From assembly GCA_964019135.1 (NCBI GenBank), contig OZ025252.1:11362823-11426822 (forward strand): a stretch of 64,000 nt of DNA. Direction: 5' to 3'. Shown here piece after piece: positions 1-64,000 of the stretch (positions within the stretch are counted from its first letter, which is position 1; each line of letters begins with the position of its first letter). A model generated the notes under the pieces. It worked only from the letters and a program-made list of their open reading frames with translations, did not search any database and was not told the origin of the DNA. The translations under genes and the position numbers were made by a program. The DNA comes from Arenicola marina. Its lineage: Eukaryota; Annelida; Polychaeta; Arenicolidae.

Positions 1-3000
1 GTTACAGGCTGACAGTTAATGTTGTCATGTGGCCGGCGTTACGGGCGGACTGTTAATGTTGTCATGTGGCCGGTGTTACAGGCGGACTGTTAATGTTGTC
101 ATGTGGCCGGTGTTACAGGCGGACAGTTAATGTTGTCATGTGGCCGGTGTTACAGGCTGACAGTTAATGTTGTCATGTGGCCGGCGTTACGGGCGGACTG
201 TTAATGTTGTCATGTGGCCGGCGTTACGGGCGGACTGTTAATGTTGTCATGTGGCCGGTGTTACAGGCGGACTGTTAAGGTTGTCATGTGGCCGGCGTTA
301 CGGGCTGACAGTTAATGTTGTCATGTGGCCGGTGTTACAGGCTGACAGTGACTGTTGTCATGTGGCCGGCGTTACGGGCGGACTGTTAATGTTGTCATGT
401 GGCCGGTGTTACAGGCGGACTGTTAATGTTGTCATGTGGCCGGTGTTACAGGAGGACAGTTAATGTTGTCATGTGGCCGGTGTTACAGGCTGACAGTTAA
501 TGTTGTCATGTGGCCGGCGTTACGGGCTGACAGTGAATGTTGTCATGTGGCCAGTGTTACAGGCTGACAGTTAATGTTGTCATGTGGCCGGCGTTACGGG
601 CGGACTGTTAATGTTGTCATGTGGCCGGTGTTACAGGCGGACTGTTAATGTTGTCATGTGGCCGGTGTTACAGGCGGACAGTTAATGTTGTCATGTGGCC
701 GGTGTTACAGGCGGACTGTTAATGTTGTCATGTGGCCGGCGTTACGGGCTGACAGTGAATGTTGTCATGTGGCCAGTGTTACAGGCTGACAGTTAATGTT
801 GTCATGTGGCCGGCGTTACGGGCGGACTGTTAATGTTGTCATGTGGCCGGTGTTACAGGCGGACAGTTAATGTTGTCATGTGGCCGGTGTTACAGGCGGA
901 CTGTTAATGTTGTCATGTGGCCAGTGTTACAGGCTGACAGTTAATGTTGTCATGTGGCCGGTGTTACAGGCGGACTGTTAATGTTGTCATGTGGCCGGTG
1001 TTACAGGCGGACTGTTAATGTTGTCATGTGGCCGGTGTTACAGGCGGACTGTTAATGTTGTCATGTGGCCGGTGTTACAGGCGGACAGTTAATGTTGTCA
1101 TGTGGCCAGTGTTACAGGCGGACAGTTAATGTTGTCATGTGGCCGGTGTTACAGGCGGACAGTTAATGTTGTCATGTGGCCGGCGTTACGGGCGGACTGT
1201 TAATGTTGTCATGTGGCCGGTGTTACAGGCGGACTGTTAATGTTGTCATGTGGCCGGTGTTACAGGCGGACTGTTAATGATGTCATGTGGCCAGTGTTAC
1301 AGGCTGACAGTTAATGTTGTCATGTGGCCGGCGTTACGGGCGGACTGTTAATGTTGTCATGTGGCCGGCGTTACAGGCGGACTGTTAATGATGTCATGTG
1401 GCCGGTGTTACAGGCGGACAGTTAATGTTGTCATGTGGCCGGTGTTACAGGCTGACAGTTAATGTTGTCATGTGGCCGGTGTTACAGGCGGACTGTTAAT
1501 GATGTCATGTGGCCGGTGTTACAGGCGGACAGTTAATGTTGTCATGTGGCCGGCGTTACGGGCGGACTGTTAATGTTGTCATGTGGCCGGTGTTACAGGC
1601 GGACTGTTAATGTTGTCATGTGGCCGGCGTTACGGGCGGACTGTTAATGTTGTCATGTGGCCGGCGTTACGGGCGGACTGTTAATGTTGTCATGTGGCCG
1701 GTGTTACAGGCGGACTGTTAAGGTTGTCATGTGGCCGGCGTTACGGGCTGACAGTTAATGTTGTCATGTGGCCGGTGTTACAGGCTGACAGTGACTGTTG
1801 TCATGTGGCCGGCGTTACGGGCGGACTGTTAATGTTGTCATGTGGCCGGTGTTACAGGCGGACTGTTAATGTTGTCATGTGGCCGGTGTTACAGGCGGAC
1901 AGTTAATGTTGTCATGTGGCCGGTGTTACAGGCTGACAGTTAATGTTGTCATGTGGCCGGCGTTACGGGCTGACAGTGAATGTTGTCATGTGGCCAGTGT
2001 TACAGGCTGACAGTTAATGTTGTCATGTGGCCGGCGTTACGGGCGGACTGTTAATGTTGTCATGTGGCCGGTGTTACAGGCGGACTGTTAATGTTGTCAT
2101 GTGGCCGGTGTTACAGGCGGACAGTTAATGTTGTCATGTGGCCGGTGTTACAGGCGGACTGTTAATGTTGTCATGTGGCCGGCGTTACGGGCTGACAGTG
2201 AATGTTGTCATGTGGCCAGTGTTACAGGCTGACAGTTAATGTTGTCATGTGGCCGGCGTTACGGGCGGACTGTTAATGTTGTCATGTGGCCGGTGTTACA
2301 GGCGGACAGTTAATGTTGTCATGTGGCCGGTGTTACAGGCGGACTGTTAATGTTGTCATGTGGCCAGTGTTACAGGCTGACAGTTAATGTTGTCATGTGG
2401 CCGGTGTTACAGGCGGACTGTTAATGTTGTCATGTGGCCGGTGTTACAGGCGGACTGTTAATGTTGTCATGTGGCCGGTGTTACAGGCGGACTGTTAATG
2501 TTGTCATGTGGCCGGTGTTACAGGCGGACAGTTAATGTTGTCATGTGGCCAGTGTTACAGGCGGACAGTTAATGTTGTCATGTGGCCGGTGTTACAGGCG
2601 GACAGTTAATGTTGTCATGTGGCCGGCGTTACGGGCGGACTGTTAATGTTGTCATGTGGCCGGTGTTACAGGCGGACTGTTAATGTTGTCATGTGGCCGG
2701 TGTTACAGGCGGACTGTTAATGATGTCATGTGGCCAGTGTTACAGGCTGACAGTTAATGTTGTCATGTGGCCGGCGTTACGGGCGGACTGTTAATGTTGT
2801 CATGTGGCCGGCGTTACAGGCGGACTGTTAATGATGTCATGTGGCCGGTGTTACAGGCGGACAGTTAATGTTGTCATGTGGCCGGTGTTACAGGCTGACA
2901 GTTAATGTTGTCATGTGGCCGGTGTTACAGGCGGACTGTTAATGATGTCATGTGGCCGGTGTTACAGGCGGACAGTTAATGTTGTCATGTGGCCGGCGTT

Positions 3001-3419
3001 ACGGGCGGACTGTTAATGTTGTCATGTGGCCGGTGTTACAGGCGGACTGTTAATGTTGTCATGTGGCCGGTGTTACAGGCGGACAGTTAATGTTGTCATG
3101 TGGCCGGTGTTACAGGCTGACAGTTAATGTTGTCATGTGGCCGGCGTTACGGGCGGACTGTTAATGTTGTCATGTGGCCGGCGTTACGGGCGGACTGTTA
3201 ATGTTGTCATGTGGCCGGTGTTACAGGCGGACTGTTAATGTTGTCATGTGGCCGGCGTTACGGGCGGACTGTTAATGTTGTCATGTGGCCGGTGTTACAG
3301 GCGGACTGTTAATGTTGTCATGTGGCCGGTGTTACAGGCGGACAGTTAATGTTGTCATGTGGCCGGTGTTACAGGCGGACTGTTAATGTTGTCATGTGGC
3401 CGGTGTTACAGGCGGACAG
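1..3419. repeat. 37-bp minisatellite, about 92 units, in ADSS intron
   Basis: Unit of 37 bp with core ttaatgttgtcatgtggccg followed by gygttacrggckgacwg. Runs from the window edge to the ADSS acceptor. Segments of 39 units recur: variants at 251-463 recur at 1694-1906 (offset 1443 = 39 x 37). Carries acceptor-like ttacag and gacag steps and a branch-point-like ttaat in nearly every unit. Confidence 0.97.
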
Positions 3420-3536
3420 TGACCTGATCCGGACTCGGGGCCATGAGTTCGGCACGACCACTGGACGTCCCAGGCGATGTGGCTGGCTGGACATCGTCAT
3501 GCTCAAATATGCTCACATGATAAACAGCTTCACAGG
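3420..3536 (+). CDS. ADSS: ADSS exon with [13 protein letters not shown] loop
   Basis: Encodes [19 protein letters not shown] and onward to NSFTG. The acceptor AG is at 3418-3419, inside the final unit of the 37-bp array; the exon begins with one base (T) completing a split glycine codon. The donor GTAAGT starts at 3537 and leaves GG, completed by A in the next exon. The Thr-Thr-Gly-Arg segment is the aspartate-binding loop in this family. Confidence 0.93.
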
Positions 3537-6500
3537 GTAAGTGGCTCGGTGTTTGTGCCCTGACCAGAGTCCGTTGCTATAGTAGGGTCCATGTTCCTGT
3601 GTGACGATGGCCTCGATCTATATCTAAATGTATCTTTCAGTTTTTTTAACAAAACTTGGATATGCTAATAAAATTAATCTGCGGTAAACGAATATCAAAT
3701 GCAAAATGTGTTTTATCTTTGACCATTAGCCTTGCTGCGGTGTGCACTTAGCGCATGCGCAGACTGGTGTACCCTTGGCGCATGCATGCGTGGACTGTGG
3801 TGTACGCTTAGCGCATGCGCAAGCTGTGGCGTACCCTTAGCGCATGCGCAATGCTGTTGCGTACCCTTGGCGCATGCGCAAGCTGTGGTGTGCCCTTGGC
3901 GCATGCGCAAGCTGTGGTGTGCCCTTGGCGCATGCGCAAGCTGTGGTGTGCCCTTGGCGCATGCGCAATGCTGTTGCGTACCCTTGGCGCATGCGCAAGC
4001 TGTGGTGTGCCCTTGGCGCATGCGCAAGCTGTGGCGTACCCTTAGCGCATGCGCAATGCTGTTGCGTACCCTTGGCGCATGCGCAAGCTGTGGTGTGCCC
4101 TTGGCGCATGCGCAAGCTGTGGTGTGCCCTTGGCGCATGCGCAAGCTGTGGCGTACCCTTAGCGCATGCGCAATGCTGTTGCGTACCCTTGGCGCATGCG
4201 CAAGCTGTGGTGTGCCCTTGGCGCATGCGCAAGCTGTGGCGTACCCTTAGCGCATGCGCAATGCTGTTGCGTACCCTTGGCGCATGCGCAAGCTGTGGTG
4301 TGCCCTTGGCGCATGCGCAAGCTGTGGTGTGCCCTTGGCGCATGCGCAAGCTGTGGCGTACCCTTAGCGCATGCGCAATGCTGTTGCGTACCCTTGGCGC
4401 ATGCGCAAGCTGTGGCGTACCCTTAGCGCATGCGCAATGCTGTTGCGTACCCTTGGCGCATGCGCAAGCTGTGGTGTGCCCTTGGCGCATGCGCAAGCTG
4501 TGGCGTACCCTTAGCGCATGCGCAATGCTGTTGCGTACCCTTGGCGCATGCGCAAGCTGTGGTGTGCCCTTGGCGCATGCGCAAGCTGTGGTGTGCCCTT
4601 GGCGCATGCGCAAGCTGTGGTGTGCCCTTGGCGCATGCGCAAGCTGTGGTGTGCCCTTAGCGCATGGGCAGGATGTGGTGTGCCCTTGGCGCATGCGTAC
4701 TCTGTGCTGTGCGGGCTGTGAATTGTCTCTCCTGTTTTTAGAATCGCGCTGACGAAGCTAGATATCCTGGATACTCTGGATCAGGTGAAGATCGGAGTTT
4801 CCTACACGAAGAACGGTGTGGAACTGGACCACTTTCCTGGTGGGTATGAAGTGCAGCGGGCCAGCGTCACTGGGGTCTGTCGAGTCGACTAGTGATATCT
4901 GTCGAGTCGACGGGTCTATTGAGTGGCTTGAGGTCATTGAGGTCTGCGCTTAATTTGTCTGTTTAACTGGCGGGGTCTGTTAATCAGTGGAATCTTCACT
5001 TACCGGGTCTGTTGAAGCACTGGTGTGTCACCGGTGTATCACTGGTGTATCACTGGTGTGTCGCTGGTGTATCACTGGTGTATCGCTGGTGTATCACTGG
5101 TGCGACTGGTGCGTCACTGGTGTGTCACTGGTGCGTCACTTGTTATCGCTGGTGTGTCCCTGGAGTTTGAGCTGCTGAGTCACTGTTCCGTTGATCCCCT
5201 CCAGCCTGTCAGGACGAGTTCCGTGATATCAAGGTGCAGTACCTGACGCTGCCAGGCTGGAAGGCCTCCACCGAGCAGGCCAGGACTCTAGCCGACCTGC
5301 CGCAGAACGCACGCAACTACGTCAGCAAGGTGGAGGAGCTGCTTGGAGTGCCAGGTCAGTCCCACGGGCAACCCCCCACCACTGCTCACGATCACCCCGC
5401 CCCTCACTCACCCCACCCCTCGCTAACCCCACCCCTCACTCACCCCACCCCTCGCCGTCACCCCACCCCTCACTCACCCAACCCCTCACTCACCCCACCC
5501 CTCACTCACCCCCCCCCCTCACTCACCCCACCCCTCGCTAACCCCACCCCTCACTCACCCCACCCCTCGCTCACCCCACCCCTCACTCACCCCACCCCTC
5601 ACTCACCCCGCCCCTCACTCACCCCACCCCTCGCTAACCCCACCCCTCACTCACCCCACCCCTCGCCGTCACCCCACCCCTCACTCACCCCACCCCTACC
5701 CCCCCCCCCGACCCCTCACTCACCCAACCCCTCACTCACCCCACCCCTCACTCACCCAACCCCTCCCCCCCCGACCCCTCACTCACCCCACCCCACCCCT
5801 CACTCACCCCACCCCTCACTCACCCCACCCCTCGCCGTCACCCCACCCCTCACTCACCCCACCCCTCACTCACCCCACCCCTCACTCACCCAACCCCTCC
5901 CCCCCCCCCCCCCCGACCCCTCACTAACCCAACCCCTCCCCCCCTCCGACCCCTCACTCACCCCACCCCTCACTCACCCAACCCCTCCCCCCGACCCCTC
6001 ACTCACCCCACCCCACCCCACCCCTCGCTCACCCCACCCCTCACTCACCCCACCCCTCACTCACCCCATCCCTCACCGCCACCCCACCAATCACGGTCAC
6101 CCCAACGCTCGCCGTCACCCCACCCCTCACGGTCACCCCACCCGTCACCGCACCCCTCACCGTCACCCCACCCTTCGCCGTCACCCCACCCCTCGCTCAC
6201 CCAAACCTACTTCAGGTGGCCGTCGATATGTGCATTCGCTATCGGTAACCTCGTTAAATAAATAAATATTATAAAAAATCGCTATCGGTAACCTCGTTAA
6301 ATAAATAAATATTATAAAAAATAAATAAATATTATAAAAAAAAACACCACACCTTCGCCGCGACCTCACCCCTCGCGGTCACCCCGCCGCTTACCCCGCC
6401 GCTCACCCCACCCCTCACTCCACCCCTCACGGTCACTTCACCCCTAGCCGCGATCCCACCCCTCACCGTCAGCTCTCGCCTCACTGTCACCCAACCCTCG

Positions 6501-7518
6501 CCGTCACCCCACCCCTCACGGTCACCCCACCCCTCACTAACTCCACCCCGCCCCTCACGGTCACTTCACCCCTAGCCGCGACCCCACCCCTCACCGTCAG
6601 CCCTCGCCTCACTGTCACCCAACCCTCGCCGTCACCCTACCCCTCGCCGTCACCCCACCCCTCACGGTCACCCCACCCCTCACTAACTCCACCCCGCCCC
6701 TCACGGTCACTTCACCCCTCGCCGCGACCCCACTCCTCACCGTCACCCAACCCCTCCCCGTCACCCCACCCCTCACGGTCTCCCCACCCCTTGCCGTCAC
6801 CCCACCCATCGCCGTCAGCCCACCCCTCACGGTCTCCCCACCCCTTGCCGTCACCCCACCCATCGCCGTCAGCCCACCCCTCACGGTCACCTCACCCCAC
6901 CCATCGCCGTCACCCCACCCCTCACGGTCACCCCACCCCTCACGGTCACTTGACCCCTCGCGGTCACCCCACCCCTCACCGTCACCCTACCCCTCCCCGT
7001 CACCCCACCCCTCACCGTCACCCCTCGCCTCACCGTCACCCCACCCCTCACCGCCACCCCACCCCTCGCCTCACCGTCACCCCACCCCTCACGATCACCT
7101 TACCCCTAACGGTCACCCCAACCCTCGCCGTCACCCCACCCCTCACGGCCACCCCACCCCTTGCCGTCACCCCACCCCTTGCCGTGAACCCCACCCCTCA
7201 CGGTCTCCCCATCCCTCACCGTCACCCTACCCCTCACGGTCTCCCCACCCGACCCCTCTACCTGATTCACTGTGTTTCAAGTTACACCGCGGCCTCTGCC
7301 GTTACCGATCAACAGACATCTACTTAAAGGTGAATGACGTGTTCTCCGACTTGACCAATGCAGTTCACGATAAATAATAAACCCTACCTTAACCTATGCA
7401 TATCAAAGTGAGTGATAGATTATCTATATCGGTGAATATCTCCACGTGTCCGTTCTTTCTTGCAGTGAAGTGGATTGGTGTTGGCAAGGAGCGGGAATCT
7501 ATCATCCAAGTCGCCTAG
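3420..7518 (+). CDS. ADSS: Adenylosuccinate synthetase, C-terminal part (four exons; 5' part outside window)
   Basis: Coding exons are 3420-3536, 4742-4839, 5205-5354 and 7466-7518, with GT-AG boundaries and matching phases throughout (418 coding bases, about 138 residues plus stop). The enzyme joins IMP and aspartate using GTP to make adenylosuccinate, the first committed step of AMP synthesis, in the cytosol. Recognised by the aspartate/IMP loop [14 protein letters not shown], the guanine-binding TKLD (ALTKLDILD), the TLPGW block and the C-terminal [14 protein letters not shown], which align in order with animal ADSS. Animal enzymes are about 450 residues, so roughly the last 30 percent is here; the P-loop and catalytic N-terminal part must lie left of the window. 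Every visible intron carries a tandem array. The next gene, NAA40, converges on it. Family assignment is firm; paralogue (ADSS1 or ADSS2 type) is not resolved. Confidence 0.95.
3735..4705. repeat. 29/30-bp minisatellite with GCGCATGCGC palindrome
   Basis: About 33 units mixing two forms: GCGCATGCGCAAGCTGTGG + tgtgcccttg (29 bp) and GCGCATGCGCAATGCTGTTG + cgtaccctta (30 bp). Lies inside the ADSS intron 3537-4741. The decamer resembles an NRF-1 site. Confidence 0.95.
4742..4839 (+). CDS. ADSS: ADSS exon with TKLD guanine-binding motif
   Basis: Encodes (G)[21 protein letters not shown] and on to DHFP. The acceptor is ctgtttttag ending at 4741 and the donor gtgggt starts at 4840. TKLD provides the Lys and Asp that read the GTP guanine in adenylosuccinate synthetases. 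Phase matches both neighbouring exons. Confidence 0.93.
5033..5160. repeat. 11-bp minisatellite
   Basis: Unit tggtgtatcac with variants tggtgtgtcgc and tggtgcgtcac, about 11 units, in the short ADSS intron 4840-5204. Confidence 0.85.
5205..5354 (+). CDS. ADSS: ADSS exon with TLPGW block
   Basis: Encodes [19 protein letters not shown] followed by [20 protein letters not shown] and ends at GVP(V). Acceptor cccctccag ends at 5204; donor gtcagt starts at 5355. An open frame continues past the donor to 6265, but only because the C-rich intron repeat lacks stops. Confidence 0.93.
5390..6230. repeat. C-rich 16-bp minisatellite
   Basis: Unit ccccacccctcactca with variants ccctcgct and pure C runs. 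Occupies the first part of the last ADSS intron. Nearly free of G on the + strand, so the opposite strand is G-run rich. Confidence 0.93.
6238..6345. repeat. Direct duplication with AT-rich tail
   Basis: A segment of about 42 bp, cgctatcggtaacctcgtta followed by aataaataaatattataaaa, occurs twice in tandem and the AT part a third time. It interrupts the C-rich repeats. The aataaataaa tail resembles the 3' end of a LINE or SINE, but no body is present. Confidence 0.7.
6350..7262. repeat. C-rich 17-18-bp minisatellite
   Basis: Units such as ccgtcaccccacccctca with cggtcacc and cgcgacc variants. Same C-rich character as 5390-6230 but a different consensus. The last 200 bp of the intron are unique. 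Confidence 0.9.
7466..7518 (+). CDS. ADSS: ADSS terminal coding exon
   Basis: Encodes [17 protein letters not shown] and stop TAG at 7516-7518. Acceptor ttctttcttgcag ends at 7465. The GVGKxRES segment is the guanine/ribose contact near the ADSS C-terminus. Vertebrate proteins end IQLF; here the end is IQVA. Confidence 0.94.
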
Positions 7519-8166
7519 CAACAGGAGGAGGACTTGCCACTCTCCCCACCCCTTGCCACCGTGCCACCACCCATGGTGACCCCCCCCCCCCCCCCCACCT
7601 ACCCCGGGAGGTGGCGGTGGATGGTTTATCACGTAGATAGTCAGCACCTTTGCCGAACACAGGAAGAAAACACTGTGCTGTGAGCACCCGGCCAGCCAGC
7701 CGCTTGTGGTGGGAGTGGATGCTCGTCAACCCGTCACCCCAATCTCACTGTCGACCACGCGGTACACTGCTCCAATACAGGCATTTACCTGTTTTCCTCG
7801 CGCACATTTCACTTTCCTTTTAGATGTGCCTTGTTTACCAGTGTGTCGAGGCGGATTAATATTTCGCGTGTGTTTTTTTTTTTGTGCTATAGAAGTTTGT
7901 TTTGACTTATTTTGACTCTTTGGCGTGAGGATGGGATCTCGACATGTGAAAATATTATCAGTGTGGTCTTTTTGAAGCCGTATTGGAATTGTAATCACTA
8001 ACACACCTACCTACATTATACGTACACTTAGAAATTTATAACCAGCTTCCGTTATTCCCGCCACATAGCTGTAATATTACAGGGGGCATAACATATTTCA
8101 TTAGGTATAACATACTCCCGGGTAATTTCAGGTAGTTAATTAATGAGGACGAGGAAAATCATTAGT
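7519..8166. other. ADSS 3' flank, unique sequence
   Basis: Begins with a run of C at about 7583. Otherwise unique sequence with T-rich stretches (about 7867-7880). No coding signal seen on either strand. Confidence 0.5.
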
Positions 8167-9085
8167 CCAGCACTAGTGTGGGCCCTCTATGTAGTGCTGG
8201 GGTGTGTCTGCCATGCGTCCAGCACTAGTGTGGGCCCTCTATGTAGTGCTGGGGTGTGTCAGCCATGCGTCCAGCACTAGTGTGGGCAATCTATGTAGTG
8301 CTGGGGTGTGTCTGCCATGCGTCCAGCACTAGTGTGGGCCCTCTATGTAGTGCTGGGGTGTGTCTGCCATGCGTCCAGCACTAGTGTGGGCCCTCTATGT
8401 AGTGCTGGGGTGTGTCTGCCATGCGTCCAGCACTAGTGTGGGCCCTCTATGTAGTGCTGGGGTGTGTCAACCATGCGTCCAGCACTAGTGTGGGCCCTCT
8501 ATGTAGTGCTGGGGTGTGTCTGCCATGCGTCCAGCACTAGTGTGGGCCCTCTATGTAGTGCTGGGGTGTGTCTGCCATGCGTCCAGCACTAGTGTGGGCC
8601 CTCTATGTAGTGCTGGGGCGTGTCAGCCTGCGTCCAGCACTAGTGTGGGCCCTCTATGTTGTGCTGGGGTGTGTCAGCCATGCGTCCAGCACTAGTGTGG
8701 GCCCTCCATGTAGTGCTGGGGTGTGTCTGCCATGGGTCCAGCACTAGTGTGGGCCCTCCATGTAGTGCTGGGGTGTGTCTGCCATGGGTTCAGCACTAGT
8801 GTGGGCCTTCTATGTAGTGCTGGGGCGTGTCAGCCTAGTCCAGCACTAGTGTGGGCCTTCTATGTAGTGCTGGGGCGTGTCAGCCTAGTCCAGCACTAGT
8901 GTGGGCCCTCCATGTAGTGCTGGGGTATGTCTGCCATGGGTCCAGCACTAGTGTGGGCCCTCTATGTAGTGCTGGGGTGTGTCTGCCATGGGTCCAGCAC
9001 TAGTGTGGGCCTTCTATGTAGTGCTGGGGTATGTCTGCCATGGGTCCAGCACTAATGTGGGCCCTCTATGTAGTGCTGGGGCGTC
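8167..9085. repeat. 52-bp minisatellite with a hairpin in each unit
   Basis: About 17-18 units. Each holds CCAGCACTA, then gtgtgggccctctatg, then TAGTGCTGG, which are inverted copies, followed by ggtgtgtctgccatgcg. Lies between the convergent ADSS and NAA40 genes, or in the ADSS 3' UTR if the 9477 signal is used. Confidence 0.95.
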
Positions 9086-10854
9086 CACCCTCTGAGGCAG
9101 ATGGCAGCTCGTGTCTGCTAATGACTTGGACAGAACATTGTATTACACCTGTGCTTTCACTGGTGATCGCGTGTCGATCCGCCACTAGGTTGAAGTAACA
9201 CTGCCAGGTACGTGGTTCATATTATTATTGCTGATACAAGATTAAAGGCTTTTACAGGCCTCAGAAGTGATCAGGGCATGAGAACCCGCCGTGCGAGTTG
9301 TCGCTGTTAAGAGTGACGTCACATCGACCTCTTGGTATGGCGTCAGTTCAACTGTTCCGAGCACTCACCAGACGTGGCTGGTGGTGTATGACAGAGACAC
9401 CTGGCGTCTGTGGCGGACACCAGTCCCGTTGCTTTTGTGTGGTACAACGTCGTGAACTGCTGGTAGGGGTTTACCTAATAAACTAAATCTGAAAAACTGT
9501 TTTTGTTATGCTCACTTAACCTTGGTGAACCTGGTTTGCTGTAGTTTGGTTTACTGAATACCTACATGTATACTGCATGCGGACTGACTTTTGGTTCAAA
9601 CAAGCGATCAGATAACTAGGACATCCGTATTCGGTGATGTGAAGAGTTCAGGGATCTGTGAACAATTTAACGATAACTTTACGAGCGATTAACGTGATGA
9701 ATAGCGACAACCCCAGCGATTTGACGTGCAGCCAACTTTCGCCAGCTGGCAGTATTTTAGAAAAGTCGTAATCGCAGGTCCAGATTTAGTCCACACCAAA
9801 CAAAAACTGAAGGTTTCTATTTCTATATTTCTAGAAAACTAAGTTTTTTACGTTACAGGTTTGATTACTCAAATACAATGCTATATCTGTGTCTGGGCAA
9901 ACAGTTCTAGTATAATAGCTCAGTATTTACCACATGACGTGATTTGATTGGCTCTAAGATGAAAGATGGACCCCCAACACACAATCTCACGCGGCTAAAC
10001 TACCGACCCTTCCTTTATCACTTTATATACGTGTACTCTACAGGCCTTAGCCATTGCCTGCCTCCGCAGCAAATGCTGGAATACTATGTGAAGTAACTCA
10101 AGACCAGTTCGTGGTCACACGAAGGACCGACCACTCTACATCCCGAAAAGTACATTGTCAGTAAGATTTCTGTTTTTACTAATAGTTACTGCGGTATTGG
10201 TGGCACAGTTACTGCAGGGTGTGTCCATATAAACAAAGTCCTATACAATGCGGTAAACGAGTTTCCTCGCTAGATCAGGCGTTCCACTCTCACTCCGTGA
10301 CAAACCTCGACAGTTCTTGTTCGACCACCAGTCTACAATACTTAGCTTAGTAGGCAATATTCTTCAAGCCTTAACAAGGTCAGTTGTTCAGTAGATAACA
10401 CATTATTCAAACATCTAGACGGATCCCTTGCTCAGTAGATACCAGATTGTTTCAAACATCTCTGGAAACTGTCTTTTAAACACGTGCGGAGATCTGCTCA
10501 GTTCTCAATACGTGTTAACACAACACAACAAACGGTCACTTGCTGAGTATCTAATTAACAGACGTCTTCACGGACAACGTGTGGCACGGAGACTTATCTA
10601 CAAGTATTCGTCTTTTTCTATCTCACGGTCACATGACCTACAGACGAACCAATGACATTTTCTGCCAATTTACCTTTCATGCCGAGATCTGCAAACCGAG
10701 AATGTTGAGCTTTTGATAGAATGGGCAAACCAAAGGCACAGCGGAGACCTAGGATGGCGTGCGGCACGATATGGCTGCCTCTTCCCGCTACCAGACCCCC
10801 ACAGTGGAGGTTTAGCTTCCTTCCCTCTACCAGACCCCTAGTGGAGGTCTGTGT
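9086..10854. other. Unique DNA between ADSS and NAA40; NAA40 3' UTR at right end
   Basis: No exon recognised. At 10375-10560 a degenerate motif (tgctcagtagata followed by caaacatct) occurs two to three times. At 10785-10850 the motif ctaccagacccc plus agtggaggt occurs twice, inside the likely NAA40 3' UTR. Confidence 0.5.
9477..9482 (+). promoter_or_regulatory. Candidate poly(A) signal for ADSS
   Basis: An AATAAA hexamer followed about 20 bases on by the T/GT-rich stretch ctgtttttgttatg. If used, the ADSS 3' UTR would be about 2 kb and would include the 52-bp hairpin array. Position-based guess; an earlier ATTAAA near 9240 is an alternative. Confidence 0.25.
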
Positions 10855-11062
10855 TCAGTTGACAGCTGCGGTGGCGTTGGCGTTGCCATTAGTGACCCCA
10901 TTGGATGCTGGCTTGGTGACGTCAGCGGCTTGAGACGCGACCCGTGGCGCTACCTTCCGGTTGATGCCGACCGCTTTGCTGAGGATCTGGTAAGTGTAGC
11001 CATCCTCGTCAAACAACGCCTCCTCCATCGACTCCTCGGGACTGGTCTCATCCACCTCGTAC
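10855..11062 (-). CDS. NAA40: NAA40 terminal exon
   Basis: Encodes YEVDETSPEESMEEALFDED then GYTYQILSKAVG and a low-complexity tail rich in Ala, Asn and Val, ending at TGA (10855-10857). The YEVDETSP and YxILS parts match vertebrate FEIDDSSP and YEILS. Vertebrate tails are His/Cys-rich instead, so the last roughly 40 residues look lineage-specific. Confidence 0.92.
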
Positions 11063-14000
11063 CTGGCGATAATACCACATCATGCCATTAACATGGTGCG
11101 TGAAGAGCTCCTTCATATTGTTATATATTGGGGGGGGGGGGGGGAGGGGGCCAAGGGGGATGGTGTTCCCAAGTCACGAAGAATACAGATCTTTATTCCC
11201 AGGTCACGATGAATTAAAAGGAGAATTCCCCGTATACAATGGAAGAGGCGGATACATGATATAAATTGGCCATTTCCCAATTCACAGTTATTTAATATTA
11301 AAAATCCCAGTTCACGATTAATGAAAGCCCTCCATCACGGCGGTCGGCTAATATCCCATTCCCAGTTTACGAAGAATTGTTTTCCTCCCCCTTGCCCCCC
11401 CCACCCCCCCACTCTATATTCACTGTGCAATGTCAGATCGTGTCATTTGGCTAAACATAAACTCACTTATGCTCTTGAGACTCCGTGATCGTGTAATCAG
11501 AACATATACATGTGATGTGGTGAAATAATACTTTCACTGTCTACCCCACATCACGGATACTTACTTCAGTTTATCAACAAAGAACGTTCTGGAGTCGATA
11601 TTGCTCTTCAGTACCGTGCACATAACCTTAGTCATGTGGTTTCTGAAAAGATAATAACAGATAAATATTTATGTGAGAATCCAGAAATGTGTTTGTAAAC
11701 GTTTGTTGTTTAAACAATTTAAAATGACAATGAATAAACATCAAAGCGCGATTTATTCCCTGTAGAATTGCACACTTAACGCAACATATAACTTACATAA
11801 CCTACACCTCGATATGCACGGCGGGCATCACGTCATTACCGGGCATTACGTCATTACCGGGCTTTACGTCATTACCGGGCATTACGTCATTACCGGGCAT
11901 TACGTCATTACCGGGCATTACGTCATCACCGGGCTTTACGTCATTACCGGGCATTACGTCATTACCGGGCATTACGTCATTACCGGGCATTACGTCATTA
12001 CCGGGCATTACGTCATTACCGGGCATTACGTCATTACCGGGCTTTACGTCATTACCGGGCATTACGGCATTACGTCATTACCGGGCATTACGTCATTACC
12101 GGGCATTACGTCATTACCGGGCATTACGTCATTACCGGGCATTACGTCATTACCGGGCTTTACGTCATTACCGGGCATTACGTCATTACCGGCCATTACG
12201 TCATTACCTGGCACTACGCCGTTACCGGGCATTACGTCATTACCGGGCACTACGTCATTACCGGGCTTTACGTCATTACCGGGCATTACGTCATTACCGG
12301 GCATTACGTCATTACCGGGCACTACGCCGTTACCGGGCATTACGTCATTACCGGGCATTACGTCATTACCGGGCATTACGTCATTACCGGGCTTTACGTC
12401 ATTACCGGGCATTACGTCATTACCGGGCTTTACGTCGTTACCGGGCATTACGTCGTTACCGGGCACTACGCCGTTACCGGGCATTACGTCATTACCGGGC
12501 ATTACGTCATTACCGGGCATTACGTCATTACCGGGCATTACGTCATTACCGGGCATTACGTCATTACCGGGCATTACGTCATTACCGGGCATTACGTCAT
12601 TACCGGACATTACGTCATTACCGGGCTTTACGTCATTACCGGGCATTACGTCATTACCGGGCTTTACGTCATTACCGGGCATTACGTCATTACCGGGCAC
12701 TACGCCGTTACCGGGCATTACGTCATTACCGGGCACTACGTCATTACCGGGCTTTACGTCATTACCGGGCTTTACGTCATTACCGGGCATTACGTCATTA
12801 CCGGGCATTACGTCATTACCGGGCACTACGCCGTTACCGGGCATTACGCCGTTACAGGGCATTACGTCATTACCGGGCATTACGTCATTACCGGGCTTTA
12901 CGTCATTACCGGGCATTACGTCGTTACCGGGCACTACGCCGTTACCGGGCATTACGTCATTACCGGGCATTACGTCATTACCGGGCATTACGTCATTACC
13001 GGGCATTACGTCATTACCGGGCACTACGCCGTTACAGGGCATTACGTCATTACCGGGCACTACGCCGTTACCGGGCATTAGGTCATTACCGGGCATTACG
13101 TCATTACCGGGCATTACGTCATTACCGGGCATTACGTCATTACCGGGCATTACGTCATTACCGGGCATTACGTCATTACCGGGCACTACGTCATTACCGG
13201 GCACTACGCCGTTACAGGGCATTACGTCATTACCGGGCATTACGCCATTACCGGGCATTACGTCATTACCGGGCACTACGCCGTTACCGGGCATTACGTC
13301 ATTACCGGGCATTACGTCATTACCGGGCATTACGTCATTACCGGGCATTACGTCATTACCGGGCATTACGTCATTACCGGGCATTACGTCATTACCGGGC
13401 ATTATGCCGTTACCGGGCATTACGTCATTACAGGGCATTATATCATCGCCGGGCATTACGTCATTACAGGGCATTATGTCATCGCCGGGCACTACGTCAT
13501 TACCGGGCATTACGTCATTACCGGGCATTACGCCGTTACCGGGCATTACGCCGTTAACGGGCATTAGGTCATTACCGGGCATTACGTCATTACCGGGAAC
13601 TACGTCATCACCGGGCATGTCATTACCGGGCATTACGCCGTTACCGGGCATTACGTCATTACCGGGCATTACGCCATTACCGGGCATTACGTCATTACCG
13701 GGCATTACGCCGTTACCGGGCATTACGCCATTACCGGGCATTACGCCGTTACCGGGCATCATGTCATCGCCGGGCATTACGTCATTACCGGGGACTACGT
13801 CATTACCGGGCATTACGCCGTTACCGGGCATTACGTCATTACCGGGCATTACGTCGCTACCGGGCATTACGCCGTTACCGGGCATTACGTCATTACCGGG
13901 CATTACGTCATTGCCGGGCACTACGTCATTACCGGGCATTACGTCATTACCGGGCATTACGTCATTGCCGGGCACTACGTCATTACCGGGCATTATGTCA

Positions 14001-17000
14001 TTACCGGGAATTACGCCGTTACCGGGAATTACGCCGTTACCGGGCATTACGTCATTACGTCATTACTGGGCATTACGCCGTTACCGGGCATTACGTCATT
14101 ATGCCGTTACCGGGCATTACGTCATTACCGGGCATTACGTCATGACCGGGCATTACGTCATTGCCGGGCACTACGTCATTACCGACCATTACGCCGTTAC
14201 CGGCCATTACGTCATTGCCGGCCATTACGTCATTATCGGCCATTACGTCATTACCGGGAATTACGCCGTTACCGGGCATTACGTCATTACCGGGCATTAC
14301 GTCATTACCGGGCATTACGCCGTTACCGGGCATTCCGCCGTTACCGGACACTACGTCATTACCGGGCATTACGCCATTACCGGGCATTACGTCATTACCG
14401 GGCACTACGTCATTACCGGGCATTACATCGTTACTGGGCATTAAGCCATTACCGGGCATTACATCGTTACTGGGCATTAAGCCATTACCGGGCATTACAT
14501 CGTTACCGGGCATTACGTCACTACCGGGCATTAGCCAGTACGTCATTACCGGGCATTACCGTTCTACTACCACGTCAGCGCTACATACTTGTGGGCCAAT
14601 AATTCCAAAATCTGCATCAAGAATTTTCCGAGACCTTTTCGCCGGGCTGGTTTGGTGAGTTGAATCTCGTAACTGTAAATTAGGAAGAAACGTTCTCATA
14701 GCCCGAAACTGATAAAATAAAATTTAAATTCAAAACCAAAGTCTGAATGTCGCAATTAAGTTGCCAGTTGAGGATTTGGCATGGGACATGCAGTGGCAAC
14801 ACGCGCCAGAATCCAGGGCCCGAACCCACGACCGGTTGATATACAGCTCAGCCTGTCATGTCACAATAAATCTTGAAACTATTAGACGGACAAAAATCGG
14901 AGTTCCTAATAGTTAATATGCTGTGATCTCCATGCATAGCCATCTTGGCACATGACTCTTCAAGTTAATACCGACGTAGATACCGACATGCTACAAACTT
15001 TAATACTGACTTACAGGTCCCATCCCAAGTTTTGTGATCATTAACTAAATCTGAGAGCAGCAAAGGAACGCAACGCTTCATCTTCCATCCAGAAAGGCGT
15101 CTTTGAATAAACCATGGAAACGCTTACCAATATAAAACCTCATCGTCGTTGTCAAGGTCAAACCGGAAGTGGACGTCCGCCACGGGATTGCCACTGAGAT
15201 CTCGCGCGATCAGATGCCAGGCCATCGGGTCTTCCATCTCCTCGCGCTTTACTTTATCGCTCCAGCCCCACTCACTCTCCTCGTATCTGCCGGGAGACAA
15301 GACATCATTCACATCTATCTTAAATCAACATCATTTAACACATGGCACATGTAAGTCTTTACATTGGTTTTACCAGTCAGCAGTAACGTGGCACACGTTG
15401 ATGTTTGGTTGGTTGAAGAACGACCTTTCACGACAATGGTAAGGCGGGAGGGAGGTCAAAGGTCAGAGAGCAGCCATGGCCACACGATCACAGCACTTAC
15501 AAGGTCTGCATGTTTTCCTTAGTAAGTTGAAACGCCCAGTCCATGGTCTCCGTGTCTATGTTCTCAGCCAGAAGGCAGGATACTGTTACCGACAGGCTGT
15601 AATGCCAAATACCACAACTATAGCAAGGGATATTGATATCTTCAATGTCACAAGCAATCCGTGCATCATAACAGATAATTTACCAAATATCATCTATACG
15701 GGAATGGTAAGACTTGAGGATTTACCTGCAAGGTCTGCAAGAACTTTAATAAGGACTATAATACACGGGAAAATATATCAAAGGGGCGTACATCATGGTA
15801 TTTACAATGATGCATGATAAGATGTCAAAAGGGTATAGACTATGGTATTCACAATGATTTACACAATAAGATGTCAAGAGGGTGTAGACTATGGTATTCA
15901 CAATGATGTACCCAATAAGATGTCAAGAGGGTGTAGACTATGGTATTCCCAATGATGTACACAACAAGATATATCAAAAGGCGTCTGCCATGGTATTCAC
16001 AATGACACACACAATAATAAACATCATAGGATATAACAAATCAATGATTCGAACCTAATGTCCACACATACATATTCCCATCCCCCAGATGCCTGGTGTA
16101 CATGTAACGCTGCCACACGCCATACATACCCATTTCTCTCATATTTCTTGAACGGCTGGAAGGCTTCCAAGGGATCCTTTTGCTGATATCATAATGGACA
16201 ATTTTACAGTTTTAATAAATATTATCTTACAGGAGTTTATGTGAAACATCAATGTGCTTATTGATCGAACCACCAATCAACATTGTATTACAGGTCACAC
16301 TGGACTATCAATACATTGTATTACAGGTCACACTGGACTATCAATACATTGTATTACAGGTCACACTGGACTATCAATACATTGTATTACAGGTCACACT
16401 GGACTATCAATACATTGTATTACAGGTCACACTGGACTATCAATACATTGTATTACAGGTCACACTGGACTATCAATACATTGTATTACAGGTCACACTG
16501 GACTATCACATTGTATTACAGGTCACACTGGACTATCAATACATTGTATTACAGGTCACACTGGAATATCAATACATTGTATTACAGGTCACACTGGACT
16601 ATCAATACATTGTATTACAGGTCACACTGGACTATCAATACATTGTATTACAGGTCACACTGGACTATCAATACATTGTATTACAGGTCACACTGGACTA
16701 TCAATACATTGTATTACAGGTCACACTGGACTATCAATACATTGTATTACAGGTCACACTGGACTATCAATACATTGTATTACAGGTCACACTGGACTAT
16801 CAATACATTGACTACTTCATACTTTTCTTTATCTCACTTTCCTTGCAGAACCTTTGTCTAAGAGATCAGTGTTTCCAGGTCTGGTGAAATCTACATTTGC
16901 AAGTTACTGTCTTAGTAACACCATTGAAGTGGTTCTCTTTACCATGTAGATAGCAGATGAGGTATATTACTTCACTGAGAATACCATACTTGTGGTAGCG

Positions 17001-17691
17001 AAATTTATACTTCATAAGGCAGTAACTATTGTACTCACAGCGTTGGCCAAATCCACAATAGCCTGTTTTGTAGCAATTCGAGCATTTTCCTAAAGCAAGA
17101 AAAAGTGGCAAAATGAATATGTTGTTCAGTTATATTCAGGGTTCCACACAAATCTGGTAACAACATTTCCTGATTTTGACTTGATTTTTTGGTGACAAAT
17201 TCATGATTTTAGATTGACATTTTTTATAGCATGTATACATGGTTTAGTTACCTAATGATAAACATTATTTACATGTTCAGGTCAAGAAAAACATTAAAAT
17301 TTCTGCAAGATGCCCCCCTCCTCCCCTCATAGCCAACTGAGAAACTTTGACTTCACATATATAAGTGTCCCAAGGAAAACTGATGTTATGCAATAAGTAA
17401 GAAAGTTGTACCATTTTCAAAGCTGTAGAGTAGCGAAAACAGGGGGAGTAGGATAGAATTACAGGACTTTTAACTCCTTAAGTCCCTTTCCATAACTTTT
17501 TAAAAAACTATAATTTTTCATAATTCTCCAGGACCATAAGAACCCAGTTAACAGTTATTCAGGTAAGATGAGGACCAATCCAAACTTATCACTTTAATTT
17601 TATACAATGTGTGTGATAGAATTCCCTAGAAAGTCAATATCATCACCTCCTTTCTCTTTAGCTTCTTGTCCTTAGATTTATTAGACTTCCT
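10855..17691 (-). CDS. NAA40: N-alpha-acetyltransferase 40 (NatD), eight exons; start exon not found
   Basis: Exons in transcript order: 17647-17691, 17039-17089, 16130-16182, 15501-15596, 15128-15286, 14589-14672, 11565-11642, 10855-11062. They total 774 bases (257 codons plus stop) and every junction keeps frame with GT-AG ends. NAA40 acetylates the N-terminal serine of histones H4 and H2A; it is a GNAT-fold enzyme of nucleus and cytosol. Recognised by the basic N-terminus RKSNKSKDKKLKRKE, DPLEAFQPFKKYERNG, DWAFQLTKENMQ, the SEWGW block, HFRFDLDNDDEVLYCYEIQL and the acetyl-CoA loop RRKGLGKF, all in the order of vertebrate NAA40 (about 237 residues). The missing first exon should carry the Met and perhaps Gly. 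The C-terminus has an Ala/Asn-rich extension. Introns hold an 18-bp array, a 33-bp array and a short 49-bp array. Confidence 0.95.
11063..11564 (-). other. NAA40: NAA40 last intron
   Basis: Unique sequence with a G run at about 11130-11150 and the degenerate motif tcccagttcacgatgaat repeated several times at 11165-11380. No other gene seen. Confidence 0.6.
11565..11642 (-). CDS. NAA40: NAA40 exon, late GNAT fold
   Basis: Encodes NHMTKVMCTVLKSNIDSRTF and FVDKLK, matching the human VMLTVFKHN-FF block. Acceptor cttttcag after the long array intron; donor gtaagt. Confidence 0.92.
11816..14560. repeat. 18-bp minisatellite, about 150 units, in NAA40 intron
   Basis: Unit ggcattacgtcattaccg with ggctttacg, ggcactacgcc and ggcattacgcc variants. 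Because 18 is a multiple of three and the unit lacks stops, open frames of up to 876 codons appear; they are not genes. Most units contain TTACGTCAT (TGACGTAA on the NAA40 sense strand), a CRE-like core. Confidence 0.97.
14589..14672 (-). CDS. NAA40: NAA40 exon with acetyl-CoA binding loop
   Basis: Encodes (C)YEIQLTKPARRKGLGKF and on through LMQILELLAHK. RRKGLG fits the Q/R-x-x-G-x-G/A acetyl-CoA motif of GNAT enzymes. Acceptor cctaatttacag, donor gtatgt. The 18-bp array begins about 30 bases after the donor. Confidence 0.94.
14740..14880 (-). repeat. Possible fragment of a tRNA-derived SINE
   Basis: On the - strand gtgggttcgggccctgg resembles a pol III B box (GGTTCGANNCC) and lies in NAA40 intron 14673-15127. 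No clear A box, tail or flanking duplication was seen. Confidence 0.25.
15128..15286 (-). CDS. NAA40: NAA40 exon with SEWGW substrate-binding block
   Basis: Encodes YEESEWGWSDKVKREEM through HFRFDLDNDDEVLY and half of the Cys codon. Acceptor ttgtctcccggcag, donor gtaagc. The SEWGW segment and the following Tyr-Cys-Tyr-Glu, split across this exon and the next, form the histone N-terminus pocket in NAA40. Confidence 0.95.
15501..15596 (-). CDS. NAA40: NAA40 exon, start of GNAT fold
   Basis: Encodes (G)LSVTVSCLLAENIDTETMD then WAFQLTKENMQT. Acceptor ggcattacag, donor gtaagt. Aligns with the human segment ending DWAFDLTKTNMQT. Confidence 0.93.
15790..15985. repeat. 49-bp minisatellite, four units
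   Basis: Unit aagatgtcaagagggtgtag + actatggtattcacaatgatgtacacaat in the NAA40 intron 15597-16129. The first and last units are diverged. Confidence 0.85.
16130..16182 (-). CDS. NAA40: NAA40 exon DPLEAF
   Basis: Encodes QKDPLEAFQPFKKYERN and the first two bases of a Gly codon. Acceptor atgatatcag, donor gtatgt. Strong match to the DPLEAF-FKKYDRNG block of vertebrate NAA40. Confidence 0.92.
16282..16810. repeat. 33-bp minisatellite, about 16 units, in NAA40 intron
   Basis: Unit attgtattacaggtcacac + tggactatcaatac, very homogeneous, with one unit shortened near 16505. All three + frames stay open because 33 is a multiple of three; none is a gene. On the NAA40 sense strand the unit reads in reverse. 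Confidence 0.96.
17039..17089 (-). CDS. NAA40: NAA40 exon, N-terminal helix
   Basis: Encodes ENARIATKQAIVDLANA, equivalent to the helix before DPLEAF in NAA40. Acceptor tttcttgctttag, donor gtgagt, phase 0 on both sides. A cysteine-rich open frame over the same bases is only a shadow. Confidence 0.85.
17090..17646 (-). other. NAA40: NAA40 intron, AT-rich
   Basis: Unique AT-rich intron without arrays, in contrast to most other introns here. Confidence 0.6.
17647..17691 (-). CDS. NAA40: NAA40 exon, basic N-terminal region
   Basis: Encodes RKSNKSKDKKLKRKE, matching the lysine-rich N-terminus that follows Met-Gly in NAA40. Acceptor ctctacattgcag lies just right of 17691; donor gtgatg is weak but in phase 0 with the next exon. 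No convincing ATG exon was found upstream (17.7-22 kb, - strand). Confidence 0.85.
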
Positions 17692-17990
17692 CTGCAATGT
17701 AGAGGAAAAGACAAATGCAATACACATGTATATATATTTACAATACACATTTGTAGCCAGACATGCTGAAGTCACAGGGCTAGTGTTTCCTTCCTGTCTT
17801 TTGTCACAACAGAGGAGAGGAAATTTGCATGTGTTAAAATGCTGTTATATCATTACAGATATAATTATATGTAAATGGGGTGGGGTATGAGTAATGTCGT
17901 ATTATAATAAAAGAGTAATACTAAATATCTATACAATAACTGGAAACAAGACATAGACAATGAGACAACAAGTTGTTATTACAACTTATT
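17692..17990. other. NAA40 upstream intron or 5' flank
   Basis: Unique AT-rich sequence. Expected to be intron between the first visible NAA40 exon and its start exon. No ATG exon in phase was recognised. Confidence 0.4.
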
Positions 17991-17991
17991 A

Positions 17992-18095
17992 TGCCTCCAG
18001 GGTGGTGCCACCACAAACATTTAGGCTTGGAACAGGTCTGCCTGTCAGAAACAACCCTAGGCTGGTTCCACTATAGTGGCACCAGCCTCGAGGCA
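17992..18095. mobile_element. Short fold-back element (MITE-like)
   Basis: The ends TGCCTCCAGGGTGGTGCCAC and GTGGCACCAGCCTCGAGGCA are inverted copies with two mismatches, enclosing about 64 bp that itself folds (ACAGGtctgCCTGT). No autonomous partner is seen. Could instead be a structured RNA precursor. Confidence 0.5.
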
Positions 18096-18311
18096 CAAGT
18101 TCATGAAGAGTACACCATGGCTAAGCATGTTATTTCAAAATAAGGCTGACAAGTGAATGTATTTGTCAAGAGGGGAAAATCAGTTTCTTGAACAGCTACC
18201 AAGTGGGATGATCTCGTACATTTTTTGTTCACCCATTGGCATTGCCTGTGGTCTTAATTACGACAAACAGTAATATCTTGTTTTCCGGCTATCCATAGTC
18301 ACAGGAACCCC

Positions 18312-19027
18312 TTGGTGAAAGTGCCCCCAGGCAAGCCCACTTCTCCAGGGACACAATGGTAGCAATGTTAAAATCCTTCGACGTTAGTAGGGAATCAACT
18401 GTAGCTTTTTAATCATAGTGTTTATATATTCTATATACCATGTTCTATCTTCTGACATCAAGAAAGTGTATCAACACTTAATTGTTTGTATAATATATTC
18501 GCGAATAAATGTTGGAGCCTTTTCCCAACCAACCATCTGCCATATTTGTTTTTGACGGATGCCGGTACCTGTGAATACCACTTAGTTCCCCGCTTTATTA
18601 GCATAAGACTTTCTGCTAGAGGGCATTTTCAGTCACACACTTTGAACTTAAGGACAACAGCAGCGCCCTCTGCCACAGGTAATTCACGGTTACAAAGTTT
18701 AGGACCCAGGCTACAAATGGTTCAAATGATGGCGGGACTCGCCAGGTGGCGCTGCATACGCATGACGGTTGGTTGGGAAAAGACTTGTGCTCTAACATTT
18801 TTTTCGTGAATATATTACACGAATAACTAAGTGTTAACAAAAGTCTTTCTTGATGTTAGAAAATAGAATAATGTATATAGAAAGGACCATATAGAATACA
18901 TAAACACTATGATTGTACGTGCACACATTATGATAAAAGCTACATCGATTCCCGACTAACGTCTAAGGATTTTAACATTGCTACCGTTGTGCCCCTAGAC
19001 ATGCTAGAGAAGTGGGCTTGCCTGGGG
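18312..19027. mobile_element. Non-autonomous DNA transposon with long inverted arms
   Basis: The left arm, about 18320-18535, matches the reverse complement of 18767-19030 over most of its length, starting at gtgcccccaggcaagccc and ending at tttcccaaccaacc. Both arms share ttaaaatcctt-gacgttag and catcaagaaag. The middle 231 bp is unrelated. The 12-mer cacaggaacccc occurs at 18300-18311 and again at 19028-19039, so it may be a target duplication. The middle part carries agcgccctctgcc and cgccaggtggc, also present in inverted order at 19415-19475. Confidence 0.65.
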
Positions 19028-19039
19028 CACAGGAACCCC

Positions 19040-20220
19040 AAGTGCCAGCACTGTAAACAGTTAATCTGAATGCCTGTGAGTCTCTTCATGCAACAGACTT
19101 GGCGCAAGTGCCCCTAGGCAACCCCGCTTTTCTAGGCTGAACAACTGTTCGTATAGTCAGTTGCTCCAGGTCTCAACTCCAAATCGGTTTAAACTTTCAT
19201 CTATTATCGCCCAAGCCCCAGCCAAGTCCAATTCAGTAAAGCATTGGAGAGTTTCTATCGTATTTGAGAACCTGATTTTTTTCAGAGACAAATCTGCAGC
19301 ATGTGTCAGAACAACTTACACCCATTATTTATGCAGTCCTGGTGGCCAAACGATAAAAACTGATCCAAGTAAACAGAGAAAGCAACACAACAAGATCACT
19401 CCCGCCAAATTATACACTACTGCCACCTGGCGAATACAACTTCACGCGGTGAACGATCTTCCGGCAGAGGGCGCTAATGCTATGGAGACTAAGGCAAAGA
19501 GCTCTTTCTGTCAATTCTTGGAAGCAGGCAATGAAGGCATAGCAGAGTGCACAACTTGATATTCCGCCCCTGACAAATAGATGGTTATACAAATGGGAGA
19601 GACAGTGTACATGGCCAGGAACTAGAGCGGATCCCTAATTTGTCTGGAAGGGGTTAAGGTGGAGTGTGTGTCGGGGGGGAGGGGGTGGGGGGGGGTGTCC
19701 CAATGACCCACACCCACATGACACCCTTGCCATCCATACATGCTGGATCCGCATCAGATGCCCCCCCCCTCCCCTCAGATAGCCGGCACGTTTTCTTATC
19801 TAATATATAGCTATATATGAATATCTGCTCGCCATGCAGTTCTGTGGGGAGGGGGGGGGGGGTGACCCCCTCCCCAAATCTGTGGTCTTTCGGTTCATTT
19901 TATACGTACAGCAATCTTGAAATACCTCAATTAACTCCAAACATTCACACAAGGTCCTGGCTCTGTCATGACGCGTGCAGGTTTCAGCACTGGGGTTGCT
20001 TTGGCGGCTCAAAGAGAAAACTTCTTGTCGCATCGCCCTGCACATTCAGCTAGGCTATCAAGGACCGTTTCTTTTCGGTTTACTCCTTTGCATCCATTTC
20101 AACCAAACTTGTCCGCTCATCCTGTTCGTGTTTTAGGCGTTTCTATGACCTGCTTTTTCTTTGCCATTATTCAAAGCTCGGTTAGGCTTTCAATCTATTA
20201 TTGTTGCTTTTTGTCGATGA
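19040..20220. other. Unique DNA with partial element remnants
   Basis: At 19090-19135 a further copy of the element terminus (aagtgcccctaggcaacccc). At 19415-19475 a diverged inverted copy of the inner element segment. G runs at about 19670-19700 and 19845-19865. No gene recognised. Confidence 0.45.
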
Positions 20221-20560
20221 CCTTTTGCAGACCATACCAGCCTATACCGGTCTATACCGGCCCATACCAGAAAATATCAAACTATACCAGTCCATGCCAG
20301 CCTATAGCAGTCCATACCGGTCCATATACCAGTCCATATACCGAATATACTAGTCCACATCAGTCCATATCGGCCTACTGGACTGTGGCAACCTAAACCG
20401 GTCTTTACCGGGCATGCTAACATGTACCGGTCCCAACCAGCTTGTAAACATTGGCCCGGCTATGCAGACATTCACTGAGACATACCGCGTTCCTACACTG
20501 GCTTATGCCGGCTTATACCGGCCTATGAAGTTAGCTTATATATACAGTCTATATTGTCTT
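20221..20560. repeat. Degenerate 10-bp repeat
   Basis: Decamers such as tataccggtc, cataccagcc and cataccggcc recur at nearly exact 10-bp spacing, degrading toward the right end. Confidence 0.7.
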
Positions 20561-20837
20561 ATACAGGCCTACACCTGTGATGTAGACATCGGTGGCCCTC
20601 ATGTGCTGCTCGTGCACAATGGATTTAACCGGAGCGTTACATTTAGCAGCGATTTCCACCTGTAAATATAACGGTGAATCTATTGTCATCAAGCAGCTGT
20701 CTACTCGCCGATGTCCGCCCAGGGTACGCGGTCTATTCTTACAATGCGATAACGCGCGTCACGATCGACGCGCGATAATCACTGATTTAATTACGTCTTA
20801 TGTCAGCATGTCAGCATTGTTTGTGGCTGGCCACACC

Positions 20838-20922
20838 TGCATGTAGGCCTATATAGTATGTAGGCCTATATAGTATGTATGCCTATATAGTATGTAGGCC
20901 TATATAGTATGTAGGCCTAGAA
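20838..20922. repeat. 17-bp repeat, five units
   Basis: Unit aggcctatatagtatgt. Followed by a short TA-rich stretch. Confidence 0.85.
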
Positions 20923-20989
20923 TACGTGTTTATATGTATATATATATCGGCAAATCGACGCTCAATATGATATACTTGGTATCGGTATC

Positions 20990-21480
20990 GACAGAGAGTG
21001 GCGGGGAGAAGATTTTAAGCTCATGGGCGCGGCCTCGCACCCAGCGTACAGCTTACCCCCCCCCCCCCCACCCACTCGCCCCGCGCATCACCCTCTCGCC
21101 GGGCCTCTCCGCTCCCCCACCTCATCCTCTCCCGCTCCCCCACCTCATCCTTTCGCCCCGCGATGACGGACAGTGTATTGATCGATGGAAAACCGCACTG
21201 CGCCTGCGCGCTTTTCCGGATCATTGGGCATGGCTTTCCGCCATCCTCGAGCCTGCCACCGCTGCGCTGCTGCTGCTGCTGCTCGCTGGCTGGCTGGCTG
21301 ACTGCTGCTGGCTGAGCCTCTTGGCCCACGGTGCTCGAGCTGACGGCACGGCAGTTGGCCCAGCGGCAACGAGAGTGGCAGTTACGGCGTGTGTGTTCGC
21401 CAGTCTGACAGCCCGCCTGCGTGGAGTTTTACGTCGGGCCGGGAGGAGAGGACCGACTGGATAGTGGACATTCTCTCGCA
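20990..21480. promoter_or_regulatory. GC-rich, CpG-rich island; possible promoter
   Basis: CpG density rises sharply against the AT-rich flanks. It holds a C run (21056-21068), the NRF-1-like actgcgcctgcgcgc near 21198 and a CTG/CTGG microsatellite at 21262-21312. It lies 3.3 kb upstream of the first visible NAA40 exon and 13 kb before the NCX exon, so it could serve either gene. No TATA box, start site or exon is demonstrated. Confidence 0.3.
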
Positions 21481-22348
21481 GGGAGGATTCTCGTGGCTTC
21501 ACATACAGAAGCTGGTTTTTTATCCCACCCTCTCCCTCCTCCCCCCGAGACTTCGAATTGTGCTCTGGTTGTGACCGGCGAAGGGAGGTGGAGTAGTGTT
21601 TACTGCAGCCGTGTACGTAGGTCCTCGTGTGGAGACACCCCCGCTCGCCGTGATATCTCACTCACAGCGACGATTGCATGGCTCATGGCGTGCCCGTGAG
21701 TGCCACTGGATTATCAGCAGCCACCAGCCTGGCCAGGACGACGGGAGCTCCTTCAATGTAGGTACACGCGTGCGGACAGCCAGATCTACGGCACCACCCA
21801 ACGCCGTGCAGGCCTTCCGGGGGGGCGGGGTGCACCTGCATAACTTGGCATCTGGCGTTGCACACATTGAATGCCGCGCTATCGTACCCGTATTACACTC
21901 AGACATTTCCTAGCTAGGCATTTCCATGCATATGACACCCGTTAGTGAAAGGGCCTATAATGTATGTATTGTCTTTCGTTCCTTATATATATATCAGCAA
22001 TTGTAATGCATGTACCCCCACATCCATGTGCCATGATAACGCGCGATACTTCCCTATTCCATGCATACCAAGCCACAAGGCGATGTGAGCGTTATATAAT
22101 GGTCTGGTTCTGCCTTTAGCCCCAGTGACGAACAACGTTGGGTGAATCGATCTCTTGCTTCCTTACTCGTTGACCTATATAGGCCTATGTAAGTGGAGGC
22201 CTGTCGGTGTTGACTGGGAGGCCGGTGATGCAATCTGCAGCGGCTGGACGTCCTGGATATGTGAGGGAATCAACAAGGATTGATGTGACGTCCTCCACCA
22301 ACAGCCTGAAGCACAAAGATGTGCCTCGCATACCCAATTCAGTTCACA
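21481..22348. other. Unique DNA right of the GC-rich island
   Basis: Open frames here are short and unlike any family I know. No exon supported. Confidence 0.4.
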
Positions 22349-24845
22349 TACTCAGTGTCACTGGGCCGGTGGTGTCACTGGGCCACTGGGCCGGTGGTGT
22401 CACTGGGCCGGGGCTGTCGGTGGGCCGGTGGTGTCACGGGGCCGGTGGTGTCACTGGGCCGGGGCTGTCGGTGGCCCGGTGGTGTCACTGGGCCGGTGGT
22501 GTCACTGGGCCGGTGGTGTCACTGGGCCGGTGGTGTCACTGGGCCGGGGCTGTCGGTGGGCCGGTGGTGTCACTGGGCCGGTGGTGTCACTGGGCCGGTG
22601 GTGTCACTGGGCCGGGGCTGTCGGTGGGCCGGTGGTGTCACTGGGCCGGTGGTGTCACTGGGCCGAGGCTGTCGGTGGGCCGGTGGTGTCACTGGGCCGG
22701 TGGTGTCACTGGGCCGGTGGTGTCACTGGGCCGGGGCTGTCGGTGGGCCGGTGGTGTCACTGGGCCGGTGGTGTCACTGGGCCGGCCGGTGGTGTCACTG
22801 GGCCGGTGGTGTCACTGGGCCGGTGGTGTCACTGAGCCGGTGGTGTCACTGGGCCGGTGGTGTCACTGGGTCGGTGGTGTCACTGGGCCGGGGCTGTCGG
22901 TCGGCCGGTGGTGTCACTGGGCCGGTGGTGTCACTGGGCCGGTGGTGTCACTGGGCCGGTGGTGTCACTGGGCCGGGGCTGTCGGTGGGCCGGTGGTGTC
23001 ACTGGGCCGGTGGTGTCACTGGGCCGGTGGTGTCACTGGGCCGGTGGTGTCACTGGGCCGGTGGTGTCACTGGGCCGGTGGTGTCACTGGGCCGGTGGTG
23101 TCACTGGGCCGGTGGTGTCACTGGGCCGAGGCTGTCGGTGGGCCGGTGGTGTCACTGGGCCGGTGGTGTCACTGGGCCGGTGGTGTCACTGGGCCGGGGC
23201 TGTCGGTGGGCCGGTGGTGTCACTGGGCGGGTGGTGACACTGGGCCGGTGGTGACACTGGGCCGGTGGTGTCACTGGGCCGGTGGTGCCAGTGGGCGGGT
23301 GGTGTCACTGAACCGGTGGTGTCACTGGGCCGGTGGTGTCACTGGGCCGGTGGTGTCACTGGGCCGGTGGTGTCACTGGGCCGGTTGTGTCAGGGGACCG
23401 GTGGTGTCAGTGGGCGGGTGGTGTCACTGGGCCGATGGTGACACTGGGCCGGTGGTGACACTGGGCCGGTGGTGTCACTGGGCCGGTGGTGTCACTGGGC
23501 CGGTGGTGTCACTGGGCCGAGGCTGTCGGTGGGCCGGTGGTGTCACTGGGCCGGTGGTATCACTGGGCCGGTGGTGTCACTGGGCCGGGGCTGTCGGTGG
23601 GCCGGAGGTGTCACTGGGCGGGTGGTGACACTGGGCCGGTGGTGACACTGGGCCGGTGGTGTCACTGGGCCGGTGGTGCCAGTGGGCAGGTGGTGTCACT
23701 GAACCGGTGGTGTCACTGGGCCGGTGGTGTCACTGGGCCGGTGGTGTCACTGGGCCGGTGGTGTCACTGGGCCGGTTGTGTCAGGGGACCGGTGGTGTCA
23801 GTGGGCGGGTGGTGTCACTGGGCCGATGGTGACACTGGGCCGGTGGTGACACTGGGCCGGTGGTGTCACTGGGCCGGTGGTGTCACTGGGCCGGTGGTGT
23901 CACTGGGCCGGGGCTGTCGGTGGGCCGGTGGTGTCACTGGGCCGGTGGTGTCACTGGGCCGGCCGGTGGTGTCACTGGGCCGGGGCTGTCGGTGGGCCGG
24001 TGGTGTCACTGGGCCGGTGGTGTCACTGGGCCGGTGGTGTCACTGGGCCGGTGGTGTCACTGGGCCGGGGCTGTCGGTGGGCCGGTGGTGTCACTGGGCC
24101 GGTGGTGTCACTGGGCCGGTGGTGTCACTGAGCCGGTGGTGTCACTGGGCCGGTGGTGTCACTGGGTCGGTGGTGTCACTGGGCCGGGGCTGTCGGTCGG
24201 CCGGTGGTGTCACTGGGCCGGTGGTGTCATTGGGCCGGCCGGTGGTGTCACTGGGCCGGGGCTGTCGGTGGGCCGGTGGTGTCACTGGGCCGGTGGTGTC
24301 ACTGGGCCGGTGGTGTCACTGGGCCGGTGGTGTCACTGGGCCGGGGCTGTCGGTGGGCCGGTGGTGTCACTGGGCCGGTGGTGTCACTGGGCCGGTGGTG
24401 TCACTGGGCCGGTGGTGTCACTGGGCCGGTGGTGTCACTGGGCCGAGGCTGTCGGTGGACCGGTGGTGTCACTGGGCCGGTGGTGTCACTGGGCCGGTGG
24501 TGTCACTGGGCCGGGGCTGTCGGTGGGCCGGTGGTGTCACTGGGCGGGTGGTGACACTGGGCCGGTGGTGACACTGGGCCGGTGGTGTCACTGGGCCGGT
24601 GGTGCCAGTGGGAGGGTGGTGTCACTGAACCGGTGGTGTCACTGGGCCGGTGGTGTCACTGGGCCGGTGGTGTCACTGGGCCGGTGGTGTCACTGGGCCG
24701 GTTGTGTCAGGGGACCGGTGGTGTCAGTGGGCGGGTGGTGTCACTGGGCCGATGGTGACACTGGGCCGGTGGTGACACTGGGCCGGTGGTGTCAGTGGGC
24801 CGTTTGTGTCGGTGGGCCGGTGGTGTCACTGGGCGGGTGGTGTCA
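22349..24845. repeat. 17-bp minisatellite with a 12-13-bp spacer variant
   Basis: Unit gggccggtggtgtcact, with interspersed ggggctgtcggt segments and a distinctive block (tgacactgggccggtggtga, cactgaaccgg) that appears three times, at about 23224-23500, 23614-23840 and 24540-24790. That block marks repeated segmental duplication. Unbroken frames across the array are not genes. Confidence 0.96.
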
Positions 24846-26815
24846 CGGTAATGTACCGTAATGATGTGTCGAGAGGCCTGGGTACCGTAATGAGGTGTCG
24901 AGAGGCCTGGGTACCGTAATGGTGTGTCGAGAGGCCTGGGTACCGTAATGGTGTGTCGAGAGGCCTGGGTACCGTAATGGTGTGTCGAGAGGCCTGGGTA
25001 CCGTAATGATGTGTCGAGAGGCCTGGGTACCGTAATAAGGTGTCGAGAGGCCTGGGTACCGTAATGAGGTGTCGAGAGGCCTGGGTACCGTAATGATGTG
25101 TCGAGAGGCCTGGGTACCGTAATGGTGTGTCGAGAGGCCTGGGTACCGTAATGGTGTGCCGAGAGGCCTGGGTACCGTAATGAGGTGTCGAGAGGCCTGG
25201 GTACCGTAATGAGGTGTCGAGAGGCCTGGGTACCGTAATGAGGTGTCGAGAGGCCTGGGTACCGTAATGAGGTGTCGAGAGGCCTGGGTACCGTAATGGT
25301 GTGTCGAGAGGCCTGGGTACCGTAATGGTGTGTCGAGAGGCCTGGGTACCGTAATGGTGTGTCGAGAGGCCTGGGTACCGTAATGAGGTGTCGAGAGGCC
25401 TGGGTACCGTAATGAGGTGTCGAGAGGTCTGGGTACCGTAATGATGTGTCGAGAGGCCCGGGTACCGTAATGGGGTGTCGAGAGGCCCGGGTACCGTAAT
25501 GAGGTGTCGAGAGGCCTGGGTACCGTAATGATGTGTCGAGAGGCCTGGGTACCCTAATGAGGTGTCGAGAGGCCTGGGTACCGTAATGATGTGTCGAGAG
25601 GCCTGGGTACCGTAATGGTGTGTCGGGAGGCCTGGGTACCGTAATGGTGTGTCGAGAGGCCTGGGTACCGTAATGAGGTGTCGAGAGGCCTGGGTACCAT
25701 AATGAGGTGTCGAGAGGCCTGGGTACCGTAATGAGGTGTCGAGAGGCCTGGGTACTGTAATGATGTGTCGAGAGGCCTGGGTACCGTAATGGTGTGTCGA
25801 GAGGCCTGGGTACCGTAATGGGGTGTCGAGAGGCCTGGGTACCGTAATGATGTGTCGAGAGGCCTGGGTACCGTAATGATGTGTCGAGAGGCCTGGGTAC
25901 CGTAATGAGGTGTCGAGAGGCCCGGGTACCGTAATGAGGTGTCGAGAGGCCTGGGTACCGTAATGATGTGTCGAGAGGCCTGGGTACCGTAATGAGGTGT
26001 CGAGAGGCCTGGGTACCGTAATGATGTGTCGAGAGGCCTGGGTACCGTAATGATGTGTCGAGAGGCCTGGGTACCGTAATGAGGTGTCGAGAGGCCTGGG
26101 TACCGTAATGATGTGTCGAGAGGCCTGGGTACCGTAATGGTATGTCGAGAGGCCTGGGTACCGTAATGAGGTGTCGAGAGGCCTGGGTACCGTAATGGTG
26201 AGCCGAGAGGCCTGGGTACCGTAATGAGGTGTCGAGAGGCCTGGGTACCGTAATGATGTGTCGAGAGGCCTGGGTACCGTAATGAGGTGTCGAGAGGCCT
26301 GGGTACCGTAATGAGGTGTCGAGAGGCCTGGGTACCGTAATGGTGTGTCGAGAGGCCTGGGTACCGTAATGATGTGTCGAGAGGCCTGGGTACCGTAATG
26401 GTATGTCGAGAGGCCTGGGTACCGTAATGAGGTGTCGAGAGGCCTGGGTACCGTAATGAGGTGTCGAGAGGCCTGGGTACCGTAATGATGTGTCGAGAGG
26501 CCTGGGTACCGTAATGGTGAGCCGAGAGGCCTGGGTACCGTAATGAGGTGTCGAGAGGCCTGGGTACCGTAATGAGGTGTCGAGAGGCCTGGGTACCGTA
26601 ATGGTGTGTCGAGATTCCTGGGTACCGTAATGAGGTGTCGAGAGGCCTGGGTACCGTAATGATGTGTCGAGAGGCCTGGGTACCGTAATGATGTGTCGAG
26701 AGGCCTGGGTACCGTAATGAGGTGTCGAGAGGCCTGGGTACCGTAATGAGGTGTCGAGAGGCCTGGGTACCGCAATGGTGTGTCGAGAGACCTGGGTACC
26801 GTAATGATGTCCGAA
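24846..26815. repeat. 30-bp minisatellite, about 65 units
   Basis: Unit gtaccgtaatgaggtgtcga + gaggcctggg with ATGATG and ATGGTG variants at one position. It abuts the preceding 17-bp array with no unique DNA between. Period 30 gives long false frames on the - strand (649 and 440 codons). Confidence 0.97.
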
Positions 26816-27439
26816 GATATATATGTACCAAAACTCTAGAAGCCGACGTCGAAAAACTAGTTTCAGAATGTTTCACTTCGCCCGTAGTTATGTGTTAGCC
26901 CAAGGGCCCCACACTATGTCTCCTACAACGAAAGCTACCTCGTGCTTGGACTGCTACGTAAGCACTGTCTCTCGGGCGGTAGGCTAAGCACGAAATCCTG
27001 TTTGTTGATCTGCGCTTAGGGCTTGGCGGGCTCTGTAGCCGTCCCCACCCAAGCAGAATGTGGAACCCACCCAGCGGGTAAAGTAATCTAAAACTGCCAA
27101 CAGACATACCAAGTGGCTTTCAATAGCCCTGGCCTCATGGATGGCGGGCGGCCCACAGCATCGTGACGGCTTCAGCCCTATGCCTGACAGTGAATAACAT
27201 CCTGGTTGGTCTACAATAAACAATGGCACATTGATCCCCAGTCCCCCATTGTTATCCTAACCCGCTAAATATGTCGCCATGAGCTGCACACTCAATCCAT
27301 CATTATTGAACGCGATGATCTGTGGGTGAACTCTGCCTCCCGTCTAGATATTGGCTGCGTGTTATTGTTGTGGCTTGGTCCACTTCGCTGCCGCCATATG
27401 GGCTTGGAGTGGTCGCGTGGAAGCTGCCATCTTGATTAT
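26816..27439. other. Unique spacer between arrays
   Basis: No repeat, RNA gene or exon recognised. Several short frames only. Confidence 0.4.
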
Positions 27440-27668
27440 CAGTCATTAACCCTCTCTCTCCGGTAACGGTCATCTTGATCAGTCATTAACCCTCTCTCTC
27501 CGATAACGGTCATCTTGATCAGTCATTAACCCTCTCTCTCCGGTAACGGTCATCTTGATCAGTCATTAACCCTCTCTCTCCGGTAACGGGCATCTTGATC
27601 AGTCAATAATCCTCTCTCTCCGGTAACGGTCATCTTGATCAGTCATCAACCCTCTCTCCCCGGTAACT
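27440..27668. repeat. 40-bp minisatellite, five to six units
   Basis: Unit catcttgatcagtcattaac + cctctctctccggtaacggt. Confidence 0.93.
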
Positions 27669-27719
27669 GCTATGTCCCCCATGTGCCGCCCCCCCCCCCC
27701 CCTTTGTCTCTCCCCCCGC

Positions 27720-27850
27720 TCTCCATCAAAGGATGCCAGCTCTCCATCAAGGGAGGCCAGCTCTCCATCAAGGGAGGCCAGCTCTCCATCAAGGGAGGCC
27801 AGCTCTCCATCAAGGGAGGCCAGTTCTCCATCAAGGGTGGCCAGTTCTCC
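27720..27850. repeat. 21-bp minisatellite, six units
   Basis: Unit tctccatcaagggaggccag + c; preceded by a C run. Confidence 0.92.
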
Positions 27851-27884
27851 AGCTCTCTCTCTCTCTCTCCGGGGAGCTGCCGTG

Positions 27885-28115
27885 TGGCTGGTTCCCCTCA
27901 TGCCGTGTGGCTGGTTCCTCTCATGCCGTGTGGCTGGTTCCCCTCATGCCCTGTGGCTGGTTCCTCTCATGCCGTGTGGCTGGTTCCCCTCATGCCGTGT
28001 GGCTGATTGCCCTAATCCCGTGTGACTGGTTCCCTTCATGCCGTGTGGCTGGTCCCCTTCATGCCGTGTGACTGGTTCCCCGCATGCCGTGTGGCGGGTT
28101 CCCCTAATGCCGTGG
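27885..28115. repeat. 23-bp minisatellite, about ten units
   Basis: Unit atgccgtgtggctggttccc + ctc, with growing divergence to the right. Confidence 0.92.
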
Positions 28116-28394
28116 GCCATGGCGCGCTGCATGTATCCCCCGTGCCGTTGCCTGGTCTTCATCAAGCGAGCATCTGCAATCACCGTCGTATACGGGACTT
28201 GGGCCACCACTGCATCAATCAGTGTAGTAATCATGTGTAATGTGTGAGCTATTCTGACACATTCGTTGGCGCTAAAGCGGCAGAAGGACCGGTTGTGTTG
28301 TAATTGATGTTACTGGTCATTACTGGTCACTTACTCGTCTAAATACAACCATCTATGTGGCTAAAAGAAAGTATAATAAAGTGAACCCCCTATG

Positions 28395-28575
28395 TGTCTG
28401 AGCATGCTAGGGAACCAGCTATGTCACTGCGTAAGTTAATAGGAAACAGTTATGTGTCTGAGTATGCCAAATGGGAACGAGTTATGTGTCTGAGCATGCT
28501 AGGGAACCAGCTCTGTCACTGAGTATGTTAATGGCAACCAGTTATGTGTCTGAGTATGCCAAATGGAAACCAGTT
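28395..28575. repeat. Diverged minisatellite
   Basis: Motif cagttatgtgtctgagtatg alternating with ggaaccagctctgtcactga; about six imperfect units. Confidence 0.7.
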
Positions 28576-28690
28576 ATGTAAAGCGGACCATAGCGTGTTG
28601 CTGATTAAAGAGGCATTGACGTGGTTGTGGTGGAGATTGAGAGCGGTCAGAATGGATTAGATACTCAGTAAATGAGACACATTGATATAT

Positions 28691-31600
28691 GGAGTGGTGA
28701 GTGGTGAAGGGACTCAGGTAGTATTGTGAGAAGTGAGAAGTGAGTGAGGGAGTGTGAGAAGTGACTCAAGGAGTGTAAGTAGTGAGAAGTGAAACGGAGT
28801 GTGAGTGGTGAGAAGTGACTCAGGGAGTGTGAGAAGTGACTCAGGGAGTGTGAAACGTGAGACGTGACTCAGGGTGTGTGAGTGGTGAGAAGTGAGAAGT
28901 GACTCAGGGAGTGTGAGTGGTGAGAAGTAACTCAGGGCGTGTGAGTGGTGAAAAGTGACTCAGGGTGTGTGAGTGGTGAAAAGTGAGAAGTGCCTCAGGG
29001 AGTGTGAGTGGTGAGAAGTGAGAAGTGACTGAGGGAGTGTGAGTGGCGAGAAGTAAGAAGTGACTCAGGGTGTGTGAGTAGTGAGAAGTGACTCAGGGAG
29101 TGTGAGTGGTGAGAAGTGAGAAGTGACTCAGGGAGTGTGAGTGGTGAGAAGTGAGAAGTGACTGAGGGAGTGTGAGTGGCGAGAAGTAAGAAGTGACTCA
29201 GGGAGTGTGAGTGGCGAGAAGTAAGAAGTGACTCAGGGTGTGTGAGTAGTGAGAAGTGACTCAGGGAGTGTGAGTGGCGAGAAGTAAGAAGTGACTCAGG
29301 AAGTGTGAGTGGCGAGAAGTAAGAAGTGACTCAGGGTGTGTGAGTAGTGAGAAGTGACTCAGGGAGTGTGAGTGGTGAGAAGTGACTCAGGGAGTGTGAG
29401 TGGTGAGAAGTGAGAAGTGACTCAAGGAGTGTGAGTGGTGAGAAGTAACTCAGGGCGTGTGAGTGGTGAAAAGTGACTCAGGGTGTATGAGTGGTGAAAA
29501 GTGAGAAGTGCCTCAGGGAGTGTGAGTGGCGAGAAGTGACTCAGGGAGTGTGAGTGGCGAGAAGTGACTCAGGGAGTGTGAGTGGCGAGAAGTAAGAAGT
29601 GACTGAGGGAGTGTGAGTGGCGAGAAGTAAGAAGTGACTCAGGGTGTGTGAGTAGTGAGAAGTGACTCAGGGAGTGTGAGTGGCGAGAAGTAAGAAGTGA
29701 CTCAGGGAGTGTGAGTAGTGAGAAGTGACCCAGGGAGTGTGAGTGGTGAGAAGTGACTCAGGGAGTGTGAGTGGCGAGAAGTAAGAATTGACTCAGGGAG
29801 TGTGAGTGGCGAGAAGTAAGAAGTGACTCAGGGAGTGTGAGTGGCGAGAAGTAAGTAGTGACTCAGGATGTGTGAGTAGAGAGAAGTGACTCAGGGCGTG
29901 TGAGTGGTGAGAAGTGACTCAGGGAGTGTGAGTGGCGAGAAATAAGAAGTGACGCAGGGAGTGTGAGTGGCGAGAAGTAAGAAGTGACTCAGGGAGTGTG
30001 AGTGGCGAGAAGTACGAAGTGACTCAGGGAGTGTGAGTGGTGAGAAGTGAGAAGTTACTCAGGGGGTGTGAGTAGTGAGAAGTGACTCAGGGAGTGTGAG
30101 TGGTGAGAAGTAAGAAGTGACTCAGGGAGTGTGAGTGGTGAGAAGTGATAAGTGACTCAAGGACTGTAAGTGGTGAGAAGTGACAAGTTACTCAGAGGGT
30201 GTGAGTGGTGAGAAGTGACTCAGGGAGTGTGAGTGGTGAAAAGTAAGAAGTGACTCAGGGAGTGTGAGTGGCGAGAAGTAAGAAGTGACTCAGAGTGTGT
30301 GAGTAGTAAGAAGTGACTCGGGGAGTGTGAGTGGCGAGAAGTAAGAAGTGACTCAGGGAGTGCGAGTGGTGACAAGTAAGAAGTGACTCAGGGACTGTGA
30401 GTGGTGAGAAGTGACTCAGGGACTGTGAGTGGTGAGAAGTGACTCAGGGGGTGTGAGTGGTGAGAAGTGACTCAGGGAGTGTGAGTGGTGAGATGTGACT
30501 CAGGGAGTGTGAGTGGTGAGAAGTGACTCAGGGAGTGTGAGTGGTGAGAAGTGACTCAGGGAGTGTGAGAAGTGCGAAGTGACTTAGGAAGTGTGAGTGG
30601 TGAGAAGTGACTCAGGGAGTGTGAGTGGTGAGAAGTGAGAAGTGACTCAGGAAATGTGAGTGGTGAGAAGTGAGAAGTGACTCAGGGAGTGTGAGTGGTG
30701 AGAAGTGACTCAGGGAGTGTGAGTGGCGAGAAGTAATAATTGACTCAGGGAGTGTGAGTGGCGAGAAGTAAGAAGTGACTCAGAGTGTGTGAGTAGTGAG
30801 AAGTGACTCAGGGAGTGTGAGTGGCGAGAAGTAAGAAGTGACTCAGGGAGTGCGAGTGGTGAAAAGTAAGAAGTGACTCAGGGACTGTGAGTGGTGAGAA
30901 GTGACTCAGGGACTGTGAGTGGCGAGAAGTGACTCAGGGAGTGTGAGTGGCGAGAAGTAAGAAGTGACTGAGGGAGTGTGAGTGGCGAGAAGTAAGAAGT
31001 GACTCAGGGTGTGTGAGTAGTGAGAAGTGACTCAGGGAGTGTGAGTGGCGAGAAGTAAGAAGTGACTCAGGGAGTGTGAGTAGTGAGAAGTGACTCAGGG
31101 AGTGTGAGTGGCCAGAAGTAGAAATTGACTCAGGGAGTGTGAGTGGCGAGAAGTAAGAAGTGACTCATGGAGTGTGAGTGGCGAGAAGTAAATAGTGACT
31201 CAGGATGTGTGAGTAGTGAGAAGTGACTCAGGGAGTGTGAGTGGTGAGAAGTGACTCAGGGAGTGTGAGTGGCGAGAAATAAGAAGTGACGCAGGGAGTG
31301 TGAGTGGCGAGAAGTAAGAAGTGACTCAGGGAGTGTGAGTGGCGAGAAGTACGAAGTGACTCAGGGAGTGTGAGTGGTGAGAAGTGAGAAGTTACTCAGG
31401 GGGTGTGAGTAGTGAGAAGTGACTCAGGGAGTGTGAGTGGTGAGAAGTGACTCAGGGACTGTGAGTGGTGAGAAGTGACTCAGGGAGTGTGAGTGGTGAG
31501 AAGTGACTCGGGGACTGTGAGTGGTGAGAAGTGACTCAGGGAGTGTGAGTGGTGAGAGGTTACTCAGGGAGTGTGAGTGGTGAGAAGTGACTCAGGGAGT

Positions 31601-33626
31601 GTGAGTGGTGAGAAGTGACTCAGGGAGTGTGAGTGGTGGGAAGTGACTCAGGGAGTGTGAGTGGTGAGAAGTGACTCAGGGAGTGTGAGTGGTGAGAAGT
31701 GACGCAGGGAGTGTGAGTGGTGAGAAGTGACTCAGGGAGTGTGAGTGGTGAGAAGTGACTCAGGGAGTGTGAGAAGTGCGAAGTGACTTAGAAAGTGTGA
31801 GTGGTGAGAAGTGACTCAGGGAGTGTGAGTGGTGAGAAGTTACTCAGGGAGTGTGAGTGGTGAGATGTGACTCGGGGACTGTGAGTGGTGAGAAGTGACT
31901 CAGGGAGTGTGAGTGGTGAGAAGTGACTCAGGGAGTGTGAGTGGTGAGAAGTGACTCGGGGACTGTGAGTGGTGAGAAGTGACTCAGGGAGTGTGAGTGG
32001 TGAGAGGTTACTCAGGGAGTGTGAGTGGTGAGAAGTGACTCAGGGAGTGTGAGTGGTGAGAAGTGACTCAGGGAGTGTGAGTGGTGGGAAGTGACTCAGG
32101 GAGTGTGAGTGGTGAGAAGTGACTCAGGGAGTGTGAGTGGTGAGAAGTGACGCAGGGAGTGTGAGTGGTGAGAAGTGACTCAGGGAGTGTGAGTGGTGAG
32201 AAGTGACTCAGGGAGTGTGAGAAGTGCGAAGTGACTTAGAAAGTGTGAGTGGTGAGAAGTGACTCAGGGAGTGTGAGTGGTGAGAAGTTACTCAGGGAGT
32301 GTGAGTGGTGAGATGTGACTCGGGGACTGTGAGTGGTGAGATGTGACTCAGGGAGTGTGAGTGGTGAGATGTGACTCAGGGAGTGTGAGTGGTGAGAAGT
32401 GACTCAGGGAGTGTGAGTGGTGAGAAGTGACTCAGGGAGTGTGAGTGGTGAGAAGTGAGAAGTGACTCAGGAAATGTGAGTGGTGAGAAGTGAGAAGTGA
32501 CTCAGGGACTGTGAGTGGTGAGAAGTGACTCAGGGACTGTGAGTGGTGAGAAGTGACTCAGGGGGTGTGAGTGGTGAGAAGTGACTCAGGGAGTGTGAGT
32601 GGTGAGATGTGACTCAGGGAGTGTGAGTGGTGAGAAGTGACTCAGGGAGTGTGAGTGGTGAGAAGTGACTCAGGGAGTGTGAGAAGTGCGAAGTGACTTA
32701 GGAAGTGTGAGTGGTGAGAAGTGACTCAGGGAGTGTGAGAAGTGCGAAGTGACTTAGGAAGTGTGAGTGGTGAGAAGTGACTCAGGGAGTGTGAGTGGTG
32801 AGAAGTGACTCAGGGAATGTGAGAAGTGCGAAGTGACTTAGGAAGTGTGAGTGGTGAGAAGTGACTCAGGGAGTGTGAGTGGTGAGAAGTGAGAAGTGAC
32901 TCAGGAAATGTGAGTGGTGAGAAGTGAGAAGTGACTCAGGGAGTGTGAGTGGTGAGAAGTTACTCAGGGAGTGTGAGTGGTGAGAAGTGACTCGGGGACT
33001 GTGAGTGGTGAGAAGTGACTCAGGGAGTGTGAGTGGTGAGAAGTTACTCAGGGAGTGTGAGTGGTGAGAAGTGACTCAGGGAGTGTGAGTGGTGAGAAGT
33101 TACTCAGGGAGTGTGAGTGGTGAGAAGTGACTCAGGGAGTGTGAGTGGTGAGAAGTGAGAAGTGACTCAGGAAATGTGAGTGGTGAGAAGTGAGAAGTGA
33201 CTCAGGGAGTGTGAGTGGTGAGAAGTTACTCAGGGAGTGTGAGTGGTGAGAAGTGACTCGGGGACTGTGAGTGGTGAGAAGTGACTCAGGGAGTGTGAGT
33301 GGTGAGAGGTTACTCAGGGATTGTGAGTGGTGAGAAGTGACTCAGGGAGTGTGAGTGGTGAGAAGTGACTCAGGGAGTGTGAGTGGTGGGAAGTGACTCA
33401 GGGAGTGTGAGTGGTGAGAAGTGACTCAGGGAGTGTGAGTGGTGAGAAGTGACTCAGGGAGTGTGAGTGGTGAGAAGTTACTCAGGGAGTGTGAGTGGTG
33501 AGATGTGACTCAGGGAGTGTGAGTGGTGAGAAGTGACTCAGGGAGTGTGAGTGGTGAGAAGTGACTCAGGGAGTGTGAGTGGTGAGAAGTGACTCAGGGA
33601 GTGTGAGTGGTGAGAAGTGACTCAGA
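28691..33626. repeat. 28/35-bp minisatellite with AP-1 site, 4.9 kb
   Basis: Main unit gtgagtggtgagaagtgact + cagggagt (28 bp), with a 35-bp form carrying an extra gagaagt and forms with gcgagaagtaag. Most units contain TGACTCA. Segments recur: the rare gtgcgaagtgacttagaaag form appears near 31772 and again 448 bp (16 x 28) later, and gagaaataagaagtgacgc near 29936 and about 1337 bp later. It ends about 1.2 kb before the NCX coding exon. Confidence 0.97.
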
Positions 33627-34849
33627 AGGGCAGGCGGCCGGCCTGTAGGTTGCTCCCGGGCGGTGGTCGCCTTATATAGCGGGCCAGGTGCTACTGGATA
33701 TCTCGGCATCCGACGGGCTCTGTGGCATCCGGTTTGCTTGCTTACCTTCCATTCACCCCCACCACCCCCACCGCCACCACGCTGCCCCCCTACAGCGCTC
33801 GCGCCCTCCCTACGTTCAAGATGCATCCCTCGCTACGCCTGCCGACGCCTCGCTGGCTGTACACACCGAACAGACAGCAGACCAACGAGCAGGTCGTCGT
33901 GTGATCCTCACAAGCCCTCTCCGCCTCTCTTACACCTCTCCTCTCCTCTCTTACACCTCTCCTCTCCTCTCTCTGTCTCTCTCTCTCTCTCCGTGTCTTT
34001 CTCAACCCCATATCCATCAGTGTCTGCTTCACCTTCTCACTCACTCGACCAAAGAGGCGTCCCATTGGCGTTTCACCCGCTCCGTCTCTGGCTTTCTCCC
34101 TTCTGGTCTCCGCATCAAACATGTCTTTCTTTGCCATATCTCCTATTCACTCAGTCTCACCCTCTCTGTCAACCCGTATCTACCCCGTCTCATCTAGTAC
34201 GTTCCTGCTCTCTCAGCGTCATTTTACCTGCCCAGTCTCCACCTCATACTTTTTCCCCTTTTAGAACTTCGTTTTCCCTGTTTTTTGTTTCCAACGAACT
34301 TCGTTTCCAATTTTTCTTGTTTCCAGATCTCTCACCGTTTACACCCCCCACCCCCCCCCCGCTCCCCCTCCCGTCTTCACTCCCTTCTTTACCCTATCGT
34401 CCCTCCGCTTCACCGCTTCATCCCTCCCTCTCTCTTTCTCTCTCCCCCTCCCTCTCTCTCACACGACGAGCGGCCGTCCTCCACCCCACTCGCCCGTCGC
34501 GCCGCCAACCGCTGTAATCATACACCGCCCAGCCAGCAGGTCTGCTAATACTGTAGCCTTCCGCCGCGGCTATTTTGACTGTCGGAGGCGCGCTATGGCA
34601 AGCCCCCGCGAGGAGGGGTGGGGTGGGGGTGGCGCACTGACCGACCCACTCCGCGTCATGGGCGACCAGCACACCCAGACAGTTCGTCTTACCATCGTGT
34701 TACAGAGGCAGTTAATAGAGTCACTATCTCGTCGGTGTGGGATGAGTATGTTGCTGATGCGTTCGTCCTGCTCCGTGCCAGCATCCCCGGCTTAACCCCA
34801 CCCACCCACCCATCTCCAGTCATGGACATGTCACCATTGATTTTTACAG
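33627..34849. other. NCX upstream region, pyrimidine-rich
   Basis: C/T-rich sequence (33900-34480) with several CTCT tracts, then a GC-rich stretch to the NCX acceptor. Probably NCX intron or 5' UTR region; long + frames here reflect the pyrimidine bias and match no family. The promoter could not be placed. Confidence 0.45.
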
Positions 34850-36733
34850 GTACAAGCGACGGCTTGGCGGGAACACACAGGTGATAGCGGTACACAGCGC
34901 CACGAACGGATACCATCTGACCGACATGGAACTCAAGCTGGGCCCAGAGCGGCGCGGTGCGGGATCGAGTCCCGCCGTGCGCCGCCGCCAGACTTCCTTC
35001 AGCCTCGTATTCCTTCTGGCCACCGTCTTTCTGGTGCTGGCGACGCAGGTCCCGGGCCGCGCGGCCGCCAGTACCTACAGCAATGACACGACGAGCGCCG
35101 ACGTGGAGGAAAAGCCCTTTGAGTGTGCGCCGCCCAAGGGCTGCAAGCCGGGCACGATCCTGCCACTGTGGACGCCCGTCGATAACCTGAGCGTTGGGGA
35201 CAAGGCGGCCCGCGCCACCGTGTACTTCGCCGCGTTGGCCTTCATGTTCCTGGGGGTGTCCATCATCGCCGACCGCTTCATGGCCGCCATCGAGGTGATC
35301 ACCTCCAAGGAGCGGGAGGTGACCGTCAAGAAACCCAACGGGGAGACCGCCGTGGTCAACGTGCGCATCTGGAACGAGACGGTGTCCAACTTGACTCTGA
35401 TGGCCCTGGGGTCGTCCACTCCGGAGATCCTGCTCTCCATCATCGAAGTGTGCGCCAACAACTTCGAGGCGGGCGACTTGGGCCCGGGCACGATCGTCGG
35501 TAGCGCCGCCTTCAACCTGTTCGTCATCATGGGCATCTGCGTCTATGTCATCCCAGACGGCGAGGTGAGGCGGATCAAGCACCTGCGCGTGTTCTTCATC
35601 ACGGCGGCCTGGAGCGTGTTCGCCTACCTCTGGCTCTACCTCATCCTGGCCGTCATCTCGGAGGGCGTCATCGACGTGTGGGAGGGCCTCGTCACCTTCC
35701 TCTTCTTCCCGGCATGCATCGTCACCGCCTACATCGCCGACCGCAAGATCCTCGTCTACCGCTTCCTGTCCAAAAAGTACGCTTCCGGCAAACACAAGAC
35801 GATCGTGATGTCGGACGGCGACATGGAGATGGGCGACAAGGCCAATCACGTGGGCGACGAGATCCTCTTCCAGGGAATGGAGAGCGAGGATGCCGAGATT
35901 CGAGAGTTCGAGAAGCATCGACGGGAGTTCATCGAGATTCTGCGCGAGTTGAGAAAGAAGAACCCCAACGTTGACATGAAGACGTTGGAGGAGATGGCGG
36001 AGTACGAGGTGATGAACCGCGGGCCCAAGAGCCGCGCCTTCTACCGCATCCAGGCCACGCGCAAACTGACCGGCGGCGGCAACGTCATCAAGAAGTCCAA
36101 GCTGGACCGGAAGTCGAGCATCCACGACGTCAAGGTCGAGCTCACTGAAGACGAGAACGTGACGCGCATCTTCTTCGAGCCGGGCCACTACACGGTGATG
36201 GAGAACGTGGGATCCTTCAGCCTGACCGTGTCCAGGCAGGGCGGCAACACCAACAACACCGTCTACGTCGACTACCGCACGGAGGACGGCACGGCCAACG
36301 CCGGCTCGGACTTCGAGTACGCCGAGGGCACGCTGGTCTTCCAACCCGGGGACAGCCACCAGCAGTTCGCCGTCACCATCCTCGACGACGACATCTTCGA
36401 GGAGGATGAGCACTTCTACGTGCGGCTGAGCAACCTGCGGTCGGGCGAGGACGTGAATGGCTACGCGGGCCAGACCGCCAAGATCCAGCTGGCCAATCCA
36501 TCCATGGCCACCATCATGATCCTGGACGACGACCACGCCGGGATTTTCCACTTCGAGCAGAAGGAGACGTCCTTCCCGGAGTCGATGGGGGAGGCCAGCA
36601 TCAAGGTGACTCGCTCCTCCGGGGCCCGCGGCAAGGTCCGTGTGCCCTACCGCACACTGGACGGCACCGCCAAGAGCGGCAAGGACTTCGACCAGATCAC
36701 CGGGGCACTCATCTTCGAAAACGACGAAACTGA
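34850..36733 (+). CDS. SLC8 (NCX): Sodium/calcium exchanger (SLC8/NCX), large first coding exon
   Basis: Plasma-membrane antiporter swapping Na+ for Ca2+. The acceptor tttttacag ends at 34849. I place the start at ATG 34926, with G at -3 and +4; an in-frame GTG at 34881 is not needed. 602 codons plus two bases follow, then donor gtgagt at 36734. Residues from that ATG: signal anchor/peptide 24-49; membrane segments from about 95; alpha-1 repeat 155-171 (NLTLMALGSSTPEILLS) and GTIVGSAAFN 188-197; XIP-like basic region about 271-293; CBD1 Calx-beta about 407-505 with the calcium-binding acidic cluster LDDDIFEEDE 487-496; start of CBD2 from about 528. The exon ends in CBD2 at FENDET, the same place as the big exon 2 of vertebrate NCX genes, where alternative splicing begins. 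CBD2 remainder, alpha-2 repeat and later helices must be in exons not recognised here. Third codon positions are strongly G/C. Confidence 0.96.
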
Positions 36734-36916
36734 GTGAGTAACCTACTTTCTTTTTTTTGCATTTTGGCATGTTGATCATTACATATATATTTGTATGTGA
36801 GAATCATCCAATGTCGTGAAAATTTGCCTAAAGCTACCAGTTCCTGAGCTTCGGGGCAAAATGCACATATTTTGAGTATGTAACTTGTCTTGAAGGAAAT
36901 GTCATGCAAATATTAT

Positions 36917-37042
36917 TGCAATACAATACAATATAAGAATCGCTACAATACAATATAAGAATCGCTACAATACAATATAAGAATCGCTACAATACAATAT
37001 AAGAATCGCTACAATACAATATAAGAATCGTTATAATACAAT
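36917..37042. repeat. 22-bp repeat, five to six units
   Basis: Unit caatacaatataagaatcgc + ta; AT-rich, 180 bp after the NCX donor. Confidence 0.92.
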
Positions 37043-37989
37043 ACAAACATGAGACTCCGGATGGTGTGGGTTGTTGGACATGCCATTCTGCTGGCAATCC
37101 CTAACACACCTGATAAGACTATGCGTCTACACATCCATTACATTTTGTTTTTAGTGCATAGACACACAAAGCATATTGCCTTATCTGAATTCGGTAAAGC
37201 AACTCTCGAAAAAGACTATATGACGAACCTCGCCGCACCCCCCCCCCCGCCCCCCGCCACCACTTTGGACACTAGATACACCGCCAGCTATTGATTGGAA
37301 ACAAACAAGGACCGCTTCATCGGTAATACGATTTATTGGCCCGTATCGTGCACAATGCCTCCAAACGACCCTCCCCCCCCCCCCCGCTGTCCCCCACAAG
37401 CACTCCCATCTCCTTGTTACCAACACATATTTAGTACTCAAAGCACTTGTGTATGACATCTATCCTTAATAACAGACACATGAACCGTGCGCACGAAGAA
37501 CTCTCGGCTCGGCAGCGATTCTGATAGGTATGCGTCCTGCGTCATTTGTCTTTTGATGTCGGCAGTTTACGGTGCCTATCGTACCCCGAAATTTCGGGGT
37601 CCCGGCCTGAAGAGGTTAAGTTCGGCTGCTGAATTAACGTTGATACCGATGTGTTCAAATGCTGAAGTTTCTAGTCAATGTGGTAGGCGCCGTAGTGTTA
37701 GCAGGAGACGTCACCGCTTCCTGTAGGTCTCTTCAGGGCAGAAAGATAACTGAAGACTTTAGAGAACAGCACCGCTCACTTCCCGCGGTGACTGCCTCTG
37801 CTGCCGCCGCCCGTTAAAGAAGTCCCCCGACTAGAGAGCTTATTACAGACATGGCTGCCGGGCGTGTTGTGTTCCTGGCCACATTGACAGATGTTGGCAA
37901 CAAGATGCAGGTGGATTCTTCACAGAATCATTGAAACATTAACAGAATGTGAATAACCCGTCTATTATTGAACATCGCCACGAATGCCA
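37043..37989. other. Unique DNA, probable NCX intron
   Basis: C runs at about 37238 and 37373. No NCX exon with Calx-beta or alpha-2 features recognised. Confidence 0.4.
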
Positions 37990-38625
37990 GATGTTTATTA
38001 TCCTGGTGTCCCATATCTGGTACACAATGCAAGTATCCCATACCTGGTGGACAATGCCTGGTATCCCATATCTCGTATAAACTACAAGTATCCCATACCT
38101 GGTGGACAATGCCTGGTATCCCATATCTCGTATAAACTACAAGTATCCCATACCTGGTGGACAATGCCTGGTATCCCATATCTCGTATAAACTACAAGTA
38201 TCCCATACCTGGTGGACAATGCCTGGTATCCCATATCTCGTATAAACTACAAGTATCCCATACCTGGTGGACAATGCCTGGTATCCCATATCTCGTATAA
38301 ACTACAAGTATCCCATACCTGGTGGACAATGCCCCGTATCCCATATCTCGTATAAACTACAAGTATCCCATACTTGGTGGACAATGCCTGGTATCCCATA
38401 TCTCGTATAAACTACAAGTATCCCATACCTGGTGGACAATGCTTGGTATCCCATATCTCGTATAAACTACAAGTATCCCATACCTGGTGGACAATGCCTG
38501 GTATCCCATATCTCGTATAAACTACAAGTATCCCATACCTGGTGGACAATACCTGGTATCCCATATCTCGTATAAACTACAAGTATGCCTTACCTAGTGG
38601 ACAATGCCTGGTATCCCATACAATA
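37990..38625. repeat. 55-bp minisatellite, about eleven units
   Basis: Unit aagtatcccatacctggtgg + acaatgcctggtatcccata + tctcgtataaactac. Very homogeneous; the first unit and the last are partial or diverged. Confidence 0.95.
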
Positions 38626-38814
38626 CCCGATATCCCATATCTGAACACCATATTTAACATACATTATATGGTATACCATATTCAGTATAGAATAGTTTGC
38701 ATGCAGTACTTGTGTACAGCCCCATGCTCGGTATATGTCCTCGGTAGACAACCCCGATATACCATTAGTTTTAATGACGTAACGCGGCGCTTTATTGGTA
38801 CCCTATAAACTAAC

Positions 38815-38897
38815 TCACGTGACGTGACGTGGCGTGGTGTGACGTGACGTGGCGTGATATGGCGGGGTGTGGCGTGACGTGGCGTCGTGTGGCGCCC
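38815..38897. repeat. GTGACGTGGC short-unit repeat
   Basis: Irregular repeats of gtgacgtggcgtg followed by a C run. Confidence 0.75.
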
Positions 38898-39427
38898 CCC
38901 CCCCCCCCACACACCCCCGGGCCGTGGCCGCACCACGCGAATCCGTCGCTAACTCACTCTCCAGCCGATGATGACAGAGCTTCGACCTTTGTTTGGCAGG
39001 CTATTAATTGGCCGTGGCCCGGCCGCTGTGGTCTGAGACGTCAGCGGCCGGTGCTGGGTGGCCCTGAGGGATGGCAGACCAGTGGGTCCTGGGGTGCCCT
39101 GCCCTGGCCATGGGTGCCACCACTGAATGCCAACACAACACGACTGTCAGAGAGGGTGGGCGGCTGTCCCCGACAATGGAGCTCTCCCCTCCCCCCACCC
39201 GCGCGACACCCGGTCGGGGGTGAGCCAGCCTCTTGTATTGACCTGATGTGATAGATGTTCACACTGGCCTTGATTAGGGCGCTATCCTACGATATATACT
39301 GGTAGGGGGCAGCAGCGTCGCGCAGGGTATACGGACCGTCGCCATGGCGATGTGACCAGGGTGCGCGGGAGGCGGCGCGTGGGAGGAGGCCAGAGGCCAG
39401 CCCTTGGGTTAAGAGAGTGGGGATTCA
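38898..39427. other. Unique GC-rich spacer
   Basis: No exon or RNA gene recognised on either strand. Confidence 0.4.
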
Positions 39428-39512
39428 TCACAGGGTGTGGATGGACCATCACAGGGTGTGGATGGACCATCACAGGGTGTGGATGGACCATCACAGGGTG
39501 TGGATGGACCAT
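39428..39512. repeat. 21-bp repeat, four units
   Basis: Unit tcacagggtgtggatggacc + a. Confidence 0.92.
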
Positions 39513-39652
39513 GTAGTACACCAAGGAAGGCAGGAGCAGCGGTCCTCGGCCGTCCAAGTAATGGGGCACCTTTTGTTTTGTTGCTGAGGTGTCGCTATGG
39601 ACGGAGATATCTATGTATCCACTTTGTGCCCACCCCAACATGGCGACATCGT

Positions 39653-39778
39653 GGCGACAAGGCGTGGCTGGCGACAAGGCGTGGCTGGCGACAAGGTGTG
39701 GCTGGCGACAAGGCGCGGCTGGCGACAAGGCGTGGCTGGCGACAAGGCGTGGCTGGCGACAAGGCATGGCTGGCGGCA
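39653..39778. repeat. 17-bp repeat, about eight units
   Basis: Unit ggcgtggctggcgacaa. Confidence 0.93.
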
Positions 39779-40423
39779 GTACTGTACTGACCAAACTTAA
39801 GCCACCCTTGCCCATCCCCCTAGCCCAAATAACCACTACTCGACTATTCCGTGCCCTCACTCTACCCCCTCACCACCCCGCTGTCAACCCAGCCCACTCC
39901 CCAACTTACCGCATACCCTACCCTACCCAGTCTTCATTCCCACCACGTGACACCTGTACCTGTGGCCGACAGCAGCGCGCCAGGCGGCGAGCAAACGACA
40001 CGACCAGCGGCCCGGGCCGCCGTCAGGGCGAGGCACGCGGCGGCCACGCCCTGTACTGTGGGCGCCACCCGGGCTGGCGGGGGGTGGGTGGGGGTGGGCA
40101 GGGGCCTGCGCTTAGGGGTGGAGGGGGGGGGGGTGCGCTGACACCCTGCGTGCTATGAGCGAGCAGCGCCCGGTAGAAAGCAGATCTCAGCCTATGCCGT
40201 TGATGATACTAATGACGTGCTGTTATGCCCACCCGCCCCCCATCCCCACCGCGTATGTGTTACGTCCTCATAGGCTACATTGGCTCAGTGATTACTGATT
40301 ACGGAGCGTCCTTGTTGTGTACCCCTGCCTACCTCCAAATCTAGTGTGCCGTACACCAAGGGGCAACCACGTGACTGGCGCTGGTCAGCGGGGCGATGGC
40401 TGCTACAGCATGCGCCGTCCCAT
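39779..40423. other. Unique C-rich then GC-rich DNA
   Basis: No gene recognised. A G run is present at about 40118-40131. Confidence 0.4.
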
Positions 40424-40972
40424 GGGTACAGCATGCCCCTGGCTCAGTCTGCCTTCCTCTGGGTACAGCATGCCCCTGGCTCAGTCTGCCTTCCTCTGGG
40501 TACATCATGCCCATGGCTCAGTATGCCTTCCTCTGGGTACAGCATGCCCCTGGCTCAGTCTGCCTTCCTCTGGGTACAGCATGCCCATGGCTCAGTCTGC
40601 CTTCCTCTGGGTACAGCATGCCCATGGCTCAGTCTGCCTTCCTCTGGGTACAGCAGACCCATGGCTCAGTCTGCCTTCCTCTGGGTACAGCATGCCCATG
40701 GCTCAGTCTGCCTTTCTCTGGGTACAGCATGCCCATGGCTCAGTCTGCCTTCCTCTGGGTACAGCATGCCCATGGCTCAGTCTGCCTCCCTCTGGGTACA
40801 GCATGCCCGTGGCTCAGTCTGCCTTCCTCTGGGTACAGCATGCCCATGGCTCAGTCTGCCTTCCTCTGGGTACAGCATGCCCATGGCTCAGTCTGCCTTC
40901 CTCTAGGTACAGCATGCCCATGGCTCAGTCTGCCTTCCTCTGGGTACAGCATGTCCATTGCTCAGTCCGCCG
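40424..40972. repeat. 37-bp minisatellite (second family), fifteen units
   Basis: Unit gggtacagcatgcccatggc + tcagtctgccttcctct. Unrelated in sequence to the 37-bp array at 1-3419. Confidence 0.96.
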
Positions 40973-41445
40973 TTCTGTCAGTCTGCCTCGTTTCTGGCCG
41001 GCATGGAACATTTCCTTGAACGACATCGCTTGCAATAATTCAGATTGCTGTACTTAGTATTCGTGCCTGTAGCTAGCAATGTATTACCTTTATATGGCGC
41101 TTGGGATGACATGAGCTTGCTTGATGACGCGACTGTTTTAACCAATGACATATTCCTGGGTTATAATCCGGCATTAGATCAGCAATGATGTGACAGGAGA
41201 CTGTAATGGCTCTAGATAGAGAGGCCAAGAGGGTGTGGACACTGACATAGTGCTCGGCGGTGTACGGTTCCTATTAAATCATCCACCATCTCGACTTGAC
41301 CTTTATCGCCGTCTTTGCCACGAGAGATTCAACGTAACATCATTATATTCCCATGTAACGAATGATGCCCATTAAGTTTTTCAACGTTACCGCTCATTCC
41401 TCATCCTGCTTTACGGGTTACCGTCGTGCCTGGTGGGCTACAACC
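40973..41445. other. Unique spacer
   Basis: AT-balanced DNA without a recognised feature. Confidence 0.4.
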
Positions 41446-44400
41446 GGGGAGACTGGTGGTGGGTTACAGGGGGCGGCTGGTGGTGGGCTACAGGAAGAAG
41501 GTTGTTGGTGGGATACAGGAAGAAGATTGTTGGTGAGCCGCAGGTGGAAGGTTGTTGGTGGGTTACAGGGGGAAGGTTGTTGGTTGGTTACAGGGAGAAG
41601 GTTGTTGGTGGGTTACAGGAAGAAGGTTGTTGGTGAGCCGCAGGTGGAAGGCTGTTGGTGGGTTACAGGGGGAAGGTTGTTGGTGGGTTACAGGGGGAAG
41701 GTTGTTGGTGGGTAACCTGAGAAATGTTGTTGGTGGGTTACAGGGGACATGTTGTTGGTGGGTTACAGGGGGAAGGTTGTTGGTGGGTTACAGGGGGAAG
41801 GTTGTTGGTGGGTTACAGGGGGAAGGTTGTTGGTGGGTTACAGGGGGAAGGTTGTTGGTGGGTTACAGGGGGAAGGTTGTTGGTGGGTTACAGGGGGAAG
41901 GTTGTTGGTGGGTTACAGGGGGAAGGTTGTTGGTGGGTTACAGGGGGAAGGTTGTTGGTGGGTAACATGAGAAATGTTGTTGGTGGGTTACAGGGGACAT
42001 GTTGTTGGTGGGTTACAGGGGGAAGGTTATTGGTGGGCCACGGGGGCAATGTTATTGGTGGGCCACGGGGGGAATGTTGTTGGTGGGTTACAGGGGGAAG
42101 GTTGTTGGTGGGTTACAGGGGGAAGGTTGTTGGTGGGTTACAGGAGGGAGGTTGTTGGTGGGTTACAGGGGGAAGGTTGTTGGTGGGTTACAGGGGGAAG
42201 GTTGTTGGTGGGTTACAGGGGGAAGGTTGTTGGTGGGTAACATGAGAAATGTTGTTGGTGGGTTACAAGGGGAAGGTTGTTGGTGGGTTACAGGGGGAAG
42301 GTTATTGGTGGGCCACGGGGGCAATGTTATTGGTGGGCCACGGGGGGAATGTTGTTGGTGGGTTACAGGGGGAAGGTTGTTGGTGGGTTACAGGAGGAAG
42401 GTTGTTGGTGGGTTACAGGAGGGAAAGTTGTTGGTGGGTAACATGAGAAATGTTGTTGGTGGGTTACAGGGGACATGTTGTTGGTGGGTTACAGGGGGAA
42501 GGTTGTTGGTGGGTTACAGGGGGAAGGTTGTTGGTGGGTTACAGGGGGAAGGTTATTGGTGGGCCAAGGGGGGAATGTTGTTGGTGGGTTACAGGGGGAA
42601 GGTTGTTGGTGGGTTACAGGGGGAAGGTTGTTGGTGGGTTACAGGGGGAAGGTTGTTGGTGGGTTACAGGGAGAAGGTTTTGGTGGGTAGCATGAGAAAT
42701 GTTGTTGGTGGGTTACAGGGGACATGTTGTTGGTGGGTTACAGGGGGAAGGTTATTGGTGGGCCACGGGGGCAATGTTATTGGTGGGCCACGGGGGGAAT
42801 GTTGTTGGTGGGTTACAGGGGGAAGGTTGTTGGTGGGTTACAGGGGGAAGGTTGTTGGTGGGTTACAGGAGGGAGGTTGTTGGTGGGTAACATGAGAAAT
42901 GTTGTTGGTGGGTTACAGGGGACATGTTGTTGGTGGGTTACAGGGGGAAGGTTACTGGTGGGCCACGGGGGGAATGTTGTTGGTGGGTTACAGGGGAAAG
43001 GTTGTTGGTGGGTTACAGGGGGAAGGTTGTTGGTGGGTTACAGGAGGGAGGTTGTTGGTGGGTTACAGGAGGGAGGTTGTTGGTGGGTAACATGAGAAAT
43101 GTTGTTGGTGGGTTACAGGGGGAAGGTTGTTGGTGGGTTACAGGAGCAAGGTTGTTGGTGGGTTACAGGAGGGAAGGTTGTTGGTGGGTAACATGAGAAA
43201 TGTTGTTGTTGGGTTACAGGGGACATGTTGTTGGTGGGTTACAGGGGGAAGGTTATTGGTGGGCCACGGGGGGAATGTTGTTGGTGGGTTACAGGGGGAA
43301 GGTTGTTGGTGGGTTACAAGGGGAAGGTTATTGGTGGGCCACGGGGGGAATGTTGTTGGTGGGTTACAGGGGGAAGGTTGTTGGTGGGTTACAGGGGGAA
43401 GGTTGTTGGTGGGTTACAGGGGGAAGGTTCTTGGTGGGTTACAAGGGGAAGGTTGTTGGTGGGTTACAGGGAGAAGGTTGTTGGTGGGTAACATGAGAAA
43501 TGTTGTTGGTGGGTTACAGGGGGAAGGTTATTGGTGGGCCACGGGGGGAATGTTGTTGGTGGGTTACAGGGGGAAGGTTGTTGGTGGGTTACAGGGGGAA
43601 GGTTGTTGGTGGGTTACAGGGGGAAGGTTCTTGGTGGGTTACAAGGGGAAGGTTGTTGGTGGGTTACAGGGAGAAGGTTGTTGGTGGGTTACAGGGGGAA
43701 GGTTGTTGGTGGGTTACAGGGGGAAGGTTGTTGGTGGGTTACAAGGGGAAGGTTGTTGGTGGGGAACAGGGAGAAGGTTGTTGGTGGGTAACATGAGAAA
43801 TGTTGTTGGTGGGTTACAGGGGACATGTTGTTGGTGGGTTACAGGGGGAAGGTTATTGGTGGGTTACAGGGGGAAGGTTGTTGGTGGGTTACAGGGGGAA
43901 GGTTGTTGGTGGGTTACAGGAGGGAGGTTGTTGGTGGGTTACAGGGGAAAGGTTGTTTGTGGGTTACAGGAAGAAGGTTGTTGGTGGGTTACAGGGGGAA
44001 GGTTGTTGGTGGGCCACGGGGGGAATGTTGTTGGTAGGTTACAGGGGGAAGGTTGTTGGTGGGTTACAGGGGGAAGGTTGTTGGTGGGTTACAGGAGGGA
44101 GGTTGTTGGTGGGTTACAGGGGAAAGGTTGTTTGTGGGTTACAGGAAGAAGGTTGTTGGTGGGTTACAGAGGGAAGGTTGTTGGTGGGCCACAGGGGGAA
44201 GGTTCTTGGTGGGTTACAGGGGGAAGGTTCTTGGTGTGTTACAGGGGGAACGTTTTTTGGGTGTGGTGGGCTACAAGAGGGAGGCTGTTGGTTACAGGAA
44301 GAAGGTTGTTGGTGGGTTACAAGAAGAAGGTTGTTGGTGGGTTACAGGGGGAAGGTTGTTGGTGGGTTACAGGAAGAAGGTTGTTGGTGGGTTACAGGGG

Positions 44401-44530
44401 GAAGGTTGTTGGTTGGTTACAGAGGGGAGGCGGGTGGTGGGCTACAAGGAGGAGGCTGGTGGTGGGTCACAGGGGGGAGGCTGATGGTGGGTCACAGGGG
44501 GGAGGCTGATGGTGGGTCACAGGGGAGAGG
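41446..44530. repeat. 25-bp minisatellite, about 120 units
   Basis: Unit gttgttggtgggttacaggg + ggaag. A marker pair (taacatgagaaat unit followed later by a ggggacat unit) recurs near 41710, 41960, 42236, 42436, 42687, 42886, 43086, 43187, 43487 and 43787, almost always at multiples of 25 bp. The right end degrades into gaggctggtggtgggtcaca forms. G-rich on the + strand. Confidence 0.96.
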
Positions 44531-44640
44531 CTGCTATTGGTGTTTCAAACGACGCTGCGTTATGTCACTGATGCTGCTCCGGCCCAACAACGCCTGGTTG
44601 AGGACTCGCGACACGCTTTGACAACGTCTGTTGCTACAAT

Positions 44641-45098
44641 GCCCCCCCCCCCTCTCCCACCACTTGGGCGGTCTGGGCTGAGGAGGCCCCCCCCCCTCTC
44701 CCACCACTTTTGCGGTCTGGGCTGAGGAGGCCCCCCCCCTCTCCCATCACTTGGGCGGTCTGGGCTGAGGAGGACCCCCCCCCTCTCCCACCACTTGGGC
44801 GGTCTGGGCTGAGGAGGCCCCCCCCCCCCTCTCCCACCACTTGGGCGGTCTGGGCTGAGGAGGCCCCCCCCCCTCTCCCATCACTTGGGCGGTCTGGGCT
44901 GAGGAGGACCCCCCCCCCCCTCTCCCACCACTTGGGCGGTCTGGGCTGAGGAGGCCCCCACCCCCCCCCCCTCTCTCCCACCACTTTTGCGGTCTGGGCT
45001 GAGGAGGCCCCCCCCCTCTCCCATCACTTGGGCGGTCTGGGCTGAGGAGGACCCCCCCCCCTCTCCCACCCCTCGGGCGGTCTGGGCTGAGGAGGATG
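44641..45098. repeat. 42-45-bp minisatellite with C runs, ten to eleven units
   Basis: Unit ctctcccaccacttgggcgg + tctgggctgaggagg followed by 7-12 C. Length variation sits mainly in the C run. Confidence 0.94.
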
Positions 45099-45277
45099 AC
45101 ACTGGTGTCGTCGTGTAGCTAATTGGTTCAGGGCGGCAGACCCTGGGGCCATACGATTTCAGCAATACGATGAAATATGTATTTACCAATCTTTTTATCA
45201 AGGTAACAAACAGTTGTAGAGCATGTTTCGTTATTGTTTCGAGCGCACTCGGTTCTGTTTTGACATAACGCCTTAGT
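45099..45277 (+). other. Spacer with possible SINE head
   Basis: The stretch gtgtagctaattggttcagg + gcggcagaccctgg looks like the 5' part of a tRNA-derived SINE (A-box-like tagctaattgg), but no B box or tail is clear. Confidence 0.3.
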
Positions 45278-48200
45278 GTGATGTGCCGCCATCCGGAGGG
45301 TTAAACACAGTGACGACTGTGATGTGCCGCCATGTAGAGGGTTAAACACAGTGACGACTGTGATGTGCCGCCATGTAGAGGGTTAAACACAGTGACGACT
45401 GTGGCGTGCCGCCATCCAGAGGGTTAAACACAGTGACGACTGTGGTGTGCCGCCATCCAGAGGGTTAAACACAGTGACGACTGTGGTGTGCCGCCATCCA
45501 GAGGGTTAAACACAGTGACGACTGTGGCGTGCCGCCATCCAGAGGGTTAAACACAGTGACGACTGTGGTGTGCCGCCATCCAGAGGGTTAAACACAGTGA
45601 CGACTGTGGTGTGCCGCCATCCAGAGGGTTAAACACAGTGACGACTGTGGTGTGCCGCCATCCAGAGGGTTAAACACAGTGACGACTGTGGTGTGCCGCC
45701 ATCCAGAGGGTTAAACACAGTGACGACTGTGATGTGCCGCCATCCAGAGGGTTAAACACAGTGACGACTGTGGTGTGCCGCCATCCAGAGGGTTAAACAC
45801 AGTGACGACTGTGATGTGCCGCCATCCAGAGGGTTAAACACAGTGACGACTGTGGTGTGCCGCCATCCAGAGGGTTAAACACAGTGACGACTGTGGTGTG
45901 CCGCCATCCAGAGGGTTAAACACAGTGACGACTGTGATGTGCCGCCATCCAGAGGGTTAAACACAGTGACAACTGTGGTGTGCCGCCATGTAGAGGGTTA
46001 AACACAGTGACGACTGTGGTGTGCCGCCATGCAAAGGGTTAAACATAGTGACGACTTGGTGTGCCGCCATCCAGAGGGTTAAACACAGTGACGACTGTGG
46101 TGTGCCGCCATCCAGAGGGTTAAACACAGTGACGACTGTGGTGTGCCGCCATCCAGAAGGTTAAACACAGTGACGACTGTGGTGTGCCGCCATCCAGAGG
46201 GTTAAACACAGTGACGACTGTGGTGTGCCGCCATCCAGAGAGTTAAATACAGTGACGACTGTGATGTGCCGCCATCCAGAGGGTTAAACACAGTGACGAC
46301 TGTGGTGTGCCGCCACGCAACGGGTTAAACATAGTGACGACTTGGTGTGCCGCCATCCAGAGGGTTAAAAACAGTGACGACTGTGATGTGCCGCCATGTA
46401 GAGGGTTAAACACAGTGACGACTGTGGTGTGCCGCCATCCAGAGGGTTAAACACAGCGACGACTGTGGTGTGCCGCCATGTAGAGGGTTAAACACAGACG
46501 ACTGTGATTTGCCGCCATCCAGAGGGTTAAACACAGTGACGACTGTGGTGTGCCGCCATGTAGAGGGTTAAACACAGTGACGACTGTGATGTGCCGCCAT
46601 CCAGAGGGTTAAACACAGTGACGACTGTGATGTGCCGCCATGTAGAGGGTTACACACAGTGACGACTGTGATGTGCCGCCATGTAGAGGGTTAAACACAA
46701 TGACGACTGTGGTGTGCCGCCCTGTAGAGGGTTAAACACAGTGACGACTGTGATGTGCCGCCATGTAGAGGGTTAAACACAGTGACGACTGTGGTGTGCC
46801 GCCATCCAGAGGGTTAAACACAGTGACGACTGTGGTGTGCCGCCATCCAGAGGGTTAAACACAGTGACGAATGTGGTGTGCCGCCATCCAGAGGGTTAAA
46901 CACAGTGACGACTGTGGTGTGCCGCCATGTAGAGGGTTAAACACAGTGACGACTGTGGTGTGCCGCCATCCAGAGGGTTAAACACAGTAACGACTGTGGT
47001 GTGCCGCCATGTAGAGCGTTAAACACAGTGACGACTGTGGTGTGCCGCCATGTAGAGGGTTAAACACAGTGACGACTGTGGTGTGCCGCCATCCAGAGGG
47101 TTAAACACAGTGACGACTGTGGTGTGCCGCCATGTAGAGGGTTAAACACAGTGACGCCTGTGATGTGCCGCCATGTAGAGGGTTAAACACAGTGACGGCT
47201 GTGGTGTGCCGCCATCCAGAGGGTTAAACACAGTAACGACTGTGGTGTGCCGCCATCCAGAAGGTTAAACACAGTGACGACTGTGGTGTGCCGCCATCCA
47301 GAGGGTTAAACACAGTGACGACTGTGGTGTGCCGCCATGTAGAGGGTTAAACACAGTGACGACTGTGGTGTGCCGCCATGTAGAGGGTTAAACACAGTGA
47401 CGACTGTGGTGTGCCGCCATGTAGTGGGTTAAACACAGTGACGACTGTGATGTGCCGCCATCCAGAGGGTTAAACACAGTGACGACTGTGGTGTGCCGCC
47501 ATGTAGAGGGTTAAACACAGTGACGACTGTGATGTGCCGCCATCCAGAGGGTTACACACAGTGACGACTGTGATGTGCCGCCATGTAGAGGGTTAAACAC
47601 AGTGACGACTGTGGTGTGCCGCCATGTAGAGGGTTAAACACAGTGACGACTGTGATGTGCCGCCATGTAGAGGGTTAAACACAGTGACGACTGTGGTGTG
47701 CCGCCATCCAGAGGGTTAAACACAGTAACGACTGTGGTATGCCGCCGTCCAGAGGGTTAAACACAGTGACGACTGTGGTGTGCCGCCATCCAGAGGGTTA
47801 AACACAGTAACGACTGTGGTGTGCCGCCATGTAGAGCGTTAAACACAGTGACGACTGTGGTGTGCCGCCATGTAGAGGGTTAAACACAGTGACGACTGTG
47901 GTGTGCCGCCATCCAGAGGGTTAAACACAGTGACGACTGTGGTGTGCCGCCATGTAGAGGGTTAAACACAGTGACGACTGTGATGTGCCGCCATGTAGAG
48001 GGTTAAACACAGTGACGACTGTGGTGTGCCGCCATCCAGAGGGTTAAACACAGTAACGACTGTGGTGTGCCGCCATCCAGAGGGTTAAACACAGTGACGA
48101 CTGTGATGTGCCGCCATTCAGAGGGTTAAACAGTGACGACTGTGGTGTGCCGCCATGTAGAGGGTTAAACACAGTGACGACTGTGGTGTGCCGCCATGTA

Positions 48201-49242
48201 GAGGGTTAAACACAGTGACGACTGTGATGTGTCGCCATGTAGAGGGTTAAACACAGTGACGACTGTGGTGTGCCGCCATCCAGAGGGTTAAACACAGTGA
48301 CGACTGTGGTGTGCCGCCATGTAGAGGGTTAAACACAGTGACGACTGTGGTGCGCCGCCATCCCTAGGGTTAAACACAGTGACGACTGTGATGTGCCGCC
48401 ATCCAGAGGGTTAAACACAGTGACGACTGTGGTGTGCCGCCATGTAGAGGGTTAAACACAGTGACGACTGTGGTGTGCCGCCATGTAGAGGGTTAAACAC
48501 AGTGACGACTGTGATTTGCCGCCATCCAGAGGGTTAAACACAGTGACGACTGTGGTGTGCCGCCATGTAGAGGGTTAAACACAGTGACGACTGTGATGTG
48601 CCGCCATCCAGAGGGTTAAACACAGTGACGACTGTGGTGTGCCGCCATGTAGAGGGTTAAACACAGTGACGACTGTGATGTGCCGCCATGTAGAGGGTTA
48701 AACACAGTGACGACTGTGATGTGCCGCCATGTAGAGGGTTAAACACAGTGACGACTGTGGTGTGCCGCCATGTAGAGGGTTAAACACAGTGACGACTGTG
48801 GTGTGCCGCCATCCAGAAGGTTAAACACAGTGACGACTGTGGTGTGCCGCCATCCAGAAGGTAAAACACAGTGACGACTGTGATGTGCCGCCATGTAGAG
48901 GATTAAACACAGTGACGACTGTAGTGTGCCGCCATGTAGAGGGTTAAACACAGTGACGACTGTGATGTGCCGCCATCCAGAGGGTTAAACACAGTGACGA
49001 CTGAGGTGTGCCGCCATGTAGAGGGTTAAACACAGTGACGACTGTGGTGTGCCGCCATGTAGACGGTTAAACACAGTGACGACTCTGGTGTGCCGCCATG
49101 TAGAGGGTTAAACACAGTGACGACTGTGGTGTGCCGCCATGTAGAGGGTTAAACACAGTGACGACTGATGTGCCGCCATCCAGAGGGTTAAACACAGTGA
49201 CGACTGTGGTGTGCCGCCATCCAGAAAGTTAAACACAGTGAC
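45278..49242. repeat. 41-bp minisatellite, about 96 units
   Basis: Unit gtggtgtgccgccatccaga + gggttaaacacagtgacgact; the main variant replaces atccag with atgtag. Each unit carries the inverted pair CACAGT-gacg-ACTGTG across the unit boundary and GCCGCCAT. The rare gtagagcgtt form at 47011 recurs at 47831, an offset of 820 = 20 x 41. Confidence 0.97.
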
Positions 49243-49700
49243 ATACTGCTATATGGATACATGCAAACAAGAACTCCAAAATATCGGACATATCAGAGTG
49301 TTATTTCGTAGGCAAGTAAGTAAGGCCAAAGTAACTTGTGGACAGACGTGTTCGCTAAGATACTCGTCTATTACTGGCGCTAAGTTGAGAGCCACTGCTA
49401 TGAAGGATTACCGCCGTTAAGATAGGGTCGGAGGCAAGGCTAAGCCCGTCCTACGCGTTATGTGTGCTCAGCCAGGCCGCTCGCCCAGGAAATGTTCGCT
49501 GCCTAGACCTCACCGGCCCAGTAACCTGCCCATCTTACCGGCTGTTTATATTTAGAAGCTTCTCTATGACAACTGATATCCCAAGCGCAGGAAACCGCCA
49601 AGAAAGCCTTTCTGATTTATCACTCGCCAAGCACAGTAAACCCGCGCCGTTCGTTCGGCCTCAGCAACATCCAGGCTCATTACCGCTCAGATCTCGTGGC
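49243..49700. other. Unique spacer
   Basis: No gene recognised; a short open frame (49464 on) runs into the next array. Confidence 0.4.
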
Positions 49701-50168
49701 CTACTCCTTCTTGCCCCTGGCCCCTGGTTCACGGCCTCCTGCCTCTGGCCCCTGGTTCCCGGCCTCCTGCTCCTGCCCCTGGTTCACGGCCTCCTGCCCC
49801 TGGCCCCTGGTTCCCGGCCTCCTGCCCCTGGCCCCTGGTTTACGGCTTCCTGCCCCTGGCCCCTGGTTCCCGGCCTCCTGCCCCTGGCCCCTGGTGCCCG
49901 GCCTCCAGCCCCTGGCCCCTGGTTCCCGGCCTCCTGCCCCTGGCTCCTGGTTCCCGGCTTCCTGCACCTGGCCCCTGGTTCCCGGCCTCCTGCCCCTGGC
50001 CCCTGGTCCACGGCTTTCTGCCTCTGGCCCCTGGTTCCCGGCCTCCTGCCCCTGGCTCCTGGTTCCCGGCTTCCTGCACCTGGCCCCTGGTTCCCGGCCT
50101 CCTGCCCCTGGCCCCTGGTCCACGGCTTTCTGCCTCTGGCCCCTGGTTCCCGGCCTCCTGCCCTTAGG
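49701..50168. repeat. 28-bp C-rich minisatellite, about sixteen units
   Basis: Unit cctggttcccggcctcctgc + ccctggcc with ttcacggc and ccacggctttc variants. Confidence 0.94.
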
Positions 50169-50194
50169 TATGGGCTCTAGGCTTTAGGCTTCTG

Positions 50195-50338
50195 CCTCCA
50201 TACTCCATGCTCCAGGTCCCAGGCTCCAGGCTCCGGGCTCCGGGCCCCGGTCTCCAGGCTCCAGGCTCCAGGCTCCGGGCTCTGGGCTCCGGGCTCCGGG
50301 CTCCGGGCTCCGGGCTCCAGGATGCGGGCTCTGGGATC
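50195..50338. repeat. 7-bp repeat
   Basis: Heptamer gctccgg / gctccag in long runs. Confidence 0.88.
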
Positions 50339-50858
50339 CAGTAGACCCATGAGAATGGCCACAGTTGGTGGTGGCAATGGAGTGGCTTGTTACATCGCGT
50401 TATGGGCGGCCTAGTCAGATGGCCGACGATTCCGCACAGATCTCTTGGCCCAGTGTTACGCTACCCTGCGTGACTGTAGTGGAGCTAATAGCTTTCTCGT
50501 GTGCGTCTTGTGCCGAGAATTAGTCCCTCAAGTCCGTCGATAGTCCCGTCCTACTCGTCTTCCGCCCAGCCGCGCACATGCTATTGCCGTCACGCAGGTC
50601 GTGACCTACATAGTGTGGCAGATTCCGTCGACCTACTCCATAGTATCTCACGCATTCCGTGATGGGACTCGTGATCTCACGGTCCGTCCTGCCGCTGGAC
50701 TTGTACGGCATTGCATCCCTCCTTACCTCCCAGAATGAATCATTGCACACCAATTGTACAGTTTGTCTGACGCGCGAACCGTCTAATCGACATAATTTAA
50801 TTAAAGCTCCAAAACTGGCCCAGTAGGATTATTTGATTCTCTTCCACATCGGCCTCTG
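50339..50858. other. Unique spacer
   Basis: No feature recognised. Confidence 0.4.
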
Positions 50859-51421
50859 CGGCGTCGGCACAGTCTCCGTGGCGTCGGCACAGCCTCTACG
50901 GCGTCGGCACAGTCGCTGTGGCGTCGGTAGAGCCTCTGTGGCGTCGGCACAGTCTCTGTGGCGTCGGCACAGCCTTTGTGGCGTCGGCACAGCCTCTGTG
51001 GCGTCGGCGCAGTCTCTGTGGCGTCGGCACAGTCTCTGTGGCGTCGGCAGTCTCTGTGGCGTCGGCACAGCCTCTGTGGCGTTGGCACAGCCTCTGTGGC
51101 GTCGGCACAGTCTCTGTGGCATCGGCACAGCCTCTGTGGCGTCGGCACAGTCTCTGTGGCGTCGGCAGTCTCTGTGGCGTCGGCACAGCCTCTGTGGCGT
51201 CGGCACAGCCTCTGTGGCGTCGGCACAGTCTCTGTGGCATCGGCACAGCCTTTGTGGCGTCGGCACAGCCTCTGTGGCGTCGGCGCAGTCTCTGTGGCGT
51301 CGGCACAGTCTCTGTGGCGTCGGCAGTCTCTGTGGCGTCGGCACAGCCTCTGTGGCGTCGGCACAGCCTCTGTGGCATCGGCACAGCCTCTGTGGCGTCG
51401 GCACAGTCTCTGTGGCGTCAT
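50859..51421. repeat. 20-bp minisatellite, about 28 units
   Basis: Unit gcgtcggcacagcctctgtg. Occasional 15-bp units (loss of five bases) appear at a regular place in a repeated block: 51045, 51165, 51325. Confidence 0.96.
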
Positions 51422-52014
51422 AGTAATATTATGCATCTAATTGTAGCCAGCCTGGGCTGGTATTGAAGGGTACCTACCCACTCCTGACTCCCCTTCGGTT
51501 CTGTACACCCAGGTTGGTTGCCCTCCTTGGTTCTTTAACCAAGATGTATAGCCGACTATAAATACATAGGTTCTGTTTTTATCTACCGCGGACTATTGCG
51601 GACATGTTAGGGGCACAACAGCCCCAGGCCCCTCCTGCCCGCCTGACCCCCGGGACACTTGACCCCCCCCCCCACGCTCTGAAGCGGGAGGACACTATTT
51701 AGTGGCTACGGGAGGCGCGAAGACGCCGCAGATAACCCAACGTAGCTGTTAACAATAGATCATCCCCTTCCCACCCGCCCCCTCCGCTTGGTCCTTGGTG
51801 GATTGCCCCGTCTCCCCGGATTACGCCCCCCCCCCCGTTCCCATGCCTCACAGGCTGAACGTTAAACACCACACCACCGGCCAACTGACGTAGTTAATGT
51901 GAAACACCAGGGGTCCTCCTAGTAGTGGCGGCCTTCCTGCTGTCAGCCGGACACTGCCCACTACCAGGTGGCGCTGATTGGCTGCCCTTGGGATCAGCCC
52001 TGACTGGCTTCTGT
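51422..52014. other. Unique spacer
   Basis: Two C runs (about 51664 and 51828). No exon recognised. Confidence 0.4.
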
Positions 52015-52285
52015 CTGGATCAGTCGGGATGTGATCATGACTGGCTTCAAGTCGAGATGTGGTCATGACTAGTTTATGTCTGGTTCAGTCGGGATGTGGT
52101 CATGACTAGTTTATGTCTGGTTCAGTCGGGATGTAATCATGACTAGTTTATGTCTGGTTCAGTCGGGATGTGGTCATGACTAGTTTATGTCTGGTTCAGT
52201 CGGGATGTAATCATGACTACTTTATCTCTGGTTCAGTCGGGATGTGGTCATGACTACTTTATCTCTGGTTCAGTTGGGATGTGGC
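52015..52285. repeat. 37-bp minisatellite (third family), seven units
   Basis: Unit gtcgggatgtggtcatgact + agtttatgtctggttca. Confidence 0.94.
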
Positions 52286-52788
52286 CGGACTGTCTACGGC
52301 AATAAATATATAATTTGCGGAGTATCGGTAATAGCAGTCATGTCGGTGTTACCAGGAGTGCGTTGTTCACTGAGATAGCTTCGTGTGCTTCAACTGGTCG
52401 AATATAAATACCATCCATTATTCAAGGTCGCCAGTGTAAATGGATAATTAATGACAATTATGGCGTAAACATCACTGTATGCAAAGTCTGAGCACATTGA
52501 AATGAGCTTGGCCTGTTGATAGCTTATGCACCGCGGAAAGACCGCCATCATAGCTATTATATGGGCGCCAAATGGTACATCGAGGTCATAACATTGCACA
52601 CCAGGCGTTTGATATATTGGCATCTAATATTACATTATTATTACATTATTGCGGTATAGTAACTGAGTGAGCATCTTGTGTTATTGAGACATTGATCTAA
52701 CACGGTTACAGAATCGATATATTTACCCTATACTTTATACGGAATCTGTAATTTTATAATTTCCGTATTTAGCAGGAGGGAACAACAG
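52286..52788. other. Unique AT-rich spacer
   Basis: No feature recognised. Confidence 0.4.
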
Positions 52789-52799
52789 GGGTATTAATG

Positions 52800-53054
52800 G
52801 TTGGTTGGTTATTCAGGACGCTTTACCAATTTTGGTCATATCGCGTCAATGTGAGAAGGAAGGGAGAGTGGAGCCATGTCTCCGGGGGTAACCCCCTACT
52901 CTTTACGAAGAAAGACATGAGATCTTTATCCTGCGACCACACAGACATGGCCACAGCAGGGCTCGAACCATCGATCCACGCGCCGTTAGGCTCTCAGGTG
53001 ACCAGAGCACTTAATGCGAGGGCTCTAGCCCACTGAGCTATCGCGCCGGCCCCT
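52800..53054 (-). mobile_element. tRNA-derived SINE with target-site duplication
   Basis: Read on the - strand it begins ggggccggcgcgatagctca. It has an A box TAGCTCAGTGG (53030-53040 on +), a B box GGTTCGAGCCC (52959-52969 on +), a tRNA-unrelated body and a 3' end of aaccaaccaacc. The 11-mer gggtattaatg stands directly at both ends (52789-52799 and 53055-53065), a target-site duplication typical of LINE-driven insertion. Length about 255 bp. Both promoter boxes are intact and the duplication is perfect, so the insertion looks recent. Confidence 0.88.
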
Positions 53055-53199
53055 GGGTATTAATGACGTGGCAGAGTGGATTATTGTAGTGGATCGTTGT
53101 GCTTTTATGTTGAATTTTTTTGTAATTTGTACCAGGGCAATTGCATACATATTTACCTAATCTCTAGTTATGTGTTATATTATTGATATATGATTATGT

Positions 53200-54288
53200 T
53201 ATGGTGCCAGCGTTACGGCATGGTGCCGGTGTTACGGTATGATGCCAGCGTTAAGGTATGGTGCCATTGTTATGGTATGGTGCCAGTGCTACGGTATGGT
53301 GCCAGCGTTAAGGTATGGTGCCATTGTTACGGTATGGTGCCAGTGCTACGGTATGGTGCCAGCGTTAAGGTATGGTGCCATTGTTAGGGTATGGTGCCAG
53401 CGTTATGGCATGGTGCCAGTGTTACGGTATGGTGCCAGTGTTACGGTATGGTGCCAGTGTTACGGTATGGTGCCAGTATTAAGGTATGGTGCCATTGTTA
53501 CGGTATGGTGCCAGTGCTATGGTATGGTGCCAGCGTTAAGGTATGGTGCCATTGTTACGGTATGGTTCCAGCGTTACGGTATGGTGCCAGTGTTACGGTA
53601 TGGTGCCATTGTTACGGTATGGTGCCAGTGTTACGGTATGGTGCCAGTGTTACGGCATGGTGCAAGTGTCACGGCACGGTGCCATTGTTACGGTATGATA
53701 CCATCGTTACAGTACGTTGCCATCGTTATGGCATGGTGCCAGGGTTAAGGCATGGTGCCATCGTTACGGTATAGTGCCAGCGTACGGCATAGTGCCAGCG
53801 TTACGGTACGTTGCCATCGTTACGGTATGTTGCCAGCGTTACGGCATGGTGCCAGGGTTACGGCATGGTGCCAGGGTTACGGCATGGTGCCAGTGTTACG
53901 GTATGGTGCCAGTGTTACGGCATGGTGCCAGTGTTACGGTATAGTGCCAGTGTTACGGTATAGTGCCAGTGTTACGGTATGGTGCCAGCGTTACGGTACG
54001 TTGCCATCGTTACGGTATGTTGCCAGCGTTACGGCATGGTGCCAGGGTTACGGCATGGTGCCAGGGTTACGGCATGGTGCCAGTGTTACGGTATGGTGCC
54101 AGTGTTGCGGTATGGTGCCAGTGTTACGGCATGGTGCCAGGGTTACGGCATGGTGCCAGTGTTACGGTACGTTGCCAGTGTTACGGTATGGTGCCAGTGT
54201 TACGGCATGGTGGCAGTGTTACGGCATGGTGCCAGTGTTACGGCATGGTGCCCGTGTTACGGCATGGGTGCCAGCGTTACGGTGGCGT
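53200..54288. repeat. 19-bp minisatellite, about 57 units
   Basis: Unit ggtatggtgccagtgttac with gccagcgttaag and gccattgtta variants. A ten-unit block starting ggtacgttgccatcg at about 53803 recurs 190 bp later (10 x 19). Confidence 0.96.
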
Positions 54289-57235
54289 TCCGACTTACCA
54301 GGCCGCACAACCAACATCATGATGGGGTGAGTATTAAATTGCGAGACGGGTATCGTTTGATTTGTGGCTGGACATGCCGGCCTGGGGCGGGTGGAGTGTG
54401 TGCTGGTCCACTGGGGCAGCGCTTAGGATATAAGGTCAAACCAAATGAGGCGTGCTGGCCCCTCGGGCCATTGTACCTGTCAGGCGTTTAGCGCTGGCGT
54501 ATTGTGCTCCATTGGTATGGCCCACGTGTGGCTGCTGTGGTGGCCGGTCAGCGCCTGCCCAGGCCGGCGGCCCACACGGACGATGGTTCACTGGTCAATA
54601 TGACCTAGTTTCCTTTCTTTGCCTTCACCAAATCCCACCGACCGCCGCTTTTCGCGTCCCCTGGGTAGTCTGCCCGCTCACGGAATCGTTCCCCGCCCCG
54701 TGTTCGCCTTATTCCAGACGATGGCCTCATGCTCAAGTAAACCGGCATTTGCCCTCACTCTGCCTCCCCCCCCCCCCCTATTCAGGGTATTATTCCGGGT
54801 CGACGTCTCTCCGTGGCTGATGGCTATCGACTGAACAAGGCACGCTGGTCGTAGGACCCGGGGCCGGGCACTCCACCGCACCACGTGCCGGGGCTCCGGC
54901 ACCCAGACCCTTCACATTACTGCCGCCGCGTTGCGAGACTTGCGTACGAGAACGGGAGAAGTGCCTTCCTAGTGGTCGATTTACCACTAAACTTTCTAAA
55001 TATATAACGTGTATTGGGATATCAACCCACATAACCTACCAGGCATTGTTTATATAGTACTGTCCCACTTTTCCTTTCTGTGTTCTTATCTTGACAATTA
55101 ATCGCCAATATAAGCCATTAATCTCCCTGCAAAATTAATATATGTTGCGAGTAAATATAGCACACATTGTGAATTTGGCATGCAAATGTTTTCGTGGCGT
55201 CTATTATAGACTCGCCAATTCCTGACAACACCAATGTACAGACGAGCCCAGTGGTTGTGTGACGTCACTTCCGGTTAATACAGCGGTTAGACCCGTTTAT
55301 CCGAGGTTGACTCGCACCCACACACATAGATTATACACGTTAGGAATCAACAAATGATACTGGATGATCATACAGCCTGTAAAACACACACCAAGCATTA
55401 GTACAAGCGGAAAACTATGCCGCCTACCTTAAGTACATGTGTAGTCGAGCCTCGCACGTAAATAAACCATATTGGCTGGACGAGTTCGGTCTGTATGCGA
55501 GCTGTGTCGTAGGGTGCGACACGGGATGCGCCATATGAACTACACGCAAGTCTAGCGACTCATTCACTCAGTCTCTAAGCGTGAAATCAGATTAAATGTA
55601 TATGAGAACACTCCACACTAGCTACACCAGTAGCAAGTCGTTCGTCTCATATAGTGATGAACTGTTCGTGGGTACACCGTACAAGCGACGTCACAACTCG
55701 TTCAGTATGTTATCATCTATATGTATGCACCAGACTGAGTACACCCGATGAACTCGTTCAATCTGTTGCCACAAATTCAAGAACTCTATATAATGCACCG
55801 TGCTGGCTACACTAGATAAACGCGCTCAGTATATTAGCATGTTGTCAGGAACACTACATGAATACACCATCCTAGCTACAACAGATGAACTCGTTCGGTC
55901 AGTTATCATGTAGTCAGGAACACTATATGAACACACCGTGTTGCTTTCAGGCAGATCATGGTGATTGCAGGCAACAACTCGTTTGGTAAATTACCATACA
56001 CCCTCGCACGGTAGTTTAGCGCCATATTTATGACGTAATTATCTCATTTGTGGCACATTCCCATAGGCTTTCCCGCGCTGTCTCCATCAGACCCGAGCAC
56101 GCTCACCAAGGCAGCATCATTACCTTGATTGAATGCTTGGTTATATTCTCTCTCGCACCGGCATCATAGCAGCTGGCAGCGCCATACGGGCTAAAGGTAA
56201 CTTCTGTCATACAACAAGAACGATGCCCGCACGTTCAAAAACTTCAGTGTACATGTATGTACGATGGAGACAATACAATATAGACCGCTTTCAGTGAAAT
56301 TGTGTACAACTGCGTGATCTGTTATTTCCCCGACCTGACCACAGTCTGTCAGCTCTCAATTATGTGACAGAGTGCCACGTGTGGGTATGTGTTGCGTTGC
56401 CTGTCACTCGCACACACCAATGATAAGGACGTGTACGCTCCGTCAATACCATGCATTCAATAATGTGGTTATGGATTTGGTGATGCGGCGGTAACAGCCG
56501 ACTTCACGACTTCAGACACACACCCACTGGTATTAGATAAACGCTTGACTGATGAAAGGTGTGCAACTTTGGGTTTAGTCAAGCCCACGCTATCAGCCCG
56601 TGCGACTGCCGGTATGCACAGCCCATATACCTAAGTCGTATACCCCCAACGCACCGGTGAAAGTACTACATAAGAGATTTGTAATGTATACGCGGGACTG
56701 CATCACTCGCATTGCTGGGCAGTAAAGATATTTTTTTCCGTAATTTAGTGGCGGAGCAGGTGGTGCCAAGAGGCCTACAGCGGTGCGCGGTGCGCGGTGT
56801 CGCCGGGTGGACAACCCAGCCGCTACCTGTGAAGTAGTTCATCTACTGTACCCAGCTTGGTTTTGTCATGTGTATTTCCAGATGAGTAACGTTTATATTT
56901 AGCGAAAGTCAGTCCGTATCTGTGTTCCCGCGTAATAGCGTGTAATACATGATACCATCATATACCTCGTGCATCTAGGGGATGGATGGGTGGGTTGGGG
57001 TTGGGTGGGCTGGGGTGGGGTGGGTGGAGTGGGGTGGGGTCAGCGGATTTTCCATCGCGTCCTGACGGCTTAGCGACACATTATTATGTATTCGCAATCC
57101 AATCAGCGTTTCCTTTCTGGCCTGCGTTCTGTATGCTCTGTATATAATAGCTTTTCTTGGGTCACATATGTCAGACACAACCAGAGTTAGCTGCGACAGG
57201 ACGTTTCTTGACCAGTACCTTTGTCGAATACGTCA
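54289..57235. other. Longest repeat-poor stretch of the right half
   Basis: About 2.9 kb of unique DNA. A C run at 54768-54778. In 55600-55960 the phrase gatgaactcgttc recurs irregularly with acaccgt and aggaacacta, a decayed repeat. At 56985-57045 there is a GGGTGGG/GGGGT cluster. No exon or RNA gene could be supported. Confidence 0.45.
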
Positions 57236-58712
57236 ACAGTTTTAGGTGAGGGTGGGCGATGTTGTAATACAGGTTTAGGAGAGGGTGGGCAATGTTGTAA
57301 TACAGGTTTAGGTGAGGGTGGGCGATGTTGTAATACAGGTTTAGGTGAGGGTGGGCAATGTTGTAATACAGGTTTAGGTGAGGGTGGGCGATGTTGTAAT
57401 ACAGGTTTAGGTGAGGGTGGGCGATGTTATAATACAGGTTTAAGTGAGGGTGGGCAATGTTGTAATACAGGTTTAGGTGAGGGTGGGCGATGTTGTAATA
57501 CAGGTTTAGGTGAGGGTGGGCGATGTTGTAATACAGGTTTAGGTGAGGGTGGGCGATGTTGTAATACAGGTTTACGTGAGGGTGGGCAATGTTGTAATAC
57601 AGGTTTAGGTGAGGGTGGGCGATGTTGTAATACAGGTTTAGGTGAGGGTGGGCGATGTTGTAATACAGGTTTAAGTGAGGGTGGGCGATGTTGTAATACA
57701 GGTTTAGGTGAGGGTGGGCGATGTTGTAATACAGGTTTAGGTGAGGGTGGGCAATGTTGTAATACAAGTTTTATGTGAGGGTGGGCGATGTTGTAATACG
57801 GGTTTAGGTGAGGGTGGGCGATGTTGTAATACAGGTTTAAGTGAGGGTGGGCGATGTTGTAATACAGGTTTAGGTGATGGTGGGCGATGTTGTAATACAG
57901 GTTTAGGTGAGGGTGGGCAATATTGTAATACAGGTTTAGGTGAGGGTGGGCGATGTTGTAATACAGGTTTAGGTGAGGGTGGGCGATGTTGTAATACAGG
58001 TTTAGGTGAGGGTGGGCGATGTTGTAATACAGGTTTAGGTGAGGGTGGGCGATGTTGTAATACAGGTTTAGGTGAGAGTGGGCGATGTTGTAATACAGGT
58101 TTAGGTGAGGGTGGGCGATGTTGTAATACAGGTTTAGGTGAGGGTGGGCAATGTTGTAATACAGGTTTAGGTGAGGGTGGGCGATGTTGTAATACAGGTT
58201 TAGGTGAGGGTGGGCGATGTTGTAATACAGGTTTAGGTGAGGGTGGGCGATGTTGTAATACAGGTTTAGGTGAGGGTGGGCGATGTTGTAATACAGGTTT
58301 AGGTGAGGGTGGGCGATGTTGTAATACAGGTTTAGGTGAGGGTGGGCGATGTTGTAATACAGGTTTAGGTGAGGGTGGGCGATGTTGTAATACAGGTTTA
58401 GGTGAGGGTGGGCGATGTTGTAATACAGGTTTAGGTGAGGGTGGGCGATGTTGTAATACAGGTTTACGTAAAGGTGGGCGATGTTGTAATACAGGTTTAG
58501 GTGAGGGTGGGCGATGTTGTAATACAGGTTTAGGTGAGGGTGGGCGATGTTGTAATACAGGTTTAGGTGAGGGTGGGCGATGTTGTAATACAGGTTTAGG
58601 TGAGGGTGGGCTATGTTGTAGTACAGGTTTAGGCGAGGGTGGGCTATGTTGTAGTACAGGTTTAGGTGAGGGTGGGCTATGTTGTAGTACAGGTTTAGGC
58701 AAGGGTGGGCGG
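57236..58712. repeat. 33-bp minisatellite (second family), about 45 units
   Basis: Unit ttaggtgagggtgggcgatg + ttgtaatacaggt. Open in all frames on both strands because the period is a multiple of three. Each unit has tacag followed by ttag-gtgagg. The last four units change to ctatgttgtagtacagg. Confidence 0.97.
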
Positions 58713-60234
58713 ATATCTTCCTCAGCGGCGGCTCCCCTTTGTCGCGGTGGATGGGTCCCAGGTTTACACGAGGATGGTGTTGTCTTCGCGTTGGTGCGCC
58801 TATCGCTTGTCGCCACTTGATAAACCACCCGCTGGCCGGGAGGTAAGGCAAAGCCCGGTCCACCGCGCGAAGACGGCGTGCAGCACAGTGCAGCCAGACC
58901 GGTGACCACGAGTCGCAGTCCGAACTCACCGCGCTAACTCTGTGGCCCACTCCATCAGCCCGTACCTCTGCATTCCCCGACCACAACGTGAGCTCCCCCC
59001 CCCCCCCCCTCCCGCCCTCCGCGCCTGACCTGCTCGCTTGCCTCACGGAGGAGCAGAAAGCCCCGCTGTTTAATATATCCCAGCTCCTCTAAGGATGTTG
59101 CATGTTTACTCTTCCACGGGGCGTAATGTATGGAGTAGGGGGCCTGGCTGTGGGCTGTCGTCGCGCCCTGCGGCCTGCGGGTAGTCGGCCGCTGCCCCAC
59201 CCCTCATCCCCCCACCCGTCCCCCTACACCTCCTGGAGTACCTACCTGGGTTACCCACCTGAGTTTTTTTTGCCCACCTGGCCATTGTAGTGTGGAGCGG
59301 TCGCCCCTCGCTGGTCAGATCAGCACCGGGCGATTTATGGGGGACATGGATCAACCATAGCCGTCAACCCACCCCCTCTACCGGAATGAAGGAAAGCTCC
59401 CCCCCCCCCACCCCGCTGTGCCTTACGTTCTCATCTCCGTGCCGCCGACCTTTCTGCCTTATCCCCCAGTCCCGCTCCATCCCTCATTCCATTCCGGCGG
59501 CGCCTCCCCCCCCTGCCCTGCCTGGTTGGACGCTGGATGAGGGCAGTACAGCGGCCGTGGTGGCTGGTTCCCCTACCTCTGTGCCACGGTGCGGTGTGGG
59601 CTGGTCAGGGGTGGGGGGCAGTGGAGGGAGCCGGGGAAGGTGGTATTTAGCCTTGTCTCTCCTTCTATATGTCTGAATGTCGGTGCGTACAGTCTGTGGT
59701 GGATGGGAGGGGGGGGGGGTAGGTCCCCGGATGGCTGTAGAGCGTCCGGGAGCCGTACAGGGTACGACCGGTCGGGGAGCTGGGGAATACAGGGGTCAGG
59801 GGGGTGGGGTGGTGTGAGTTATGTGTGGCGGGCTTGGCAGATATAGTGGTGGCGATGGGGGAGGGGTGGCTGGAGGTGGGGTGAGGCGTGCGAGGTAAGG
59901 AATGGGAAGAGGAGGGTTGGGAAGCACCGGGCGAGGGTGGGAGGGAGGGCGGAGGGGAAGGCGCCGGGCGATGGTGAAGCGAGGGGCAAGGGAGGGCCGA
60001 GGGAAAGGCCCGATGGAGAGGGCCGGGCACGGGACGGGAAGGGAAGGGCAGACCCCTCGAGAGGAAGGAGAACTGCTGATGCGGACCGAACTCTATCTGT
60101 CTGTAGTTCACATGTCGGCCTTGTCAAAGCCTATGAGGAGCATGCTCCATGTGGGCACTGGCGGGAGCAGCGGCGGCAGTGGGCGCTGTAGTTAGTATGG
60201 CGACCGTAGTTAACAATGGGGGTGGCGGTTGAGG
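58713..60234. other. Unique GC-rich DNA
   Basis: C runs at 58998 and 59400, G runs at about 59711. Open frames reflect base bias; none matches a family. Confidence 0.4.
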
Positions 60235-61535
60235 TTACTATGGTAGTGTTGGTGGTCATGGTGGCTGTAGTGGCTGTAGTGCATGGTGGTGGCTGTGGTG
60301 GCTATGGTGGTGGCTGAGGCTGCTGTGGCGGTGGCTGAGGTGGCTGTGATGGTGGCTATGGTGGTGGCTGTGATGGTGGCTGTGGTTGTGGTGGTGGTGG
60401 TGCCTGGAGGTGGCTGAAGTTAATATGGTGGTGGTCATGGTGGCTGTAGTGGCTGTAGTGCATGGTGGTGGCTGTGGTGGCTGTGACTGTGGTGGTGGCT
60501 ATGGTGGTGGCTGTGGTGACTGTGGTGGTGGTGGTGGCTGTGATGACTGTGGTGGGTGTGGTGGTGGCTGTGGTGGTGGCCGTGGTGGTGGCTGTGATGG
60601 TGGCTGTGGTAGTGGTTGTGGTGGTGGCTGTGGTGGTGGCCGTGATGGTGGCTGTGGCTGTGGTTGTGGTGGTGGCTGTGGTGGTGGCCGTGCTGGTGGC
60701 TGTGGTTGTGGCTGTGATGGTGGCTGTGGTGGTGGTGGTGGCTGTGGTGGTAGCTGTGGTGGTGGTGGTGGCTGTGGTGGCTGTGATGGTTGCTGTGGTG
60801 GTGGTGGTGGCTGTGGTGGTAGCTGTGGTGGCTGTGGTGGTGGCTGTGGTTGTGGTGGTGGCTATGGTGGTGGCCGTGGTGGTGGCTGTGGTGGTGCTGG
60901 TGGCTGTGGTGGTGGCTGTGGTGGCCGTGGTGGTGGCCGTGGTAGTGGCTGTGGCTGTGGTGGTGGCTGTGGTGGCCGTGGTGGTGGCCGTGGTGGTGGC
61001 TGTGGCTGTGGTGGTGGTGGTTGCTGTGGTGGCCGTGGTAGTGGCTGTGGCTGTGGTGGTGGTGGTTGCTGTGGTGGCCGTGGTAGTGGCTGTGGCTGTG
61101 GTGGTGGTGGTTGCTGTGGTGGCCGTGGTAGTGGCTGTGGCTGTGGTGGCCGTGGTGGTGGCCGTGGTGGTGGCTGTGGCCGTGGTAGTGGCTGTGGCTG
61201 TGGTGGTGGTGGTTGCTGTGGTGGCCGTGGTAGTGGCTGTGGCTATGGTGGCCGTGGTGGTGGCCGTGGTGGTGGCTGTGGTGGCCGTGGTGGTGGCCGT
61301 GGTAGTGGCTGTGGCTGTGGTGGTGGCTGTGGTGGCCGTGGTGGTGGCCGTGGCTATGGTGGCCGTGGTGGTGGCCGTGGCTGTGGTGGCCGTGGTGGTG
61401 GCCGTGGTAGTGGCTGTGGCTGTGGTGGTGGCTGTGGTGGCCGTGGTGGTGGCCGTGGCTATGGTGGCCGTGGTGGTGGCCGTGGTGGTGGCTGTGGCTG
61501 TGGTGGTGGCTGTGCTGGTGGCTGTGCTGGGTGAG
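60235..61535. repeat. GGT/GGC triplet-based repeat
   Basis: Built of ggtggtggc, tgtggtggc and cgtggtggt words in steps of three, with longer repeated blocks such as ggtagtggctgtggctgtgg. All frames open; false proteins are poly-Gly/Cys, poly-Val/Ala or, in antisense, poly-Thr/Ala. Confidence 0.95.
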
Positions 61536-62022
61536 GTGGAGGTGTTGTTACAGGCAGTCTGAATGGCAGGCGGCAGGGACACGTAATGCCAGGTATTGAT
61601 ACACCTTGTTTCGCCCGGGGACACGCCCAACAAACTGGTTCCCTGCTATGTATTCCTTAATTACCGCGTTGCTTGCTCTACGTTGCGATGGCGTTAGCGT
61701 CTTTGGAGAACCCCAGGGCCTATTTACCTCGCCCCCCCCCCACCCCTTTACCCCCGCGGGACGCCGGTCGGTGGGTGAGCAGGGTCACCAGCCTGCCCTG
61801 CCCCACGCCGTCACTGGGCCAGCCTCTAAACCATGTCTTGTTTTCTTTATCTGGCACTGTGTTATTGCTCGGGGAATCTCCCCATATGTCGCCACGGCTA
61901 CTATATTACTACTCCGGACCAAAGCAACATTCACTCTGTAAGTTAAGCCGTTGGCCATTTGCAACCCCCACGCCCCTCCTCCCTCCCCATACATGTCAGC
62001 GTGCAAACACATGTTTTTACAT
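61536..62022. other. Unique spacer
   Basis: No feature recognised. Confidence 0.4.
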
Positions 62023-62485
62023 ACCTGACCCACACGTTATACATGCCTGACCCACACGTTATACATGCCTGACCCACACGTTAGACATGCCTGGCCCACA
62101 CGTCATACATGCCTGACCCACACGTTATACATGCCTGACCCACACGTTATACATGCCTGACCCACACGTCATACATGCCTGACGCACACGTCATACATGC
62201 CTGACCGACACGTCATACATGCCTGACCCACACGTCATACATGCCTGGCTCACGCGTCATACATGCCTGACCCACACGTTATACATGCCTGACCCACACG
62301 TTATACATGCCTGACCCACACGTTATACATGTCTGACCCACGTTATGCATGCCTGACCCGCACGTTATACATGCCTGACCCACACGTTATACATGCCTGA
62401 CCCACACGTCATACATGCCTGACCCACACGTTATACATGCCTGACCCACACGTTATACATGCCTGACCCACACGTCATACACAAT
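62023..62485. repeat. 22-bp minisatellite, about 21 units
   Basis: Unit cacgttatacatgcctgacc + ca, with cacgtcatac variants. Confidence 0.96.
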
Positions 62486-63699
62486 TGTAAAGTTCTGCCT
62501 AAAGTCAAGGTCGTTGAAGCTTTGGCAGCAGCCTCTGGCGGCGACCCAGTCACTTCCGGTTTCTCCTGGATCGCATGTGTGACGTCACAACAGCCACAGG
62601 CTGCTACAAGTGCGTCGCTGCGGTAGTGTTCAGAGATGTGTGGCCGGGTGGTGCATGGCGGTGGTTGGGGGTGCGGGCTGCGGGCACAGCTGGGGTGGAG
62701 ATGGGAGAGGGGCCACAACCCACGGCTGATGGGGCGGAGAGGGGGGAGGGGGGTCGGCTAAGAGAGGGTGACAGGGGAAGAGAAGTGTAACGTCCTGGGG
62801 CTATTGGCCACTTAAGATAAAACGTGTTGAGCGGCAGGGCGAGCACCCCCCCCCACCCCCCTCTCAAACACGGCGAGCACCCCCCCCCCCACCCCCCACC
62901 CCATCTCAAGAAGGGCCATGAGGTGGCTACCACTCTGGATGTGATTGGGGCATGAGAGGGCTGACAACTGAACGTACTTGGCAGTTTACGGAGTCTGGCT
63001 CGAGTTGGGCAGACCTCGCGAGCCCCTCTACCTTCGAGCAGCTTGGAGTACCAGATGACGTGTAAAGGTTTTACTTGGCCAAGTGGCATCTCTTCATCGC
63101 AATCATTCACAGCTCGGGCTAGAATTTATGCCATGCTTCTTATTTGCCCAGGAACCCGGATTTGTGAATATCCAATACTTAGTTTAATAGTTAGTGTGAT
63201 GTTATTTTGTCCTTATTGAAGGCATTGCACGCTTGCCAGGCCACACGGAGTCGCTTGAACCATGCGGTGAATATTGTCGAGTAAGTAAGCGATTATGTGA
63301 CTGTTCTCAGCTTTTCGGTTATCCACATATATAGCATCTTTGTGAAGTATCCCAATCCGGAGCATTGGTAGCACGCACGCCATGTCGCCCTGTAATCAGC
63401 TGCTGTGATCTCGAGTGGGACGGTCAAGGTGGTGTGGGGGTGTGGTTGATGGATGGGTCTGCACGCGGTGCCCCTTGCCCTTGGAGGGGCACTCCCCCCA
63501 GCCCTGTGCCTGTGAGGCACCCACGTCTTGTCCCTGGGTCTCGGTCCATGACCCATAAAGACGAATTACAGCAGCATACTTATGTCTATAAAGCTACTTT
63601 GCGTGCCCAGGGGACAGCCGAATACCCAGCACGGTAAAGAGATACAAAATATACGGTACAAAATGGCTTACTGCATAGAGGGAATGATAATAGAGGACC
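62486..63699. other. Unique DNA with one unassigned open stretch
   Basis: On the - strand at about 62960-63125 an open stretch reads LGQVKPLHVIWYSKLLEGRG and on, with balanced composition. It could be an exon of an unknown gene, but no family match or clear splice pair was found. C runs at 62847 and 62881. Confidence 0.3.
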
Positions 63700-64000
63700 G
63701 GCTAAACGGTGGCTTGGTAAAGGAGTGTGTGGTAAAGGAGGGTCTGGTAAATGAGGGTGTGGTAAGGGAGGGTGTGGTAAAGGAGGGTCTAGTAACGGAG
63801 GGTCTGGTAAAAGAGGGTGTGGTAAATGAGGGTGTGGTAAAGGAGGGTCTGGTAAATGAGGGTGTGGTAAGGGAGGGTGTGGTAAAGGAGGGTGTGGTAA
63901 AGGAGGGTATGGTAAATGAGGGTGTGGTAAGGGAGGGTGTGGTAAAGGAGGGTGTGGTAAAGGAGGGTATGGTAAAGGAGGGTCTGGTAAATGAGGGTCT
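63700..64000. repeat. 15-bp minisatellite running off the window
   Basis: Unit ggtaaaggagggtgt with ggtaaatgagggtct variants; about 20 units visible. The right end is outside. Confidence 0.95.

What the first reader, a model, noticed from the sequence alone, without database searches (positions are those of the whole stretch)
1..64000. More than 30 unrelated minisatellite families fill over half of a gene-bearing window
By my tally about 36 kb is tandem arrays with different units (7, 10, 11, 15-23, 25, 28-30, 33, 37, 40-42, 49, 52, 55 bp). Three separate families share the 37-bp period and two share 33 bp without sequence similarity. Such variety inside introns of housekeeping genes implies either a genome-wide burst of array formation or a subtelomeric-type location.
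Basis: partly seen in the sequence, partly recalled or inferred. Interest (0 to 1): 0.75.

Follow-up and report, generated by a model that had tools for sequence, protein, structure and literature searches.

The report
Worm genome rich in private minisatellites
This stretch of what looks like an annelid worm chromosome is more than half short tandem repeats, almost every array built from its own unrelated unit, and sampling suggests that about 40% of the whole genome is like this, so it may be a good place to learn how such repeats are born.

Summary
Tandem arrays cover 57.0% of the window; shuffled DNA gives 0-29 bp. There are 37 families, none of whose 666 pairs is more alike than shuffled units.

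The window is not special. It lies at 11.36-11.43 Mb of a 49.9 Mb scaffold, so it is not subtelomeric. In 51 stretches sampled elsewhere on 18 large scaffolds, a mean of 42% (95% CI 31-54%) is array. With TRF settings published for an earthworm (2.65% minisatellite, 9.84% all tandem repeats), this genome gives 31.6% and 41.5%.

The arrays look private. Five units searched through 867 Mb at up to 3 mismatches matched on one strand only, every listed match at one locus. No k-mer is clearly shared among 130 families.

Copies are interleaved variants with multi-unit block duplications (22 of 36 arrays), as unequal exchange or templated block duplication would give.

My reading: continuing local birth of minisatellites from arbitrary, somewhat GC-rich sequence, followed by block turnover, throughout an annelid genome. 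The cause of the high density is unknown; a single 'burst' is not shown.

The parts
1..3417 (.). 37-bp array, 92.4 copies, runs on upstream of the window
   Evidence: TRF; 91 one-strand matches in the genome, all here; 30-copy block repeated 39 units on
3734..4712 (.). 29-bp array (also read as 88 and 117 bp)
   Evidence: TRF
5018..5185 (.). 11-bp array (also 22, 33 and 64 bp)
   Evidence: TRF
5392..7250 (.). degenerate C-rich 16-18-bp array, 71% matches
   Evidence: TRF
8165..9081 (.). 52-bp array
   Evidence: TRF
10858..11079 (-). ORF, probable last exon of NAA40
   Evidence: recalled ending only; no credible PDB match, no Pfam match
11822..14533 (.). 18-bp array, 151.5 copies, between the NAA40 ORFs
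   Evidence: TRF; 111 one-strand matches to the doubled unit, the 100 listed all here
15127..15324 (-). NAA40 exon (N-alpha-acetyltransferase 40)
   Evidence: PDB 4u9v E=1.9e-16
15795..16017 (.). 49-bp array
   Evidence: TRF
16280..16810 (.). 33-bp array, 98% matches
   Evidence: TRF
20228..20338 (.). 10/20/30-bp degenerate array
   Evidence: TRF
20841..20919 (.). 17-bp array, 4.6 copies
   Evidence: TRF
22355..24846 (.). 17-bp array, 145 copies
   Evidence: TRF; 12-copy block repeated
24853..26810 (.). 29-bp array, 67.5 copies
   Evidence: TRF
27438..27667 (.). 40-bp array
   Evidence: TRF
27718..27851 (.). 21-bp array
   Evidence: TRF
27878..28114 (.). 23-bp array
   Evidence: TRF
28391..28579 (.). 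32/92-bp array
   Evidence: TRF
28725..33625 (.). 28-bp array with 21-, 35- and 75-bp variants, about 162 copies
   Evidence: TRF; 15-copy block repeated
33916..33972 (.). 21-bp short duplication, 100% in its core
   Evidence: TRF
34264..34325 (.). 32-bp duplication, 1.9 copies
   Evidence: TRF
34926..36734 (+). large coding exon of a sodium/calcium exchanger (start Met chosen by eye in the frame 34758-36734; exact exon ends not determined); no array base
   Evidence: PDB 8jp0 E=2e-204; three Pfam domains
36922..37043 (.). 22-bp array
   Evidence: TRF
38002..38639 (.). 55-bp array
   Evidence: TRF
38817..38894 (.). 5/10/30-bp array
   Evidence: TRF
39426..39512 (.). 21-bp array, 4.1 copies, 100%
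   Evidence: TRF
39652..39775 (.). 17-bp array
   Evidence: TRF
40423..40971 (.). 37-bp array, unrelated to the one at 1-3417
   Evidence: TRF; similarity 0.12
41457..44525 (.). 25-bp array, 122.6 copies
   Evidence: TRF
44641..45095 (.). 44/90-bp array
   Evidence: TRF
45277..49242 (.). 41-bp array, 96.9 copies
   Evidence: TRF; 88 one-strand matches in the genome, all here
49712..50163 (.). 28-bp array
   Evidence: TRF
50173..50341 (.). 7/14/21-bp array
   Evidence: TRF
50852..51419 (.). 20-bp array (also 118 bp)
   Evidence: TRF
52015..52284 (.). 37-bp array, third unrelated family of this period
   Evidence: TRF; similarity 0.14 to each of the others
53200..54283 (.). 19-bp array, 57 copies
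   Evidence: TRF
56978..57040 (.). 15/19-bp G-rich array
   Evidence: TRF
57236..58711 (.). 33-bp array, 44.7 copies
   Evidence: TRF; 43 one-strand matches in the genome, all here
60259..61539 (.). degenerate 9/12/39/51-bp array
   Evidence: TRF
62018..62481 (.). 22-bp array
   Evidence: TRF
63715..64000 (.). 15-bp array, runs on downstream of the window
   Evidence: TRF

Best explanation
The window is an ordinary piece of a genome, most likely an annelid's, in which roughly two fifths of the DNA is tandem array, mostly minisatellite. Shown: the arrays occur on all sampled large scaffolds, are not confined to chromosome ends, are sequence-unrelated, private to one locus in 5 of 5 families tested (as far as the match lists go), GC-rich and strand-skewed, absent from the two coding exons examined, and built of interleaved unit variants with multi-unit blocks copied within the array in 22 of 36 arrays. 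Inferred: each array starts as a chance local tandem duplication of whatever sequence lies there, probably at short microhomologies by replication slippage or templated end joining. It then grows, mixes and shrinks by unequal exchange, gene conversion or templated block duplication until it decays. The genome is near a balance of birth and death with an unusually high birth rate, weak removal, or both. GC-biased conversion in the arrays may explain why they are richer in GC than the DNA between them (by 5 to 14 points in the sample sets). No function is proposed: the arrays look like neutral products of a mutational process.
For: Genome-wide: mean 42.4% (CI 30.8-54.1) over 51 stretches, 44.5% (CI 30.5-59.0) over the 37 outside the systematic C5 series; a 12-mer recurrence measure gives 39.8% against 1.2% shuffled. 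Private: 91/0, 88/0, 111/0, 43/0 and 2275/0 forward/reverse matches in 867 Mb, all listed ones at one locus each (the lists are cut at 100 for the 111 and the 2275). 97 units all against all: of the 5 pairs at 0.7 or more, four are pieces of one array and one is G-rich low complexity. Turnover: the longest repeated block beats all 20 permutations in 22 of 36 arrays, up to 38 copies (2,242 bp) and 56 copies (1,400 bp); identical neighbours are in excess (z>2) in only 7 of 36, and in deficit (z<-2) in 1 (200 permutations; 6 and 2 with 20 permutations). Composition: unit GC 0.557 against 0.459 in length-matched random segments; |GC skew| 0.349 against 0.256 when GC-matched, 129 of 130 units. Singleton variants run 283 S-to-W to 133 W-to-S, common ones 92 to 72 (Fisher p=0.009). 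Perfect two-copy duplications with units >=16 bp outside larger arrays: 6 (of 46 found with units >=8 bp), all six with 1-13 bp of overlap (no chance control was run).
Against: Units are not random draws: they are GC-rich, skewed and CpG-poor (o/e 0.71 against 0.92, or 0.85 when GC-matched), so sequence does matter to birth or survival. With four word lengths tried this is not convincing, and it touches few families. At similarity 0.5 or more there are 15 unit pairs against 1 shuffled; beyond array pieces these are mostly G-rich low-complexity units. Hairpin potential is near neutral (mean z -0.15, SE 0.10) but 11 of 122 units have z<-2 against 2 with z>2. Block duplication was not above all permutations in 14 of 36 arrays. 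Array edges are not generally more divergent than middles, which simple unequal crossing-over predicts: both edges in 9, one in 17, neither in 9 of 35 untruncated arrays (counted by hand). The polarity of common variants is ambiguous, so the biased-conversion reading is weak. The six small duplications are few, and one unit (L029) looks tRNA-derived. One assembly, no reads, no second individual or relative: neither array lengths nor rates could be verified. The cause of a high rate was not found.
Confidence: 0.65

Rival explanations
1. A single past burst: one episode (a transient mutator or demographic event) produced most arrays, which now only decay.
For: Arrays of comparable kind occur on many scaffolds; many long arrays remain above 90% identity (median 0.91 of 54).
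Against: Within-array identity spreads from 0.83 to 0.97; degenerate arrays (5392-7250, 71% matches) occur in the same window as nearly perfect ones (16280-16810, 98%; 39426-39512, 100%); perfect two-copy duplications are present. Concerted evolution can mimic youth, so this is not excluded.
Confidence: 0.14
2. Mobile elements, for example rolling-circle Helitrons with internal tandem repeats, seeded the arrays.
For: The genome holds many Helitrons with long open frames: 24 of 53 Helitron_like_N matches lie in frames of 2013-2345 aa (one with a stop), many of them with a PIF1 helicase match nearby in a frame of the same length. That Helitrons can carry or generate tandem repeats is recalled knowledge.
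Against: Arrays carried by a transposon should recur at many loci and in both orientations; 5 of 5 units tested match on one strand only, with all listed matches at one locus, and 97 sampled units show no family shared between loci beyond low-complexity ones. Only a mechanism that amplifies the sequence at the insertion site would escape this. Array flanks were not compared, and no Helitron was looked for beside the arrays.
Confidence: 0.07
3. Assembly artefact: collapsed or chimaeric long-read assembly inflates arrays.
For: 200 N occur in 2 of the 18 C5 stretches, so some repeats may have broken the assembly.
Against: Many arrays are shorter than a typical long read and lie between intact exons; private units with many variant copies are hard to produce by mis-joining (inference). 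Artefacts could alter lengths rather than create families. The sequencing technology is not known here.
Confidence: 0.05
4. Subtelomeric or centromeric satellite territory.
For: Satellite-like density; some sampled stretches are 100% array; the first 10 kb of C5 is 45% array.
Against: Position 11.36 Mb of 49.9 Mb, 0.3% array at 0.5 Mb of the same scaffold; single-copy-type genes inside; similar density on other scaffolds; no family shared between scaffolds in the sample beyond weak low-complexity resemblance.
Confidence: 0.03

Closest known systems
Minisatellites / VNTRs of vertebrates
   Same: Units mostly 10-100 bp, GC-rich and strand-skewed, interleaved variant copies, internal block duplications; the likeness to human loci is recalled.
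   Different: About 42% of the genome in tandem arrays, against 0.5-3% tandem repeats given as typical for eukaryotes in PMC5241972 (passages seen); no clear shared core motif; spread through chromosome interiors, whereas human VNTR polymorphism is enriched in subtelomeres (title of PMC7608644, search listing only).
Atlantic cod tandem-repeat-rich genome (PMC5241972)
   Same: Genome-wide excess of tandem repeats, also around genes.
   Different: 10.9% of the cod assembly, by far the highest density among about 70 genomes compared there (passages seen), measured with other settings; here about four times that, nearly all in units of 10 bp or more (units under 10 bp 0.09%).
Earthworm Amynthas aspergillum T2T genome (PMC12130307)
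   Same: An annelid; tandem repeats measured with TRF 2 7 7 80 10 50 500 (and MISA).
   Different: Minisatellites 2.65%, satellites 3.44%, microsatellites 3.75%, together 9.84% (passages seen), against 31.6%, 9.8%, 0.09% and 41.5% here with the same TRF settings on 51 stretches.
Amphioxus 'mirage' minisatellites (PMC3087553)
   Same: Minisatellites in ordinary genes, unit lengths differing between genes (10-72 and about 150-160 bp), concerted evolution within clusters (passages seen).
   Different: Reported gene by gene and defined by spanning exon-intron borders; here a genome-scale property, and border-spanning units were not looked for.

Membership tests
Minisatellite (VNTR) | Unit about 10-100 bp in head-to-tail arrays | tested here: met
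   Median period 35 bp, 5-95% quantiles 17-111 bp, 130 families selected at period 12-210.
Minisatellite (VNTR) | Interspersed variant repeats with internal rearrangement | tested here: met
   Variants are reused, e.g. 217 copies from 13 variants; block duplication beyond all 20 permutations in 22 of 36 arrays, not in 14.
Minisatellite (VNTR) | Length polymorphism between alleles | not testable with these tools
   No reads or second haplotype.
Satellite DNA (centromeric or subtelomeric) | One family shared over many loci or chromosomes | tested here: not met
   5 of 5 units matched one strand only, listed matches at one locus each; no shared family among 97 units beyond low complexity.
Satellite DNA (centromeric or subtelomeric) | Chromosome-end or centromere position | tested here: inconclusive
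   Chromosome end excluded: 11.36 Mb into a 49.9 Mb scaffold. The centromere position is unknown.
Transposon-borne tandem repeat | Same array at dispersed loci with shared flanks | tested here: not met
   Dispersed copies not found for 5 of 5 units; flanks were not compared.
Amphioxus mirage | Unit spans an exon-intron border | not tested
   Exon borders were not annotated.

The most novel reading that the evidence does not exclude
An animal genome in a steady state of tandem-duplication hypermutation: nearly any sequence can nucleate a minisatellite. Of the order of 2x10^5 arrays, most with a unit of their own, make up about 40% of 867 Mb (extrapolated from about 33 distinct arrays of >=100 bp in the 140 kb of C5 samples away from the window, counted by hand). 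This would be a lineage-wide mutator, whether repair-based (polymerase-theta-like or slippage) or driven by an active rolling-circle transposon machinery acting in trans.
Probability: 0.3. Interest if true: 0.85.

Novelty: new variant of a known kind. Interest (0 to 1): 0.62.

Why it matters
Tandem repeats usually make up a few per cent of a genome (PMC5241972, passages), and how a minisatellite is born is rarely seen. A genome with so many independent arrays of many periods and degrees of decay would allow birth, growth, composition bias and death to be measured statistically. It may explain a GC content high for an annelid (about 49% in the C5 samples; annelid mean 39.6% in PMC11371463, passages seen), shows how introns can fill without transposon families, and warns annotators that repeat masking by family libraries may miss private arrays.

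Tried and rejected
Shared core motif: by eye several units seemed to share TTACAGG or CACTGG. The first k-mer test over 130 families (30 shuffles) found nothing above the largest null value (best z 3.2, 3.8, 4.5, 5.6 for k=5-8; null maxima 3.8, 5.0, 5.7, 5.7). A recheck with 100 shuffles gave 10, 30, 4 and 5 null sets at or above the observed maximum; ACACTGGC, in 5 of 130 families, is the best 8-mer. I treat this as borderline and not as a core. Hairpin-driven expansion: mean z near zero. Single-unit slippage, which would give runs of identical neighbours: z>2 in 7 of 36. The mean z printed is meaningless (one array had zero variance over its 20 permutations), and that array is probably among the 6 counted there. 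The edge line is faulty (two true values were added as one, so its 'both' is always 0); the 9/17/9 split in this report is counted by hand and agrees with its 26 and 9. CpG decay inside arrays: C-to-T type singletons are about as common at CpG (2.9e-3, n=25) as elsewhere (2.8e-3, n=155), although units are CpG-poor. Loss of a flap-nuclease gene such as FEN1: XPG_I has 4 matches, as many as the animal set I recall (FEN1, EXO1, GEN1, XPG), none identified singly. PIF1: 131 matches, many in long frames that also carry a Helitron domain, so uninformative. Rfam and tRNA scans of the window: nothing. Pfam on 10 window ORFs of the many listed: only the exchanger exon matched, and even the NAA40 exon did not. 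The NAA40 last-exon ORF had no credible PDB match and is called by its recalled ending. Naming the species: the mitochondrial gene order fits an annelid (recalled); paper searches for an annelid of this size found none. Literature on minisatellite-dominated genomes: in ten searches no listed title or abstract start reports such a genome for an annelid; the library lacks most subscription papers.

Full report
WHAT WAS CHECKED. Tandem Repeats Finder on the window lists 83 rows. Their union is 36,503 bp, 57.0%, in 39 blocks, and shuffled copies of the window give 0-29 bp. A non-redundant set has 37 families of at least 60 bp. Among their 666 pairs the best similarity (0.47) is below the best of shuffled units (0.53), and the families that share 37- or 33-bp periods are unrelated.

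WHERE THE WINDOW LIES. It is positions 11,362,823-11,426,822 of contig C5 (49,925,089 bp) of an 867 Mb assembly in 762 contigs. Eighteen large scaffolds sum to 839.7 Mb. The mitochondrial contig reads with the invertebrate code, in the order nad4L, nad4, large-subunit rRNA, nad1, nad3, nad2, cox1, cox2, cox3, nad6, cob, atp6, nad5. The genes were named by eye from their translations, except cox1 by Pfam and the rRNA by Rfam. I recognise this as the usual annelid order (recalled); the species was not identified. Sequence around the window is similar: the two 10-kb stretches on each side are 49-83% array.

GENES. A 659-codon open frame at 34,758-36,734 (+) matches sodium/calcium exchanger 1 (8jp0, E=2e-204) and has Na_Ca_ex, Na_Ca_ex_C and Calx-beta domains. 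A second exchanger match lies at C5:11,484,739-11,485,086, same strand. The window from 36,735 on, 15,199 of 27,266 bp array, therefore most likely lies inside this gene; exons in between were not sought. An open frame at 15,127-15,324 (-) matches N-alpha-acetyltransferase 40 (E=1.9e-16), and the one at 10,858-11,079 (-) looks like its C-terminal exon (recalled ending, no database support); 2,712 of the 4,047 bp between them are one 18-bp array. Neither the exchanger coding stretch from its likely start at 34,926 (chosen by eye) nor the NAA40 exon holds any array base.

GENOME-WIDE DENSITY. I sampled 14 stretches of 10 kb along C5 away from the window (positions chosen by hand), 17 of 2 kb on the 17 other large scaffolds (by hand, 20 asked) and 20 of 0.8 kb at positions from a random generator. 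Array fractions are 36.7%, 43.1% and 45.7%; the unweighted mean of all 51 is 42.4% (95% CI 30.8-54.1); 20 of 51 are at least half array and 10 have none. Left out of this mean are the window, its four flanking stretches (67%) and seven loci fetched around a dispersed repeat (15%). With the TRF settings of the A. aspergillum paper the mean is 31.6% minisatellite (CI 21.2-42.6), 9.8% longer units and 0.09% microsatellite, 41.5% in all (CI 30.2-53.5); length-weighted values are 33.5, 4.3 and 0.1%. A measure without alignment (12-mers recurring within 300 bp) gives 39.8% against 1.2% in shuffles. The window (57.0%) is denser than the mean but well inside the range. No other eukaryotic genome could be run through the same script here; the comparison rests on published figures.

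PRIVATE FAMILIES. Whole-genome pattern searches with up to 3 mismatches: 37-bp unit 91 matches, 41-bp unit 88, doubled 18-bp unit 111, 33-bp unit 43, all on one strand; every listed match is at the window array or its continuation just upstream of the window (100 of the 111 are listed). A 55-bp unit from C17 has 2,275 matches on one strand; the 100 listed lie in 6 kb of C17, about 70 kb from the stretch it was taken from, which suggests one very long array. More divergent relatives would not be seen. All-against-all comparison of 97 sampled units (window, C5, other-scaffold and repeat-anchored loci) finds 5 pairs at or above 0.7: four are pieces of one array, split by my stretch borders, by TRF or read twice, and one is a G-rich low-complexity pair. 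At 0.5 or above there are 15 pairs against 1 in shuffles, mostly further array pieces and G-rich units.

COMPOSITION AND MOTIFS. Array units are GC-rich, GC-skewed and CpG-poor compared with length- or GC-matched random segments between arrays. No 5- to 8-mer is clearly shared by more families than in shuffled sets; the best 7-mer and 8-mer are borderline (4 and 5 of 100 shuffled sets reach them; ACACTGGC in 5 of 130 families). New (singleton) variants imply an equilibrium GC near 0.40, yet array bases sit at 0.52-0.59 in the sample sets. Commoner variants are relatively richer in AT-to-GC changes (p=0.009), which fits GC-biased conversion but also a bias in polarity.

TURNOVER. Arrays re-use few unit variants in interleaved order. 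Among the 36 arrays with at least 25 copies (two longer ones cut to 230 copies), the longest repeated block of consecutive variants exceeds all 20 permutations in 22 and reaches 2.2 kb, whereas identical neighbours are in excess in only 7. Block duplication or unequal exchange is favoured over single-unit slippage as the main mode. Array edges are not generally more divergent than middles (both edges in 9, one in 17, neither in 9 of 35 untruncated arrays, counted by hand), so a strict crossing-over model with decaying ends is not supported.

BIRTH. Six perfect two-copy duplications with units of 16-89 bp lie outside larger arrays in 317 kb, each with 1-13 bp of extra overlap; 40 more have units of 8-11 bp. 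This fits microhomology-mediated tandem duplication, but no chance control was run, the number is small and one unit looks tRNA-derived.

CONCLUSION. The finding is real and belongs to the genome, not to the window. The most likely explanation is continuing local birth of minisatellites with block turnover. The cause of the high density, its distribution among species and polymorphism are open.

Noticed in passing
G000 (whole genome), e.g. C1:60088176-60091007, C2:3461819-3464662: Many Helitrons with long frames: 53 Helitron_like_N matches, 24 of them in frames of 2013-2345 aa (one with a stop), many with a PIF1 helicase match nearby in a frame of the same length, which suggests recent activity.
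   Followed up: partly
window 11130-11387: A dispersed repeat of about 260 bp, with about 39 other copies scored at 88-93% identity on many scaffolds (a lower bound).
   Followed up: partly
L029 3896-4014: A perfect two-copy duplication of a 58-bp unit that looks like a tRNA-derived SINE head.
   Followed up: no
G000:C17:1727306 to about 1802000: A 55-bp unit with 2,275 one-strand matches, possibly one array of about 125 kb.
   Followed up: partly
window 1-3417: The 37-bp array repeats a block of 30 unit copies 39 units (1,443 bp) further on.
   Followed up: yes
window 53200, L023 5816, L025 7520, L033 2465, L041 1673: Five otherwise different units share the 8-mer ACACTGGC, a borderline excess.
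   Followed up: partly
G000:C1:5300890-5300925: A TTAGGG run in the interior of C1, while C2 begins with telomere repeat.
   Followed up: no
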